This document shows, piece by piece, positions 1-64,000 of a DNA stretch of 64,000 bases (position 1 is the stretch's first letter; the number at the start of each line of letters is the position of its first letter). This stretch comes from Lytechinus variegatus (lineage: Eukaryota; Echinodermata; Echinoidea; Temnopleuroida; Toxopneustidae): contig NC_054740.1 of the NCBI RefSeq assembly GCF_018143015.1, forward strand, positions 49,844,240-49,908,239, written 5' to 3'. Position numbers and translations under genes: made by a program. Under the pieces are notes generated by a model that saw only the letters and a list, made by a program, of their open reading frames with translations, made no database searches and had not been told where the DNA came from.

Positions 1-493
1 TCTGATGTACCCAAACATTATACAGTCATCAGTTGAATCAAATATTCATGTATGTATAAAACACTGCTATACTACACAGGTTCCAATGATAAAGATTCCC
101 CACTTACACACAATTCAGACAAATGTTATACAGGTGTGTATGTATTCAGAACTACGAGACAAATTTAACAGAATAAATCCATGTATGCTGACATTTTCAC
201 ATGAATCAAAAACTAGAATGATCTATACCATGGAACTATTGACAGCCATATCAAAAGCATGTTGAGACTTTCACACCATACAGGCCTAAAATAAGCCCTA
301 ATTTGATACATACTGTATTCGTCAACTAAATCCAAGGATAGAATACGGAATACTCTCCCAGATGCATTGACTAGGAACTACCTGTATTAAAAAATGGTTG
401 CGAATAGGGAAAGGTTTACTTTGAAATGTAATGATTCTCCATACATAGGCAAGAAAACCGATGTCCAGTTCTTCCAGTTGAAGTTGGAAATGA
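1..493. other. Sequence downstream of gene A, no gene seen
   Basis: AT-rich sequence 3' of gene A's stop codon. An 86-codon open stretch on the plus strand (5-265) has no recognisable motif and is probably chance. No element end was recognised here. Confidence 0.4.
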
Positions 494-3400
494 TTAATGG
501 CTTTGGGTGCGAGCCAATGCTGTTATGCTTGCCATAAGTTCACGTGCACGGACAGGAATGTGATCAGTAGAAACCCCGATTCCATACACGAAGTGCTCTA
601 AGAATGCATAGAATCCCTTCAGCTCATCTGCATACTCAATGTTAAAAATGTAGTGGCTCTTGAATAGAGCATCAACTGCTTGAGTAGCATCACTCTCGCA
701 GGGTACGGCTTTCCCATCAACAATGATGAAGAAAGTCGACGGGGATGTGAAGCCATCTCCTATGCGAAGCAGGTACGGCTGGGTTCTCTTTTGATCCGTT
801 TTCTCAACGAGAAAACTCGCCACAGCGGTTCCGTTCTGCAAGGAAACACAAGTGTCATAATAGTAGTACAGTAATTCCAGGGGTTGAGGATATGTGCAGG
901 TGCAATGTGCACGGCATAGATGCAGTGAAGCAAAAAAGATTTAGAATATAAAAGAACTCAGTGCAATGATATTGCTATGACCCCGAAAAATATGTTATTT
1001 TCAAATTGTGATATCTTGCAAATTATTCAATATTTTGGCATTCTGTCTTTTGAATCATAATTATAATCAAATCTCTATATTTACTGGCTATTCCAATTAA
1101 AATCAGAAATTAGTCTTATAAGATATAAAATGCAATGGATGAAACTGGGATAAAAAGGAACATAAATTGTAGAAATAATGTGCTCTTTTTCCCACCTATG
1201 CCTTAATAAGGCCAATACAAAATGTGCATGCCTGCGTGGCAAATTTATCAAGCTTTCGAAAAATATAAATTTGAACTTGTATAACGGGTCAAGAACACGA
1301 GAGTTCATTTAAATGAGGCACTCGGCTCATTTGTATACAGTCTTTGCCAGTATGCTGTACATGGACCATCAAAATTTGAACATGATACATATACAGTCAA
1401 CTTCGCATAAGTAAAACTCCAAGGGACCATGAAAAATTATTTGACTTATGTGAAATTCGACTTACTCGATGTATATTGCACATAAAGATGAACAGGGACT
1501 ATTTATTTAGTTTGACCTAGGTGATTTTTGACTTATGCAGAGTTGACTGTATTCAAAGGAATTCAAAACGTAACTGGAGTAATTTTGACTGTACGCAGTC
1601 AAACATTATGCCCACATGTTATATTGCGACCAAAGAAGTTTTGCAGGTTCAGGGTATTGATATAGCTGTGCCATGTGCCTTTGTCCTAGTGACCCTACAT
1701 TTATCATTATCAGCCCAATCTATATGCTAAATTTTAAGCCGATTAGCTAGACCATTCTCAAGATCCTCGGAGAACGGGCTATTTCAACTTTGCTGTGACC
1801 CTTAACATTAGCCAAATGCCATTTGGCACTCTGACCTTTAACACTACCAAAAATTTAATTAGATTGTCAACCTGATACAAACATGCAAATGGACAACCCA
1901 AGATTATGCCCTGACCACTTTGTTGGCAGAGGCATGCAAATTCAAAGTCATTTCCACCTACTGCAAGTTATTGCTACATCAATTACATCGGCGGATCCAG
2001 GGGGGGTGCGCAGGGTGCGCGCGCCCCCCCTAATATTTGAGCGGCGCCGAAGGCGCCGCTCAAAATAAAGAAAATAAAAAAAGTAAAAGAAAGAAAAGGC
2101 GCCGCTTGAAAAATTAAAAATAAAGGAAAGAAAGGGAAAAGGTGCTGCTTAAAAAAAAATTATACACTGATATAACATTAGCAACAGTAAAGGAAAGACT
2201 ATCCCCAGCAAAGCGTAATCATATCATCTTCCTTATTTTTTCTTTTAACTACCCTTTTCCCAACAACTTCGCCGGTAGCAGTGCGCTGCCTGCATATAAC
2301 TGGCGCCAATCAAGAATAATCAGCGCCACCTTAATCTAAATCGGCGCCGGACAAGAATAATCAGCGCTATTTAGTTATAAATCGGCGCCAGTCAAGAAAA
2401 ATCGGCACTGCCAGAGTCTTAACCGGCGCCGATCAAGGATAATTAGCGCCACCTTAATCTAAATCGACACTGGACAAGAACAATCGGCGTCATCTGGTTA
2501 TAAATCGGCGCCGGTAAAGAAAAATCGGCGCTGCCTGAGTTCTTAACCGGCGCCGATCAAGGATAATCAGCGCCACCTATATCTAAATCGGGGCTGGTCA
2601 AGAATAATCAGCACCACCTGGTTAAAAATCGGCGCCAGTCAAGAATAATCGGCGCCTCCTGGTTCTAGATCGGCGCCAGTCGATTATAGATTGCCGCTGC
2701 CTGAATCTTACGTAACGTCGGTAAAAATAATCAGTACTACTTGTTTAAATCGGCGCCGGTCAAGACAAATCGGCGCTGCCTTTGTCTTAACCGGCGCCAC
2801 CTAAATTTAAATCGGCGCCGGTCAAGAATGATCAGCGTCCCCTGATTTCAATAAATAAGCGCCAGTAGAATAATGAAGAAGGGCCTATTGCTAACCAAAT
2901 CTAGATCGGCGCCGCGGCCAAGAATGATCGTTTTGCCCTCCCCCAATAATTCCGCATGTGCAAAAACAATAAGATGGTAATGTTACACAGAAATCAGCAA
3001 ACGAGATTGAGCTACGCAACTCGTTCTTTATTAAAAATCGTGCTCAAATTATCAGATTGGAACATAAAAAATTTTCAGCTCGCGCTTCGCGCTCGCATCA
3101 TTTCTGTAGCAAAACCCCATACTTTTCATGATTAAATAGGTGAATAGAATGTCCCGTTTTTAGTTCTGAACCTCAAAAGAACTCTCGCTTCGATTTGCAA
3201 TAATCTTTTGTTGGATATAATCTTGTTCTTTATTAAAACGTACATTAAACTGTAATGTTTTCAGATCGAAATATCAAAATTTTAAGCTCGCGCTTCGCGC
3301 TCGCATTTTTTTTTAGATACCCATCTTAATCATTGGTACCAAGAATGCTTAGAATATCAAGCTTTCTGATCAGAATATAAGTAAATTTCAGCTCGCCCTC

Positions 3401-6400
3401 GGCACTCGCATTATCTGTGTAGTGAGATATGTATCCTCCTCATGAGTTACTACAAACAGTCCTAAACAGGCACCTTTTTCCTGTTTTCAGGTCAGTATAC
3501 TTTAAAAATTTCAGCTCGCGCTTCGCGCTCGCATTAATTTGTCGGTGAAATATGTGTCTCTATCTCATGAGTCATGTATATCTATATGATATGAGTCATA
3601 TATATATATATATATATATATATGCATGTGTGTGTGTGTGTGTGCGTGTGCGTGTTTTGACAGGGTCAGGCATTACCCCTTTTCTTTTTCAACATTTTCT
3701 TTTATGGCGACGGTGAAGTGCAAAAATATGTGCGCCGCTCGGCAGTGCGCCCCCCCTTTCGCCAAAAGCTGGATCCGCCTATGAATTATAATTAAATGTC
3801 AATGAAGTTTAAAACAAATGGTCCCAGAGAGAGTGTGTGCCATCTCTGTTAATCCATATGATGAATAGCCCACAATGACCTTCATGTATTCAAGTTTTAG
3901 TTGACAGGTTTCCATGATTACTCAATAAACAATTGGAATAGTGAGTTAAAAATTACATTCAATTTATTTCATACCGGTCTTGTGACCATGAAGTATGAGA
4001 GAGCATCTGAAATTGAAGATTTCTTCCCTGCGTGTGATGGGAGAAGGTATATCAGTACTTTGTAAGCAAACAGGGCATCTGGAAGAAAATGAATAAAAGA
4101 ATACACAAATAAATGAATAAATAAACAAATGAATGAACGAATAACAATATACATGGATAACTATAGCTCCACTTATCAAGGCAGAATTCCATTCAGAGGC
4201 CCTACAAGGAAATACATTATGGAAAGCAATACAGCAATTTAACTCTTTAAAATTATTTTTACAAGCCTAAAAAGCTTCCTCAAACTTCCTAAAAGAAATT
4301 TTTAAAAATCAATTATCTGACATTTCACCTAATGCTATGAAGTTCTGAGTAGTGACAATAGTTAAGCATGCTTGAAATTCATCCACAAATTATTAGTTTC
4401 ATGCTACTGAAATACATACACCATCCAAAATTGATGGATGAACATACACGTAGGACTTGTTGCATCCTCTTTGTGAATAGTTCCATTTTGGATCTGAAGA
4501 TTAGAAATAGTGCTAAATATGCAGAATTCAGTTCATACCCCATCGGTAAGGGTACACTACACTCTAGGTAAAATACAAATCATGGTTGCCTTGTACAGGC
4601 ATTTGTTTTTTTACCCAGGGAGTTAATTGGGCAGGTTATTTGGGTGGTCTGTTATAACAGGGTCCCCATAGCTAAGAATGTCCTCATGAGAAGTGCCTTA
4701 ATACAAATCTGTCATAAATCATAGTCATAAAATGAATATTTCATACCAGGTGTTCCATTGTGTGCATCCTTGGTCTTCTTGTTCTCATCCATCAGTGTTT
4801 GGAGTTTAGGAAGTCTGGATAATTCTCCTACTTTCAGGATGAATGGGGAAAACCGCGTTTCCCAGGTTGAAATGAGTCTAGCTGCTGCATCAGGAAATAA
4901 GAGATGGAATTCCTGCTGCAACTGTATATGAAAGACAGATTGATTTGCGGCAAGTTAGTTTATAAGCCACTAAAAACTGGAAATAGTTACAAATACGGAT
5001 GTAAGAATATATGCAACATTTGGTCTAAGCAAATGCATACATTTTATTTAGTAGGAGTTGATGTCATTAAAATTATTTGAACTTAGATGCTAGACAAGGA
5101 AGGGACTAGCTAGTCCTTTGTATTTTGATATTTTTTCATGGGAGCAATTGCATGTAGCCCTAGCTATTAACAAGAATAAAACTTACCGCAGTTGGGAAAT
5201 CTTGGAATCGAGGGTATCGAGCGAGGATCTCTCCGACTGTTGGATATTCCTCCATAATCCAATTCCTCCTGTTCTGAAAGGACTGTTCCATGGCTTGAAG
5301 AATTTGCTTTCTGTTGTCAATACTAGCTCTTTTGCAAAAAAGAATCAACTCTTCCTCCTCCACTTGAGGAATTTCCTCTAGATGTGCATGGGTGCGCTTT
5401 GGTGTCTGGGAAATACCAATCAGACAATGACATTAAAAGATTAAAAAAATAACAACTTCAACATGTTTTGTATCGAATTAGGGATACAAGAATAAGCTCT
5501 TGAAGTCAAACCTTACTTGTGATGACATTACTACACATATTGATATTCATATTTCATATATTTTAGCATTTTCCTTCATACTGAGGATGAATAAAAGGAT
5601 ATTAGAAACATGTGACAATGAAAAAAATTGTTTAAAAAATTGATATTTTGAGATTTATTTGGAAATGAATCCTTCTTAGCATCATGGTGTTACCTTGGAC
5701 TTGGAATTCCCTGCCTTCTGCGGTGTCTTCTGTGGTTTTTGGTCCGTCTTGGTGCGTGGACGCTGCAACTGATCTGGAGGTAAACTCCTCATTGTATTGA
5801 GCTTCGTAGCAAGGTACCCCTTTGTGGCATCATTGGGGTCAAACCACAGATCCTGTTAAATAAAACAGTATTTTTCTAATTAGTGTCACATGTAAATTAA
5901 ACTTATTTAAATAACATATTAAGAAATGAAATCATACACCAAAAAGAGAAAGTTAAAAATCTCCCTAGACAGATTAGCAAATGAAAAGTGCATACTTGAC
6001 CCAATTTAGCAATCAACTTCTGAAAAATTCATTAAAATGTGTATCTTAGCTGTTCATGAATCAACCACATCCAACCATTTTAAACACCTTTTCAGCTACA
6101 CGTACCCTCTTTTGATATGAATACATGTTTATCTATTCAGTTACTGGCAAAAGGAATAGAATGAAATAGTGTCTGTATGCTACAGACTACTGGGAAAAGA
6201 CTGGATAATGCTTGTCTGTGCATTGTGTCGATTCTCTTTTGGGACTTATATGATTGCTAATAAAAATCATATGAGAAAAGTTGTCATTGGAAAGCAAAGA
6301 TTAGACCAAATTTAGAAAAGTACTAATTTGCCCATGTTTCAAGAAAAAAAAAATTAATACACACCATGCATCTTCCATAATTACAGTGAATAATAATTCT

Positions 6401-9400
6401 TGTCTGTACTTGTTATTTTCTGTATCTTTTTTTTTCATTTGTATATGGCAAAAAAAACAAAAAAACAAAAAACTAGATGAAATTCAACTACACAGTCAAA
6501 ACATATGCATCCACTTCCCTAGAAAAACAGAGTTAAGCCCTTTCCCTTTTCATATGAGAAATTCAGCATTTTTAATCCTTTTAATGGAACCACGTGACCC
6601 ATATGACATTCGACCTAATGACCCCCAAATCTTAAGTTCATTATCACACAAATAAGTGCACATGTACAAAATTTGAAGCTGATCTGCTGAACCATGTATA
6701 AGATATCGCAATAACCAGCTATTTTCATGCATTTAATGACCCGTCATCTGTGACCTTAGACCCCAAACTCTAGTCACATCATTGTCTACCCTATATGTAT
6801 ACACATGCCAAGTTTGAACTTGATGCACAAAACCGCAAGCATGAGAACGAAAACGGGACGGGTGGACGGGCAGCCTGAAAACATAATGCCTCCGGTGACT
6901 TCCTGACAGAGGCATGATAAAAAATAAGGGCTCACGATACGGCTGTTGCTGGTGGTATTTCTACAGCACTACATGTTAAAATTGGTGGGTCGTCCTTGAA
7001 GTCTGAAATAAGACCACATGCAAACCATGCAGCCTACATGTCGTTCTGAATGCATGAGCTGATGAGCATTAAAAATACTTCAAAACAAGACTGTGTCATG
7101 TTGGGTCAGCCTGGTATGCATGTAGTCTTGTTTCAAGGTGTCAAGGATGACCCATTGGCTCCTTAACATATATTTAGATAGGTTACATGTATTTCTAATT
7201 TGTACCATTTTACAAAACAGCTGAATGTGAATCAAATCAGAAGTTTATGGCAAATTATGGGCAAGATCTAAATAAGGCTTACCCAGCTTTTGTCACTTTA
7301 CATTGTTTACCTTATTTACATGGCTCAACATTACCAGTGGACAGTAAACTTTGTATCCAAGTCAGTAAATATTCATAAATATGAAGTTTCAGTTGCCGCA
7401 TGAGCTACTTCAATATTGTGTGAAGTCAAATGATTGCCGGTATTAAAGATTCCTGTTCTTTTGAATTAAATTTCTAATTTAGTGTCCTTTTAGCCGAGTA
7501 AAACATGTTCAATTGAGTACATTCCCTAAAACATTTGGTAAGTATAATTTTTCTCATATGGGCAAGTACTTTCTTTGTTTATAAGGCCACAAAAAATATG
7601 AAAGCATGTTTACTGAGCTAGATCAGGCCATCACCTAAAAAATGTTTGCATGGAGCTCTGCTATGAATGTCTTTCAAATTATTTTTTTCTATATTCCCTT
7701 ACAAATTATGTTTCTTACATAAGGCCATTTTGTGTTGGATTTCAGGTTGGGAAAAGCATCTATGACACTCTTTGCGACGAGAATCTTGTCTTCTCTGGCA
7801 GGGTAGCTGTGGGGGAAAAAAAAGGCACGAAAACCTACATGCATAAATAATCTTTTTTCTTTTTTTTGGTAGGAAAATGGACATACACTGCAATGTGTAT
7901 AAACAAATTACAGAGATGTTACTATTGTTCAGCTTTTCTATTCAATGTGAAAATACATATGGTAAACATGTAGGACCTATAAATAGCCAAAAAGAAGGGA
8001 CATGCATATTGATATGAAATTAAGAAGTTAAAGGAGATAAGAGCTAAGCATGACCAACACCATGCAATCAATCCCAAACATGAAAAGCACCTTCAACTCT
8101 ATGAGGAGCATTCAGGGTAGTGAATTGTTGGGTGCACAAGGTAATGGATAACAAATTAATCTCAGCTATGGATAAACTTGTTCCGCATCCTCAGGTTCAA
8201 ATTATACACATAGGATGGGCAGCAAATATAAATCATCTTCCTAAACAAACACATGCAAAGATCTCCTGTTTTGAACACACTATCTTTGGACTGGGATGTA
8301 CACAAAAACGTACATCATGCTATTCTTGCAATACTATATTAACAACAAACATACATACAGTGTATGTAACTGTACAAAAATACATTCTACACTTACTATG
8401 AATATCTCCTAACCATTTCTGATGCAACTATAGAGGTGAGAACTTGTCGCGTTTCGGTTGTGAGAGTGCCGTTAGCCTCATATTCCTGCTCCACTAGATA
8501 TCCCCGTGGATGCGAATTTGTGATGGTTTTCACATCAAAGCTCTAGAATGAAAATTTTGAAAGATTATCATTAATAATTATAATCAATTTTCGCATAGTG
8601 ACCCCTGTAGCCTTTGACCTCCTGCCAAAAATACCGGAACTCTTTAGCTTGAGATGTGCACACCAACTTTGGTGTTCATCGATGCGTCAAAAAGTTCTTG
8701 AGATCACTACAAGAGCGGGATGGACATGCATACACATACAGCACATCATGTACTTATACGGATAGACTGCCTCCAGCTGAATGTTACTATATGAACTTCA
8801 ATGATAGCCTTTCCTGGGAGGTGAGAGCACAACACTAAATTTTAAGTACACTGTGAAAACTGCAGGCACCCACAAGTTCTCAAAACCATGCTAAATCATG
8901 ACAATTCTTTTTCAGCAGTTGGTAAATATTTACCCATATATTTTATGAAATAGTAAGATTTGCCTCAACAATTTAAATCTGATGCTTTATAGCATGAATG
9001 GAATCATTCCATCAATCACAACTGGGAACTAAATGTACCTGCCTCAATTACAACTTGAGTAAATACCATACATTTACTTACGTGTTCTTTATTTGAACTG
9101 GTCTTCATTGTAGACTGCTGCAACGACTTTTGGGGCACCTCTTTCTCAGTGCTAGTTTCTGATGCCTCATCCAGACTTGTTCCTGGTCCCACTGCTTGAG
9201 TGCTGCATGCTTCCACGACAAGTGATCCCCCGTGGGCCAATAATTCCAGATCATCAGTGTCATTTTCATCTATTTCTACAAAGGAATCAAATTCCTTTAC
9301 TTTCATTTTGATTATGTAATCTTTTTGAAGGTCTATGCTGAATTTCTGCGATATTTTGAATTTCAAACAATTCAACATCTCCTCCTTCGGCTCAGCACTA

Positions 9401-9477
9401 GTCAATGGCACCGATATTAGTTTTGTTCGATCCTTGCATGTCACGCAGAAAGGCACAACTTGGACATTATCTTCCAT
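494..9477 (-). CDS. PB1-like/SAMD3-like protein, gene A (eight coding exons, 542 aa)
   Basis: Exons on the minus strand: 9484-9082 (ATG at 9477), 8542-8397, 7806-7719, 5852-5694, 5405-5187, 4921-4747, 4078-3975 and 835-494 (TAA). All junctions have GT-AG sites and phases that agree (0,2,0,0,0,1,0), giving 542 codons. Residues 1-95 look like a PB1/ubiquitin-like fold with an acidic EIDENDTDD stretch. Residues 133-263 hold the conserved blocks with LVEQEYEANGTL and GYLATKLNTMR. Residues 264-336 end in YPTVGEILARYPRFQD; 337-395 have FPDAAARLISTW. Residues 430-542 hold the C-terminal module (PYLLRIGD, FFIIVDGK, DALFKSHYIFN). Length and block order resemble SAMD3, but PB1 replaces SAM. Function unknown; the PB1 suggests oligomerisation. 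A splice acceptor 7 nt before the ATG implies an upstream non-coding exon. This is the only SAMD3-like copy here with no visible damage. Confidence 0.82.
1394..1549. mobile_element. 156-bp MITE with TA target duplication
   Basis: The termini are CAGTCAACTTCGCATAAGT and, inverted, CAGTCAACTCTGCATAAGT, matching at 17 of 19 positions. TA lies on both sides (1392-1393, 1550-1551). It has no coding capacity, and size and TA fit a Tc1/mariner-type non-autonomous element. It lies in the last intron of gene A. Confidence 0.75.
2290..2940. repeat. Minisatellite built on ATCGGCGCC units
   Basis: Degenerate tandem units of roughly 40 bp alternate ATCGGCGCCGGTCAAGAA-type words with ATCAGCGCCACC-type words, so each pair of units spans about 80 bp. 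They stand out sharply from the AT-rich surroundings by their GGCGCC content. Confidence 0.7.
3078..3535. repeat. Four copies of a GCTCGCGCTTCGCGCTCGC box
   Basis: Copies begin near 3079, 3288, 3392 (diverged) and 3515, each preceded by an AT-rich AATTTTCAG-like context. The box is itself nearly palindromic (GCGCTTCGCGC core), so each copy could form a short hairpin. Confidence 0.6.
3598..3652. repeat. TA/TG microsatellite
   Basis: About 12 TA dinucleotides are followed by a TG/CG-type run (TGTGTGTG with some CG). It lies inside the 1990-3779 element. Confidence 0.9.
5853..7718. repeat. Intron 3 of gene A with a dispersed repeat at about 6590-6916
   Basis: The intron is AT-rich and has no other gene signal. 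Near 6590-6916 lies a stretch of GACC-rich text (TGACCCATATGACATTCGACC), then TTTGAACTTGATGCAC, a CGGACGGGTGGACGGG run and a tail GCCTCCGGTGACTTCCTGAC. Similar diverged pieces occur at about 1590-1945 and 8590-8780, so this is an interspersed family. Confidence 0.45.
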
Positions 9478-9850
9478 TTCTAAGCTGAAATTAGAGACAG
9501 ATAAAAGGAAACATGTGAAATAAAATCTTGATATGAAATTTTTTTAAAGCATTATTTCATATTTAAATGCAGAAAGATAGAATGTATTTGTCATGCACCA
9601 ATGATGCCTATCTTCCCGGTGGACCATATGAACGTAACCCATGGAAAGCGAATTGCATAATAGATTGTTTACAGTGTGGTTTTGAACAAGTTCAACTGTT
9701 CATGTACATATATCTGCAAAGATCAATGTCGAAGAAAGTTTAGTTTCTTCTCTTACACAGTCAACCAATAGAGTTATTGAAGTCGAGTAACTTCAAGTAA
9801 ACTGCTTCTATTAATAAGTTGGATGGATACATTGTATACTGTACATGAAG

Positions 9851-12800
9851 CTAACATATTCTAGGGCCTATAAGCATGTGCTCATTAATTCTACCTGTTA
9901 AGACAGCAGCACTTCTCAATGAAATGTACAGAAGTTCCTTTCGCTGTTCATCATATGAGCTTACAACTTGAAGGGGCTGGTAGCTTCTTAGTTCATCCTG
10001 CTTAATGAGGAAAAACTCCACAGGATATCTTGACAGCACTTCGTATGCATAGAAGTGATCATCAAATCCATGGGTTTCCCACATTGTTCCAAACAAGTAA
10101 ATATCACTTCCAATGCAGTACATATCAATCAACTTTCCAAAAGATGGCATACAATCCTGAACACCTATGTTCACACTCATTCCTGATCGGTACTCCGTGC
10201 CATGTAGGCTGATACTCTTGTTCACCACTATTTCGTCAACTTCACACAGGTTTGGGAATTTTCCAAGGAGCGTGGCACATCCCTCAGTTTCTCTGATCAG
10301 TTGTTTAACAGGATTCCTAATTACAGGATTCTGGCCAACCCCATGAGTATACCATCTATGGCACTGGCTGATTTGATGTCTCTCTGCGACAGTTTTGGCA
10401 ATGTCCTTGAAATTACCAACAACAGTTGCCAAACATTTTGCGATGGCATGTTTGGCCTCATACCTCATGCACCAGCAGTTGATAAGAGGTCCTACTTTCT
10501 CAATCATGAAAGGGTAGTGTACAAGGAAGTGATGTTTCGGGGTAAGATCTCGAGCTGGAAACAGCTTCTTGAACAAAGTGTGGTGATCCTCTAAGTGGTA
10601 TCTAAGGTGGCCAATCATGGATTCTGTAACTTCTCTGGCAAAGGCAATGTCCATTACCCTTCTTAGCAAGATAAGCAATTCCCAGTACTGATTGCCTCTG
10701 GGAATTTGATCGCCAATAATGAGGGGCAGGTATCTTATGAAGCACCACATCTGCGATGCAGAGTTCTTAAAGGAACTGTCTTCATTAAGCAAAGTACTTG
10801 CAGAGATCAGAGACGGCTTGTTCTTCATATCAACAAAGCCGTATGAGAAAGAACTCAACCTCTGATTCAAAAGATCAAGCGTGAACAATTTCTCTTCATG
10901 TATCAGATGTCTAAGAACTAATTTGCACTCAAGTTTACCAACACCCTCAAGAATATCATGCATCACATCAGGACAAAAGTTTTGTGTGACATGAAAGTAT
11001 CGTGAATTGTTTAGAACACATGCACTTTTCACTCCATGGTTAGATACTGAGTGTTGATCAAGCATAACAGACTGCACATGAAGGTCATGATCTGCTCGAG
11101 TTCTTTTTTGACACTGGTCATCATGAAAGAGTACCTGCATTTCATGTCTTGGTGTCATACAGGTTCTGCATGGGTAGTTTCCTCGAAAGCTTTCCACAAA
11201 ACCACACAAACTGTTTGCACCTAGGTTGTCTGCGGGTGTTTGAACTAAAGTTCCTCTGATTTTCACAACATTTCCATTTCTTAACGTGATCTCTGCTCCA
11301 TCGTCAGATTCCAGTTGCGCCAACTCCTCCATGAATGGTTCCAGTATAGGTCGAAATCCATACTTGTCACGATCCAGACTATGGAACAGGCCAAGCAAAT
11401 GGATAAATGGCAGAGTAGCATTCAGTCTAGAAGGTACGTTTTGCAAAGTGTAATAGAGTGCTCCCAGCTTATGAATGCCTCGCTTGGATCCAATGGGATT
11501 AGTCACCTCAAAATCATCATAGTACAATGCAATTTGCAAACCATGTGGACATTCTGAAAACAAGGGATGAGTCCTAAAATGTGTACCATCACAAAAGTGT
11601 CTCCTTATACCATCAGTTGACGGGGACATATAGTGTATCTCAGCTACGACATCTGGATTACTTAACACAACTCCAAGTGTTTCCTTCAGGGATATATATT
11701 GAAATGTGTCTTGCACAAGAACTTGTCTGGCAACACCAGTTGATTTATCCACTCGAACATCAAAACGATTTCCAAGAACAATAGTCTGTGGTTTAATTAA
11801 TCCAAGTTCCTGTTGAAAATATTGCTCTTGTTCATATCGCGAACATAATGAAGGAAATGGGTTCTGAGCTTCCTTAAATGAATCGAGCAGTTCCTTACAA
11901 CCAGCTGAATTTTCATCAATGTTTTTTGTTAGTAAAAAATGTCTAGTTTTTTGCTCTAAATCCGTCACTATATCAGAAATGAACGATGCTGACTGTTCCA
12001 CAACCCTTTGAACAGTTGTGTACGTTACATTAGACTGAGAGAGTAAAGCAGTGATGAAAAGTGCTGCCCTTTTCTGCAGATGTAAACTATCAATTATTCC
12101 ATTGTTCTCATCATTTCTTTCCACTGTGATGTCTTCATGGTCATAAACTGCTGCTGGATGTACAGGGTCATCAAGGTCTTGCTCATCATCGATATCACTA
12201 TTTTCACGATTGCCAACATTAACAGTTTGCTGAATGCAAGGCTCATAGTCGTGTGACCTAAGTAAGTGTTTTCTAAGCGAGTTAAAAGTATGGAAAGTTT
12301 GGGGACATCCCCCCTGACCACACTGTACAATCAATCCAGGTCCGTCAAACAATGCATGGGCGACATGCAGATGTGAAAACAACTTTGAATGTCCATGAAA
12401 AATTAAATGACATACAAAGCACTTCAGTTCCATTACCCATCATAATAATTATCACAATCCACAGAAATACAGTATGCCATTGGATGTCCATATATGCATG
12501 CAGAAAATAAAAAGGAAGAAATGCATGTGACTTTCCACTTTGAACTCACCTTGTTCAGTCGAGAGGACAAGAGTACAAATTCCTTGTATCTAAGAAATAA
12601 AGGATCTCTCAGAAATTCAAAGTCAGAGGTTTTCGCACTTTTTGCAGATACTGCTGACCTAGTCTTCTCATCTGTTTGTGTAACAGAAGCGTCAGTCCGA
12701 GAATAAAATCCAGCTGAGCTCATATCACTGCATGTGACAGAACTTGTGCTTTGATTGTCATCATCACAACTTCTATTTACAAAAGGTGGTAGGGAACTGT

Positions 12801-13167
12801 TAGATGCAGAATCACTGTCCTCTTCAAATTCCAACTGTTCGCTTTGTGACAAGCAATTTTCAGAAAAGTCACTTTCTTGAGGATCCCTTATTGGGTAATC
12901 AGTCAATTGAGCACTGCCTTGTTTGCTAGCTTCACAAATAACGTTTGTTAATAGTGGGAGGGGATCATTAGATGATGCATCACTGTCATCTTTGATATGC
13001 AGTACATTTCTTAACAAGCTTTTTTGCTTTAAGTCCTGTCCTTGAAGCTGAAGTTTGGAGTATTGCGACTCAGACTGCCCTCTTCTAAAATATCTATCAC
13101 ATTGGCGTTGCCTCTTCTTCCTTCTCTGCATATAGTGACGGCCTGCAGCTCTGCTATGTCGCCCCAT
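9851..13167 (-). CDS. CACTA/EnSpm-type (TNP2-like) transposase, two exons
   Basis: Exon 1 is 13167-12550 (206 codons) and exon 2 is 12421-9851, joined across a 128-nt GTGAGT...AG intron in phase 0, giving about 1062 aa. The N-terminus is basic (RRKKRQRQ near residue 16). Two C2H2 fingers follow at about 207-265 (CFVC...HLHVAH and CGQGGC...HLLRSH). The long core has YYDDFE (about 506), a D near 604, CRTC (624-627), DVMHDILEGV (691-700), TPKHHFLVHYP (about 834) and RYEAKH (859-864), the pattern I associate with TNP2-like DDE transposases; which acidic residues are catalytic is not certain. The acceptor TTTCATGTCAG at 13184 precedes the ATG, implying an upstream leader exon. The frame is intact. 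It could be a domesticated gene, but the surrounding ends favour a resident transposon. Confidence 0.75.
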
Positions 13168-13267
13168 ACATTACATCACCTCACTGACATGAAATTGAAA
13201 TGTTAAATCAATTAGCAAATATGATTCATTACTAAATAAATTAAGGCAAATGCCAATTAAAGACATT

Positions 13268-13526
13268 GGCCCATATTCTGAACACAGGTTTTACTGTGGT
13301 CTAAATCTGTGGTTTAACTATGTGAAGCCAAAGGTGGCTTAAATCTCTAACAATGTTCAGTTTATCAGCACATTTGGCACTCAAACCATTAAAAACTGTC
13401 TGGCAATGAAAACTTTAATAGTTTTCTTCACTATTAGTTGTGGGCTTGTGGCCATTTTGGCTACCAATAATTTTAGCACAGACTTAGACCATGGCTTAAG
13501 TTAAACCAGAGTTCAGAATACGGGCC
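13268..13526. mobile_element. 259-bp MITE with ATT target duplication
   Basis: The termini GGCCCATATTCTGAAC and, inverted, GGCCCGTATTCTGAAC match at 15 of 16. ATT flanks it on both sides (13265-13267, 13527-13529). A 3-bp A/T-rich duplication suggests a Harbinger-type element. It lies just upstream of the transposase acceptor. Confidence 0.75.
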
Positions 13527-13529
13527 ATT

Positions 13530-14023
13530 GGCTAACAATTATATGACTTTTAAAATTCTGAGTTGCAAGGTCCCAATTGCTATCTGTGTCTGTGATATCT
13601 TGTAAAATGAAGTCTAGAAAAAATTGCACCTGAAAAACGTTATTCAGTGCTCGAAGAAAGTGAAAATAAACAAATGACAAACAGTATTGTTCAACAAGCC
13701 ATAGAAATTGATGGCAATTTTATGGTGGAGGGAGGGGGAGGGCACAACGTGCCCCCATTGTGCATTTTAGGGTTAAATTTCACTCAGAAAACGGCTAAAA
13801 CCTATATTTTTAAAAAGATACTTTATCATTATGACTTCGAGTATCAAGAGTAGATTTTTCATATTCATACATGTATGTTCTCTAGTTTTTCTCCTGCATC
13901 ATTTATTTTAAAAAGTTGTTAGGCAATACAATGCTCTATCACACAAACACACATAATTCCAAAAGGCATGCCTTAGCTTAGGCTTAAAATTATTTCAAAA
14001 CGCACATGAAAACATATTGACTA
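13530..14023. other. Intron sequence, nothing recognised
   Basis: AT-rich sequence between two MITEs, within the presumed intron separating the leader at 16884 from the transposase. No splice-flanked coding segment was found on either strand. Confidence 0.4.
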
Positions 14024-14400
14024 CACTGTAAAAAAAATGAATGTAATTTTACAGAATCTGATGGCAGCAGAGTCGCCAGGCAATTTTGTAAAAATACAGA
14101 TTGGTGTTATTTTTCTTTTGCAAGCACTTCTTGCATTTAAGGATTTTAAAAATGTTGCACATTTGACTATTTGACTATAGTATCTAAATACCAATATTGT
14201 ATTTATTCAATTTAGAAGGTATCAGTACAAAGCTGGCAATGAATTAATACTCATTTTTTAAATTTCCCAGCACTTTTCAAAACTTTGAAATAAAAGCGAC
14301 TTGAAAGAAGAAAATAACAGCAGTCTGTATTAATACATCACTGTTCTGGCGACTCTGCTGCCATCAAATTGCTGTAAATTAACATTTATCTTTTACAGTG
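14024..14400. mobile_element. 377-bp CACTGTAAAA MITE with TA duplication
   Basis: It begins CACTGTAAAAAA and ends TTTTACAGTG, flanked by TA. A second inverted block lies about 45 bp in: GATGGCAGCAGAGTCGCC near the left and its inverse near the right. The terminus type is the same as that of the large gene-bearing elements in this window, so it may be a non-autonomous derivative of that group. Confidence 0.75.
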
Positions 14401-15343
14401 TAACACGGGCGTATGTGGAAAGGCAGCCGATTACTACACACATGCGGGGTCCAGCCATTGTCACAAACATGTGACTGAGCAACACCTTGTTCCATACTAC
14501 ATTTACAATAGTCAATACCGTTCGACATTACAATGGGTGAATTCAAGTTCTGTGTTTGTGTTGGTGTTGGTGTTGAGAGCGTGAATTGGGCTGCTGATTC
14601 TAGCCCCAACACTGAATTCGGGTCTATAAAAATAATACCAATCACATTATTGATAGCTCAACACCTAGTGAAGTTAGTCCCAGCACCAGCTTTTTTGCCT
14701 TTATTTCAGCCTTCACTTCAGGGTGGAGCTAATTTTTCCCCAACATGAACACCAGCTGCCAACAACGAACTTTAATTCACCCAATATCACTCGACAATAC
14801 AATGCCTTGCCCTCAGACTTTAATCCCTCTAGATCTAGATGCAAGCCTCTCTCCTCAACAAGTCAAAGGCTACACTGTGTAGGCTACACAGTCTGAAGTT
14901 GCTCAATTCAAGCTATGCATTGTGTGGGTAGAATCCTAGGCTAGCCTACTGTAGGCCAGGGCTAGGCCACTTACACGCAAGCCAGGTTATCATCAGATAA
15001 CCTTGCACTCACTTAGGCCTGCTACAGTGCAAATTGCTGGCAGTAGGAAAGTAGCATTCTCTATTATGATTTCCAATATAGAGGAACAAGACCAGTGATC
15101 AGAAAAATATTTTTTAAAAATCATTTGATCAAGATATTTTAGATCCAACTGAAGGAATGGAATGAAAATATATTCTATCATCCTATGTGTAAAAGACAAA
15201 TATTTTCCAAGGATTTGTTGATTATTATAGTGAAATCTATCTCCAACTATAGAGGGCTGCATGTCACATAAATTTGCACAACTCAGCATACCAATGACTC
15301 CCTGAGTGGGGCTAGGCTATGTATGGTCCTAAACTAAGCTTAA
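14401..15343. other. Intron sequence, nothing recognised
   Basis: It contains AGGCCTA- and CTAGATC-rich tracts (about 14830-14960), typical background for this genome. Short open frames on both strands lack motifs or splice support. Confidence 0.35.
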
Positions 15344-16288
15344 AGGTACAGTAGTGGGAAAAGTGGCGCTTTGAATATTTAACTACTTTGTTAGGGGGAA
15401 CGAAAATTACTACATGAACTGATGTAGAATGACTCATTTCGAACATAGTTGACGTTTTCTTGAAAAATATTTGTTCAGATCTAAAAATGGCTGAAATATC
15501 AACGAAAGATACGTCAAGTTCTCAGCGCGGGCCTGCGTTGAAAATTCACACATGTGTAAACAGTGTGTGCGAACCGCTATGTGCCGTTGAACCGAGCGCG
15601 TCTTAACTACGCCATCCCCATATATGCGCGTCAATTATTGTGCAGTTTTTACAAGGAAAACAAGAGATGTCAAACGTCTAACTTGGAAAAATACCATTAA
15701 AATTACATTTTCGAAGCTGTATTTTATCTATAAAAAAACTACACGAATCCGGGTAATTGACATCTGGAGAATCGATTGAAGTTCTATTTGATTTCAAATT
15801 TAACTTATTTTCATCTAAATTTTCAAATTATTTTCATTGTCAATTTGAAAGGTCGGTATTAAGACACCATCTTTTATTTCAAGAAATATGCAAGGGTTTT
15901 CTGTTCTGACGGCCATTCCAAATTGGCGTAGGCCTACATTCGTGACTTTAATGTATTAAAGTGGACCATATGGAGCAGTATTTTCCCTAAAAGTATAAGT
16001 CAGTAACATTTGAAGAAATTTTTATAGAGAACTTTTTCTGTAGTAGGACGGGAAACTGTTAAGAGGTCGGTATTTAGGGACAGGCATCATATAAGGTGAC
16101 GGTTGATATACGATCATTTGAATTATTTAGCTGAAAATCACCGGAAATCGTGAAGAGAATACCAGATTATCTCACTCATGTATTTTTGTATGCAAACCGA
16201 ACAATATCAGACTAGTCACTAGGCCTAGGTCTATATTTGAGCAGTTTCATGCCAACTTTCATTTTGCTACCACTACTGTCCATTACCT
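15344..16288. mobile_element. 945-bp TTAA-flanked foldback element
   Basis: It begins AGGTACAGTAGTGG and ends CCACTACTGTCCATTACCT, with TTAA on each side (15340-15343, 16289-16292). The inverted ends match imperfectly. The TTAA duplication points to the piggyBac/Kolobok type. No transposase frame is present. Confidence 0.6.
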
Positions 16289-16883
16289 TTAAGGCCAAAG
16301 CTACGCACCATACAAATCACAATTCACATAGATCTAGAACACTCTAGCCTATGTTACAGTTAGACCTGCAATGCAACGTGTTCAAATCAGTCAAATACAC
16401 ACGCGATACACACTGCACATTACTTCGCATGTAGATCTAGACCTACCCTACAGACGGTAGGCTACGTTACATGGACCCCTTCTTCATTTTTCGGAACAAA
16501 TCATCGGCATTGATATCGACCTGAAAATGTGCCATTAGGCATTCACCCGTCATAATTTTCTCCACAAATCAACTTTAGAATATGTTGAATCAGGATAAGG
16601 AAATGAAATTTGCAGAAACCAATGATTTTTGTGACTTTTTAGCTGCTGAATACAATTCAGTGCGTAGCTTTAGGGGAGCTTGAAGGTCCCCACATTATAC
16701 AGCACACATTATTGGCAATAGACGCAGGCGAGTCAAAGCAAAGATCTTCTTCACAATTAGCAAGGTCCAGGGTATTCTACGCAACTCCACTTGAAAAATG
16801 AAAGAAGAAGAAGAAAAAAAATAGCTTGATTCAGCTCATAATGTGTTAAACTGTGGAAATATACTACTTAGAGATCAACTTAC

Positions 16884-16995
16884 CTTCTAAAAAACAGGAT
16901 TTTGGGGGATAATTTCGGTCCAGCACTAGAGTGTCGTGATGAGATAGTGACGAGGTTTTCGCGGCGATCTTGTTCACGTGATCAGTATGGACCAA
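16884..16995 (-). other. Candidate non-coding leader exon of the transposase/gene A unit
   Basis: On the minus strand the segment ends TTTAGAAG followed by GTAAGT, a near-perfect donor at 16884. It is relatively CpG-rich and lies about 270 bp from the element end at 17266, much like gene D's first exon in E2. The next minus-strand acceptors with coding exons are at 13184 (transposase) and 9485 (gene A). The 5' limit is a guess. Confidence 0.45.
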
Positions 16996-17045
16996 TGGAA
17001 AAGCGCCTCTGACTCAACCTTTTGTAAAATGCTAGACGCTCTTCA

Positions 17046-17277
17046 TGACGTCATCATACGTATGACTTTTAGCCAATGGCAATGCGATATTTATTTCAGC
17101 ATTTTCGGAATTGTTAGAACAGCGAGATAGGTATAACCTTTTTTGGTTTGCGGATCATGTTGTATTGTAAAACTCACCCTTTTCGCAACATGATAAATGG
17201 TGAAATAACATTTACATATTTCAACACTTAGAAAGTGTTAAAATCCAACATTTCAGTTTTTAGAGTGTATGACGTCA
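17046..17277. promoter_or_regulatory. Two TGACGTCA (CRE-type) palindromes
   Basis: TGACGTCA occurs at 17046-17053 and 17270-17277, flanking the element end at 17266. The first is followed by CCAAT-type sequence (TAGCCAATGG near 17070); another inverted CCAAT lies near 16992. Together with the leader donor at 16884 this suggests a minus-strand promoter. Motif matches only. Confidence 0.35.
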
Positions 17278-17696
17278 TTATAATTATGCAAATTTGACTT
17301 TAACTCTGTAAATATTGGTCAATTTTCGTTCGGTTTTTAATATGTTGTAGCTAAGGATATACTCTTTCTAATTTGATGCCTTTATTTACTTTTAAAGGAA
17401 TGGATCATCCTGAAAAATGGCAAGTTATAGAGGCATGTCATTTTCGCTCATTTCGTGTGCAATCTCTATGGGAAATGACTTTTTCTCAAAACTGGATTTT
17501 ACATTCCTCTAATTCGCGAGCCATATCTCCATTTCTGTTTGTTGGTTTTCTCTGAGCTTTGAGTATGTTGTAGCTGAGATTGTAAGCTATCGCAAGTGTG
17601 GTCTCCATTGTCCGATCAGATGCCGGGATCATGCCTGTATTTCACTTGCAAAATTGGATTTCAGATCCTCTCGTTTTGCTTATGTGTTATGTCTAT

Positions 17697-17762
17697 GGGA
17701 AGTGTGTAGCTCAATGGGTAAGGCATCAGACTTGCATCCTTATGGTCCCTGGTTCGAACCCA
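17697..17762 (+). other. tRNA-like sequence (possible tRNA-derived SINE head)
   Basis: TAGCTCAATGGGTAAGGC fits a Pol III A box, and GGTTCGAACCC about 36 nt later fits a B box. The T stem pairs only partly, and the anticodon and acceptor stems do not pair convincingly, so this is not a functional tRNA gene as read. It more likely marks a tRNA-derived SINE or a decayed tRNA copy. Confidence 0.4.
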
Positions 17763-18064
17763 AAAGTGGACATAAATTGTTGTTCTTTTTTTTCTTTTCA
17801 ACATTTCGCAAATGTTCCTTAATCACCATTACAAGGTATATAAGTTCAAATATCGCACAATTAAGTAGATTAAATTGTTTTTAATAAGCCTATAACATGT
17901 ACAATGTGTATCGCCTAGCTACACCTTCACGTATTTCACATATTCTCATTTCCCTCTTTTTCAAGAGTATTCAACATATTCTTTTCGTAAGAAAAGTTCA
18001 GTTTTCATCATGATGATCATATTTATCTCAATAAACATGCTGATTGTCTTCGTGATCATAAAAT

Positions 18065-18598
18065 CAGAGACAGATCACCTAATTCGTCCTCATGACGAAT
18101 TAAAATTCTAGTTAATATTTAATTCATTTTTTTAGTATAAAAGTTTACCTTTTTCGATCTACCCAAGCCTTGCCTCGCAGCTAAATCACGGCGACCGGCT
18201 AGTGATTCGAAGACGCTGATTATGTGCGGGGTGTCCCAAACTGTCTTCAGGAGCTAAATTTGTCATGCAGTTTGCGTCAACATTTTGACCGGGCAAATTG
18301 ATTTGTTTTTCAGCAAATAATTTGTAATATAATTCGTTATGGCCGACTTAAAATCGTCATTTTTACATTGACCGCGAAGAGGATTTGTCAATTACGGGTG
18401 CGAAGAGTCGTCACGCAAATAAATCAGTCATGCGCAAGTTTGTTTTTGTCAACACCAGTTGAAACTTTGTAATAGTGCTCGATCAATTTGTTATGTTACT
18501 ACCATGAGTTTGTCATGTCACAGTGATATCGCAAAACAAATTATTTTACCCCGATTGACGAATTAATCTGGCCTTGTGACAAAGTTATCTTTTCAGTG
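18065..18598 (-). mobile_element. Right end of another CACTA-like element with subterminal repeats
   Basis: The terminus read inward is CACTGAAAAGATAACTTTG, with TA just outside (18599-18600). The inner 530 bp carries about a dozen variants of TTTGTCA/TGACGAATT in both orientations, a typical CACTA subterminal array. A candidate minus-strand donor (AAAAAG before GTAAAC near 18150) could be this element's own leader. Its left end is not in the window; the 17266 element probably lies inside it. Confidence 0.55.
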
Positions 18599-18937
18599 TA
18601 GTGCCATCACATAAAGCAAACGGAATCAAATTCGGGTTAGAAATGGCGAAGGAGTAGCCTTTTGAAGCAAAATGCACAATATAGGTCAAAGGTCACAACT
18701 GAAATTCTGTGTAGAAATTTCAAAGCTCCCATGTAGTGCTATCATAAAGCAAAAAGAATAAAAATTGGCTCATAAATGACAGAGAAGAAGCAAATTGAGC
18801 ATTTTGATCACACACGGACGCACAGACAGACACACACACGTACGAGCCCGTTTCATAGTCCCCTGCTCGAACTCGTTCGGCGGGGACAAAAAGTTGCATG
18901 GAAACCCAATTTAGTTTTTTCTGGGACACGCTGTATA
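18599..18937. other. Short spacer between two element ends
   Basis: About 340 bp of interspersed-repeat text (a CACACGGACGCACAGACAGAC run near 18812). In the nesting model it belongs to intron 2 of gene G. No gene was seen. Confidence 0.4.
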
Positions 18938-19804
18938 CACAGTAAAAATATTTTAAACAACTGCTTAAAAATTTTAAGCAACGCTGTTTAAGCCAGTCAC
19001 TCTAACAATATTGTTTAAAGTATTAAACAATTGATATTGTTTAAACTTTAAACATTTTATTTTTTAATATTTTAAGCAATCTTTTAAGCAACATATTTTA
19101 AACATCTAAGTTGCTTAACAATTTTAAGCAGTCCTTTAAACATCAATGTTGTTCAAATAATGTTGTTTAAACACACGCAGTTGCTTAACACCTTTTCAAA
19201 ACTATTGTTTAAAACTACGCATTGTTGTTAAAAGCAATTATTTAAAACATTAAACAAATGTGTTTAAAACAAAAATAGCTGTTTAAATCTGTTGTTCAAA
19301 AAGTAAAAAAGAGAAATAAGTAGAAAAATGGGAAAGGGAAATAAAATAGACTGGAAAATATTGACACAATAAACAGTATTTTATAAAATCAAGGCAAATA
19401 TTTATTAACAATATTCCTCCACATGTGTAAGTTAATATCACAATAACTATGTTGTGTAAAAAGCGTTGTGACTTCATAGATTTGTACACAGAAACACTAC
19501 GATTTTTTTTGCCTTTCAGATTATGAATTTCATTTTTTTTTCAATATGCAAAAGAAAATGAAACTGACAATTATTCAGTGCTCGAATGTATGGAAACCTG
19601 CTAGTCTTCACTAGATTTTTGGTGATTTCTTTATTTGTCTCTTATATGGCCTAAATTGCGATATCAGTGAAATCTGTTGAACATAATTTGAATGCAGATA
19701 GAAATGGAAAGCTGCGCCATATAAGCAGGAAATAAAATATGGCACAAACTTGTCCAAAATTGTAGATTTCATCAATTCTGCAGCTCACAAGAATATATAT
19801 TGAC

Positions 19805-20006
19805 GATATACCTATGTGGTATAGAGGTAAAGAAAATAAAATGCGTAATCTGAAAATCAGAAAAATCATCCAGTGTTTCTGTGTAAAAACATATCATCAC
19901 AATGATTTGTGATGATATATCTATGTGGTATAGAGGTAAAGAAAATAAAATGCGTAATCTGAAAATCAGAAAAATCATCCAGTGTTTCTGTGTAAAAACA
20001 TATCAC
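19805..20006. repeat. Tandem duplication with 109-bp period
   Basis: Two nearly identical copies begin at 19805 and 19914, sharing TATGTGGTATAGAGGTAAAG and the following text through CATCCAGTGTTTCTGTG. They create mirrored short open frames that are not genes. Confidence 0.8.
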
Positions 20007-20239
20007 AATCATTCTTAAACATGACGTCACAGTTTTCAGGCAAGTGAAAAGCACATACATTGAATTTGACTTTCTCTTACACACAAACTACTCAGCTGGA
20101 AAGCAGTATTTGTGCATAAACGTGTATTGCTGTGTTAAGTAGTTTATAAGTTTTTGATTGGTATATGACTTGCCAATCTCATTTTTTGGTTCTATGATTG
20201 CAGCTATCCGACATATGTAATAATATCTGCTATGACAAA

Positions 20240-21365
20240 CCTGCTGACAAACCTGAGTACAGTAGACCTTTCTAAAAATTCCAACTACTTTCATGGCACA
20301 CCTTCATTGCATTGTAATATGCATAGAAGGGTTAATATTCATTCTTATACAAACTTCAATATACGTGTAAATAATGGGAATTAAACACAAAAATGCCTGA
20401 ACAATCAGTTTTAGGACAGCAATTACATGTTCTTGCAGCTAACCAACACATTTAAATGATATTTGCTCTAACAAAGCTTTCTTCATGGCACACCTACATT
20501 GCATTTTAATATGCATAGAAGGGCTAAAAGTCATCCGCATAGTAACTTGAATATAAGAGGAATTTATGGACCTATGCAATGCAAATGTATGTTGACTTGT
20601 ATTGATTCATTATACCCATCATCAATTATGTGGCAAAAAGAATATCTTAATAATTACCATATAGTTTATAACTTTTCATGGCAATTTTCTCCAGATTACT
20701 TGGACACGTCCACCAAAAATAAGTTTCTAAACAGAGATCTAACTTTATTTTCAACTAGATGGATATTTGACACTGTGGTTGAATATTATGCCTCCGCCGA
20801 GTGCATGATCAATAACTGTACAAATCTAAATCATTGATTGAAATAAACACAATTGTTTTGACCCAAAATAATCAGTAAGGAATCGGAATAAAGAAAGAAA
20901 AAAGGCGCAGGAGAAAAAGATGAGAGAGATATAAATAGAGGGAGAAAGAGAGATGGAGAAATATACCAACAAAATATCTATAAATGTTACATTTACCATT
21001 ATTATCATTATCATTACTGCTATCATTTTGTCAACTATAATTGTGATTGTCATCATGGCTAACATCCTCATAAGTGTACAATAAAACTATGGCGCATTCA
21101 ATTTTTTTTAAAAAACATTGCAAGTAAATGTATACACGTCAAATCGTGAAACATCATCATGATATGTATAATAACTGCAAGTAATTCCCATGAAAAAGAA
21201 GAAAAATGAGAAAGTACTGCTGATTCAGTAAGGAATTAAGAAAAGGGAAGAAGGCGCAGGAGAAAAAAGGGGAGAGGGAGAGAGATAGAAAGAAAGAGGG
21301 AGAGAGATGGAGAAATATACAAAGATCTATAAATGTTACATTTACCATTATCTTTATCATCATCA
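20240..21365. repeat. Two pairs of diverged direct duplications inside E2
   Basis: TTCATGGCACACCT...ATGCATAGAAGGG occurs near 20290 and again near 20483. A second pair (about 20870-21010 and 21220-21350) shares a GGCGCAGGAGAAAAA stretch, a GAGAGAGAT-rich run and ATAAATGTTACATTTACCAT. No gene was recognised; the missing 3' exons of gene D would be expected in this interval. Confidence 0.6.
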
Positions 21366-21870
21366 TTATTACTTGTACACTACATAAAACAATGCAAAAT
21401 AAGGAGATGAACTATTCTGGAACCCCCAAATCCCTAACTTAGCTATCATAAAATATGATGAATTATGTATATCATATGAAAGAGGAAAGAATAGCCTTTG
21501 ATTTGCACTCAATTCCATATTTCACACCTTTCTGTGTTCATTGAAGCTTAACTCGCAACGCTTCAATGGTTGTGACTTATTTCATATTTTTTTCTGAGAT
21601 GAGATAATATGCTTTCATTTTATATACAATTCATAGTATTTCAGTCAGTACACGCATTTTGCAAGTGATTCTAAACATTTGATAATATAACATTTGAGAA
21701 TAATCAGATTCACTTTTCATATTTCCTTTTGAAATGAATAAAACGCATGAAAAGGATCAGAATTGTATATAATATGAAAGCATATCATCTCATGTAACTT
21801 ATCTAACCTTTTATAACAGAGGCCATCAGGCCTTTTTTTTGCTGACGAGTACAATAAGCTGAAAACTTAC

Positions 21871-23802
21871 ATTGAGAGAACCCTGCAAATTCCTCTTCAT
21901 CTACTTTTGAATGAACTAAATTCAGAGTATCCTTGTATCCTAGGTGTGTCTTTTCTACATAACTTGCAATGCCTTGAGCTGTTCGGGGCCATGACTTAAA
22001 AAGAGCATCAGGATTCTCATTCAATGTAACCTCAAAATCTTGTTCCACCTAAATGAAGAAAAACAAAAATCCTAAACAGAACCAAAACAAAAACAACACC
22101 GGGGGGTATAAATGCAGGGTATGGTTAGCATTTTTTTGCAGGATCCCCCCCCCCCATCCCCTTACCCCACCACGATGCACATGTATTTTATTCTTTTTCA
22201 GGGACTCTGCATCGGTCAGTTAAGACTTTAGATAATATCACAGTCACTGCAGAAGTCCAATCCAGGTGCGATTTGGATAGTAATACATGTAACTAGTAAA
22301 TAAATTGATATTTCAAACCATCTGTGTGCATGTTACAAATTTTCCACATTAATTTTTCAAGTCTCACAAAATATTCTATTGTCTTTTGTTTTATTAGGAT
22401 ATCAGTGACCTAATAATGCCATTAAAATCAGATTAAGAGGCTGTGAATCTTATAATTCTTACAATAAAAATGCCCCAAGACCAAAGTTTTCAACGTTTAT
22501 AGCTTTCATCCAATTTTTGTATTATTATTATGAAAAAGGGATGTCTATTTCTTGATTCTCATTTGAAAATTAACTTACATATCTGATTCAAACACAAACA
22601 CACAAAATCAAGGTTTTAAATTCTGCATCATGCCCTAGATCTATTTCTAACTTTACAATGTCTTACCATGCCTGTGTCCAGTAGCCTGGGATACTTCTGA
22701 AATATGGCTGCAGTATTAGGATTATCCTCCTTAATCCATTGTTTCCTCTTGTGTGCTGGTTGCTTCATTTTTTAGCTAAAATGTCCTGTGGACCAGTGTT
22801 GTGCTTCAGCCAATTAGTGGCACCATTGTCATCATCATCTGAAAATGACCAAAGTTTGAAATATTCAGTACATTACATTTACATACCCTGTATCATGATT
22901 TATTTCCAATTCGTCTAATCCAAATTTGTCCAATTGCCAACTCATCTACTAAGTACTATCATTTGGTCTACCATTGGTTTGTCCACTATCTACATGATAA
23001 ATGCCAATTGATTTGTCCTCTCACAATTTTGCCTAACCACCTTACCTTGGTCAAACAGCCATTTAGTCCATAAACCATTTGGTCTAATTCATGGATAGGC
23101 CTAAGTGCACTGTTAACTGGGTAAAATAATGGGTATTTATTAGACCAACTGGTTATGAGATGAATAGGTAAAGGGAAGGCCCTGGGGAGGGGAAAGGGGG
23201 ACTTTCCATAAAAATTACAGTGTGATCTAGGCCCTAATAGTAAACAAACATAGGCATCTATGACTATGCTCGGCCTTGGATGAACTTGATGAAGTTAGTG
23301 AAGTTCGCAGCCATTTGTGTGTGCACATAATTAAGGCCCCTAAAACCCAGGATTACCCTTGTATAAGGAACAATATCAACTGAAAATTTGTTTATTTTCA
23401 AATAGACTCTAGGCCTAGATCTACCCAATCTAAAGTTCAAGTTTTAGGTGCGCAGAAAAAGGGCTCCCCTTCATACTACTCAGCCTCAGGTAGCTACCCG
23501 CCTCGGCGAAGCGTACCGGTATGCTTGTTACGGTACCGGTACTGCAAGTTCAACTGCGCTGATGGTGTGGTAGCTAGCCCTGCGCGTACTGCAGGAGTAC
23601 GGTACCGGTACGGTAGGGTCTCTCCAGCCGTCAGGGCCTAGCCCTACTGCGGGGGAATACGGGACTCTAGTCGAGAGTCCAAGCCAGTACAGCGGCACAA
23701 ATACGTCCTGTTTCCTGCGTATAAATTCTATCAAATTACAATACATAGATCTAGGTCTAGGTATTAATGCTTACCTCTGAATGTGTCAATTAACTCCGGC
23801 AT
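21871..23802 (-). pseudogene. SAMD3-like gene D, 5' half only, one frameshift
   Basis: Exons: 23802-23775 (ATG; MPELIDTFR, phase 1), 22838-22667 and 22048-21871 (phase 1). Exon 2 reads DDDNGATNWLKHNTGPQDILAKK and, after a one-base shift, MKQPAHKRKQWI...YPRLLDTGM. The shift lies in the T6 run at 22768-22773 (one base short); aligning with gene F's exon, which keeps one frame, confirms the position. Exon 3 has VEQDFEVTLNENPDALFKSW, the same block as FPDAAARLISTW in gene A. The donor after exon 3 is intact, but the C-terminal exons are not found in E2. The 9-residue N-terminus lacks SAM or PB1. The homopolymer shift could be a sequencing error; loss of the 3' exons could not. Confidence 0.7.
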
Positions 23803-24096
23803 TTGGAATCTTTTATCATGCCGAACACGAATTCGTCTGCCATACTGAAGACTGAAGTGAAGCCGCGCCACAGAGCTAGATCAGGAAACCCGTCTATCTA
23901 CGGTAAGTATTGTTTAAAACTGTTAAACAATATCGTTAGAAATTTGAGCAATACTTTTAACAACGAAAATTTCGGGAAAATTTAAACACGTGTTTCGTCT
24001 TTTGAACAATATTGCTCAAAAATTTAAACAACACAATTTTAAACAGCGCCAATTTAAACAGCGTTTTTACAGTGTACAACACCATCAATTTCATAC

Positions 24097-24227
24097 CTGT
24101 GTTTTCAGTTTCTGAAGTTCAGTGAAAAATCGAATTCGTGGTCCAACTAGAGGAATTAATTCTTTCACTGAATCAGCATGAGCAGGCTGGTCTAGAAGGA
24201 TGAGGGTATCCTCGTCCACTTCATTTG
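24097..24227 (-). CDS. Gene G, SAM-domain exon 2
   Basis: The exon runs from acceptor CTGCATCACAG to donor GTATGA, phase 1 to 0. It encodes NEVDEDTLILLDQPAHADSV followed by KELIPLVGPRIRFFTEL, the second half of a SAM domain. It completes the half-domain in the exon at 54099-54165 exactly in phase (joint codon GCA), although that exon is 29.9 kb away. The gap is almost entirely E3. E2 begins 20 bp beyond this exon's donor. Downstream exons of gene G are not found in the window and should lie to the left. Confidence 0.7.
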
Positions 24228-24654
24228 CTGTGATGCAGAAACAAATGACAAGCATTTATATTCATACTGTATAAATTTGACAGTTATTGCTCTTTCTTAA
24301 CGTTCCTCCTAACAATATTGGTCAAATAATTATGTTTATAATTCAAGTTTCTAAATAAACATTTAATTTAATATGTAAGCGGCAAATGTGAATGCTCTAT
24401 ACCTGGCAAACTTTATGAGTTATAGTACATTTATGACTATATCAGAGACTCGAACTGTCCTGTTTTCAACGAGAGATCTCCCGCCGAAAGCCCTTTTTGC
24501 AAAGTCTCCCGCTTGAGATTTGATTTCTCCCGCCCTGGCTGTGTGTATCCCAGTGAAAAGGATTTCTTACTTATTGCTATTGTATGTTGAAAAAATAAGC
24601 CCTAATAGATAACACAAGAGAACACCTAGTTTAGAACCCTAGGAACACCCACAA

Positions 24655-25041
24655 AAAAAGTGAGTCACCTTGACTCACTTTGGCGAGTCACCAGTTTGTC
24701 CGTATAGCGAAACACTATTACGAATATGTGAGTCACCATGACTCATTAAAGATGAGTCTGATCATAGAAGACTCATTTTTAATGCATCATAGTGACTCAT
24801 CTTTGCCTTGCAGACTCATTTGTAATGAGTCACGGTGACTCACATTATCTAAAGACTTACTTCAAATGAGTCACCTGACTCATTTAAAGTGAGTCATTAA
24901 GACGCAGACTCATTTGTAATGAGTCTTGGTGACTCATATAATCTCAAGACTCACTTTAAATGAGTCACATTGACTCGTTTGAAGTGAGTCAGTAAGACTC
25001 AGACTCGTTCGGAATGAGTCACGGTGACTCATGTGATCCTT
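24655..25041. repeat. Left subterminal array of TGAGTCA sites in E3
   Basis: About 15 exact TGAGTCA/TGACTCA words in both orientations within 390 bp, often as TGAGTCACNNTGACTCA pairs, plus many one-mismatch versions. TGAGTCA is the AP-1/TRE consensus. An inner imperfect palindrome is bounded by GTCCGTATAGCGAAACACTA (24697-24716) and its inverse at 34690-34712, now split by E1. Confidence 0.8.
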
Positions 25042-25483
25042 CTACACTCTAAAAAAGGAATAGTCAAATATGACTGATATCTAGTCAAATCTGACTGGGC
25101 GAAAGGGTCAGCTGGGAGCAACTGATAATGAGTCATTTTGACTGATAATTATTAGTTATATTTATTTGACTAGATAATCAGTTAAAAATTCTTACTGAAT
25201 TTCTAGTAATTTCCACTACTTTTCCGAGTCAGTTTTGACTACGTATATAGTTATCACACTTCCACTGATATTTCAGTCATTTCACTATTCATTTCTAGTC
25301 ACTTTTCACTCTTTTTATCAGTCAGTATTGACAATAAATATAGTCATTCCACTTTCACTGATATTCTAGTAGATTTTCACCATTCAGACAGTCATAGCAT
25401 ACACTTGCATTCTTTCCTGCACCTCCTTAGTCTTTAGTTTTTGTGCCATCACAGTTCAATCATGCTGTAAGATCAAATCATAA

Positions 25484-25743
25484 GACATTGCAATCGCAAA
25501 CCATCCTATACATACATTCAAGGCAACATGCAAATATACACTGTGTATTTGATTGAATAGTTCAATCAAAAAATTTTAATCAAAGTATTTTGAGAACATT
25601 TCATTTACATATATTACAGGAGCAAACCATCTTATACATACATTCAAGGCAACATGCAAATATACACTGTATTTGATTTAATAGTTTAATCAAAAAATTT
25701 TAATCAAAGTATTTTGAGAACATTTCATTTACATATATTACTG
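25484..25743. repeat. Tandem duplication of about 128 bp
   Basis: Copies at about 25484-25619 and 25620-25743 share CATACATTCAAGGCAACATG and TTTTGAGAACATTTCATTTA. Divergence is slight, so it is recent. It lies in the left part of E1. Confidence 0.8.
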
Positions 25744-25779
25744 TGAAATATTAAAAATCATTATTTTCAACTCCCTTAA

Positions 25780-26710
25780 CCGTAAATATACTGAGCTATT
25801 TTGACCCCCCCCCCAAGGCTTTTTAGAGTTGACCCTTATAGACCGAGCATGAGATCTTGGCTGTAGAAAAATTTGCAATTATATCACCCATGACAAAACC
25901 TACAATAATATTAGTTACTTTTTCAAAAAATTATATAATTTCATTAATTATGCTAATTTACGCATAATATAAATTATGCTGGAATCAAAGTTTTTGCTCC
26001 AAATCAATTAAGGAAGGTCAAAAACAGTATGATGTTCAGTTATAAACCTACTTTTGGCTGGTATCATTGTAAAGCCAGAAATATTTTTCAGAGGAATTGT
26101 TAAATGTGATTTGGGAACGTTGTTTGAGATATTAACATTTTTCTGCGCATTTGGGCAGATTCTGTCATTTGTAATATACACATAGGTTGAAAAATCTCAT
26201 AATTATGCTAATTTATACGTAAAATCAATGCTCTGATTAATTAAATAATGCTTCCATTTTTTATTCAGACTCTTTGTAGGATTCTGATTGGAAATTCAAT
26301 ATCGTAATTCTTTTCTTTTGTATTTTATGGTTTTTAAAATTTCTTATGTATTTACTTTGTTTTTCAACTTTTAGTTTTCTATTGTTTTTTTGCTGGAAAT
26401 CACCCGCAACTTTATTCTGACCATAAACAAGATAAAACTGAGTTTGATTAGTAAAATGGGAAATAATGATACATTTATGAATTTTGGCTAAACACACAAT
26501 TTACATTGGATTTGTACAAAAATTCACTTTTTTGAGCAATTTTGGGTCAACATGCATTTATGAAATGTTGTGTAATTTCGGAAGTGTATACCCGGGAGTC
26601 ACAAATTTGGTCTAAAAAATTGCACAAGACTTGCAAGAATAAAGTCATGGAACTGCGCGGCACCAGCTACAGATTTATCGAGAAAAATGTTGAGGTCAGT
26701 CTTTTTAGGG
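25780..26710. mobile_element. 931-bp TTAA-flanked element, copy 1 of a three-member family
   Basis: TTAA lies at both ends (25776-25779, 26711-26714), with termini CCGTAAATA and TTTTTAGGG. The interior shares ordered words with the copies at 39219 and 63486: an early ATTATGCTAATTT stretch, then AATTTGGTCT near the end. It has no coding frame. Confidence 0.55.
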
Positions 26711-28722
26711 TTAAACCGCCTCATGGTTTGAAATTTTTTTTGTGAATTCGGGCCATAGCGTTCAGCTATTGCTGGCATTGTATTCATGCAAAACTAGAGT
26801 ACAATGAAAAAAAAACATATTCATGAGATGATCATGAATGTCGTTGACAATCTAATTCTGAATGTACCTAAAGCCAAGAAACCACTCTTTTTATATTCAT
26901 TTATCAAATTCTACTTACAGTGATCCTGTTTTTGAAAAATTTGAAAAACAATTTTTCAAAAATGCCACATGCCTACCAACCTGTAAACTTAAATATAGGA
27001 CTGATTCATTTAAAAAATAGGAGTCACAGCATATTTCACATAGATTAGTGTAAGATACCTGGACAATAAGATTTCTTTAACCATATGGTATAATGTATAT
27101 TAAAATTTCTAAAAAAGGAGTAACTCCTTTTAAAAAGGAGAAGTTGGTAGGTCTGATGACAATCCGAGAAATTCAATTTTTTAAGAATTATGTTATTCCT
27201 CCAGATGTAGCCTGTTGTCATTGTTTAGACCATTTTCATGAATTTATTCAAGTAACAGCCAGTATGACCTTCTTACCAATTCCTATGTTAAATGGTGAAA
27301 GTGGCACAAAAAGGATTTTGCATCATCACACGTAACATAGTATAACTATAACCTGTATAAAGATCATCTGGAAAAATTATTTTGCGCTATTTAAAGAAAT
27401 TTAATTGGTCTACTTTCCAAAAAAGGTCACTTGTCTCTGAAACATATTTGACGCCTCATATCCCATTGACTTTGTACACAAAAGTTGCTGAGCTTTGTCG
27501 TGCCTTGTTTGAATAAGACTTTAAAGGTAGTAGCCCACATTTGCAAAATATGTCAAAACAAACAGTATAGTTTGCTTGGAGTTTTGATATGACTTCAGTA
27601 AACATGTACAAGATAGCATTTCAATCTGCATACTCCAGGAACAATTCCCCAAACAGCAGTTTGTTCTTCTTAGGGGGTGTTGCAAGAAAACATTTACAAT
27701 CAATCACAAATTTTGGTTGAAAAATTTACAAGTGATACAACAATCTTAACTAAAGCAAATAATTTATATTTGTTGACCAGCAATCAATTGCAAATTTGAA
27801 ATTGATTGTAAGATTAATGATTGATTAGGCCGGTACCTGAAAATGACTTGCAATCAATTGCAAGTTTCTTGCACCACTCCATGCCTAGGACTCTATGATG
27901 AAAAATTAGAGATGTAAGCCTAAGGGAAATGGTACTAGATGGCGTTGTGGTCTTGCAGTTGGGGTTTCCATCATCCATCTTGTAAATGACTTTCTGCAGA
28001 AAGTCATAAGTGTTGGCTGCCTCCCAAGGATAATTTACCCACAGAATATAGATGGCCTTAAAGCAAAGGTCCACTCCGTGAATGAGGGACATTGCTTCCA
28101 AGGCAGCACCATCGCAAATAACGAACACTTGCTCTGGCTTGAGGATGTCCCCAAGGGCGAGCACAAAAGGTTGCTTTTGCTGGCAGTTCTCTAGGTACTC
28201 TGGAAGGTTTGTCCCCACCTGAAAGAAAGAAAAAATGATGGTGCTCTATCACTTTTCAAATCATATTATAGCAATTACAAATTCTCATAACATGACAAAG
28301 CAATTAAGAGTATTTGACAAATACAATATGAAATGTTATTCTTTTTTTTTTTTTTGCACATGTCATCCCAAGACAAAAAAATGTGTAAATCATTAATGTT
28401 GTTAAACTAATTTGAAGGTATTGAAAGAAAACAAATTTCATTCATTTGTGTGTTTGCAATGAGGCATGGGACAAAGTATCGTTAAATCTCGATCAGAGGC
28501 GCATAATTGTGAGATCTTTTTAAAGAGTTCCATTTAAACAATGAGTAAATATTGATAATACCTGTCTTGGGAACAACGCAATATATCTTCAAAGTTTGTT
28601 TGTAAAACGGGTTTGATCCATTTTTGTGACTTCAGAGAAAAATGCATTTGTTTGCCAGATTTTGTTCAGGCGTCTATATGTATGTAAGTAAAAGTGAAAT
28701 TAGGAAATGCATTGCTTCTTAA

Positions 28723-29316
28723 AGGGGAATCCAGCCTTGGCCATAAAATGTTGTGTTGGGAAGGAGAAAAATAAATAAACAGAATGGTGAAAGTTTGAAA
28801 GAAATTGGACAAGCAATAAGAAAGTTATAGCTGCTTTAAAATTGAGATCACTAATACTATGTAGATTTCAAATTGGCAACTGGGTAAGTAAATTATGACA
28901 AGGGGCAAGGACAACTTTCCCATAGGCCATGTACTTTATTATCAAAGATTTGTGGTTTTCTCCTAAGTACCCATTCCCCTGGGGCAGTAATCTAAATATA
29001 ACCCATGTAGTATATTGTTTTATGTCCTCATGAAAGAAAAATATAATTTGAAATAAAACTTTTGGGAAAAATGACATTTTAGCCATAATATGTATTGGAG
29101 TACATGGAAGAGTAGTCCTTGCCTTACATCACTATGACATCCCATATGCGGCCAATTTGAAATCTCCATGGGTATAGTGATTACCAATATTTACAACTTT
29201 TAAAAATTCATATCTTTCTTTTTGTTTGTTCAATATTGTTAAAACTTTCACCTATCAACTTGTCTGATTTTTCTTTTCCTTATAAAAACAAGTTTTTATT
29301 TGGGTTGGATTCCCCT
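28723..29316. mobile_element. 594-bp TTAA-flanked foldback element
   Basis: It begins AGGGGAATCCAGCC and ends GGTTGGATTCCCCT, with TTAA on both sides (28719-28722, 29317-29320). It sits in an intron of gene C. Its size nearly equals that of the 55652-56243 element, but the ends differ. Confidence 0.75.
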
Positions 29317-32300
29317 TTAAGTGCTCTAAAAATTAGCTTAGAACTTTTGTTCAAAAGACAGGTACAGTTGACCAATGTTCTTTATATCAATAACTCAATT
29401 TCCATAAAAAGTGGATCTCACCCAATTTGCAAACTAAGTCTCCCAGAAATACAAAGATCCTTCAAGTCAATTCATGCCTGTTTGAAAGTTTACAGTAGGG
29501 ACATTTCCAACAACACAGCAAAAATGCATATTTGAAAATGAACCATGCAGAGAATTAACACGTTAGGTAGAGAAATTGATGCTTATTATTAAATGAATAA
29601 TAAGGACAATTTAAAGGTATATAGGAATACTTGCGGTATAAAATAAACTCCAAAGAACCTTGCTAAAACCATTACTATACACATAAATTATCAATGTGCA
29701 AATAATTTAAGGCATGATACACATTGGATGTGCTGGAAATAGTAGAACATTGGTAATATAACAATTATCCAAATAAATTATAATAATTTATATTTTGATA
29801 CAGAACACAGAAATTCATATATGGGACATCTGACTTTTTGACGTATCACGCATGTTTTAACTTACGATTCTAAAAATATTTTGTACATTTGTGTTGAAAT
29901 GTTTCCATACTACAGTGCAAATATGAAGTATTGTTTGCTGATAATCAAACAAAGGCCAAGTAAACTTTATCAAAATGTTCCACCATTGACCAGTACTCAA
30001 TGCTTCTTTTAAAAGTGAAAAATTAACATGTTTAGAGAAATTTGCATTTCATTAAATTGATTTTCTTACTGGGCCGATGTTGATGAAGGCTTTGGATGAT
30101 TCTGCCCTGCTGCATCTCATACTACGCTTCCCCACCTTCTTCATTCCTGGAGGCGAGATTTGAGGAAGCGCCATGGTCGCCACTTCTGCTGCAGGACATG
30201 TCAAGTCAGAAGATGCTGCACAATTAGGAAGAAAACAAATTAAATAAGATTAGGTGATGCATAATATGGAATTCCCCAACCACTTTAAAACATGGTCCTT
30301 AATTGTGAGCTCTGCCCAGGCCAAAATCCTTCCAAATTTAGTATACCTGTTGTCCATGACCCATTGTTGTGCACCTCCAATTTCATTTTCCAAAATCCCT
30401 CATGCATGACCGTGCAGCCACCATTTTGTTTATTTCAAGTCCATTTGCCATGTTTGCATACCATTCTTTCTTCTTTCATATCTCTGTTGTCCTGCATGCT
30501 GCAGACTTCAAACAATTTGATATAGATAGAGAGTTGCTCTATCATTTGAGCTACATAACCTGCCCTTCAAAGTGCCATCTTCATGCAATAAATTTCAAAT
30601 AGTCTTCCTTTCAAAACTTAATATTTATAGAAATGTAAAGTCAGAAAATCGTAAAATGGCCATAACCTCCTTGTTTCTATTCTTTCACATCTCAAATTTT
30701 CAGAGATTGATATTGCTTATTGATTGAAAAACCTGGGAAATCAAAGGCGTCGATGCATGCACATTGTTCTGATACGATTGCAGTTGTAGTTCACCTTTCT
30801 TTTTGTTCCTGCTGGAAATCTCTCTTTCTCTCCATTCCAAATATCATTTCTATATTTGCATCATTCCAGCTTCAATGTTGGAAATATCATTCAATTAAAA
30901 ATGTGTTTTTTTTTATATTCTTACCGAGATGTGGAACAGTCAAAGATTCCCGCCATGTCGGGTTATGGAGGTCTGCATACTTCAGTACCAGGGGAGCTAT
31001 TTTGGGCCACTCTAAGAACAGCTTATCTGCAACCTCTGGATAAAGAATCCTGAAGTCCTGCTGAATCTGGAATGAATGATAAAATGTTACTAGTATACCC
31101 TTATTTACAATTTGAAAAGGAAAGAGCAATATGGGTAATTCCACAGAAAGAAAAATTGGCAAAACATGAACTCATTTTGTTACGATTACTAAAGGGGAAA
31201 AAAAGCAGCAGTTTTAAAATAACTACACATATATCACATGATTTCATCACAATGGCAATACAAACAAACATTCACTTTTATAAATTTCAGAACTTGGCAG
31301 CCAAAAACTACAGTATCTTACACAGTGGTGTAATAACTACTAAAACAGTGCCCTAGCTGAGCCAAGATCAAAATCTTTCTCAATCAAAATAGTTTTTAAC
31401 CCCCCCCCCCCGGGCGCAGAAAGCAACATAAAAGAACCCCTACCCCTAGGTTGAAGAGTATGATCATGCCTTGGGGGAAAATCATATGCACATTTCCCTC
31501 TGTAGCACCCCTCCAGTATTATCCTTACAGGGCCTAAGATTATACTGGTGCAGCCTGCACATGGTAATCGGTGGAGGTTCAACAGGCTCAGCGGTAACTG
31601 AACACTATTCAAATCGGTGTACACCCAGTAACATTTATACATGTTCAAAACATGTTCTGAGCCTTTATTGCTCGCTAAAAATTACCTGTTAAGTCTCCCA
31701 TGATGGCTTTGGGTGTCTTCTTTGGCTCCGATGTAATTGGTGAACTTTTTTTGTGCTCTCTTTCGTACATTTACAAGTCGGTATTCCAAATATCCAGATG
31801 CCTCCCATTTCTCCCTAGCTGGAGAATACCATGCTTCCTGAAAAAAAAATGAAAATCCCTTTAACTCTCATTACTCTTGTGATTGACAATTATGGAATCC
31901 TCATTATCATCCACACTTCCACGCAACTTAATTTCTGGAGAATCTGCCTATACAATTATACTACGAAGATAAAGCTACATGTATTTCTTGACTAGTAGCT
32001 TAGTTTTCATCACTCAACCTATAACCCTATCTGTCCCGGGCTATTTCAAGGCAATTAAATATGGAGGAGGGGGCTCAGCCCCCCCCCCCCCCCCGGACCT
32101 GACCGATTGCCACAAAATTTTGCACATACCTCAAGAATTGTGCAAAGAATACAAATCCAGCGTTATTTCTATGTAGATCTACATCGTTTAATTTTATAAA
32201 ATGCATAAATACATATTTTACTCACATGACCTACTCCTTCAAGGTCCTTTAGCTTGGGAAATTGCGACACCACCGCCTTGGCTAGAGCGACCTTGACATC

Positions 32301-32428
32301 TGTAGGTGGCCTGAATAATTAATAATGGAAAAAAATTTTGCTTATCTTAAACCAGTTCAGCGATTTTTGACCTGCATTCTCATCAATACCAACACTTGAA
32401 AATTTTCTACAATATGATTTTAAGACCT

Positions 32429-32594
32429 GGGGAGCATTTCATGCTTCATGAAAGGACTTGTCGGACGTTTTATCCGACAAGTCCCATTTTATCCGACAGT
32501 TACCATAGGAACAGTGCCTCTCGGCCAATCATAATCAAGGAAAGATGTCAGATCTGCCAACTTGTCAGACAAAAATGTTGATGAAACGGTCCCC
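32429..32594. mobile_element. 166-bp MITE
   Basis: The ends GGGGAGCATTTCATG and, inverted, GGGGACCGTTTCATC match imperfectly. Inside is a hairpin-forming CTTGTCGG...CCGACAAG pair (32458-32484). It abuts the next MITE. Confidence 0.55.
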
Positions 32595-32777
32595 TGGTCA
32601 CACCGCCCGACCGTTGTTGGAGCGGTATAGGAGAGAGGGTTGAATTTTGCTCTCAAAATTTGGGAAAAAATAAAAAACAAAACAAAAAAACAATCGAAAT
32701 TGAAAATGGTGAACGGTAGCGAGCGGTGATGATTTTTTTTCTCTCCGCTCCAACAACGCTCGGGCGGTGTGACCAGG
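32593..32777. mobile_element. 185-bp MITE with 33-bp inverted ends
   Basis: Inverted ends of 33 bp differ at only one position (outer part CCTGGTCACACCGCCCGA). The interior is AT-rich. The near-identity of the arms suggests a young insertion, in an intron of gene C. Confidence 0.75.
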
Positions 32778-33699
32778 CCTTTAATTTTCCCAATTGTTTG
32801 TGGCTCGATTCCATATCACTTCGATTTTTTTCTCTTGTTTCTCTTGTTTTTAATATACATGTACACTGTACATTTCAAGTGGGTTTCATATGACTGTTGA
32901 TTTAAAATAGCTAAATTTCTTAATATTTGATTAGTTTAATATTTCTATTATATTAATATACAGGCTGTATTTAATAAAGAAAAGTCATGAATTTCAAGGG
33001 AAAACACGAAAAATTAATTCTTTGGTGCAGCACGTAATTGAAACATAGTCTTCACATGATAGGTCAGTGAAGACTTGTCAAAAATGTTTTTTTACAATAT
33101 GAAAATGTACCGGCATTTGTTTAGCCATTGACATTATTGGTGGTTTTTGTGTGGTTAAGTAACATATTGATGAACCGAAATCCATGTTATGTAATCAGTC
33201 CTTTTTTCATTAAGTGTAAATTTGTTTTGGAAGGTTTAATATGCCATAAAAAGGAAAGACACTTGATTTGAAGGACACTTACTTGCTTGTAAATTCTTGC
33301 ATTAACCAAGACACCAGGATTCGCACAACCTTTATGCGAGATTGTACATACAGAAAGCATTCCATTATCCATTTCCTTCACGAAGTTCTCTCCGTTAAAA
33401 GAGTCCATCAGGATAGCTCTGACATCCTATAATAAAAACATATACCGGTATGTATATATGTAATATGAAATGTCATTTACTCAGAAAATGAAAAATGGTT
33501 TTTACTGTACCATTTGTATATCAATAGACAAATCATTTCACACCTAATCATGAATAGAATTTTAAATCAGGAACATAAAAATATTAAAATTCATGCATTT
33601 ACAAAACTTTGAATTCTAAATAACATTCTTAATCTTTATTACATTTTTCTCAAACCTTCACCAATATTTTCTCTGCTCTTTTACAGAACAATTGGAATG

Positions 33700-33990
33700 C
33701 CTTTGGCATGCTCGCCTGCATCACGCAATTCATTATAGCAGCAGTGCTGACTTTGATGGCTAATGTGTGTTCATTTACCCAAAATGACCTGTAACCTTGA
33801 TCATGTGACCTGACACTGATGCAAGATACTTGAATAACCTTTTGTTCAAGTATCATGAAAAAGGCCTTAAAGACTTTTAAAGTTATAATGACATTTCAAA
33901 AAAAAAACCTCAGTCCAAGTTCATTGACCCTAAAAATGACTTTTGACCTTCATCATGTGATCTGGCCGATAACACAAACACAATGCACAA
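33700..33990. repeat. Dispersed repeat (first of two copies)
   Basis: It contains AGCAGCAGTGCTGACTTTGA, shared with 37046-37072, followed by text rich in ATGACCTNNNACCTTNATCATGTGACCTG. No coding or splice signal. Probably a SINE-like or other interspersed repeat. Confidence 0.45.
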
Positions 33991-34699
33991 ACACACCCGG
34001 TGGGCACAGACGTATGTACACACAGAGTACCAACTACCATAATGCAATGCAACACAGGCCTAGATCGGCCTAGGCTATATATGTTTGGTCTAGCCTATAT
34101 AGGATAGGCCTAAACCTATACTTAGCAGCTCTCCTATATTAGATTGATTTCTAGGCCTGGCCTAAGCCCTAAGTTAAATCTAGATCTAGATCATCTGGAG
34201 TAGATTCTAGATCTAGAGTCTTAAACGTTAGAGTAGACCCTAAACTAGATCTAGATCTAAATCATATCGAATCCTACGGGACACAACTGCGCGTGCTTTC
34301 CGCGCGTGTCTACCACTCTATGGAAATACCATTGGAAATTTCATGTTTTGTTAACAGTTTTGTCATTCCTGAAAAAAGTTCCCACTTTTATCCCTAGCCC
34401 TAGGGCCTAGTTCCAATGATATAATGCTGATGATGATATCATATTTAGGCCTAATTGAAATTTTTGCAAAGATGTTAATTGCATTCGCGTTTTGGGGTCA
34501 AAAACACCCCCTTCATATCAAAGCGCATTAATGGAAACCCGTCAAACGTAACTACTTCACTTAGTTATTCGTCGATGACAGACATTATAGTAAAAGGGAG
34601 CAAATTAACTAGAAATTGACTGATTTTCAAGTTAATTTCACTTGACTGGGAAATCTAGTTAATTATTTGACTAGACTGTTTTTAGAGTGTAGTGTGTCG

Positions 34700-34880
34700 T
34701 TATACGGACAAACCAGTGACTCATCAATGATGAGTCAGGGTGACTCACTTTTTGCCTAGGTGAGTCACATGACTTAGTTTGTTTTACTTAAATGAGTCAT
34801 TACTTCTGTTCGTAGATCAAGCCTCTTGACTCACTTCATGTATGAAGAAGTGAGTCAAGGCGACTCAACTGAAAATGAGT
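34700..34880. repeat. Continuation of E3's left TGAGTCA array
   Basis: Eight exact TGAGTCA/TGACTCA words in 180 bp, immediately after E1's right end. Before E1 inserted, this was continuous with the block at 24655-25041. Confidence 0.75.
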
Positions 34881-36224
34881 CAAATACATATGTGATAATT
34901 AAACCAAAAGAGAAGGGTGTAAAATGATGCCAAATAAAATAAATGGTCTGTTGTCATCATAGGGGCTTTTCTAAAAATGATTAACAATAACATTTTCCAA
35001 GTAAACATAGATCATCAGCAAAATTGAATGGATCAGGAAGTCTCTTTGAATGCTTTAGAAGTGCTGATTATGATGGACCTACAACCAACAGATCAATAGC
35101 CTAATGCTAACTTAACAGACACATCACAATCAGTTAAAGCAAAAGAACTAGAATGTATAAATGCATGGTACATGCCATCTGACTTATTTCCTCTCAATAA
35201 ATCTCCGGAGTCACCACCAATATTACCAAAACAAAAGTGACCATTATGCATCAGTGATGTAACCACAACAGACAGAAATGTGTTTCATGGGATAAATTTT
35301 TAAGAGTTTACTTGAAAAATAATTATGGTTGCTGTGCATTTCTTTCTATAATAGAATCTATTCTCAAGCATAGAATCCAGTCACCAAACATGTAAATAAG
35401 TGCACAGAGAGTGATAGATTTTATAACTGATTGGCAACATGGTGTAACCGACTAAACAAAGATAAAGCTGTCACAAAACGTCTATGAAATTGGAGAGAGT
35501 GTGATAATTTATTCATTATCCATTATTTCTCACAGTAATTATCCTTAATAACTTTTCTTTTTACCCTGATATAACAATGTTTCAATATAGAGGTAGATTC
35601 TCTGGTCCCAAGGACCTCGTTATAATGAGATTCCACTGTAATTCAAATATCGTACTTCACAAAAATCTCCTCCCAAATCGTACATTTTTTACAATAACAT
35701 TTCTTCACTGAAATTGAAACAATTCATTGAAATTCATAATTCACTGGAATTGAAACAATTCAATGAAATCATAATTTTTTTATAGTATAATTTCTTCACT
35801 GAAATTGAAACAATTCATAATTCACTGAATTTGAAACAATTCACTAAAAGTGAAACCTTCAAAAATCATGAATTCCTAAGACTCTGCTTACAACACATTA
35901 CCATTGTTTTAATACTTCAAAACCAATAACAGCTTTCCAGAAACCTTCTAAAATTCAGAAATTTTTCAAACTTAAGCATACGTACAAACACAATTTAAAT
36001 TTACGAATCCCCATGCCAATTTAATCCAATTTAAGGGCCACTGAAATTTGTACTGAAGCAAAGAGAAATAATGCACATACTTCATGTCTAAATTCACGGT
36101 CAACCTGTCGTATCTATTTCAATATATTTTGCACATAAAAGACAGATACATCACAAGGTGATTGCACGTAGAGAAAGTGTGATCAGCTGTGTTGCAGTAG
36201 CATCACCCAAGTAATTAATTTCTC
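34881..36224. repeat. Gene-free stretch of E3 with a GAAATTGAAACAATTCA minisatellite
   Basis: At 35700-35855 there are about five degenerate copies of TTCACTGAAATTGAAACAA-type units. Near 35584-35640 is a fragment resembling a short MITE end (GAGATTCCACTGTA). No gene was seen in the rest. Confidence 0.55.
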
Positions 36225-37086
36225 TTAAACTGAAGAACTACTGGCATCAGCATTTCGGACAGCATTTAAGTCATACAGGCATCTTACGACCTTGGATGGG
36301 GGTTGAGATGTGGAATCTATGTTCATCAGAATCTTCTGAATGAATGTGATGGTGTTACCCATCTTGGGGTTGTATAAGTTGAATACATAATGGGCCGACA
36401 TAAGCAGAGAGACTGCTGACATGAGGTAGGTGGTTGTCTCGCAGATGACTTCATTCTCTGCTGTAATATAGAATGATGACTGCAGAATTTCCGTGAATTT
36501 TTCATGATCACTGCTCAGAGTCAGACCTGCACTGTCGGGCTTACTTTTGTAGATGATTTTGGCGATTGTTCCGTTTTTTTTATCCTAAAAAAGGGAAACA
36601 TAAGTGAGAAATGCTGATTAGTTTATTTCTGGTAATGTACACAAGGCAAATTGGTTGATCCTAGTGAAAATGATAACTTCAAGGTTATGCTAATACATAT
36701 ACTGCTAACTGTACTGTAGTTCAAGATGTATGATATTAAATGAAACACTATAGTATTCATTTTTATACTTTACAAATTGTAGCCTAAAGAACCGCAAGAC
36801 TTGCAAAAATGTAACTGTAATAAAGAATTTCTTAGCCATGGTTGAGTAAGTGTTCACTATGAATTATCATCCAAGCTCTATCAAATTACATGGATGGAAA
36901 TGAATAATAAATTGGACTCAGAGTTGAGAAATGTACTACTTTCTTGGAAACACCAAAACATCAAGTTGAACAGTTTATATAGCCATCAAATCATTTATGT
37001 ACAAGTGGAACGCCTCTCGCAGTCTCGCCTGCATTACTCAGTTCAATATAGCAGCAGTGCTGACTTTGATGGTCAAAGTTCATTAA

Positions 37087-37205
37087 AGGACAAGTCCACC
37101 CCAACAAAAACGCTGACATGGCAACACACCTGGCTCATGGCATACTCCATTGAAAGTGCTTTTGTTGTTTTTTGGAAGCCCCCCAGTTATGGCCGCCACA
37201 AGTTA
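37087..37205. mobile_element. Partial copy of the AGGACAAGTCCACC element
   Basis: TTAA at 37083-37086 is followed by AGGACAAGTCCACCCCAACA, identical to the left end of the element at 55652. The right half is not recognised. It lies in an intron of gene E. Confidence 0.55.
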
Positions 37206-39218
37206 CAGTGAGGTGAAGTTGAATTCACCTATACTTTTCTTAAGCCACTTTAAAAATTTCTAAGTGCCTTTTAAATCTGAAGTATTATTATTTCAACTTT
37301 CAATTAGAATAATATTAGCAATGAATTATTATTATTATTTTTTTTTTTGGGGGGATTAAGATATAGGACCTACTCTTCACTTTAAACCCCTATGAATTAA
37401 ACCCTGGTGAGATATTTGTTTACAGGCTTCAGGAGGATGTTCTCAATTTATGTATCAACTCTGGAGATAATTTGAGATTCAATAAATCAATTTTCACGAA
37501 AATTATACTAATGTGTAATCTTCTTTACATTGATGCTAAACAAAAGTTAGCTATCAAAATACTTAATCAAATGGGCAAAATCTAATCCCTTATTCTCATA
37601 AGTAGAATTCTATGGTAGGCAATGTTCTTTTCTTAATCTTTCGAAGGTTAGGATCTTACTGTGATAGTGAGTTATACATCATTTCAAAACTAATTAGAAT
37701 TTCCTGTATTAAAAGAGAGATTAAATCCAATATCTATTTCTTCTGACTTTTTAAGAGTTTTGCGGTGCCAGGTCTCATATGGCCTGTCAGTTGAGCTATC
37801 TAAATGGACATGCCTGCAACAGCTTCACTCACTCACTCAAAATTCTGCTGATATTTGTATAAACCTTAAATGAATTTTATGCATCAAACTTACCTGGCTA
37901 TGCTGACAAAGCAATGCCTTCTCTCCAAAAATAGTAGGAATCAACAGAGGTGCTCCACATGATTTGATCACTGCAAAGAAAAAAAAATGAAGACTGAACT
38001 CAAGCAATGTAAATCAAACTCCAGGATATCAGTATTTTTGTGGTTGTCCATTCAGAAATGATAAAAATATACAGTATACAATATACATTTTGACCAACTG
38101 GCCTGGGTCATCCTTCTTTAACCATTTGAATTGCACATCAGGTATAAATAGAAGAGTACACTTTGGAGCCATGTAATTATCGTCTTTCTCTTGAAATTAA
38201 AATGGGGTATATGGATTTGGGGCTGGTAAAACTCGGGGGGGGGGGGGCAAGTACAGTAACTCTTTAACCATTTCCAAAGTTTTCCTCCCAAGAATGAAAT
38301 TATTGCAAACCCACTCTTTATCAACCATCTCAATAACATACTTTTCCTGGTGTCTTCATTTTCTGCTGCTGCAGCCAAGATCAGGTTTTTGAGCTCCAAA
38401 CCTTGCTTGGGGTCTTACATATCTCTAGTAATGGATCAGCATATTCAAATGTCCTGCTTCCAACTTCTGCTTAATTGGGTCCTCTGACAGTCTCTCAAAC
38501 TCTTTCAAAATCAAATGAAAAGAATAAAACAGGAATTTAAACAGGGCAGTCTTATGTTTCTCTGCGTGAAAAAAAAGAGAAAAAGAATAGGTGTGTACAA
38601 AATGGCTCAATCAAGAATAATTTTGAAGATCATGTGCGAATCTCTACACTCTTGATAAAATGACCCAACTGACTCCAGTCTTTCTTTGTCTCCACGAGTT
38701 GGAATCACTCTGTGTTTACAATGATCAATGTATTGAATTCATATGGAAATTTATTGGTGAACAATTACATACAGTTCTTTAAATGGGCCTATCACTTAAC
38801 CCATTCACAAAGATAAGTTTTTGCATATGAGATGCTCATTGAAATTGTCCCTTACTTGTCAGCAAGAACAAAAATTCTAGTAAGAACGAAGAGTAAATCT
38901 TTTGCTCTTGTAAATTTTAGCACTTTGCAAATTTTGATCTCCTTTTAATTTCAAGCCTGTACACGCTATTTACTAAGAGATTTTGCATTGAGTGTGAAAT
39001 GGTAGGACCTTTAGATTCTTCTCGATCAACAGACATGATATGATTGAGATCAGATAAAGATTAAAATTTCAAACTTTCTAAATATTATGTTTTCACACAA
39101 TTTATTTTTTCAAAGATGGATACTAATAAACTAGGTTAAAATACAGAATGTGATTGCATGATCCTAGAAATGTGAACATACCCATTTCTATAAAACTTGA
39201 AGCTCCGATTCTAGTTAA

Positions 39219-39930
39219 CCCTAACTAGGCCGGGCTTTTTTGGCTGTTCTGTGGCCGGGGGGGGGGTTGATTCAACCATTCCCCCTCCCCCGAGATCTTG
39301 GACGCGGATCGCACGAGCGCTGCAAAACTTTGCACGGAGATTTTTTTTTAAATGAATAAATTATGCTAATTTATGCATAAATCATACTTCTTGCTCTAAT
39401 TCACTAAATAACGCCCTAGCATGCCTAGAATGCTATTTTTGTAAAAATATTCTTTGAAGCATTTTTAACAATTGCAATTTAAAATAAAATTTGGTTTGGA
39501 AATCAATTTATGTATTTTATTGTTTTGTGAATTTCTTATGTATTTCTTTGTTTTTCAGCTTTTTATTTTCTTTGTTATTTTCACCAGATTTATTGCACAA
39601 ACTTTGAATCATAATTATGCTTAAATCAATTGATTTCAGCTGTTTAAGGTAAAAATAATCATATCTTTATGAATAAGATGAGAAAACTCAATTTGCATTG
39701 ACTTTGTACACAAAATCACGTTTTGGAACAATATTTGGTCTGACATGCACTTACAAAATGTCGCGTCATTTCAGAACCGCGTACACGGGTGTCGTAAATT
39801 TGGTCTCAAAAGATGCGCCAGACTTAATGTATAAACTCTGCGAGTGGCGCAGTCAAAACATTTTGCGCGGGGGAATGATCGCAGAAAATGTTGAGGGGGG
39901 GGGTGAATTAACCCCCCTGCCTGTTTAGGG
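39219..39930. mobile_element. 712-bp TTAA-flanked element, copy 2 of the three-member family
   Basis: TTAA lies at 39215-39218 and 39931-39934, with ends CCCTAACTAGGC and GCCTGTTTAGGG. Inside are G/C runs near each end and interior words shared with 25780-26710 and 63486-64000. It lies in an intron of gene E. Confidence 0.65.
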
Positions 39931-40415
39931 TTAAGCATGGACTTGCTTATTCCAAGAATAGACCCTTGTTACACGAAAATCTAATGATAGATTCTTGTTC
40001 ATAAATGAAGTTTTTTTAATCTGTATTAATACTGATTTGAACTTACCTCATCTTCATGGAAAAGGTAAGGGTACATATCCTTCAAGTAGGATTCAGTCCA
40101 GTTGCTGTTGATGATACCCTTGCGCCTATGGGCTAAAGTTAGTGACACTAGATTGTCTATCATCAAGCTGTCCTGTCTTGTTTTTCTGGATTCATTCTGA
40201 AGCATCTTGATGTGAACATTGATCATTTCTTCATCCTCACCTTCTGGGAATGCAGGAAGGTACTTTCTTTATGCCATACATGTGTTTGCCTGCAGCTTTG
40301 TCTGGTTTGGGTGTAGTCCCCTTTTTTTTGCTTCCATTTGTCCTAATTGATTATCACGTTCATGACACTTCCTGCAATTCCTGAATCTGTTGCGTAGTGA
40401 CTTCTTCCAGTAGCC

Positions 40416-41557
40416 CTGTAAAAAAAATCATAAAATCATAAAAAACAAATAAAATGTGCCAAAAAGAAAGAAATGAATTGGAAATATTCTTAATGTTATG
40501 TTGATGGGATAAATTTGACACATGCTTCAGATAGTGACTGCATTTCCAAGTTAATAAAAACAAAAACCCTATCCATTCAAGATGGGGGCTGGGGGTTGGC
40601 TTTGCGATCGAGCCTACTCTCACATCTCAACATTATGTAATAAAAATATTCATCTTAATTATTGTTGGGAAAGGGGCACTTATCAAATTAAAAACACCTC
40701 AGTAGACCAGGAACAGGTCCTACAGGACACCTCTACATTTTTCTGTGAGAAGGAAATGCATGTAGTCTAGACTCACCCAAGGGTTTATTACATGCCTGCC
40801 TGTGGGGAATCTAAGACTATATGGCTGTACACAGCACACAATTTAAAAAATCATTAAAATATCACTTTTGTGACCATAATACTAATTTCTGTACAGTTGC
40901 AATTTATTTTCATTAGTAGCTTGGGGGAAATTTTAGTATTCACCAGAGCGCTCGAAAATTTAAATTTTGGTCATATTTTTGTGTACGCCCTCTATTAGTG
41001 GAAAAATAAAGGCAAGACAATTGTAGTTTTTCAATCTCTATTTTTAATTAAGAAAAATTAATTTAAATGATCAAATTTAATTAAGAGACAAGTTACATGT
41101 ATATGATAAATAGCTGTAATGGTACCTAACGGTGTCAAAAAATAAACATTTGTCCCAAAGAAAAGGAGAAAATAGGCCAAACATTGCCGACCTTATTTCA
41201 CCACACAGGGAGCAGTAACACTAACAGAGAACAAGGTTATATCATAACCTTGTTCATAGAATGAGTGGTCTAGATTTGATCTACCTGATGTGAGAGTCAT
41301 TTTGAACTCAGATTATATCGATAGGCAAGTGACAAATAATAGTAAGTGCTAGACCTATCATCCAATAAGAGCAAGAATTGAAAAATACAGGAACTTGTTC
41401 TTCTCAATACCGGTACCATCATCAATCAAATGGAACCACTTGATTGACATCGAATAAACTCGCCATCGACAAACTCATTCAAGAAGGCCATCGAAAAGGC
41501 CTTCTAATCATCCCTTCGCCCTCCCTCAAGCTCACCCGATGCGTTCATGCCCAGGAG
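40416..41557. other. Gene-free stretch with a perfect short hairpin
   Basis: No coding exon was recognised on either strand. At 41229-41255 there is a perfect hairpin: GAACAAGGTTAT, loop ATC, then the exact inverse arm. Neighbouring text is AT-rich. Confidence 0.5.
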
Positions 41558-44500
41558 GTCTCACAGGCCTAATTCATTCCCCATAGACTCATGTGTTAAA
41601 TTGGCACTTTAAAAAATTCATAAAAAATAAGGATGAAATTCGGGGGTCGAATGTTTACTACCAGTGGATAGGATTTATATCTGGCAATCCATATCTGACC
41701 AGAAAGGGTCCCTCGACCGGCTCATTTTAAAAATAAATTGGCGTGTTTGAAGACACCGTCGGGGGGAGCAGATTCATCAACTCAAACAGCAAAATAGCCC
41801 TAATCCTTCCGCCAGTCATAATATAGTCCAAAATTGGTGATATTTCTTCCCAATTAGGGAAAAGGAAGTTCAGTAATTACCAAAAATAGAATCAGTGTTA
41901 GATGGACAATCATATGCATACACTTTGTCAATCAGCCATATCAAAATAAAAAAATAGCAATGGGTTGGCTCGAATGAATATCTATGGCCTACCACTAGTA
42001 ATTAGGCCCGTGAGACCTGTATTGTATGGCACATGAAGGTTTCTTTTTAATTTACCTTCCTGGCTTTTCTTCAACATCTGTACACTCACTTTATCACAAA
42101 GAAATGCATGAAATATACAGATGTGTTATGTAATGACCATTTCTAATGTTACTCCTAATGTCCAGTGCCCTATGGATTTACACACATCCTACATGCCTAT
42201 GTAGCTCAACAATGGATGCAATGTAGGGCCCAAATCCTATAATGCAAATTGTAGATATGAATAGTGTGCATATCTGGATTCAAGATCTGCCCACAATATA
42301 AATACCAGATTCACATGAGTTTAATTAGATAACAATAAAAAGAAATGAGAATCAACATACAAGCATACTATACATTCACATCTTCCTATGACAAGGGCCC
42401 AAGCCAGGGTGTAAGAGAAAGAGACAGGGGGTTAGATGGCTTGTATTCTAAATGGATGGGGGCTAGTCTGGCTAGAAGTCAGTAAAAGTTGAACAAGATG
42501 GCAGTAGAACTCATTCTCAGCCCCCCCCCCCACATACTAACTATGCTTTTCTCTACCCCCCCCCCTCTTGAATCCACCACTCTTCAGTCAAATTCTAAAG
42601 TTTTCTCTTCTCATTCCCTTCCCCATGAACCAATTTCACAAGCGCAATTGATGCAAGGCCTATCTAATGTGAGCTTTATCTCGTGATGGGTGCAATACAC
42701 GATTTACAGCAGCGCTCGTCGGTATACGAAAACACACAACATGCAAGCAAGTCCCAGTGACAAATACATGCACATACAGCCTACACAGCCTAGCCTAGGT
42801 ACACAAACACAGAGTTAGTTACTAATAACAACTTGTTACCTGTAGTACCCCCTATGTAGCCTTGTATAGCCATGAAGTTCAGTTTTTGGACCTCTTGATG
42901 ATTGAAACATGTCTACTAGTAGAAACAATCTGCTACTGAAGAGTTGGGCAGGGATTTCATCCACTAAGGAATTTTAGGCTATGGTCAAGGTTATATATAT
43001 GTATTGTATGGCACATGAAGGTTTCTTTTTAATTTACCTTCCTGGCTTTTCTTCAACATCTGTACACTCACTTTATCACAAAGAAATGCATGAAATATAC
43101 AGATGTGTTATGTAATGACCATTTCTAATGTTACTCCTAATGTCCAGTGCCCTATGGATTTACACACATCCTACATGCCTATATGTAGCTCAACAATGGA
43201 TGCAATGTAGGGCCCAAATCCTATAATGCAAATTGTAGATATGAACAGTGTGCATATCTGGATTCAAGATCTGCCCACAATATAAATACCAGATTCACAT
43301 GAGTTTAATTAGATAACAATAAAAAGAAATGAGAATCAACATACAAGCATACTATACATTCACATCTTCCTATGACAAGGGCCCAAGCCAGGGTGTAAGA
43401 GAAAGAGACAGGGGGTAAGATGGCTTGTATTCTAAATGGATGGGGGCTAGTCTGGCTAGAAGTCAGTAAAAGTTGAACAAGATGGCAGTAGAACTCATTC
43501 TCAGCCCCCCCCCCCCCACATACTAACTATGCTTTTCTCTACCCCCCCCCCTCTTGAATCCACCACTCTTCAGTCAAATTCTAAAGTTGTCTCTTCTCAT
43601 TCCCTTCCCCATGAACCAATTTCACAAGCGCAATTGATGCAAGGCCTATCTAATGTGAGCTTTATCTCGTGATGGGTGCAATACACGATTTACAGCAGCG
43701 CTCGTCGGTATACGAAAAACACACGACAACATGCAAGCAAGTCCCAGTGACAAATACATGCACATACAGCCTACACAGCCTAGCCTAGGTACACAAACAC
43801 AGGGTTAGTTACTAATAACAACTTGTTACCTGTAGTACCCCCTATGTAGCCTTGTATAGCCATGAAGTTCAGTTTTTGGACCTCTTGATGATTGAAACAT
43901 GTCTACTAGTAGAAACAATCTGCTACTGAAGAGTTGGGCAGGGATTTCATCCACTAAGGAATTTTAGGCTATGGTCAAGGTTATATATAGGTCTCACAGG
44001 CCTAATTCATTCCCCATAGACTCATGTGTTAAATTGGCACTTTAAAAAATTCATAAAAAATAAGGATGAAATTCGGGGGTCGAATGTTTACTACCAGTGG
44101 ATAGGATTTATATCTGGCAATCCATATCTGACCAGAAAAGGGTCCCTCGACCGGCTCATTTTAAAAATAAATTGGCGTGTTTGAAGACACCGTCGGGGGG
44201 AGCAGATTCATCAACTCAAACAGCAAAATAGCCCTAATCCTTCCGCCAGTCATAATATAGTCCAAAATTGGTGATATTTCTTCCCAATTAGGGAAAAGGA
44301 AGTTCAGTAATTACCAAAAATAGAATCAGTGTTAGATGGACAATCATATGCATACACTTTGTCAATCAGCCATATCAAAATAAAAAAAATAGCAATGGGT
44401 TGGCTCGAATGAATATCTATGGCCTACCACTAGTAATTAGGCCCGTGAGACCTGTATTGTATGGCACATGAAGGTTTCTTTTTAATTTACCTTCCTGGCT

Positions 44501-47500
44501 TTTCTTCAACATCTGTACACTCACTTTATCACAAAGAAATGCATGAAATATACAGATGTGTTATGTAATGACCATTTCTAATGTTACTCCTAATGTCCAG
44601 TGCCCTATGGATTTACACACATCCTACATGCCTATATGTAGCTCAACAATGGATGCAATGTAGGGCCCAAATCCTATAATGCAAATTGTAGATATGAATA
44701 GTGTGCATATCTGGATTCAAGATCTGCCCACAATATAAATACCAGATTCACATGAGTTTAATTAGATAACAATAAAAAGAAATGAGAATCAACATACAAG
44801 CATACTATACATTCACATCTTCCTATGACAAGGGCCCAAGCCAGGGTGTAAGAGAAAGAGACAGGGGGTTAGATGGCTTGTATTCTAAATGGATGGGGGC
44901 TAGTCTGGCTAGAAGTCAGTAAAAGTTGAACAAGATGGCAGTAGAACTCATTCTCAGCCCCCCCCCCCACATACTAACTATGCTTTTCTCTACCCCCCCC
45001 CCCCCCCTCTTGAATCCACCACTCTTCAGTCAAATTCTAAAGTTGTCTCTTTCATTCCCTTCCCCATGAACCAATTTCACAAGCGCAATTGATGCAAGGC
45101 CTATCTAATGTGAGCTTTATCTCGTGATGGGTGCAATACACGATTTACAGCAGCGCTCGTCGGTATACGAAAACACACAACATGCAAGCAAGTCCCAGTG
45201 ACAAACACATGCACATACAGCCTACACAGCCTAGCCTAGGTACACAAACACAGAGTTAGTTACTAATAACAACTTGTTACCTGTAGTACCCCCTATGTAG
45301 CCTTGTATAGCCATGAAGTTCAGTTTTTGGACCTCTTGATGATTGAAACATGTCTACTAGTAGAAACAATCTGCTACTGAAGAGTTGGGCAGGGATTTCA
45401 TCCACTAAGGAATTTTAGGCTATGGTCAAGGTTATATATATGTATTGTATGGCACATGAAGGTTTCTTTTTAATTTACCTTCCTGGCTTTTCTTCAACAT
45501 CTGTACACTCACTTTATCACAAAGAAATGCATGAAATATACAGATGTGTTATGTAATGACCATTTCTAATGTTACTCCTAATGTCCAGTGCCCTATGGAT
45601 TTACACACATCCTACATGCCTATATGTAGCTCAACAATGGATGCAATGTAGGGCCCAAATCCTATAATGCAAATTGTAGATATGAATAGTGTGCATATCT
45701 GGATTCAAGATCTGCCCACAATATAAATACCAGATTCACATGAGTTTAATTAGATAACAATAAAAAGAAATGAGAATCAACATACAAGCATACTATACAT
45801 TCACATCTTCCTATGACAAGGGCCCAAGCCAGGGTGTAAGAGAAAGAGACAGGGGGTTAGATGGCTTGTATTCTAAATGGATGGGGGCTAGTCTGGCTAG
45901 AAGTCAGTAAAAGTTGAACAAGATGGCAGTAGAACTCATTCTCAGCCCCCCCCCCCACATAATAACTATGCTTTTCTCTACCCCCCCCCCCCCCTCTTGA
46001 ATCCACCACTCTTCAGTCAAATTCTAAAGTTGTCTCTTCTCATTCCCTTCCCCATGAACCAATTTCACAAGCGCAATTGATGCAAGGCCTATCTAATGTG
46101 AGCTTTATCTCGTGATGGGTGCAATACACGATTTACAGCAGCGCTCGTCGGTATACGAAAACACACGACAACATGCAAGCAAGTCCCAGTGACAAATACA
46201 TGCACATACAGCCTACACAGCCTAGCCTAGGTACACAAACACAGGGTTAGTTACTAATAACAACTTGTTACCTGTAGTACCCCCTATGTAGCCTTGTATA
46301 GCCATGAAGTTCAGTTTTTGGACCTCTTGATGATTGAAACATGTCTACTAGTAGAAACAATCTGCTACTGAAGAGTTGGGCAGGGATTTCATCCACTAAG
46401 GAATTTTAGGCTATGGTCAAGGTTATATATAGGTCTCACAGGCCTAATTCATTCCCCATAGACTCATGTGTTAAATTGGCACTTTAAAAAATTCATAAAA
46501 AATAAGGATGAAATTCGGGGGTCGAATGTTTACTACCAGTGGATAGGATTTATATCTGGCAATCCATATCTGACCAGAAAAGGGTCCCTCGACCGGCTCA
46601 TTTTAAAAATAAATTGGCGTGTTTGAAGACACCGTCGGGGGGAGCAGATTCATCAACTCAAACAGCAAAATAGCCCTAATCCTTCCGCCAGTCATAATAT
46701 AGTCCAAAATTGGTGATATTTCTTCCCAATTAGGGAAAAGGAAGTTCAGTAATTACCAAAAATAGAATCAGTGTTAGATGGACAATCATATGCATACACT
46801 TTGTCAATCAGCCATATCAAAATAAAAAAAATAGCAATGGGTTGGCTCGAATGAATATCTATGGCCTACCACTAGTAATTAGGCCCGTGAGACCTGTATT
46901 GTATGGCACATGAAGGTTTCTTTTTAATTTACCTTCCTGGCTTTTCTTCAACATCTGTACACTCACTTTATCACAAAGAAATGCATGAAATATACAGATG
47001 TGTTATGTAATGACCATTTCTAATGTTACTCCTAATGTCCAGTGCCCTATGGATTTACACACATCCTACATGCCTATATGTAGCTCAACAATGGATGCAA
47101 TGTAGGGCCCAAATCCTATAATGCAAATTGTAGATATGAATAGTGTGCATATCTGGATTCAAGATCTGCCCACAATATAAATACCAGATTCACATGAGTT
47201 TAATTAGATAACAATAAAAAGAAATGAGAATCAACATACAAGCATACTATACATTCACATCTTCCTATGACAAGGGCCCAAGCCAGGGTGTAAGAGAAAG
47301 AGACAGGGGGTAAGATGGCTTGTATTCTAAATGGATGGGGGCTAGTCTGGCTAGAAGTCAGTAAAAGTTGAACAAGATGGCAGTAGAACTCATTCTCAGC
47401 CCCCCCCCCCACATACTAACTATGCTTTTCTCTACCCCCCCCCCCCCCTCTTGAATCCACCACTCTTCAGTCAAATTCTAAAGTTGTCTCTTCTCATTCC

Positions 47501-50500
47501 CTTCCCCATGAACCAATTTCACAAGCGCAATTGATGCAAGGCCTATCTAATGTGAGCTTTATCTCGTGATGGGTGCAATACACGATTTACAGCAGCGCTC
47601 GTCGGTATACGAAAACACACGACAACATGCAAGCAAGTCCCAGTGACAAATACATGCACATACAGCCTACACAGCCTAGCCTAGGTACACAAACACAGGG
47701 TTAGTTACTAATAACAACTTGTTACCTGTAGTACCCCCTATGTAGCCTTGTATAGCCATGAAGTTCAGTTTTTGGACCTCTTGATGATTGAAACATGTCT
47801 ACTAGTAGAAACAATCTGCTACTGAAGAGTTGGGCAGGGATTTCATCCACTAAGGAATTTTAGGCTATGCCTATGGTCAAGGTTATATATAGGTCTCACA
47901 GGCCTAATTCATTCCCCATAGACTCATGTGTTAAATTGGCACTTTAAAAAATTCATAAAAAATAAGGATGAAATTCGGGGGTCGAATGTTTACTACCAGT
48001 GGATAGGATTTATATCTGGCAATCCATATCTGACCAGAAAAGGGTCCCTCGACCGGCTCATTTTAAAAATAAATTGGCGTGTTTGAAGACACCGTCGGGG
48101 GGAGCAGATTCATCAACTCAAACAGCAAAATAGCCCTAATCCTTCCGCCAGTCATAATATAGTCCAAAATTGGTGATATTTCTTCCCAATTAGGGAAAAG
48201 GAAGTTCAGTAATTACCAAAAATAGAATCAGTGTTAGATGGACAATCATATGCATACACTTTGTCAATCAGCCATATCAAAATAAAAAAAATAGCAATGG
48301 GTTGGCTCGAATGAATATCTATGGCCTACCACTAGTAATTAGGCCCGTGAGACCTGTATTGTATGGCACATGAAGGTTTCTTTTTAATTTACCTTCCTGG
48401 CTTTTCTTCAACATCTGTACACTCACTTTATCACAAAGAAATGCATGAAATATACAGATGTGTTATGTAATGACCATTTCTAATGTTACTCCTAATGTCC
48501 AGTGCCCTATGGATTTACACACATCCTACATGCCTATATGTAGCTCAACAATGGATGCAATGTAGGGCCCAAATCCTATAATGCAAATTGTAGATATGAA
48601 TAGTGTGCATATCTGGATTCAAGATCTGCCCACAATATAAATACCAGATTCACATGAGTTTAATTAGATAACAATAAAAAGAAATGAGAATCAACATACA
48701 AGCATACTATACATTCACATCTTCCTATGACAAGGGCCCAAGCCAGGGTGTAAGAGAAAGAGACAGGGGGTTAGATGGCTTGTATTCTAAATGGATGGGG
48801 GCTAGTCTGGCTAGAAGTCAGTAAAAGTTGAACAAGATGGCAGTAGAACTCATTCTCAGCCCCCCCCCCCCACATAATAACTATGCTTTTCTCTACCCCC
48901 CCCCCCCCCCTCTTGAATCCACCACTCTTCAGTCAAATTCTAAAGTTGTCTCTTCTCATTCCCTTCCCCATGAACCAATTTCACAAGCGCAATTGATGCA
49001 AGGCCTATCTAATGTGAGCTTTATCTCGTGATGGGTGCAATACACGATTTACAGCAGCGCTCGTCGGTATACGAAAACACACGACAACATGCAAGCAAGT
49101 CCCAGTGACAAATACATGCACATACAGCCTACACAGCCTAGCCTAGGTACACAAACACAGGGTTAGTTACTAATAACAACTTGTTACCTGTAGTACCCCC
49201 TATGTAGCCTTGTATAGCCATGAAGTTCAGTTTTTGGACCTCTTGATGATTGAAACATGTCTACTAGTAGAAACAATCTGCTACTGAAGAGTTGGGCAGG
49301 GATTTCATCCACTAAGGAATTTTAGGCTATGCCTATGGTCAAGGTTATATATAGGTCTCACAGGCCTAATTCATTCCCCATAGACTCATGTGTTAAATTG
49401 GCACTTTAAAAAATTCATAAAAAATAAGGATGAAATTCGGGGGTCGAATGTTTACTACCAGTGGATAGGATTTATATCTGGCAATCCATATCTGACCAGA
49501 AAAGGGTCCCTCGACCGGCTCATTTTAAAAATAAATTGGCGTGTTTGAAGACACCGTCGGGGGGAGCAGATTCATCAACTCAAACAGCAAAATAGCCCTA
49601 ATCCTTCCGCCAGTCATAATATAGTCCAAAATTGGTGATATTTCTTCCCAATTAGGGAAAAGGAAGTTCAGTAATTACCAAAAATAGAATCAGTGTTAGA
49701 TGGACAATCATATGCATACACTTTGTCAATCAGCCATATCAAAATAAAAAAAATAGCAATGGGTTGGCTCGAATGAATATCTATGGCCTACCACTAGTAA
49801 TTAGGCCCGTGAGACCTGTATTGTATGGCACATGAAGGTTTCTTTTTAATTTACCTTCCTGGCTTTTCTTCAACATCTGTACACTCACTTTATCACAAAG
49901 AAATGCATGAAATATACAGATGTGTTATGTAATGACCATTTCTAATGTTACTCCTAATGTCCAGTGCCCTATGGATTTACACACATCCTACATGCCTATA
50001 TGTAGCTCAACAATGGATGCAATGTAGGGCCCAAATCCTATAATGCAAATTGTAGATATGAATAGTGTGCATATCTGGATTCAAGATCTGCCCACAATAT
50101 AAATACCAGATTCACATGAGTTTAATTAGATAACAATAAAAAGAAATGAGAATCAACATACAAGCATACTATACATTCACATCTTCCTATGACAAGGGCC
50201 CAAGCCAGGGTGTAAGAGAAAGAGACAGGGGGTTAGATGGCTTGTATTCTAAATGGATGGGGGCTAGTCTGGCTAGAAGTCAGTAAAAGTTGAACAAGAT
50301 GGCAGTAGAACTCATTCTCAGCCCCCCCCCCCACATACTAACTATGCTTTTCTCTACCCCCCCCCCTCTTGAATCCACCACTCTTCAGTCAAATTCTAAA
50401 GTTGTCTCTTCTCATTCCCTTCCCCATGAACCAATTTCACAAGCGCAATTGATGCAAGGCCTATCTAATGTGAGCTTTATCTCGTGATGGGTGCAATACA

Positions 50501-51262
50501 CGATTTACAGCAGCGCTCGTCGGTATACGAAAACACACGACAGCATGCAAGCAAGTCCCAGTGACAAATACATGCACATACAGCTTACACAGCCTAGCCT
50601 AGGTACACAAACACAGGGTTAGTTACTAATAACAACTTGTTACCTGTAGTACCCCCTATGTAGCCTTGTATAGCCATGAAGTTCAGTTTTTGGACCTCTT
50701 GATGATTGAAACATGTCTACTAGTAGAAACAATCTGCTACTGAAGAGTTGGGCAGGGATTTCATCCACTAAGGAATTTTAGGCTATGGTCAAGGTTATAT
50801 ATAGGTCTCACAGGCCTAATTCATTCCCCATAGACTCATGTGTTAAATTGGCACTTTAAAAAATTCATAAAAAATAAGGATGAAATTCGGGGGTCGAATG
50901 TTTACTACCAGTGGATAGGATTTATATCTGGCAATCCATATCTGACCAGAAAAGGGTCCCTCGACCGGCTCATTTAAAAATAAATTGGCGTGTTTGAAGA
51001 CACCGTCGGGGGAGCAGATTCATCAACTCAAACAGCAAAATAGCCCTAATCCTTCCGCCAGTCATAATATAGTCCAAAATTGGTGATATTTCTTCCCAAT
51101 TAGGGAAAAGGAAGTTCAGTAATTACCAAAAATAGAATCAGTGTTAGATGGACAATCATATGCATACACTGTCAATCAGCCATATCAAAATAAAAAAAAA
51201 TAGCAATGGGTTGGCTCGAATGAATATCTATGGCCTACCACTAGTAATTAGGCCCGTGAGAC
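41558..51262. repeat. 9.7-kb higher-order tandem array A-B-B-A-B-B-A-B-A-B-A-B-A
   Basis: Unit A (about 460 bp) occurs six times: 41558-42016, 43990-44451, 46433-46893, 47893-48353, 49355-49815 and 50805-51262. Unit B (about 985-1000 bp) fills the gaps seven times, doubled in the first two. A begins GTCTCACAGGCCTAATT and ends AATTAGGCCCGTGAGAC, so it has 17-bp inverted ends with one mismatch, like a transposon. The whole array is flanked by CAGGAG on both sides (41552-41557, 51263-51268), an apparent target duplication. Copies are nearly identical apart from C-run lengths and small indels. The array lies inside E3, upstream of gene E. Confidence 0.85.
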
Positions 51263-51816
51263 CAGGAGGGCCCTGTATCGTACACATCCAGATCCAGATT
51301 ATATTTATAGGCCTAACTGTTAGATGTGGTTATCTGTTTCGTAGGTCAGGTGTCCGGACATTTTATATTTTGGAAGCCTTCTTTTTTGTCTTTGGATTAC
51401 CCTAAAAATAATTATGAATTCAATAGTTGTAATCATCTTTTATTTTGTTCTCTATAATATTTCCTACATTTTGTACTAAAAATTGATGAAACTTCGCCTG
51501 TAAATTTCTTTGACTTGCTAAAAGTCCGGACACACAACCTGTCCGAACACACAACAATACCTACACTCAATTAAACAGACGCGCAGCGGAGCTACACTAT
51601 CCAGCCATATAGCACACGTACACACACATACACGCTTCCGTCTGGTGCACGTAATCCTCTCAAAGTTCCACAAATCATCACCTAAATTGAGAATCAATTA
51701 TTCATGTCCACCAAATTTCCTCTCATTCTCTTCAGCAAATTAATTCCTCAGCGGCCTACAGGTGAAATGAACAAAATTATTCACAAAACTGCAGGATTAA
51801 AAATGGTTTTACTCAC

Positions 51817-51860
51817 AGTATTCTCTTGATCCAATTCAGCAATGGCGACGTCAAACGGGA
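51817..51860 (-). other. Candidate leader exon of E3
   Basis: On the minus strand, GAATTGGATCAAGAGAATACT is followed by the donor GTGAGT at 51816. No in-frame ATG is visible. Its position about 150 bp inside E3's right end parallels first exons in E2 and the gene G element, so it may have been gene E's leader. Confidence 0.3.
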
Positions 51861-51867
51861 ATGGGTC

Positions 51868-51965
51868 AACTAAGACTCATTTAATTTTGTTAGTGAGTCA
51901 AGTTTCGCCTGACTCACAAATATTATATATAAATGAGTCACATGACTCACTTTTATCTGTGGATG
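51868..51965. repeat. Right subterminal TGAGTCA array of E3
   Basis: Four exact TGAGTCA/TGACTCA words plus a near match, ending at the terminus CTGTGGATG (51957-51965). It is much shorter than the left array. Confidence 0.65.
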
Positions 51966-54098
51966 AACTTTGCGCTTCGCACACATCAACTTGGAGCCTC
52001 CCGGTTTTTTTTTTTGGGGGGAGGATCTCCAGATCAGAAGTTGCTTGGGGTTGGCTTTGGAGTTTCTGCTGTATTGTATAAAGCCTAAGGTCATCATGCA
52101 CCTTTTACGCCAAAGGTTCTGCACCTAACTGTAAAATCTTGGCGATAAACACACAGATGTTATATCCGGGTAAGACTATACAACCATAAACGCCACCTAT
52201 AAAATCACAATGATCATGCTCTCAATTACAATCTAAGACTAAGAGGAGCATGCAGTGGATAGGGTATATGACTCCGTAACAGTAGGTTATTAATACTAAC
52301 AGTAATACAACTGCTGATTATATGCATTGCAGATCCATACAATGGGTATAACTGCGGGGCTACTGCTATGGAAGGCCTGGGTTTTAAAAGGCGCATGGAA
52401 TTTAGCTACAGGATGTAGACTTGAGACAAGAACTAGGCCTAACCTCTCTTTTATAGGCCTACATTATAATGCACTTGTCAATGTAATGACGCACCCCACT
52501 ACCCCCGGACATGGGTGCGTGGTGGTAATTTTTTGACTGACCACACGGGTTTTTGAGCTTTTTGAGCAACAGAGCTCAGAAAACTACACCATGTACATCA
52601 GTAGAATAGGAAAAAGATTCTGCATTCATTGTGCCCATTTTTGTTGCATGACCATACTACATTTGATGCCAGGAATTTTATAAATGAGAATAATCTTTAA
52701 AGTCTTTAAATTGGCAACACGTTGGGAAGTTAGAGATCACTGTTTTTCATCAAAATTTGCCATTTTTAAAAACATTTGTCAAAGTTTCTAACCATATGTG
52801 TTGTTTTCAAAGACATGACATTCAATTAGAAGCACGTAGCATTACAATTAGAATATTGCTGTTGCCAATTTGAAGAACAAAATGTGATCGATTTAGCCCT
52901 TAAATAATTCCTGTCCTGAATGGGTTAACGAACAACACGTTGAAAGTGACGCACACCTCGGTCACTTTTTTGACGGACATCCTCGGTATATTTGACGCAC
53001 CCCCGCAAATACTGAAACGATTTTTGCTTTATTTTTTTTTGTTTTATTCAAGCAATTTCATTTTCTTTTGGTTCATAAACATAATTTGAAAAAGTTTCGG
53101 CAAGTGCAATTGCATAGACTTCATGTACAAAGCTGACTGTAATTCCCGACTTGCTATGATTCGGACGCTATGCGAGCGCGAACAGCGGCTGCACCTTGCG
53201 GGCTGCTGGGTCTTGCGTTGTGCGACGCAATTCCGCGGCTCTCTTACGCATTGACTTTGCGTGCGCAATGTGCGCTGTCCGAATCTTTGGCAGGGGCGTC
53301 CGAATCATGGATGGAAAAAATATCGATACGTTTTATAATTTTCTGAAAAAACATGAATTGTTTTGAAATTGAAATTTATTAAAATAAATAGGCACATTTA
53401 TTTGACAAACATTTATCATTTTGTGAAAACTAAGTTTAGCAGGAAAAATATTGCAAAAAAAGCTTAAGTGTCCGAATCTTGGGCACTTTACTCTAGAGGG
53501 CCTTGCAAAAATGTGCTCAGAATTAAAGATTTGAGCGCTCTTTGGATTAAAAACCAACATGGCAGCAAAGATAATAATAAAAGACACATAATTCAAGGTT
53601 AATTTTTTTTTGGCTATAATAATCATATTTGAAGACCCTTTTTTTTACTATGTGTTGTGTACTGCTAAGTTTCCCTACACAACAGGTCCAAGACTAACAC
53701 ACTAGTCTAGAAAGTAGAACAGTAATACGACGTTATCATTTGTCGTTAGATATCTAACGTTAATAGTACCACTACCACAGGTCTAACAATATTACAAACA
53801 TGTTTGGCTTTGGCCTTTGCACTGCTTGCCTCGACATCAATCGCACTGATATTTGATAAACTAGCGTTAGCCCGACAAGACCTGTTTCTAATCTAAATAC
53901 TACTGTTAGTGTTAGTACGCTGTGCGAATATACTGGGCTCTGTAATCATGGTAATCCTGTATAGTTGGGGCCTAACACATGATGAGTAAAGTTTGCCTCA
54001 GAAAACCATAGCTCAAGCGAATTCCATGATTTGATTTGTCAAATGAATGATTAGACTAGGCCCCTACTGTATCAACTTGTCAGATCATATTTACATAC
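51966..54098. other. Intron 1 of gene G to the right of E3, no gene seen
   Basis: It contains short repeat fragments (GTCCGAATC words near 53276-53480, a GACGCACC pair near 52488 and 52985) but no exon with splice support. Confidence 0.4.
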
Positions 54099-54165
54099 CT
54101 TCAAAATTTGAAGCAAAACGCTCCAATCCGCTGGCTTGGAGGAGCCTCCTTACCGTCTCGTCCAT
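54099..54165 (-). CDS. Gene G, first exon (SAM domain start)
   Basis: ATG at 54165 begins MDETVRRLLQASGLERFASN, followed by FE, with donor GTATGT (phase 1). This is the first half of a SAM domain (the GLERF/NF region). The phase and fold continue exactly in the exon at 24227-24097. It lies 377 bp from the element end at 54542, the same arrangement as gene D in E2. Confidence 0.7.
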
Positions 54166-54399
54166 CGTGATGTGATGTAAGGTTCTACTACAAACCGCGC
54201 GTGTGCATGTACTGTGGGGATCGGATATGTCGATACATATACGTGATGTCGCGATGTATGTGGCACGATCATGGCCAAAAAATTCGCGTGAATCGGAAGG
54301 ACAAATCAGGCAACATGATTGCTCGCGCCTTAAAGATTGCTCCAATCAAATTGCATCGCCTGAACGTCTGCAATTTCCAAAAAAAAATCGCTGACCCGG

Positions 54400-54542
54400 A
54401 ACGGGGTCACAAGCATTCATTTAATGCTGGTGCTCAGATTGCGTTCAGCTGACTCCTTCCCGGGTCAATGTGACTCGGAAAGGGTGAGATATTTGGGACT
54501 CGGAAAAGTGGTCAATATTCTGACCCGGGGTTTTTAAGAGTG
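54400..54542 (-). mobile_element. Right end of the CACTA-like element carrying gene G
   Basis: The terminus read inward is CACTCTTAAAAACCCCGGGT. Subterminal words GACTCGG, GGGTCA and GACCCGG recur in both orientations over about 140 bp. The left end is not in the window. The insertion lies about 190 bp beyond gene F's exon donor, so the element probably sits in an intron of gene F. Confidence 0.55.
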
Positions 54543-54734
54543 CACGTAAAGAGTTATAAAATCCAAGTTTTTGTAGCGTTATGTGCAGACGGGTGGATCA
54601 ACAGATGTTACAGATAATCCCTTCGTCTCCCTTTACCTCCAGTGAGCTCGAAAAAAACTACATAATCTGATTTCATTTTAGAGGGAATAGCACTGCTCAT
54701 TTCAATTATTGCAACATTCACACAAAATCCATAC

Positions 54735-54925
54735 CATTCCATGACTGTCAAGCAGTCTAGGCCATGTCTGCAACAAGGTCCCAAGTGAAGTGTTCTCGGA
54801 ATAGATCATGTTCAGTCGTATCTTGGAAATGGCAGCCATGTATTCTTGAATAGTTTTATGCGATTCAACGTTGTGCTGCATCCACCTGCGCATTTCAGCA
54901 GCTCTATCTTCTGAGATTGGTGGAT
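54735..54925 (-). CDS. Gene F, single SAMD3-like exon
   Basis: Acceptor TGTTGAGCAG and donor GTATGG, phase 1 to 0, fully open. It reads RRWMQHNVESHKTIQEYMAA and ends GTLLQTWPRLLDSHGM, aligning along its length with gene D's exon 22838-22667 (WLKHNTGP, YPRLLDTGM). No other exon of this gene was recognised on either side: upstream exons would be to the right, downstream ones left of the nested elements or outside the window. Confidence 0.65.
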
Positions 54926-55525
54926 CTGCTCAACATAAAGGAGGAACCAACTATTACCGAATTCGATATCAGTACAAGGTACAATCCTCATTTCATACAT
55001 GGGACACTCTAGAACAATTCTCCTTAAAAAAATATATAATGGAGAAATTTTGTATTTTTGATCCATCATGCTTTATAGGTGGTATGTGGGTATTAAAGAT
55101 GTGAATGTGTGTGCGTTTATGTATGATTCTGATCACACGAGAGCGGCTCATAACACATTTATTAAAAGCAAATATATATTAGTATGTTATTCACTTACTT
55201 CATTCCGTCTATGTTAATTACATGTTTGCCTGTAGGGCCTAGCAATTTTGATGTACAATACAAAATATATATCTTTTTTTTGTTTTTTTAAAGTGTACAT
55301 TTAAAAGTCATGTTCACCCCAACAGCTAATTGATTTGAGTGAATCGAGAAAATCAGATAAAGATAAGCTGCACGTTCAAACATTTTTATATTCATTTTTC
55401 ACCTAAACTGTGTAGTTTCGAATCAGTGGTATGTAAAAAAAGGTCTGACGTCACTTCAGCGACTAATTGCATTGTATTCATTGGGGGTGATGCTAGCTTT
55501 GTATTTATATTGTGACATAAACAAA
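54926..55525. other. Sequence upstream of gene F's exon, nothing recognised
   Basis: AT-rich; no PB1, SAM or other SAMD3-like block was found on the minus strand. Short open frames lack splice support. Confidence 0.35.
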
Positions 55526-56273
55526 CCCCGTTCATAAAGCTGTTCGTAAGTTAAGAAGGACTGGTGGTCCTTTCTTGTAGTAAATGATGTTCACTATATG
55601 TTCATTGTTGATCATGTTAGCGCATAAGAATGGTTCACCAGTCGTTCTTAAAGGACAAGTCCACCCCAACAAAAACTTGATTTGAATAAAAAGAGAAAAA
55701 TTCAACAAGCATAACACTAAAAATTTCATCAAAATCGGTTGTAAAATAAGAAAGTTATGACATTTCAAAATTTTGCTTCATTTCACACAAACAGTTACAT
55801 GGACGAGCCAGCTACATCCAAATGAGAGAGTCGATGATGTCATTCACTCACTATTTCTTTTTTTTTTTATTGTTTGAAATATAAAATATTTTGATTTTCT
55901 CATCATTGTCATGTGAAATGAAGTTTCATTCCTCCCTGAACACGTGGAATTCCATTATTTTAACATTTTGTGCTTCAGGCAAGGAGGTCCCAATCGTCAA
56001 ATTCGTAAAAAATGAAATATTGTATAATTCAAACAATAAAAAACAAAAGAAATAGTGAGTGAGTGACATCATCAAATCTCTCATTTGGATGTAACTGGCT
56101 CGTTCATATAACTAATAAGCGAAACTTTGAAATGTCATAACTTTTTTATTTTACATCCGATTTTTATGAAATCTTCAGCATTGTGCTTGTCTGATTTTTC
56201 TCTATTGATTCAAATCAACATTTTTCTGAGGTGGACTTGACCTTTAACTTACGAACAGCTTCACGAAACACCC
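55526..56273. mobile_element. MITE interrupted by a second foldback element
   Basis: The outer ends are TTCATAAAGCTGTTCGTAAG and, inverted, TTCGTGAAGCTGTTCGTAAG. The same family is intact at 57368-57538. The copy here is opened by the 592-bp element at 55652-56243. Confidence 0.7.
55652..56243. mobile_element. 592-bp TTAA-flanked foldback element nested in a MITE
   Basis: It begins AGGACAAGTCCACC and ends GGTGGACTTGACCT (13 of 14 paired), with TTAA on both sides (55648-55651, 56244-56247). Long inverted arms continue inward (CTCTCATTTGGATGTA near 56079 and its inverse near 55812), so it could form a large hairpin. Confidence 0.8.
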
Positions 56274-57367
56274 ACCTGAGCTGTAGCAAGCACTACGAGT
56301 TCACCATAAAGCCAGTGCACACTCTGATATATGAAGAAGTCAGGATCCAACATTGAGAGAGGGAACCCCTCTTTTTTCTCAAAGCTAGCGTAGATGCACT
56401 GACTCCCGATTTCCCTAACCAATTACAAATCCCCTCAGGTTATCCTCATCCCTATACGGTGACTTAGGGAAAGAACGCTTCCCTCTTTCAAAGTACAATC
56501 TAGACTAACTCTGATGGCGAATCTGCATAATACTATACATTTACAGATACAGATATATTGCGGGTGTTAAATGTATATTATCCGTAAATTACGGGAGACT
56601 TTACGAACGAATGAATATCTTTTCTTACTAGCGTATTCAACATTTATTTTGTGCACTTAATAACCACAAGATAGGAACCATGCAGTCGCTCGTAACTATT
56701 GAACAGCTTTATGAAACATCCACCAGTGACCTGCTGCAAAAAGAAAAACTCTGCCATTTTTTTGCCACACTGTCATAATTATGTTTCCAAGTATTTTTGT
56801 TAATTTTTAACAGTTGTTTCATGTTAAAAGTTTCCAAACAACATGCCCCAGGTCTATTTTGTTGATAACACTCCCTCCCCGAATCTTGTGGACAATGCCC
56901 CCCCCCCCCTTCTGGCAAATTGTAATCCCTTGAAGTATAATCTGTCAGAGAAATCTTCAACATCTGGGTAGTTACTCAATCTCTATGTGTAATATTATAT
57001 ATGTGAGTTATTGGTCACAAGGGGGGGGGGGTGAATAGTCATTTTAAACTCTACCTATAGAATGTATGTCTACATGTATATCAATATGGATCAGATGTCC
57101 CTTTCAACTTGGGTTACTTTTTTTATCAAAATACATAATATAAGCGATTCTCTTATAATTTACACCATGCAGGCAATTTACACAGTGCATTTGGAACAGT
57201 TCTAACACACCCGATGCATAACCGAGGGCGTTTTGGACAGTTTAAAATGCAACAAGTTGGGATAGCAATTGTTTTTATGAAAATGAGGTGCATTATAAGA
57301 TGTTTCAAAAGACAGTTATATGGATCATTGTTATTCAGCAATCTATCAAGGTTTCAAAACTATTGCA
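56274..57367. other. Gene-free stretch, nothing recognised
   Basis: It contains C and G homopolymer runs (about 56898, 57021) and a lone GAACAGCTTTATGAAACATC fragment (near 56700) of the neighbouring MITE family. No exon was seen. Confidence 0.35.
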
Positions 57368-57538
57368 GGGGCCCGTTTCATAAAGCTATTCGTAAGTTAC
57401 GAATGACTTTACGCACGACTGGTGATCCTTTCTTTGGCTAAATGATATATCCCTATGTAGCTGACTTATGTATAAGAACATGTTCCAGTCGTTCGTAAAG
57501 TTGTGCGTAACTTTACGAACAGCTTAATGAAACACCAC
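57368..57538. mobile_element. 171-bp MITE, intact copy of the TTCATAAAGCT family
   Basis: The left end GGGCCCGTTTCATAAAGCTA and the inverted right end TGTTTCATTAAGCTGTTCG pair well. It has no coding capacity. The termini resemble Harbinger-type MITEs. Confidence 0.65.
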
Positions 57539-59045
57539 CCTGGTCCTTATTTCTCATGATTGCTGTCTTCGCATCAGGGCCAATAAATGACTGGTCATGT
57601 GTGCTTCTGCAAGCACTAATAGCGAGTTTTTGCAATTGAAAGAGGGACGGGCTCTACAATATAGTAAGTCTATTGAAAATGTCTGTCAAATCACAATTAA
57701 AATGTGAGAGGTCTTTGTCGAAAATTGGTGAACCGACAGCTTGTCCTAAGTATCGCAGCTGACGAGAAAATGGAATATGTCGTTTGTCCAGAGTCATGGA
57801 CAATACTGATGTTTAGATTCACAGATTTTCGACAAAGACTGCTTATCATGAAGTGCTTTTGATAATAGATTCTCTATGCTCCAGAAAGTGTCAACGTAGT
57901 GATTGTGGAAACTCGTTCGTATCATTAGAATTCACTTTTTCATCTAATGATATATTTATTACTGTGCCATTATTCTTTTTCATATTTTTATATTATGAGT
58001 ATTCATTTTTAGTTTATTACAATTAAAATCCTGTTCTCTGTAAATATTACTTTGTCATTTGTATTTTTTGTAATTCTGCGTTAATGTCAATTGTAATATC
58101 AATTTGAAATGCCAGCAGTGATATCAGACCTCTTGAGCTTGTCCAAAAGGCACTGTTTGCATCTGCAAACAAGGCTTTTAATGTGAATTCTACCAATCGT
58201 ACCGCTGAAACCCATCGGGTGGTATTCTGATTATCAAAACGAAATGTTTTTTCTCATAACATTCATGAGTAATATAATGGACAAATTTGTAATAAAACTG
58301 ATTATATACTCGTACATATTGACATTGATGCCACTTAATGACACACGGTTTGAACATTTTTTCGCTGAATGATTCATATTAACATTACTTGGTGCAGGGA
58401 TTGAGTTCGACTTGTTCCATGTGCGCAATTAAAGCAAGGCTGCGAGGAAACCACTCACAGTTTTTGCCTTTATAGACTGAAGCTCGAGCACTGTAGATCT
58501 TCAAACCAACACACGGGTATTAACATTCGTAGATTCAAGACCAGCTTTCACTTTCAATCACGGTCTGTGCTTACGGACCATATTCAGTTTATATATTTTA
58601 TGTATTTCATGAGTGGGAAAGGGAGTTTGCAATTACGACATGTACGACGATATAAAGTATGAATGCAATAAAAATAAAATGCCATTTTAAAGGAAAACCG
58701 TGTGATTTCCATTTTTTGTGGTAAAATTGTAATTTTTGTTCCGATTACCGGAAGTTTGTCATGGGTATTTTTGGCTCTGTATGTGTGGGTGTGTGGGTGT
58801 ATTTATATCGAGATATACACAACAAAAAAAGTAAGTCCCCCCTGAAACAGACATCAATAATTTCCGAACCAAGGCGAGTTTTTTTTATATATTTTTACAT
58901 GAGCGTGTAGGTAATTCTATAAGCTACCCTCTGAGTAAATGTTATGGACGTATTTTAAGTCATGCTTCAGTGAGCACCGTCATATTAAGGCAAAAATGTC
59001 ACTTTTCAAAAGTCACAAGCCAGATATGACTTTGATTCCATTTTT
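57539..59045. other. Gene-free stretch, nothing firmly recognised
   Basis: AT-rich. At 58040-58170 the text TTTTTTGTAATTCTG and following suggests the 3' tail of an old interspersed repeat, but no coding remnant supports that. Confidence 0.3.
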
Positions 59046-59710
59046 GTCTCGCCCACCAGAGGTGAAGGCGAGACTTGGGGATCCAAATGTCGTCCGTCGT
59101 CCGTCCGTCACAAACCTGTAATGACATATAACTTCACAACCATAAGTCGCTTTTCAACCAAACTTGGATGTTTGATGGACTTGGGGGACCTGCATGTTAT
59201 GCTGCAGTCTGAGGTCACATGGTAAGGTCAAAAGTAATTTTCAGGTCAACGTTAAAGTTTATATGCAAGACTCTCTTATGACACGTAACTCCACAACTGT
59301 AAGTAGCTTTTATAATTCAACCAAACTTGGATGGTAGATGGACTTTTGGGACCTGCATGTTATGCTGCAGTCTGAGGTCACATGATAACGTCAAAGGTCA
59401 TTTTCAGGTCAACATTAATTGCATGCAAGTCTCTTTTATAACACCTAACTCCGCAACCGTAAGTCGCTTTTCAACCAAACTTGGATGGTACATTGTAGAT
59501 GTACTTAGGCGACCTGCATGTTATGCTGCAGTCGGAGGTCACATGGTAAGGTCAGAGGTCATTTTCAGGTCAACTATAAAGTTTACGTGCAAGGCTCTTA
59601 TGATAAGTGTTATTCAATCCCAGTCATTTCACAATGAAGTTTCGATATGATCCTCTTGCGTGCCCTCACAAATCATGATATTTCTGGTTATTTTCAAAAG
59701 TGGGCGAGAC
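59046..59710. repeat. 665-bp element with three internal tandem units
   Basis: It is bounded by perfect inverted GTCTCGCCCAC and GTGGGCGAGAC. Inside are three units with a period of about 158 bp (near 59128, 59286, 59445), each with AACTNCNCAACNGTAAGT, AACCAAACTTGGATG and TGTTATGCTGCAGTC. The GTAAGT inside each unit is part of the repeat, not a splice signal. Confidence 0.7.
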
Positions 59711-60412
59711 ACAAAATTGCTTTTGCCTTGTATTGGAAATTCCACATTCTCATCATGAAAAATAGAAGGCTTGTAAAAAGTACTTTCTAAAAGACGATAC
59801 AACTTTTTGGCTAAATTCCACGGTTGAATAAACACAAGTCCAAATTTGCAATAATTGGATTTTTTACACATTTCTATCAATAAAAATGATAGAATATGGT
59901 GACAGTTTTTTTGGAGAAGAGTATCTCCAACAATATTCATCGCTTCACGGTTCAATGAACATTTATTGAAAACAAAACAAAAAATTCAAATATCATAGGC
60001 AAGTATTGTTTCATTTTGGTAACTGAAAATGAACTTTTCTCAACTTTTTCGTTATGTTCATGACCAATTAACATGCTTCAATATTCCAAAGGCGTTTAAA
60101 CATTCACGATTGAATGAACATGTGGAATGCGATCAGCTCTTTTTTACGTTATTGGAAAAAAAGGAACTTTGTAACAATGGATATCTGTCACAAACGTCCT
60201 TGCATAGTTCATTTGATTTGATTTTTATGAAAACCCCGATGTTTAATGCATCAGTGAGCACACAATATTCGAAAATTATGCAAATGAGAAGAAAGTTCAA
60301 GGCCTTGGCCCACTCTGTGCCGTATCGAATGGTCATTTTGGTGTGCGCGCCTTTTGGATATTGTTACTCTGAAGCCATGTGCGAAGTTTCATGATATAAT
60401 TCGTCGCACGTA
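59711..60412. other. Gene-free stretch
   Basis: A 121-codon plus-strand open frame (60029-60394) has no recognisable domain, no splice support and AT-rich composition like its surroundings; it is treated as chance. Confidence 0.35.
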
Positions 60413-60701
60413 CCACGAACCGTCCTCTCTGCGCACTTCGATGCGAAAGTTAAGCGCACTGTATCCCACGAACCGTCCTCTCTGTTACGTTGCCCACTGT
60501 GGCGTAAATAATTAACTTCAAGAAAATATAAAGACACTGGATGAAACTTTGGAACCTGAACTTTTTAACGAAGACACTGGTAAATAATTTGCTCTCCTTG
60601 TGGGTGCACTTATTGCTGTTTTTTTTTTTTTACTTTTCTTTAAATGCGTTTTCTGCAAAAGTAACTTTCGCATCGAAGTGCGCAGAGAGGACGGTTCGTG
60701 G
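60413..60701. repeat. Perfect 40-bp inverted repeat with 209-bp spacer
   Basis: The arm at 60413-60452 (beginning CCACGAACCGTCCTCTCTGC) is matched exactly in inverse at 60662-60701. ATTCGTCG just outside the left arm is also mirrored at the right. A third partial copy of the arm (CCCACGAACCGTCCTCTCTG) lies in the spacer at 60465. The perfect identity suggests recent origin or conversion. Confidence 0.8.
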
Positions 60702-61370
60702 CGACGAATCGTTAGTAGAAGTAACAAAAACCGTCCATTAAACAAACCCTCATCTCCTTTTTGTTAAAATTTTGACTTCCTCTCTCATAGACTTGTGTAC
60801 ATTATGGGTGCATATGTTTAAGAATAAGTAACCCCTTATTCAATATGGTGGAACTTTTTTCAAGGCTGTCTTTAGCAATGTCGTTTGGCAGTAATGTTTA
60901 TCAACCTATGGGCAGAATTCTGTGCAAAAATGAAATCGATTTGTTTATTTATGGATGAGTGAGCACGCATCAAAGTGTGAAAATTGGTATTTTCAATGTC
61001 ACAGACTCATTTTAAATGGTAATAAAGTGAATGTTAGGGGCAAATTCTGATTCAAATGTGACTTTAATTGCTTTTTTTATCATTCATCATTTTTATCACC
61101 ACACACTTTCCGAACTTTAAACATTACATGATTGAGCGAGAACATTCGAAAACTTGGGAATAAATACTCTGTATACTGCATAAATGTATTCTTTTCCTAA
61201 CCATTTTTTAAGATCAGTTGAATGTATGGACAAATCAGTGGTGGATCCATAATTTTAAAAAGGGGGAGGGGCCTATAATCGGGGGAGCCACCAACATTTT
61301 CGAATTTTAACATGATCTGGCAAGTTGTAGAGGATACTACCATAAACACCTATGATGATACGTCACAATA
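60702..61370. other. Gene-free stretch
   Basis: AT-rich. Near 61245 the text AGTGGTGGATCCATAATTTT resembles a diverged end of the 1990-3779 element type. Nothing else was recognised. Confidence 0.3.
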
Positions 61371-61539
61371 CAGGGGCTGCGGAACAGTTTTCAATGAGGG
61401 GACTGAGTAAAAAGTGGGGGGGCTGACCATGTTAAAAATCACAATCGTATGGTCATTTTTAAATTTGTGTACATGCTTTTAGACAAAAAGTGGGGGATGA
61501 AGCCCCCCCCCCCCCCCTCCCCCCGTTTCGCGGCCCCTG
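61371..61539. mobile_element. 169-bp MITE
   Basis: The left end CAGGGGCTGCGGAAC and inverted right end CAGGGGCCGCGAAAC match at 13 of 15. A long C run lies just inside the right end. Confidence 0.6.
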
Positions 61540-61957
61540 CGATACATTGTGCTTACTCAACCATGAACATATACGATATCAAAATTTGGTCTGAAATTGT
61601 TAAATGATGGATAGTAAAACAGCATAACACCATAAAATTCACATAAAAACAACTTTTGCCAAACTTTGTATTTGCACAATCTGAAAACGACTCTTGACAC
61701 TTTAAAAAGTTGTCATTTTTAATTCAATCTGTAATTACTCATGCATGACTCAACCGATCAATCTCATTTATCCCCAGAAGTTGCTAAATGAGTGTAGAAA
61801 ACCACCTATGAAATATCATATCTCATACTAATTTTATTAAAGAGTTACAACAATTCTATTTAGGGGGGGGGGGGACTTTTTCTGTTGTGTATAGATAAAC
61901 AGAGAGTGGTGAGTTTGGGATGTTTGTGTGAGAACATCTGTGCTGGAGGGGAGAGTG

Positions 61958-62212
61958 CACTGTAAAAAAAATAATATTAGGTAAAATTGTAACCACCACG
62001 AAGGTAATGTGTCCAATTAATTTTGGGCAGTATTTTACTCACTGAGGGGAGCATATTGTCCTGTCAGTTTAAAAAACAAGCAGCAATTACTTTAGAATGG
62101 GAAAAAATTGTCATCACATTGGATACATCAAAATTTCCATAAGAAATGCACTATGTTGGTTGGACACATAATTACCCCCATGGAGCATTTTACCAAGTAT
62201 TTTCCTAGAGTG
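61958..62212. mobile_element. 255-bp CACTGTAAAA-type MITE with TG duplication
   Basis: It begins CACTGTAAAAAAAATAAT and ends ATTTTCCTAGAGTG, with TG outside each end. The terminus type matches the large elements in this window; the interior is non-coding. Confidence 0.55.
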
Positions 62213-62559
62213 TGTATATGGATTTGGAGAGGGAAGGTGAAATACTATTATTATTTCTTCGGCAAATAATATTCAAAAATACATTTCAGTGTAGACAATA
62301 CAAAATAAGAAATACCAACCATTGGAACGCCAGGGACAGAAAAGGTTAACTTAATTACTGTGGCATAAAGCCTACTGTCCCAATTCCAATGGTTGATTTA
62401 CAATATATATATTAATAGGGAATACTTATCTTTGTGTACCAATGGTTGTGCGATAAAATTTACAAACTTATGAAAATCTGCATTCGAAAGATGTGTGCAA
62501 TTGTATAATATGAATTAATATCAACTCTGAAAGTTCCAGACCTCGGTTGTCAGATTGGG

Positions 62560-62562
<3 letters not shown>

Positions 62563-62603
<41 letters not shown>

Positions 62604-62618
62604 CTATATATATATATT
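62563..62618. repeat. TA microsatellite
   Basis: More than 20 TA dinucleotides with one AACTA interruption. Confidence 0.95.
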
Positions 62619-63485
62619 CATATAAGTGTCCAAACATCATAACATTTATTTATAAAATATTTGTGCTATCATGACAAATTTGTTATCAAACAAATGAGTT
62701 TATCATGCCTCTTCACCACATTGCTTTGTCATCAGGAGCTGAAAAATATTTAGGTGTCGTCCCCCCCAAAAAAAAAAAAATTATAATAATAATAATAATC
62801 TTAATATTTTAGGCAAATTAAAACTAAAAACTTGACAAAAATATTAATTTTTGCTAGTTACTTCTCAACTCAAATATTTCAGATTACACTTTCGGTTCAG
62901 TGGTGACATGATAGAAAATGTAATATAAATTAAAGATTTGGCATTAATATATTTCTATGAAACGATTTTTGAAAATATAAATAATAGAATATATTTGGCA
63001 CGAATATTACTTTTATTTCTTCAAAGAAAATTCCACATGAAATATACTTTAATTCCAGCGGCATCCCAATCATGCGGAAGAGCTTAATGCGCGTTTTCAT
63101 CAAATTGTAGTATTTATGATTCTGAAGATTTGTAAATTTTATGATCTTTGGCAAGCCAACAAATTTCACTTAATACAATGGGCGTATGTAATTTTTTTGG
63201 CTTTACGTTTTCAGGATAAAAAAAGTTATAGCAGTATAATAAGATTTTGACAGAGAAGTTCTGTCGCATATTAAGTCGATCCGAAGAAAATTAATATGAA
63301 TCTCGTTTTAGGGGATCATAATGAAACATTTAGATTATGATCAAACACTGGGATATGTCCATTAGAAATCTAAGGTAGATCTGAAGTGACAGAGCCCGAT
63401 TACACTACAAGCACACCCAGCTGAACTTTGATGAATGACTCCAGGATGAATTTTGATGAAATCAGCTTAGAATGCCATTATTTAA
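62619..63485. other. Gene-free stretch, nothing recognised
   Basis: AT-rich, with a C7/A13 run and a short TAA repeat near 62760-62805. No exon or element end was recognised. Confidence 0.35.
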
Positions 63486-64000
63486 CCCTTATTAAACTTG
63501 GGGGGCTGGGTCAATTTGACCCCCCTCCCCTAGACATATTTCGTCATTAAGCCGTCGCGCTAATATTTTTGACCGCGCCGATCGCTGACTTTTGAGACCA
63601 AATTTGCGACGCCGGGCACACGGTTTCTCTACCCAACATTTTGTAAGTGCATGTCGAACCCCAAATTGCTCAAAAACGCGTTTTCGTGTATACAAAGTCA
63701 ATGAAAATTGTGTTTTTCAATCGAAAGTCATAAATGTATGATTATTTTTCCATGTGTTAATCTAATTGGATTTATTTTATGCAATTTATGATCGCAAAAG
63801 TGTCTCCGACGAATTTCATCGGAAAAACACTGAACCAAGGTTAAAAAACAGAGAAATACGTAGGAATGAAAACAAACAATAAAATACATAAAAAATTATT
63901 GTATCTTTGCAATTTTTTGTGTTGTTTGTCCGAAATCTAAAAAAATTGATTCATTCACCGAATGTGAGCATTCTTCTAGCTATTAAATTAAAGGCAAAAA
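63486..64000. mobile_element. TTAA-flanked element, copy 3 (cut by window end, inverted)
   Basis: TTAA at 63482-63485 precedes CCCTTATTAAACTTGGGGGG. The following text is the reverse complement of the right part of the copies at 25780 and 39219 (GAGACCAAATTTGCGACGCC, then ACATTTTGTAAGTGCATGTC). Confidence 0.6.

Follow-up and report, generated by a model that had tools for sequence, protein, structure and literature searches.

Plant CACTA transposons (En/Spm, Tam1, Tgmt*), as far as the cited excerpts of PMC2613891 describe them, appear to have several features in common with the locus reported here: CAC..GTG ends, subterminal repeats, a DDE transposase, a second multi-exon product within the element, and deletion derivatives moved in trans. 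Tgmt* makes a 3-bp target duplication, in contrast to the 2 bp found here. The second protein of the plant elements is of the TNPA/TNP1 type, from which the one described below is set apart by description, since it starts with a SAM or PB1-like domain. TNPA binds the subterminal repeats, and TNPA-type proteins are little alike in sequence (PMC2613891, same excerpts); a further activity of plant TNPA is the reactivation of methylated promoters (PMC1636069, in the excerpts used).

Among animals, the TRC/CACTA element SmTRC1 shares a 2-bp target duplication with our elements but differs in having CCC ends, and a short second protein has been postulated to take TNPA's part (PMC1636069). According to the same excerpts, nothing recognisably related to this postulated protein of animal CACTA was on record at the time SmTRC1 was reported, and SmTRC-PrA is without recognisable relatives in other animals, whereas the second gene reported here belongs to a recognisable family that spans element families; Strongylocentrotus purpuratus has relatives of the SmTRC1 transposase. 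A C(2)C + H(3-4)H motif, mostly CA..TG ends, and target duplications of 2-5 bp are shared with our elements by ESTA and other CMCT lineages, the duplication being TA in ESTA and likewise in T, E2 and E3 below; the ESTA families described in the cited excerpts are fungal and carry TET/JBP passengers, unlike those here (PMC12730594).

We analysed a stretch of 64,000 nucleotides of Lytechinus variegatus DNA (the window), for which an earlier note had placed transposon ends at 17266, 18598, 18938/24074, 24646/51965, 25045/34689 and 54542; all of these coordinates correspond to real sequence features. The window probably holds several nested CACTA/EnSpm-like (CMCT) transposons, in which a SAMD3-like gene belongs to the element as its second gene and is not host cargo, and the analysis suggests that the multicopy SAMD3-like family is a working part of transposons. 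The proposed nest is real, with E3 lying within V; T is not in E3. Four of the six proposed elements (T, E2, E3 and V) are delimited, whereas U is without a left end that we could find and W is unproven. Six SAMD3-like loci do lie on the minus strand (gene A, those of E2, E3 and V, and genes F and G), although several copies are partial. Their shared orientation had been called unusual; six loci on one strand would be a coincidence of about 1 in 32, and the uniformity is therefore weak evidence.

T, E2, E3 and V have 5'-CA..TG-3' ends, and the target duplications (2 bp in V; TA in T) fall within the 2 to 5 bp of CMCT elements. The 3-bp duplication of classical plant CACTA is replaced in T and V by one of 2 bp, so we do not claim these as classical plant-type elements. 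In T, E2 and V, family-specific subterminal 7-mers exceed all 100 shuffles, with the word lying mostly at the left end; no subterminal word rose above shuffles in E3 (6 against a shuffle maximum of 7) or in U and W, each examined at one end.

Element T and its two genes

T is a complete CACTA-type element of about 26.9 kb, with a DDE transposase and an eight-exon SAMD3-like gene; its right 17.3 kb occupy 1..17267 of the window, on the minus strand. The left end is beyond the window, at G000:C1:49834585, and the right end (..GTTTTTAGAGTG) has 17267 as its last base. The termini, CACTCTAAAAA..TTTTTAGAGTG, are flanked by TA at either side; TA adjoins 10 of 10 T ends, and both ends recur with identical boundaries at five places. 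Repeat-copy comparison identifies 17268..18126 as the right part of a high-copy repeat into which T inserted: the joined flanks of T form this repeat with a single TA, as in 7/7 copies examined, which constitutes a paralogous empty site. Insertion of T into E3, as the earlier note seems to have it, is ruled out; T is within the high-copy repeat, beside the end of U. Near-unchanged copies of T are present at two further places in the same genome, and the left end has eight weaker relatives (74-77%), of which only the one on C5 was set against a gene.

The SAMD3-like gene of T (gene A) is modelled as eight exons on the minus strand (9477-494) encoding 542 aa. Exon 1 (9082..9477) carries a ubiquitin/PB1-like N-terminal domain and is followed by exons 2 (8397..8542), 3 (7719..7806), 4 (5694..5852), 5 (5187..5405), 6 (4747..4921) and 7 (3975..4078), and by exon 8 (494..835, stop included), which holds a conserved C-terminal domain. 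The transposase (862 aa; 9851..12439, minus strand) has a C2H2-like N-terminus and a DDE core with C(2)C + H(3)H; directly upstream and overlapping it is a 245-aa ORF on the same strand (12433..13170), which may be the first part of the transposase. On one strand and from the right end leftwards, T has the small ORF, the DDE transposase and the eight-exon gene. This transposase is absent from the earlier note.

In a comparison of 11 transposase members, D404, H637-x3-H641 and E661 are nearly invariant and C424-x2-C427 is invariant; the first catalytic D of the predicted DDE triad is tentatively D308. The C(2)C + H(3-4)H motif is defined as lying between the second D and the E (PMC12730594, cited excerpts), and the alignment predicts a DDE transposase of this kind in T. 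Weak Pfam matches to CACTA transposases were obtained (Plavaka, 0.0009; DUF4218, 0.027; Transposase_21, 0.16), each in one of the 11 members, and a search of solved structures with the transposase profile returned mostly zinc-finger proteins, matched at the N-terminus, and no transposase.

Elements E2, E3 and V and their neighbours

E2 occupies 18938..24074 on the minus strand, with ends CACAGTAAAAA..TTTTTACAGTG and TA on both sides. Its SAMD3-like exons (21887..22771, minus strand) are 22771-22667 and 22048-21887, the latter recognised by eye and weak on profile alone (E 1.6). V (24646..51965, minus strand) has ends CACCCACA..TGTGGGTG and a 2-bp target duplication, AA, and is interrupted by E3 (25045..34689, minus strand), which has ends CACTCTAAAAA..TTTTTAGAGTG and a TA duplication. 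With E3 removed, V gives a contiguous match at 24 other places, and among places reaching the junction it is interrupted only in the window; the uninterrupted V sequence elsewhere therefore provides a paralogous empty site for E3. The ends of V are exactly CACCC..GGGTG, with matching 2-bp flanks of varied sequence in 12 of 13 copies including the window (12 flanks were fetched, two being duplicates of each other). SAMD3-like exons in E3 (27904..32315, minus strand) are 32315-32247, weak by profile (E 0.22), 31099-30968 and 28218-27904; those in V (36264..40268, minus strand) are 36584-36264 (profile E 4.5e-19) and one within 40268-40029, recognised by eye and present at at least 25 places with V copies among the best 79 of 221 matches.

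E2, E3 and V keep their ends and a SAMD3-like gene, whole or partial, and no transposase was detected in them; they would be moved in trans. The gene has frame damage in the C10 copy of V, the only further copy of this element that was read at length. The V copies at C1:46.6 and 47.1 Mb have common flanks and are segmental duplicates, and the E2 copies at C1:46.51, 46.62 and 47.13 Mb, with nearby V copies, resemble such duplicates, so that independent insertions are fewer than copies.

Searching the genome with the element ends showed that right-end regions enclose a matching SAMD3-like exon in the correct orientation, in support of the earlier note, which proposed for SAMD3-like genes a place in an animal CACTA-like group, either as cargo or as an integral second gene. 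An exon is enclosed at 7/7 places counted for E2, 9/9 for E3 and 24/24 for V (chance expectation <0.01 each), all lower bounds. The E2 places come from the best 40 of 54 matches, after dropping 30 short ones that stop before the end (63 to about 154 bases, 71-86% identity); the E3 places come from the best 40 of 98, after dropping 31 with only a repeat of about 260-300 bases (query about 122-165 to 423), and at six of the nine the matches listed include query 1-423 and not the terminal 169 bases. The V places come from the best 40 of 1209 by subterminal match, three of the 24 being partial, with repeat matches (query 1-105/108) dropped; the V terminal piece is among the matches listed at 23 of the 24, window included. 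The SAMD3-like exon search, also a lower bound, covers the best 79 of 221 matches. At least 23 V copies have a SAMD3-like exon between both ends. Among the matches listed, 3 of 27 V left ends lack an exon or right end, 5 of 14 E3-type exon matches lack a right end, and two C6 places with only the terminal 100 bases of V, left uncounted, lack an exon.

The right end of U (18128..18600) occurs at at least 22 other places in the genome (best 40 of 55 matches); in 20 of the 22 the matches end at window 18598-18604, and in two about 31-34 bases earlier. W has a possible right end, CACTCTTAAAAACCC (54142..54542), that is single copy in the genome and for this reason unproven as an element. Gene G has a composite SAM domain, its first half at 54094..54165 and its second at 24100..24228 (both minus strand), scoring below cut-off with Pfam SAM_1 (E 0.022). 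Gene F is represented by a SAMD3-like exon of the exon 5 type (54735..54929, minus strand; profile E 3.8e-19), found in the window only among the best 79 of 221 matches.

Transposase families and rival explanations

The T transposase is 100% identical (rounded) at three places, one of which has an in-frame TAA, and at each of them SAMD3-like exon 1 ties for the top score. Transposase families 33-59% identical to that of T were compared at 29 distinct places, 29 more match rows, in part fragments of the same places, being left out. The transposase has a SAMD3-like exon or a SAM domain next to it at 19 of the 29 places: the exon was found by profile at 17, always on the strand of the transposase, and a SAM domain at two more, at one of which body exons come after it (profile E-values computed on a small ORF set). 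One family has the exon linked at 8/8 loci. Eight of the 29 places have no SAMD3-like exon within about 1.5 kb of flank, and two further ones are weak. The exon is upstream, not downstream, of the transposase at L017, L018 and L032, so the two genes do not keep a constant order. Between T and its C5 relative, both genes are constrained more at amino acids than at silent sites, with 0.34 nonsynonymous versus 0.76 synonymous differences per site in the SAMD3-like gene and 0.27 versus 0.75 in the transposase.

That the elements picked up host SAMD3 genes and carry them passively, as Pack-CACTA-like cargo, seems unlikely to us. The presence of the gene in E2, E3 and V, where no transposase was detected, and the decay of at least one V copy would fit passive carriage, as would the passenger genes such as TET/JBP of fungal CMCT elements (PMC12730594, cited excerpts); it is hard to square with the same gene lying on the same strand beside such diverged transposases, and with the constraint on both genes of T and its C5 relative. 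We favour an integral second gene over cargo because transposase and exon 1 occur together in 3/3 transposase-bearing T copies, and because diverged transposase families carry the gene too. Highly improbable is a host multigene family that grew through ordinary duplication, tandem or segmental, and whose genes are separated by unrelated repeats: the C1 duplicates of V with common flanks would fit it, but the ends are exact, there are target duplications and empty sites, and the flanks over many contigs are unrelated. The data for T, E3 and V already contradict it. A pure host gene cluster is ruled out by the exact ends, duplications and empty sites.

The SAMD3-like protein and its possible role

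The N-terminal module of SAMD3-like proteins varies, being either SAM or PB1/ubiquitin-like, and is followed by a conserved body; we presume that the label SAMD3-like, and the link to vertebrate SAMD3 that it implies, is apt. L016 and L019 exceed the Pfam SAM_2 cut-off, and gene A, which has no SAM match, carries a PB1/ubiquitin-like module instead. The exon 1 profile gave weak ubiquitin-type matches to solved structures, the best two being Affilin variants (0.00019 and 0.0024); Affilin is an engineered ubiquitin. A low-confidence AlphaFold model of exon 1 alone (mean pLDDT 49) has the predicted strand and helix order EEHEEHE, which we take to be the ubiquitin/PB1 order; exon 8 and two window relatives were modelled with similarly low confidence (51). 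The gene A protein matched nothing relevant among solved structures (best E 1.4), Pfam and NCBIfam searches of single ORFs gave nothing useful, and the SAMD3-like protein showed no recognisable DNA-binding domain.

SAM and PB1 modules are polymerisation domains. The predicted gene product combines a self-association-type N-terminal module (of the PB1/ubiquitin-like kind in T and the SAM kind in sister families) with a conserved body, and the gene is possibly the counterpart of plant TNPA. We put it at a little short of even that the protein works like TNPA: it would attach to the subterminal repeats specific to its family, form multimers via its SAM or PB1 module, pair the two element ends, and assist or regulate the transposase. 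An integral second gene might instead serve anti-silencing or transcriptional control, in the manner of TNPA's demethylation and promoter role, or nuclear clustering of copies, and not end synapsis, which we consider possible if on balance doubtful. The reactivation of methylated promoters by TNPA, the polymerisation domains, and the 23 or more V copies carrying the gene with transposase undetected are all consistent with such roles, although nothing here separates them from end synapsis.

The SAMD3-like gene family is large in invertebrates and fish. Tentatively, this family would be mostly the second gene of animal CACTA elements, a TNPA counterpart acting through SAM/PB1 polymerisation along subterminal repeats, and vertebrate SAMD3 a tamed copy. 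Literature searches, with Repbase outside their scope, did not find SAM domain, transposase and CACTA together, and those on SAMD3 with transposon, and sterile alpha motif with EnSpm, gave nothing on the subject as judged by title and start of abstract. If the SAMD3-like protein is the postulated second protein, many annotated 'host' genes, here and perhaps in other animals, are transposon parts, and end recognition by animal CACTA elements becomes directly testable, with T a natural subject. The exchange of SAM and PB1-like N-terminal modules would suggest that what is conserved is the need for self-association.

Ends, copies and genes of element T

The proposed element ends in the window (G000:C1:49844240-49908239) were set against the 870-Mb genome, other copies of the ends were checked for enclosed SAMD3-like exons, and transposases were sought. 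The transposon T occupies window 1-17267, with its left end beyond the window. From 16020 leftwards to 1, the window is 99.6-99.95% identical to a copy on contig C6, a single insertion in the window's T aside; further left, T and that copy are 98-99% identical, a tandem-repeat stretch excepted. This similarity ends at C1:49834582 (L047:343), where the left end of T reads TTA-CACTCTAAAAACACTC; the right end, at window 17267, reads ..CAGTTTTTAGAGTG-TA. Searching the genome with the right end and with the left end located the pair at five sites—the window, C6:34416702-34441325, C1:3710499-3737990, C1:6820452-6829445 and C11:21828399-21838296—with TA flanking every one of the ten ends. When the flanks of T are joined, they match all seven copies examined of a high-copy repeat without interruption and with one TA. 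These copies serve as a paralogous empty site, so T produced a 2-bp TA duplication. Similarity of the C6 copy breaks at window 16020, with the remaining right end approximately 5.5 kb further out, and the DNA splitting it reads like a LINE. The C1:6.82 Mb copy is a typical internal-deletion derivative: it is without window 5077-15241, so that the transposase and SAMD3-like exons 1-5 are lost.

The 862-aa open reading frame of T (9851-12439, minus strand) is a transposase. Alignment with ten relatives shows a conserved D in YYDD, D404, CxxC at 424/427, HxxxH at 637/641, and E661; Pfam matches of the family are weak. Gene A, a SAMD3-like gene of eight exons and 542 aa, follows downstream on that strand. 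Its exons were identified by translated alignment: all eight align to a diverged relative at C5:41.09 Mb, and the first three also to a second one at C1:49.79 Mb. At the C5 locus, the last exon of the SAMD3-like gene is followed 6 kb further on by a sequence related to T's left end at 75%. Three places have a transposase given as 100% identical (a rounded value), with an in-frame TAA in one of them, and exon 1 of gene A scores equally at these three. The last intron of gene A contains a 1.8-kb insertion (window 1986-3780) not present in the C6 and C1:6.82 Mb copies; its ends are GGCGGATCCAG..CTGGATCCGCC, and a CGGCGCC-rich 41-base tandem repeat lies within it.

SAMD3-like exons within E2, E3 and V

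The earlier note proposed testing whether matching element ends elsewhere in the genome enclose a SAMD3-like gene, and the outcome is positive for all three further delimited transposons. Short SAMD3-like exons of E2, E3, V and the SAMD3-like loci F and G were combined as a query, and match positions were compared by script with right-end matches; the counts take in the window itself and some segmental duplicates. For E2 (18938-24074), an E2-type exon lies 2.0-3.0 kb inside all seven counted right ends, reading away from the end, and all seven such exons among the matches listed belong to these ends; 30 short E2-like rows are left out. For E3 (25045-34689), an E3-type exon is found 5.1-7.6 kb inside 9/9 counted right ends, for six of which the subterminal part alone is among the matches listed, a short repeat within the query accounting for 31 further rows that are left out; 5 of 14 E3-type exons are without a right end among the matches listed. 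For V (24646-51965), both tested exons are present in all 24 counted right ends, leaving out rows of a repeat at the query start and two C6 places that match V's terminal 100 bases only and have no exon among the matches listed. One of 25 V exons is without a right end among the matches listed, and it does have a V left end. Among 27 V left ends in the matches listed, 24 have an exon, 23 are paired with a right end, the exon lying between the two, and three have neither exon nor right end. The chance expectation of end-exon pairing is 0.0007 for E2, 0.0018 for E3 and 0.009 for V.

The ends of V are CACCCACA..TGTGGGTG (the right end in the window is GTGGATG), and the right end is identical in all 12 copies fetched. 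The 2-bp flanks agree in 11 of these 12, two of which are duplicates of each other, or in 12/13 with the window's AA added; the sole misfit is a 26-kb pairing in which two elements may be joined. E3 is inserted in V: with E3 removed and one TA kept, the V sequence aligns without a break to 24 other places over query 1 to 687-699; at one additional place the alignment crosses the junction with a gap nearby, and among places reaching the junction the window alone is interrupted there. TA flanks E2 in the window and at 4/4 other right ends fetched, and E3 at both right ends fetched. The window copies of E2, E3 and V have no transposase among the transposase matches listed and no open reading frame longer than 143 aa among those listed. 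Within V, a 1.0-1.5-kb unit is repeated about seven times at window 41536-51170, one 300-base stretch being 99-100% identical in seven copies; the array is absent from a V copy on C10, and thus probably arose by local expansion of the window's copy.

The right end of family U, near 18600, has at least 22 other places, with similarity stopping at 18598-18604 in 20 of the 22. Two of these ends, at C17:13465180 and C4:4151650, lie 5.7 kb and 6.9 kb from the transposases of L033 and L014, oriented as in T. W, a possible right end at 54542, is single-copy in the genome. A long imperfect inverted repeat at 55648-56247, with arms of 131 and 106 nt, is probably a foldback element.

Transposases and SAMD3-like genes across the genome

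The transposase search gave 59 rows. The loci fetched number 30 and stand for 29 separate places, L013 and L020 being the same place; the count excludes a further 29 rows, some of which are fragments of places already in it. Profiles grown from gene A exons recognize a SAMD3-like exon in the fetched flanks of 17 of the 29 places (L009-L013, L017, L018, L024-L031, L032 and L037), on the transposase strand in every case. L016 and L019 have a SAM domain reading frame above the Pfam SAM_2 cut-off, bringing the total to 19/29. Weak signs occur at L033, in the form of a PB1-like reading frame recognized by eye (E 2.8 by profile), and at L038, with an exon 5 type at E 0.081; within the roughly 1.5 kb read there is no SAMD3-like sign at L014, L015, L021, L022, L023, L034, L035 and L036. 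Further DNA shows a complete SAMD3-like gene behind two of the transposases: at L019, SAM followed by exon-3, 5, 6 and 8 types (6e-4, 4e-4, 6e-5 and 3.5e-4), and at L024, PB1-like followed by exon-5 and 8 types (1e-4 and 2.5e-10). Gene order can vary: at L017, L018 and L032 the transposase has an exon-8 type upstream of it on its own strand, opposite to the arrangement in T. Identity to the T transposase is 27-59% across the ten relatives compared and 33-59% for those that have an exon or SAM domain.

The eight transposase loci L024-L031, spread over six contigs, have nearly equal scores and an equal PB1-like exon score, a sign of recent activity in another family. Within 150 kb to the left of the window, at G000:C1:49705881-49809486, three more related transposase places share the minus strand with the nest genes, forming a same-orientation cluster.

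Subterminal repeats, proposed role and constraint

The commonest 7-mer in the outer 400 bases of both ends was compared with 100 shuffles. It occurs 12 times in T (shuffle maximum 10), 20 times in E2 (18) and 19 times in V (6); the word differs among the three, with most copies at the left end. E3 has no excess (6 occurrences, shuffle maximum 7), nor is there one at the single end of U or of W.

The elements are of a known kind, CACTA-type, with a second gene that went unrecognized in the literature consulted; Repbase entries may already hold such a protein without a paper. Plant TNPA-type proteins are described as binding subterminal repeats, differing between families, and being required along with the transposase (PMC2613891); an animal counterpart has been postulated and had no recognizable relatives (PMC1636069). 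In the elements described here the SAMD3-like gene holds this position: it is a second gene, is multi-exon, belongs to families with different subterminal words, and is kept where the element has no detected transposase. Head-to-tail self-association is known for SAM as well as PB1 modules, and the SAMD3-like protein may multimerize on the repeats of its own element.

When T is compared with its C5 relative, the SAMD3-like gene (510 codons) has 0.76 silent and 0.34 nonsynonymous differences per site and the transposase (841 codons) 0.75 and 0.27, the silent values being saturated. Both genes are under selective constraint, which is somewhat stronger for the transposase.
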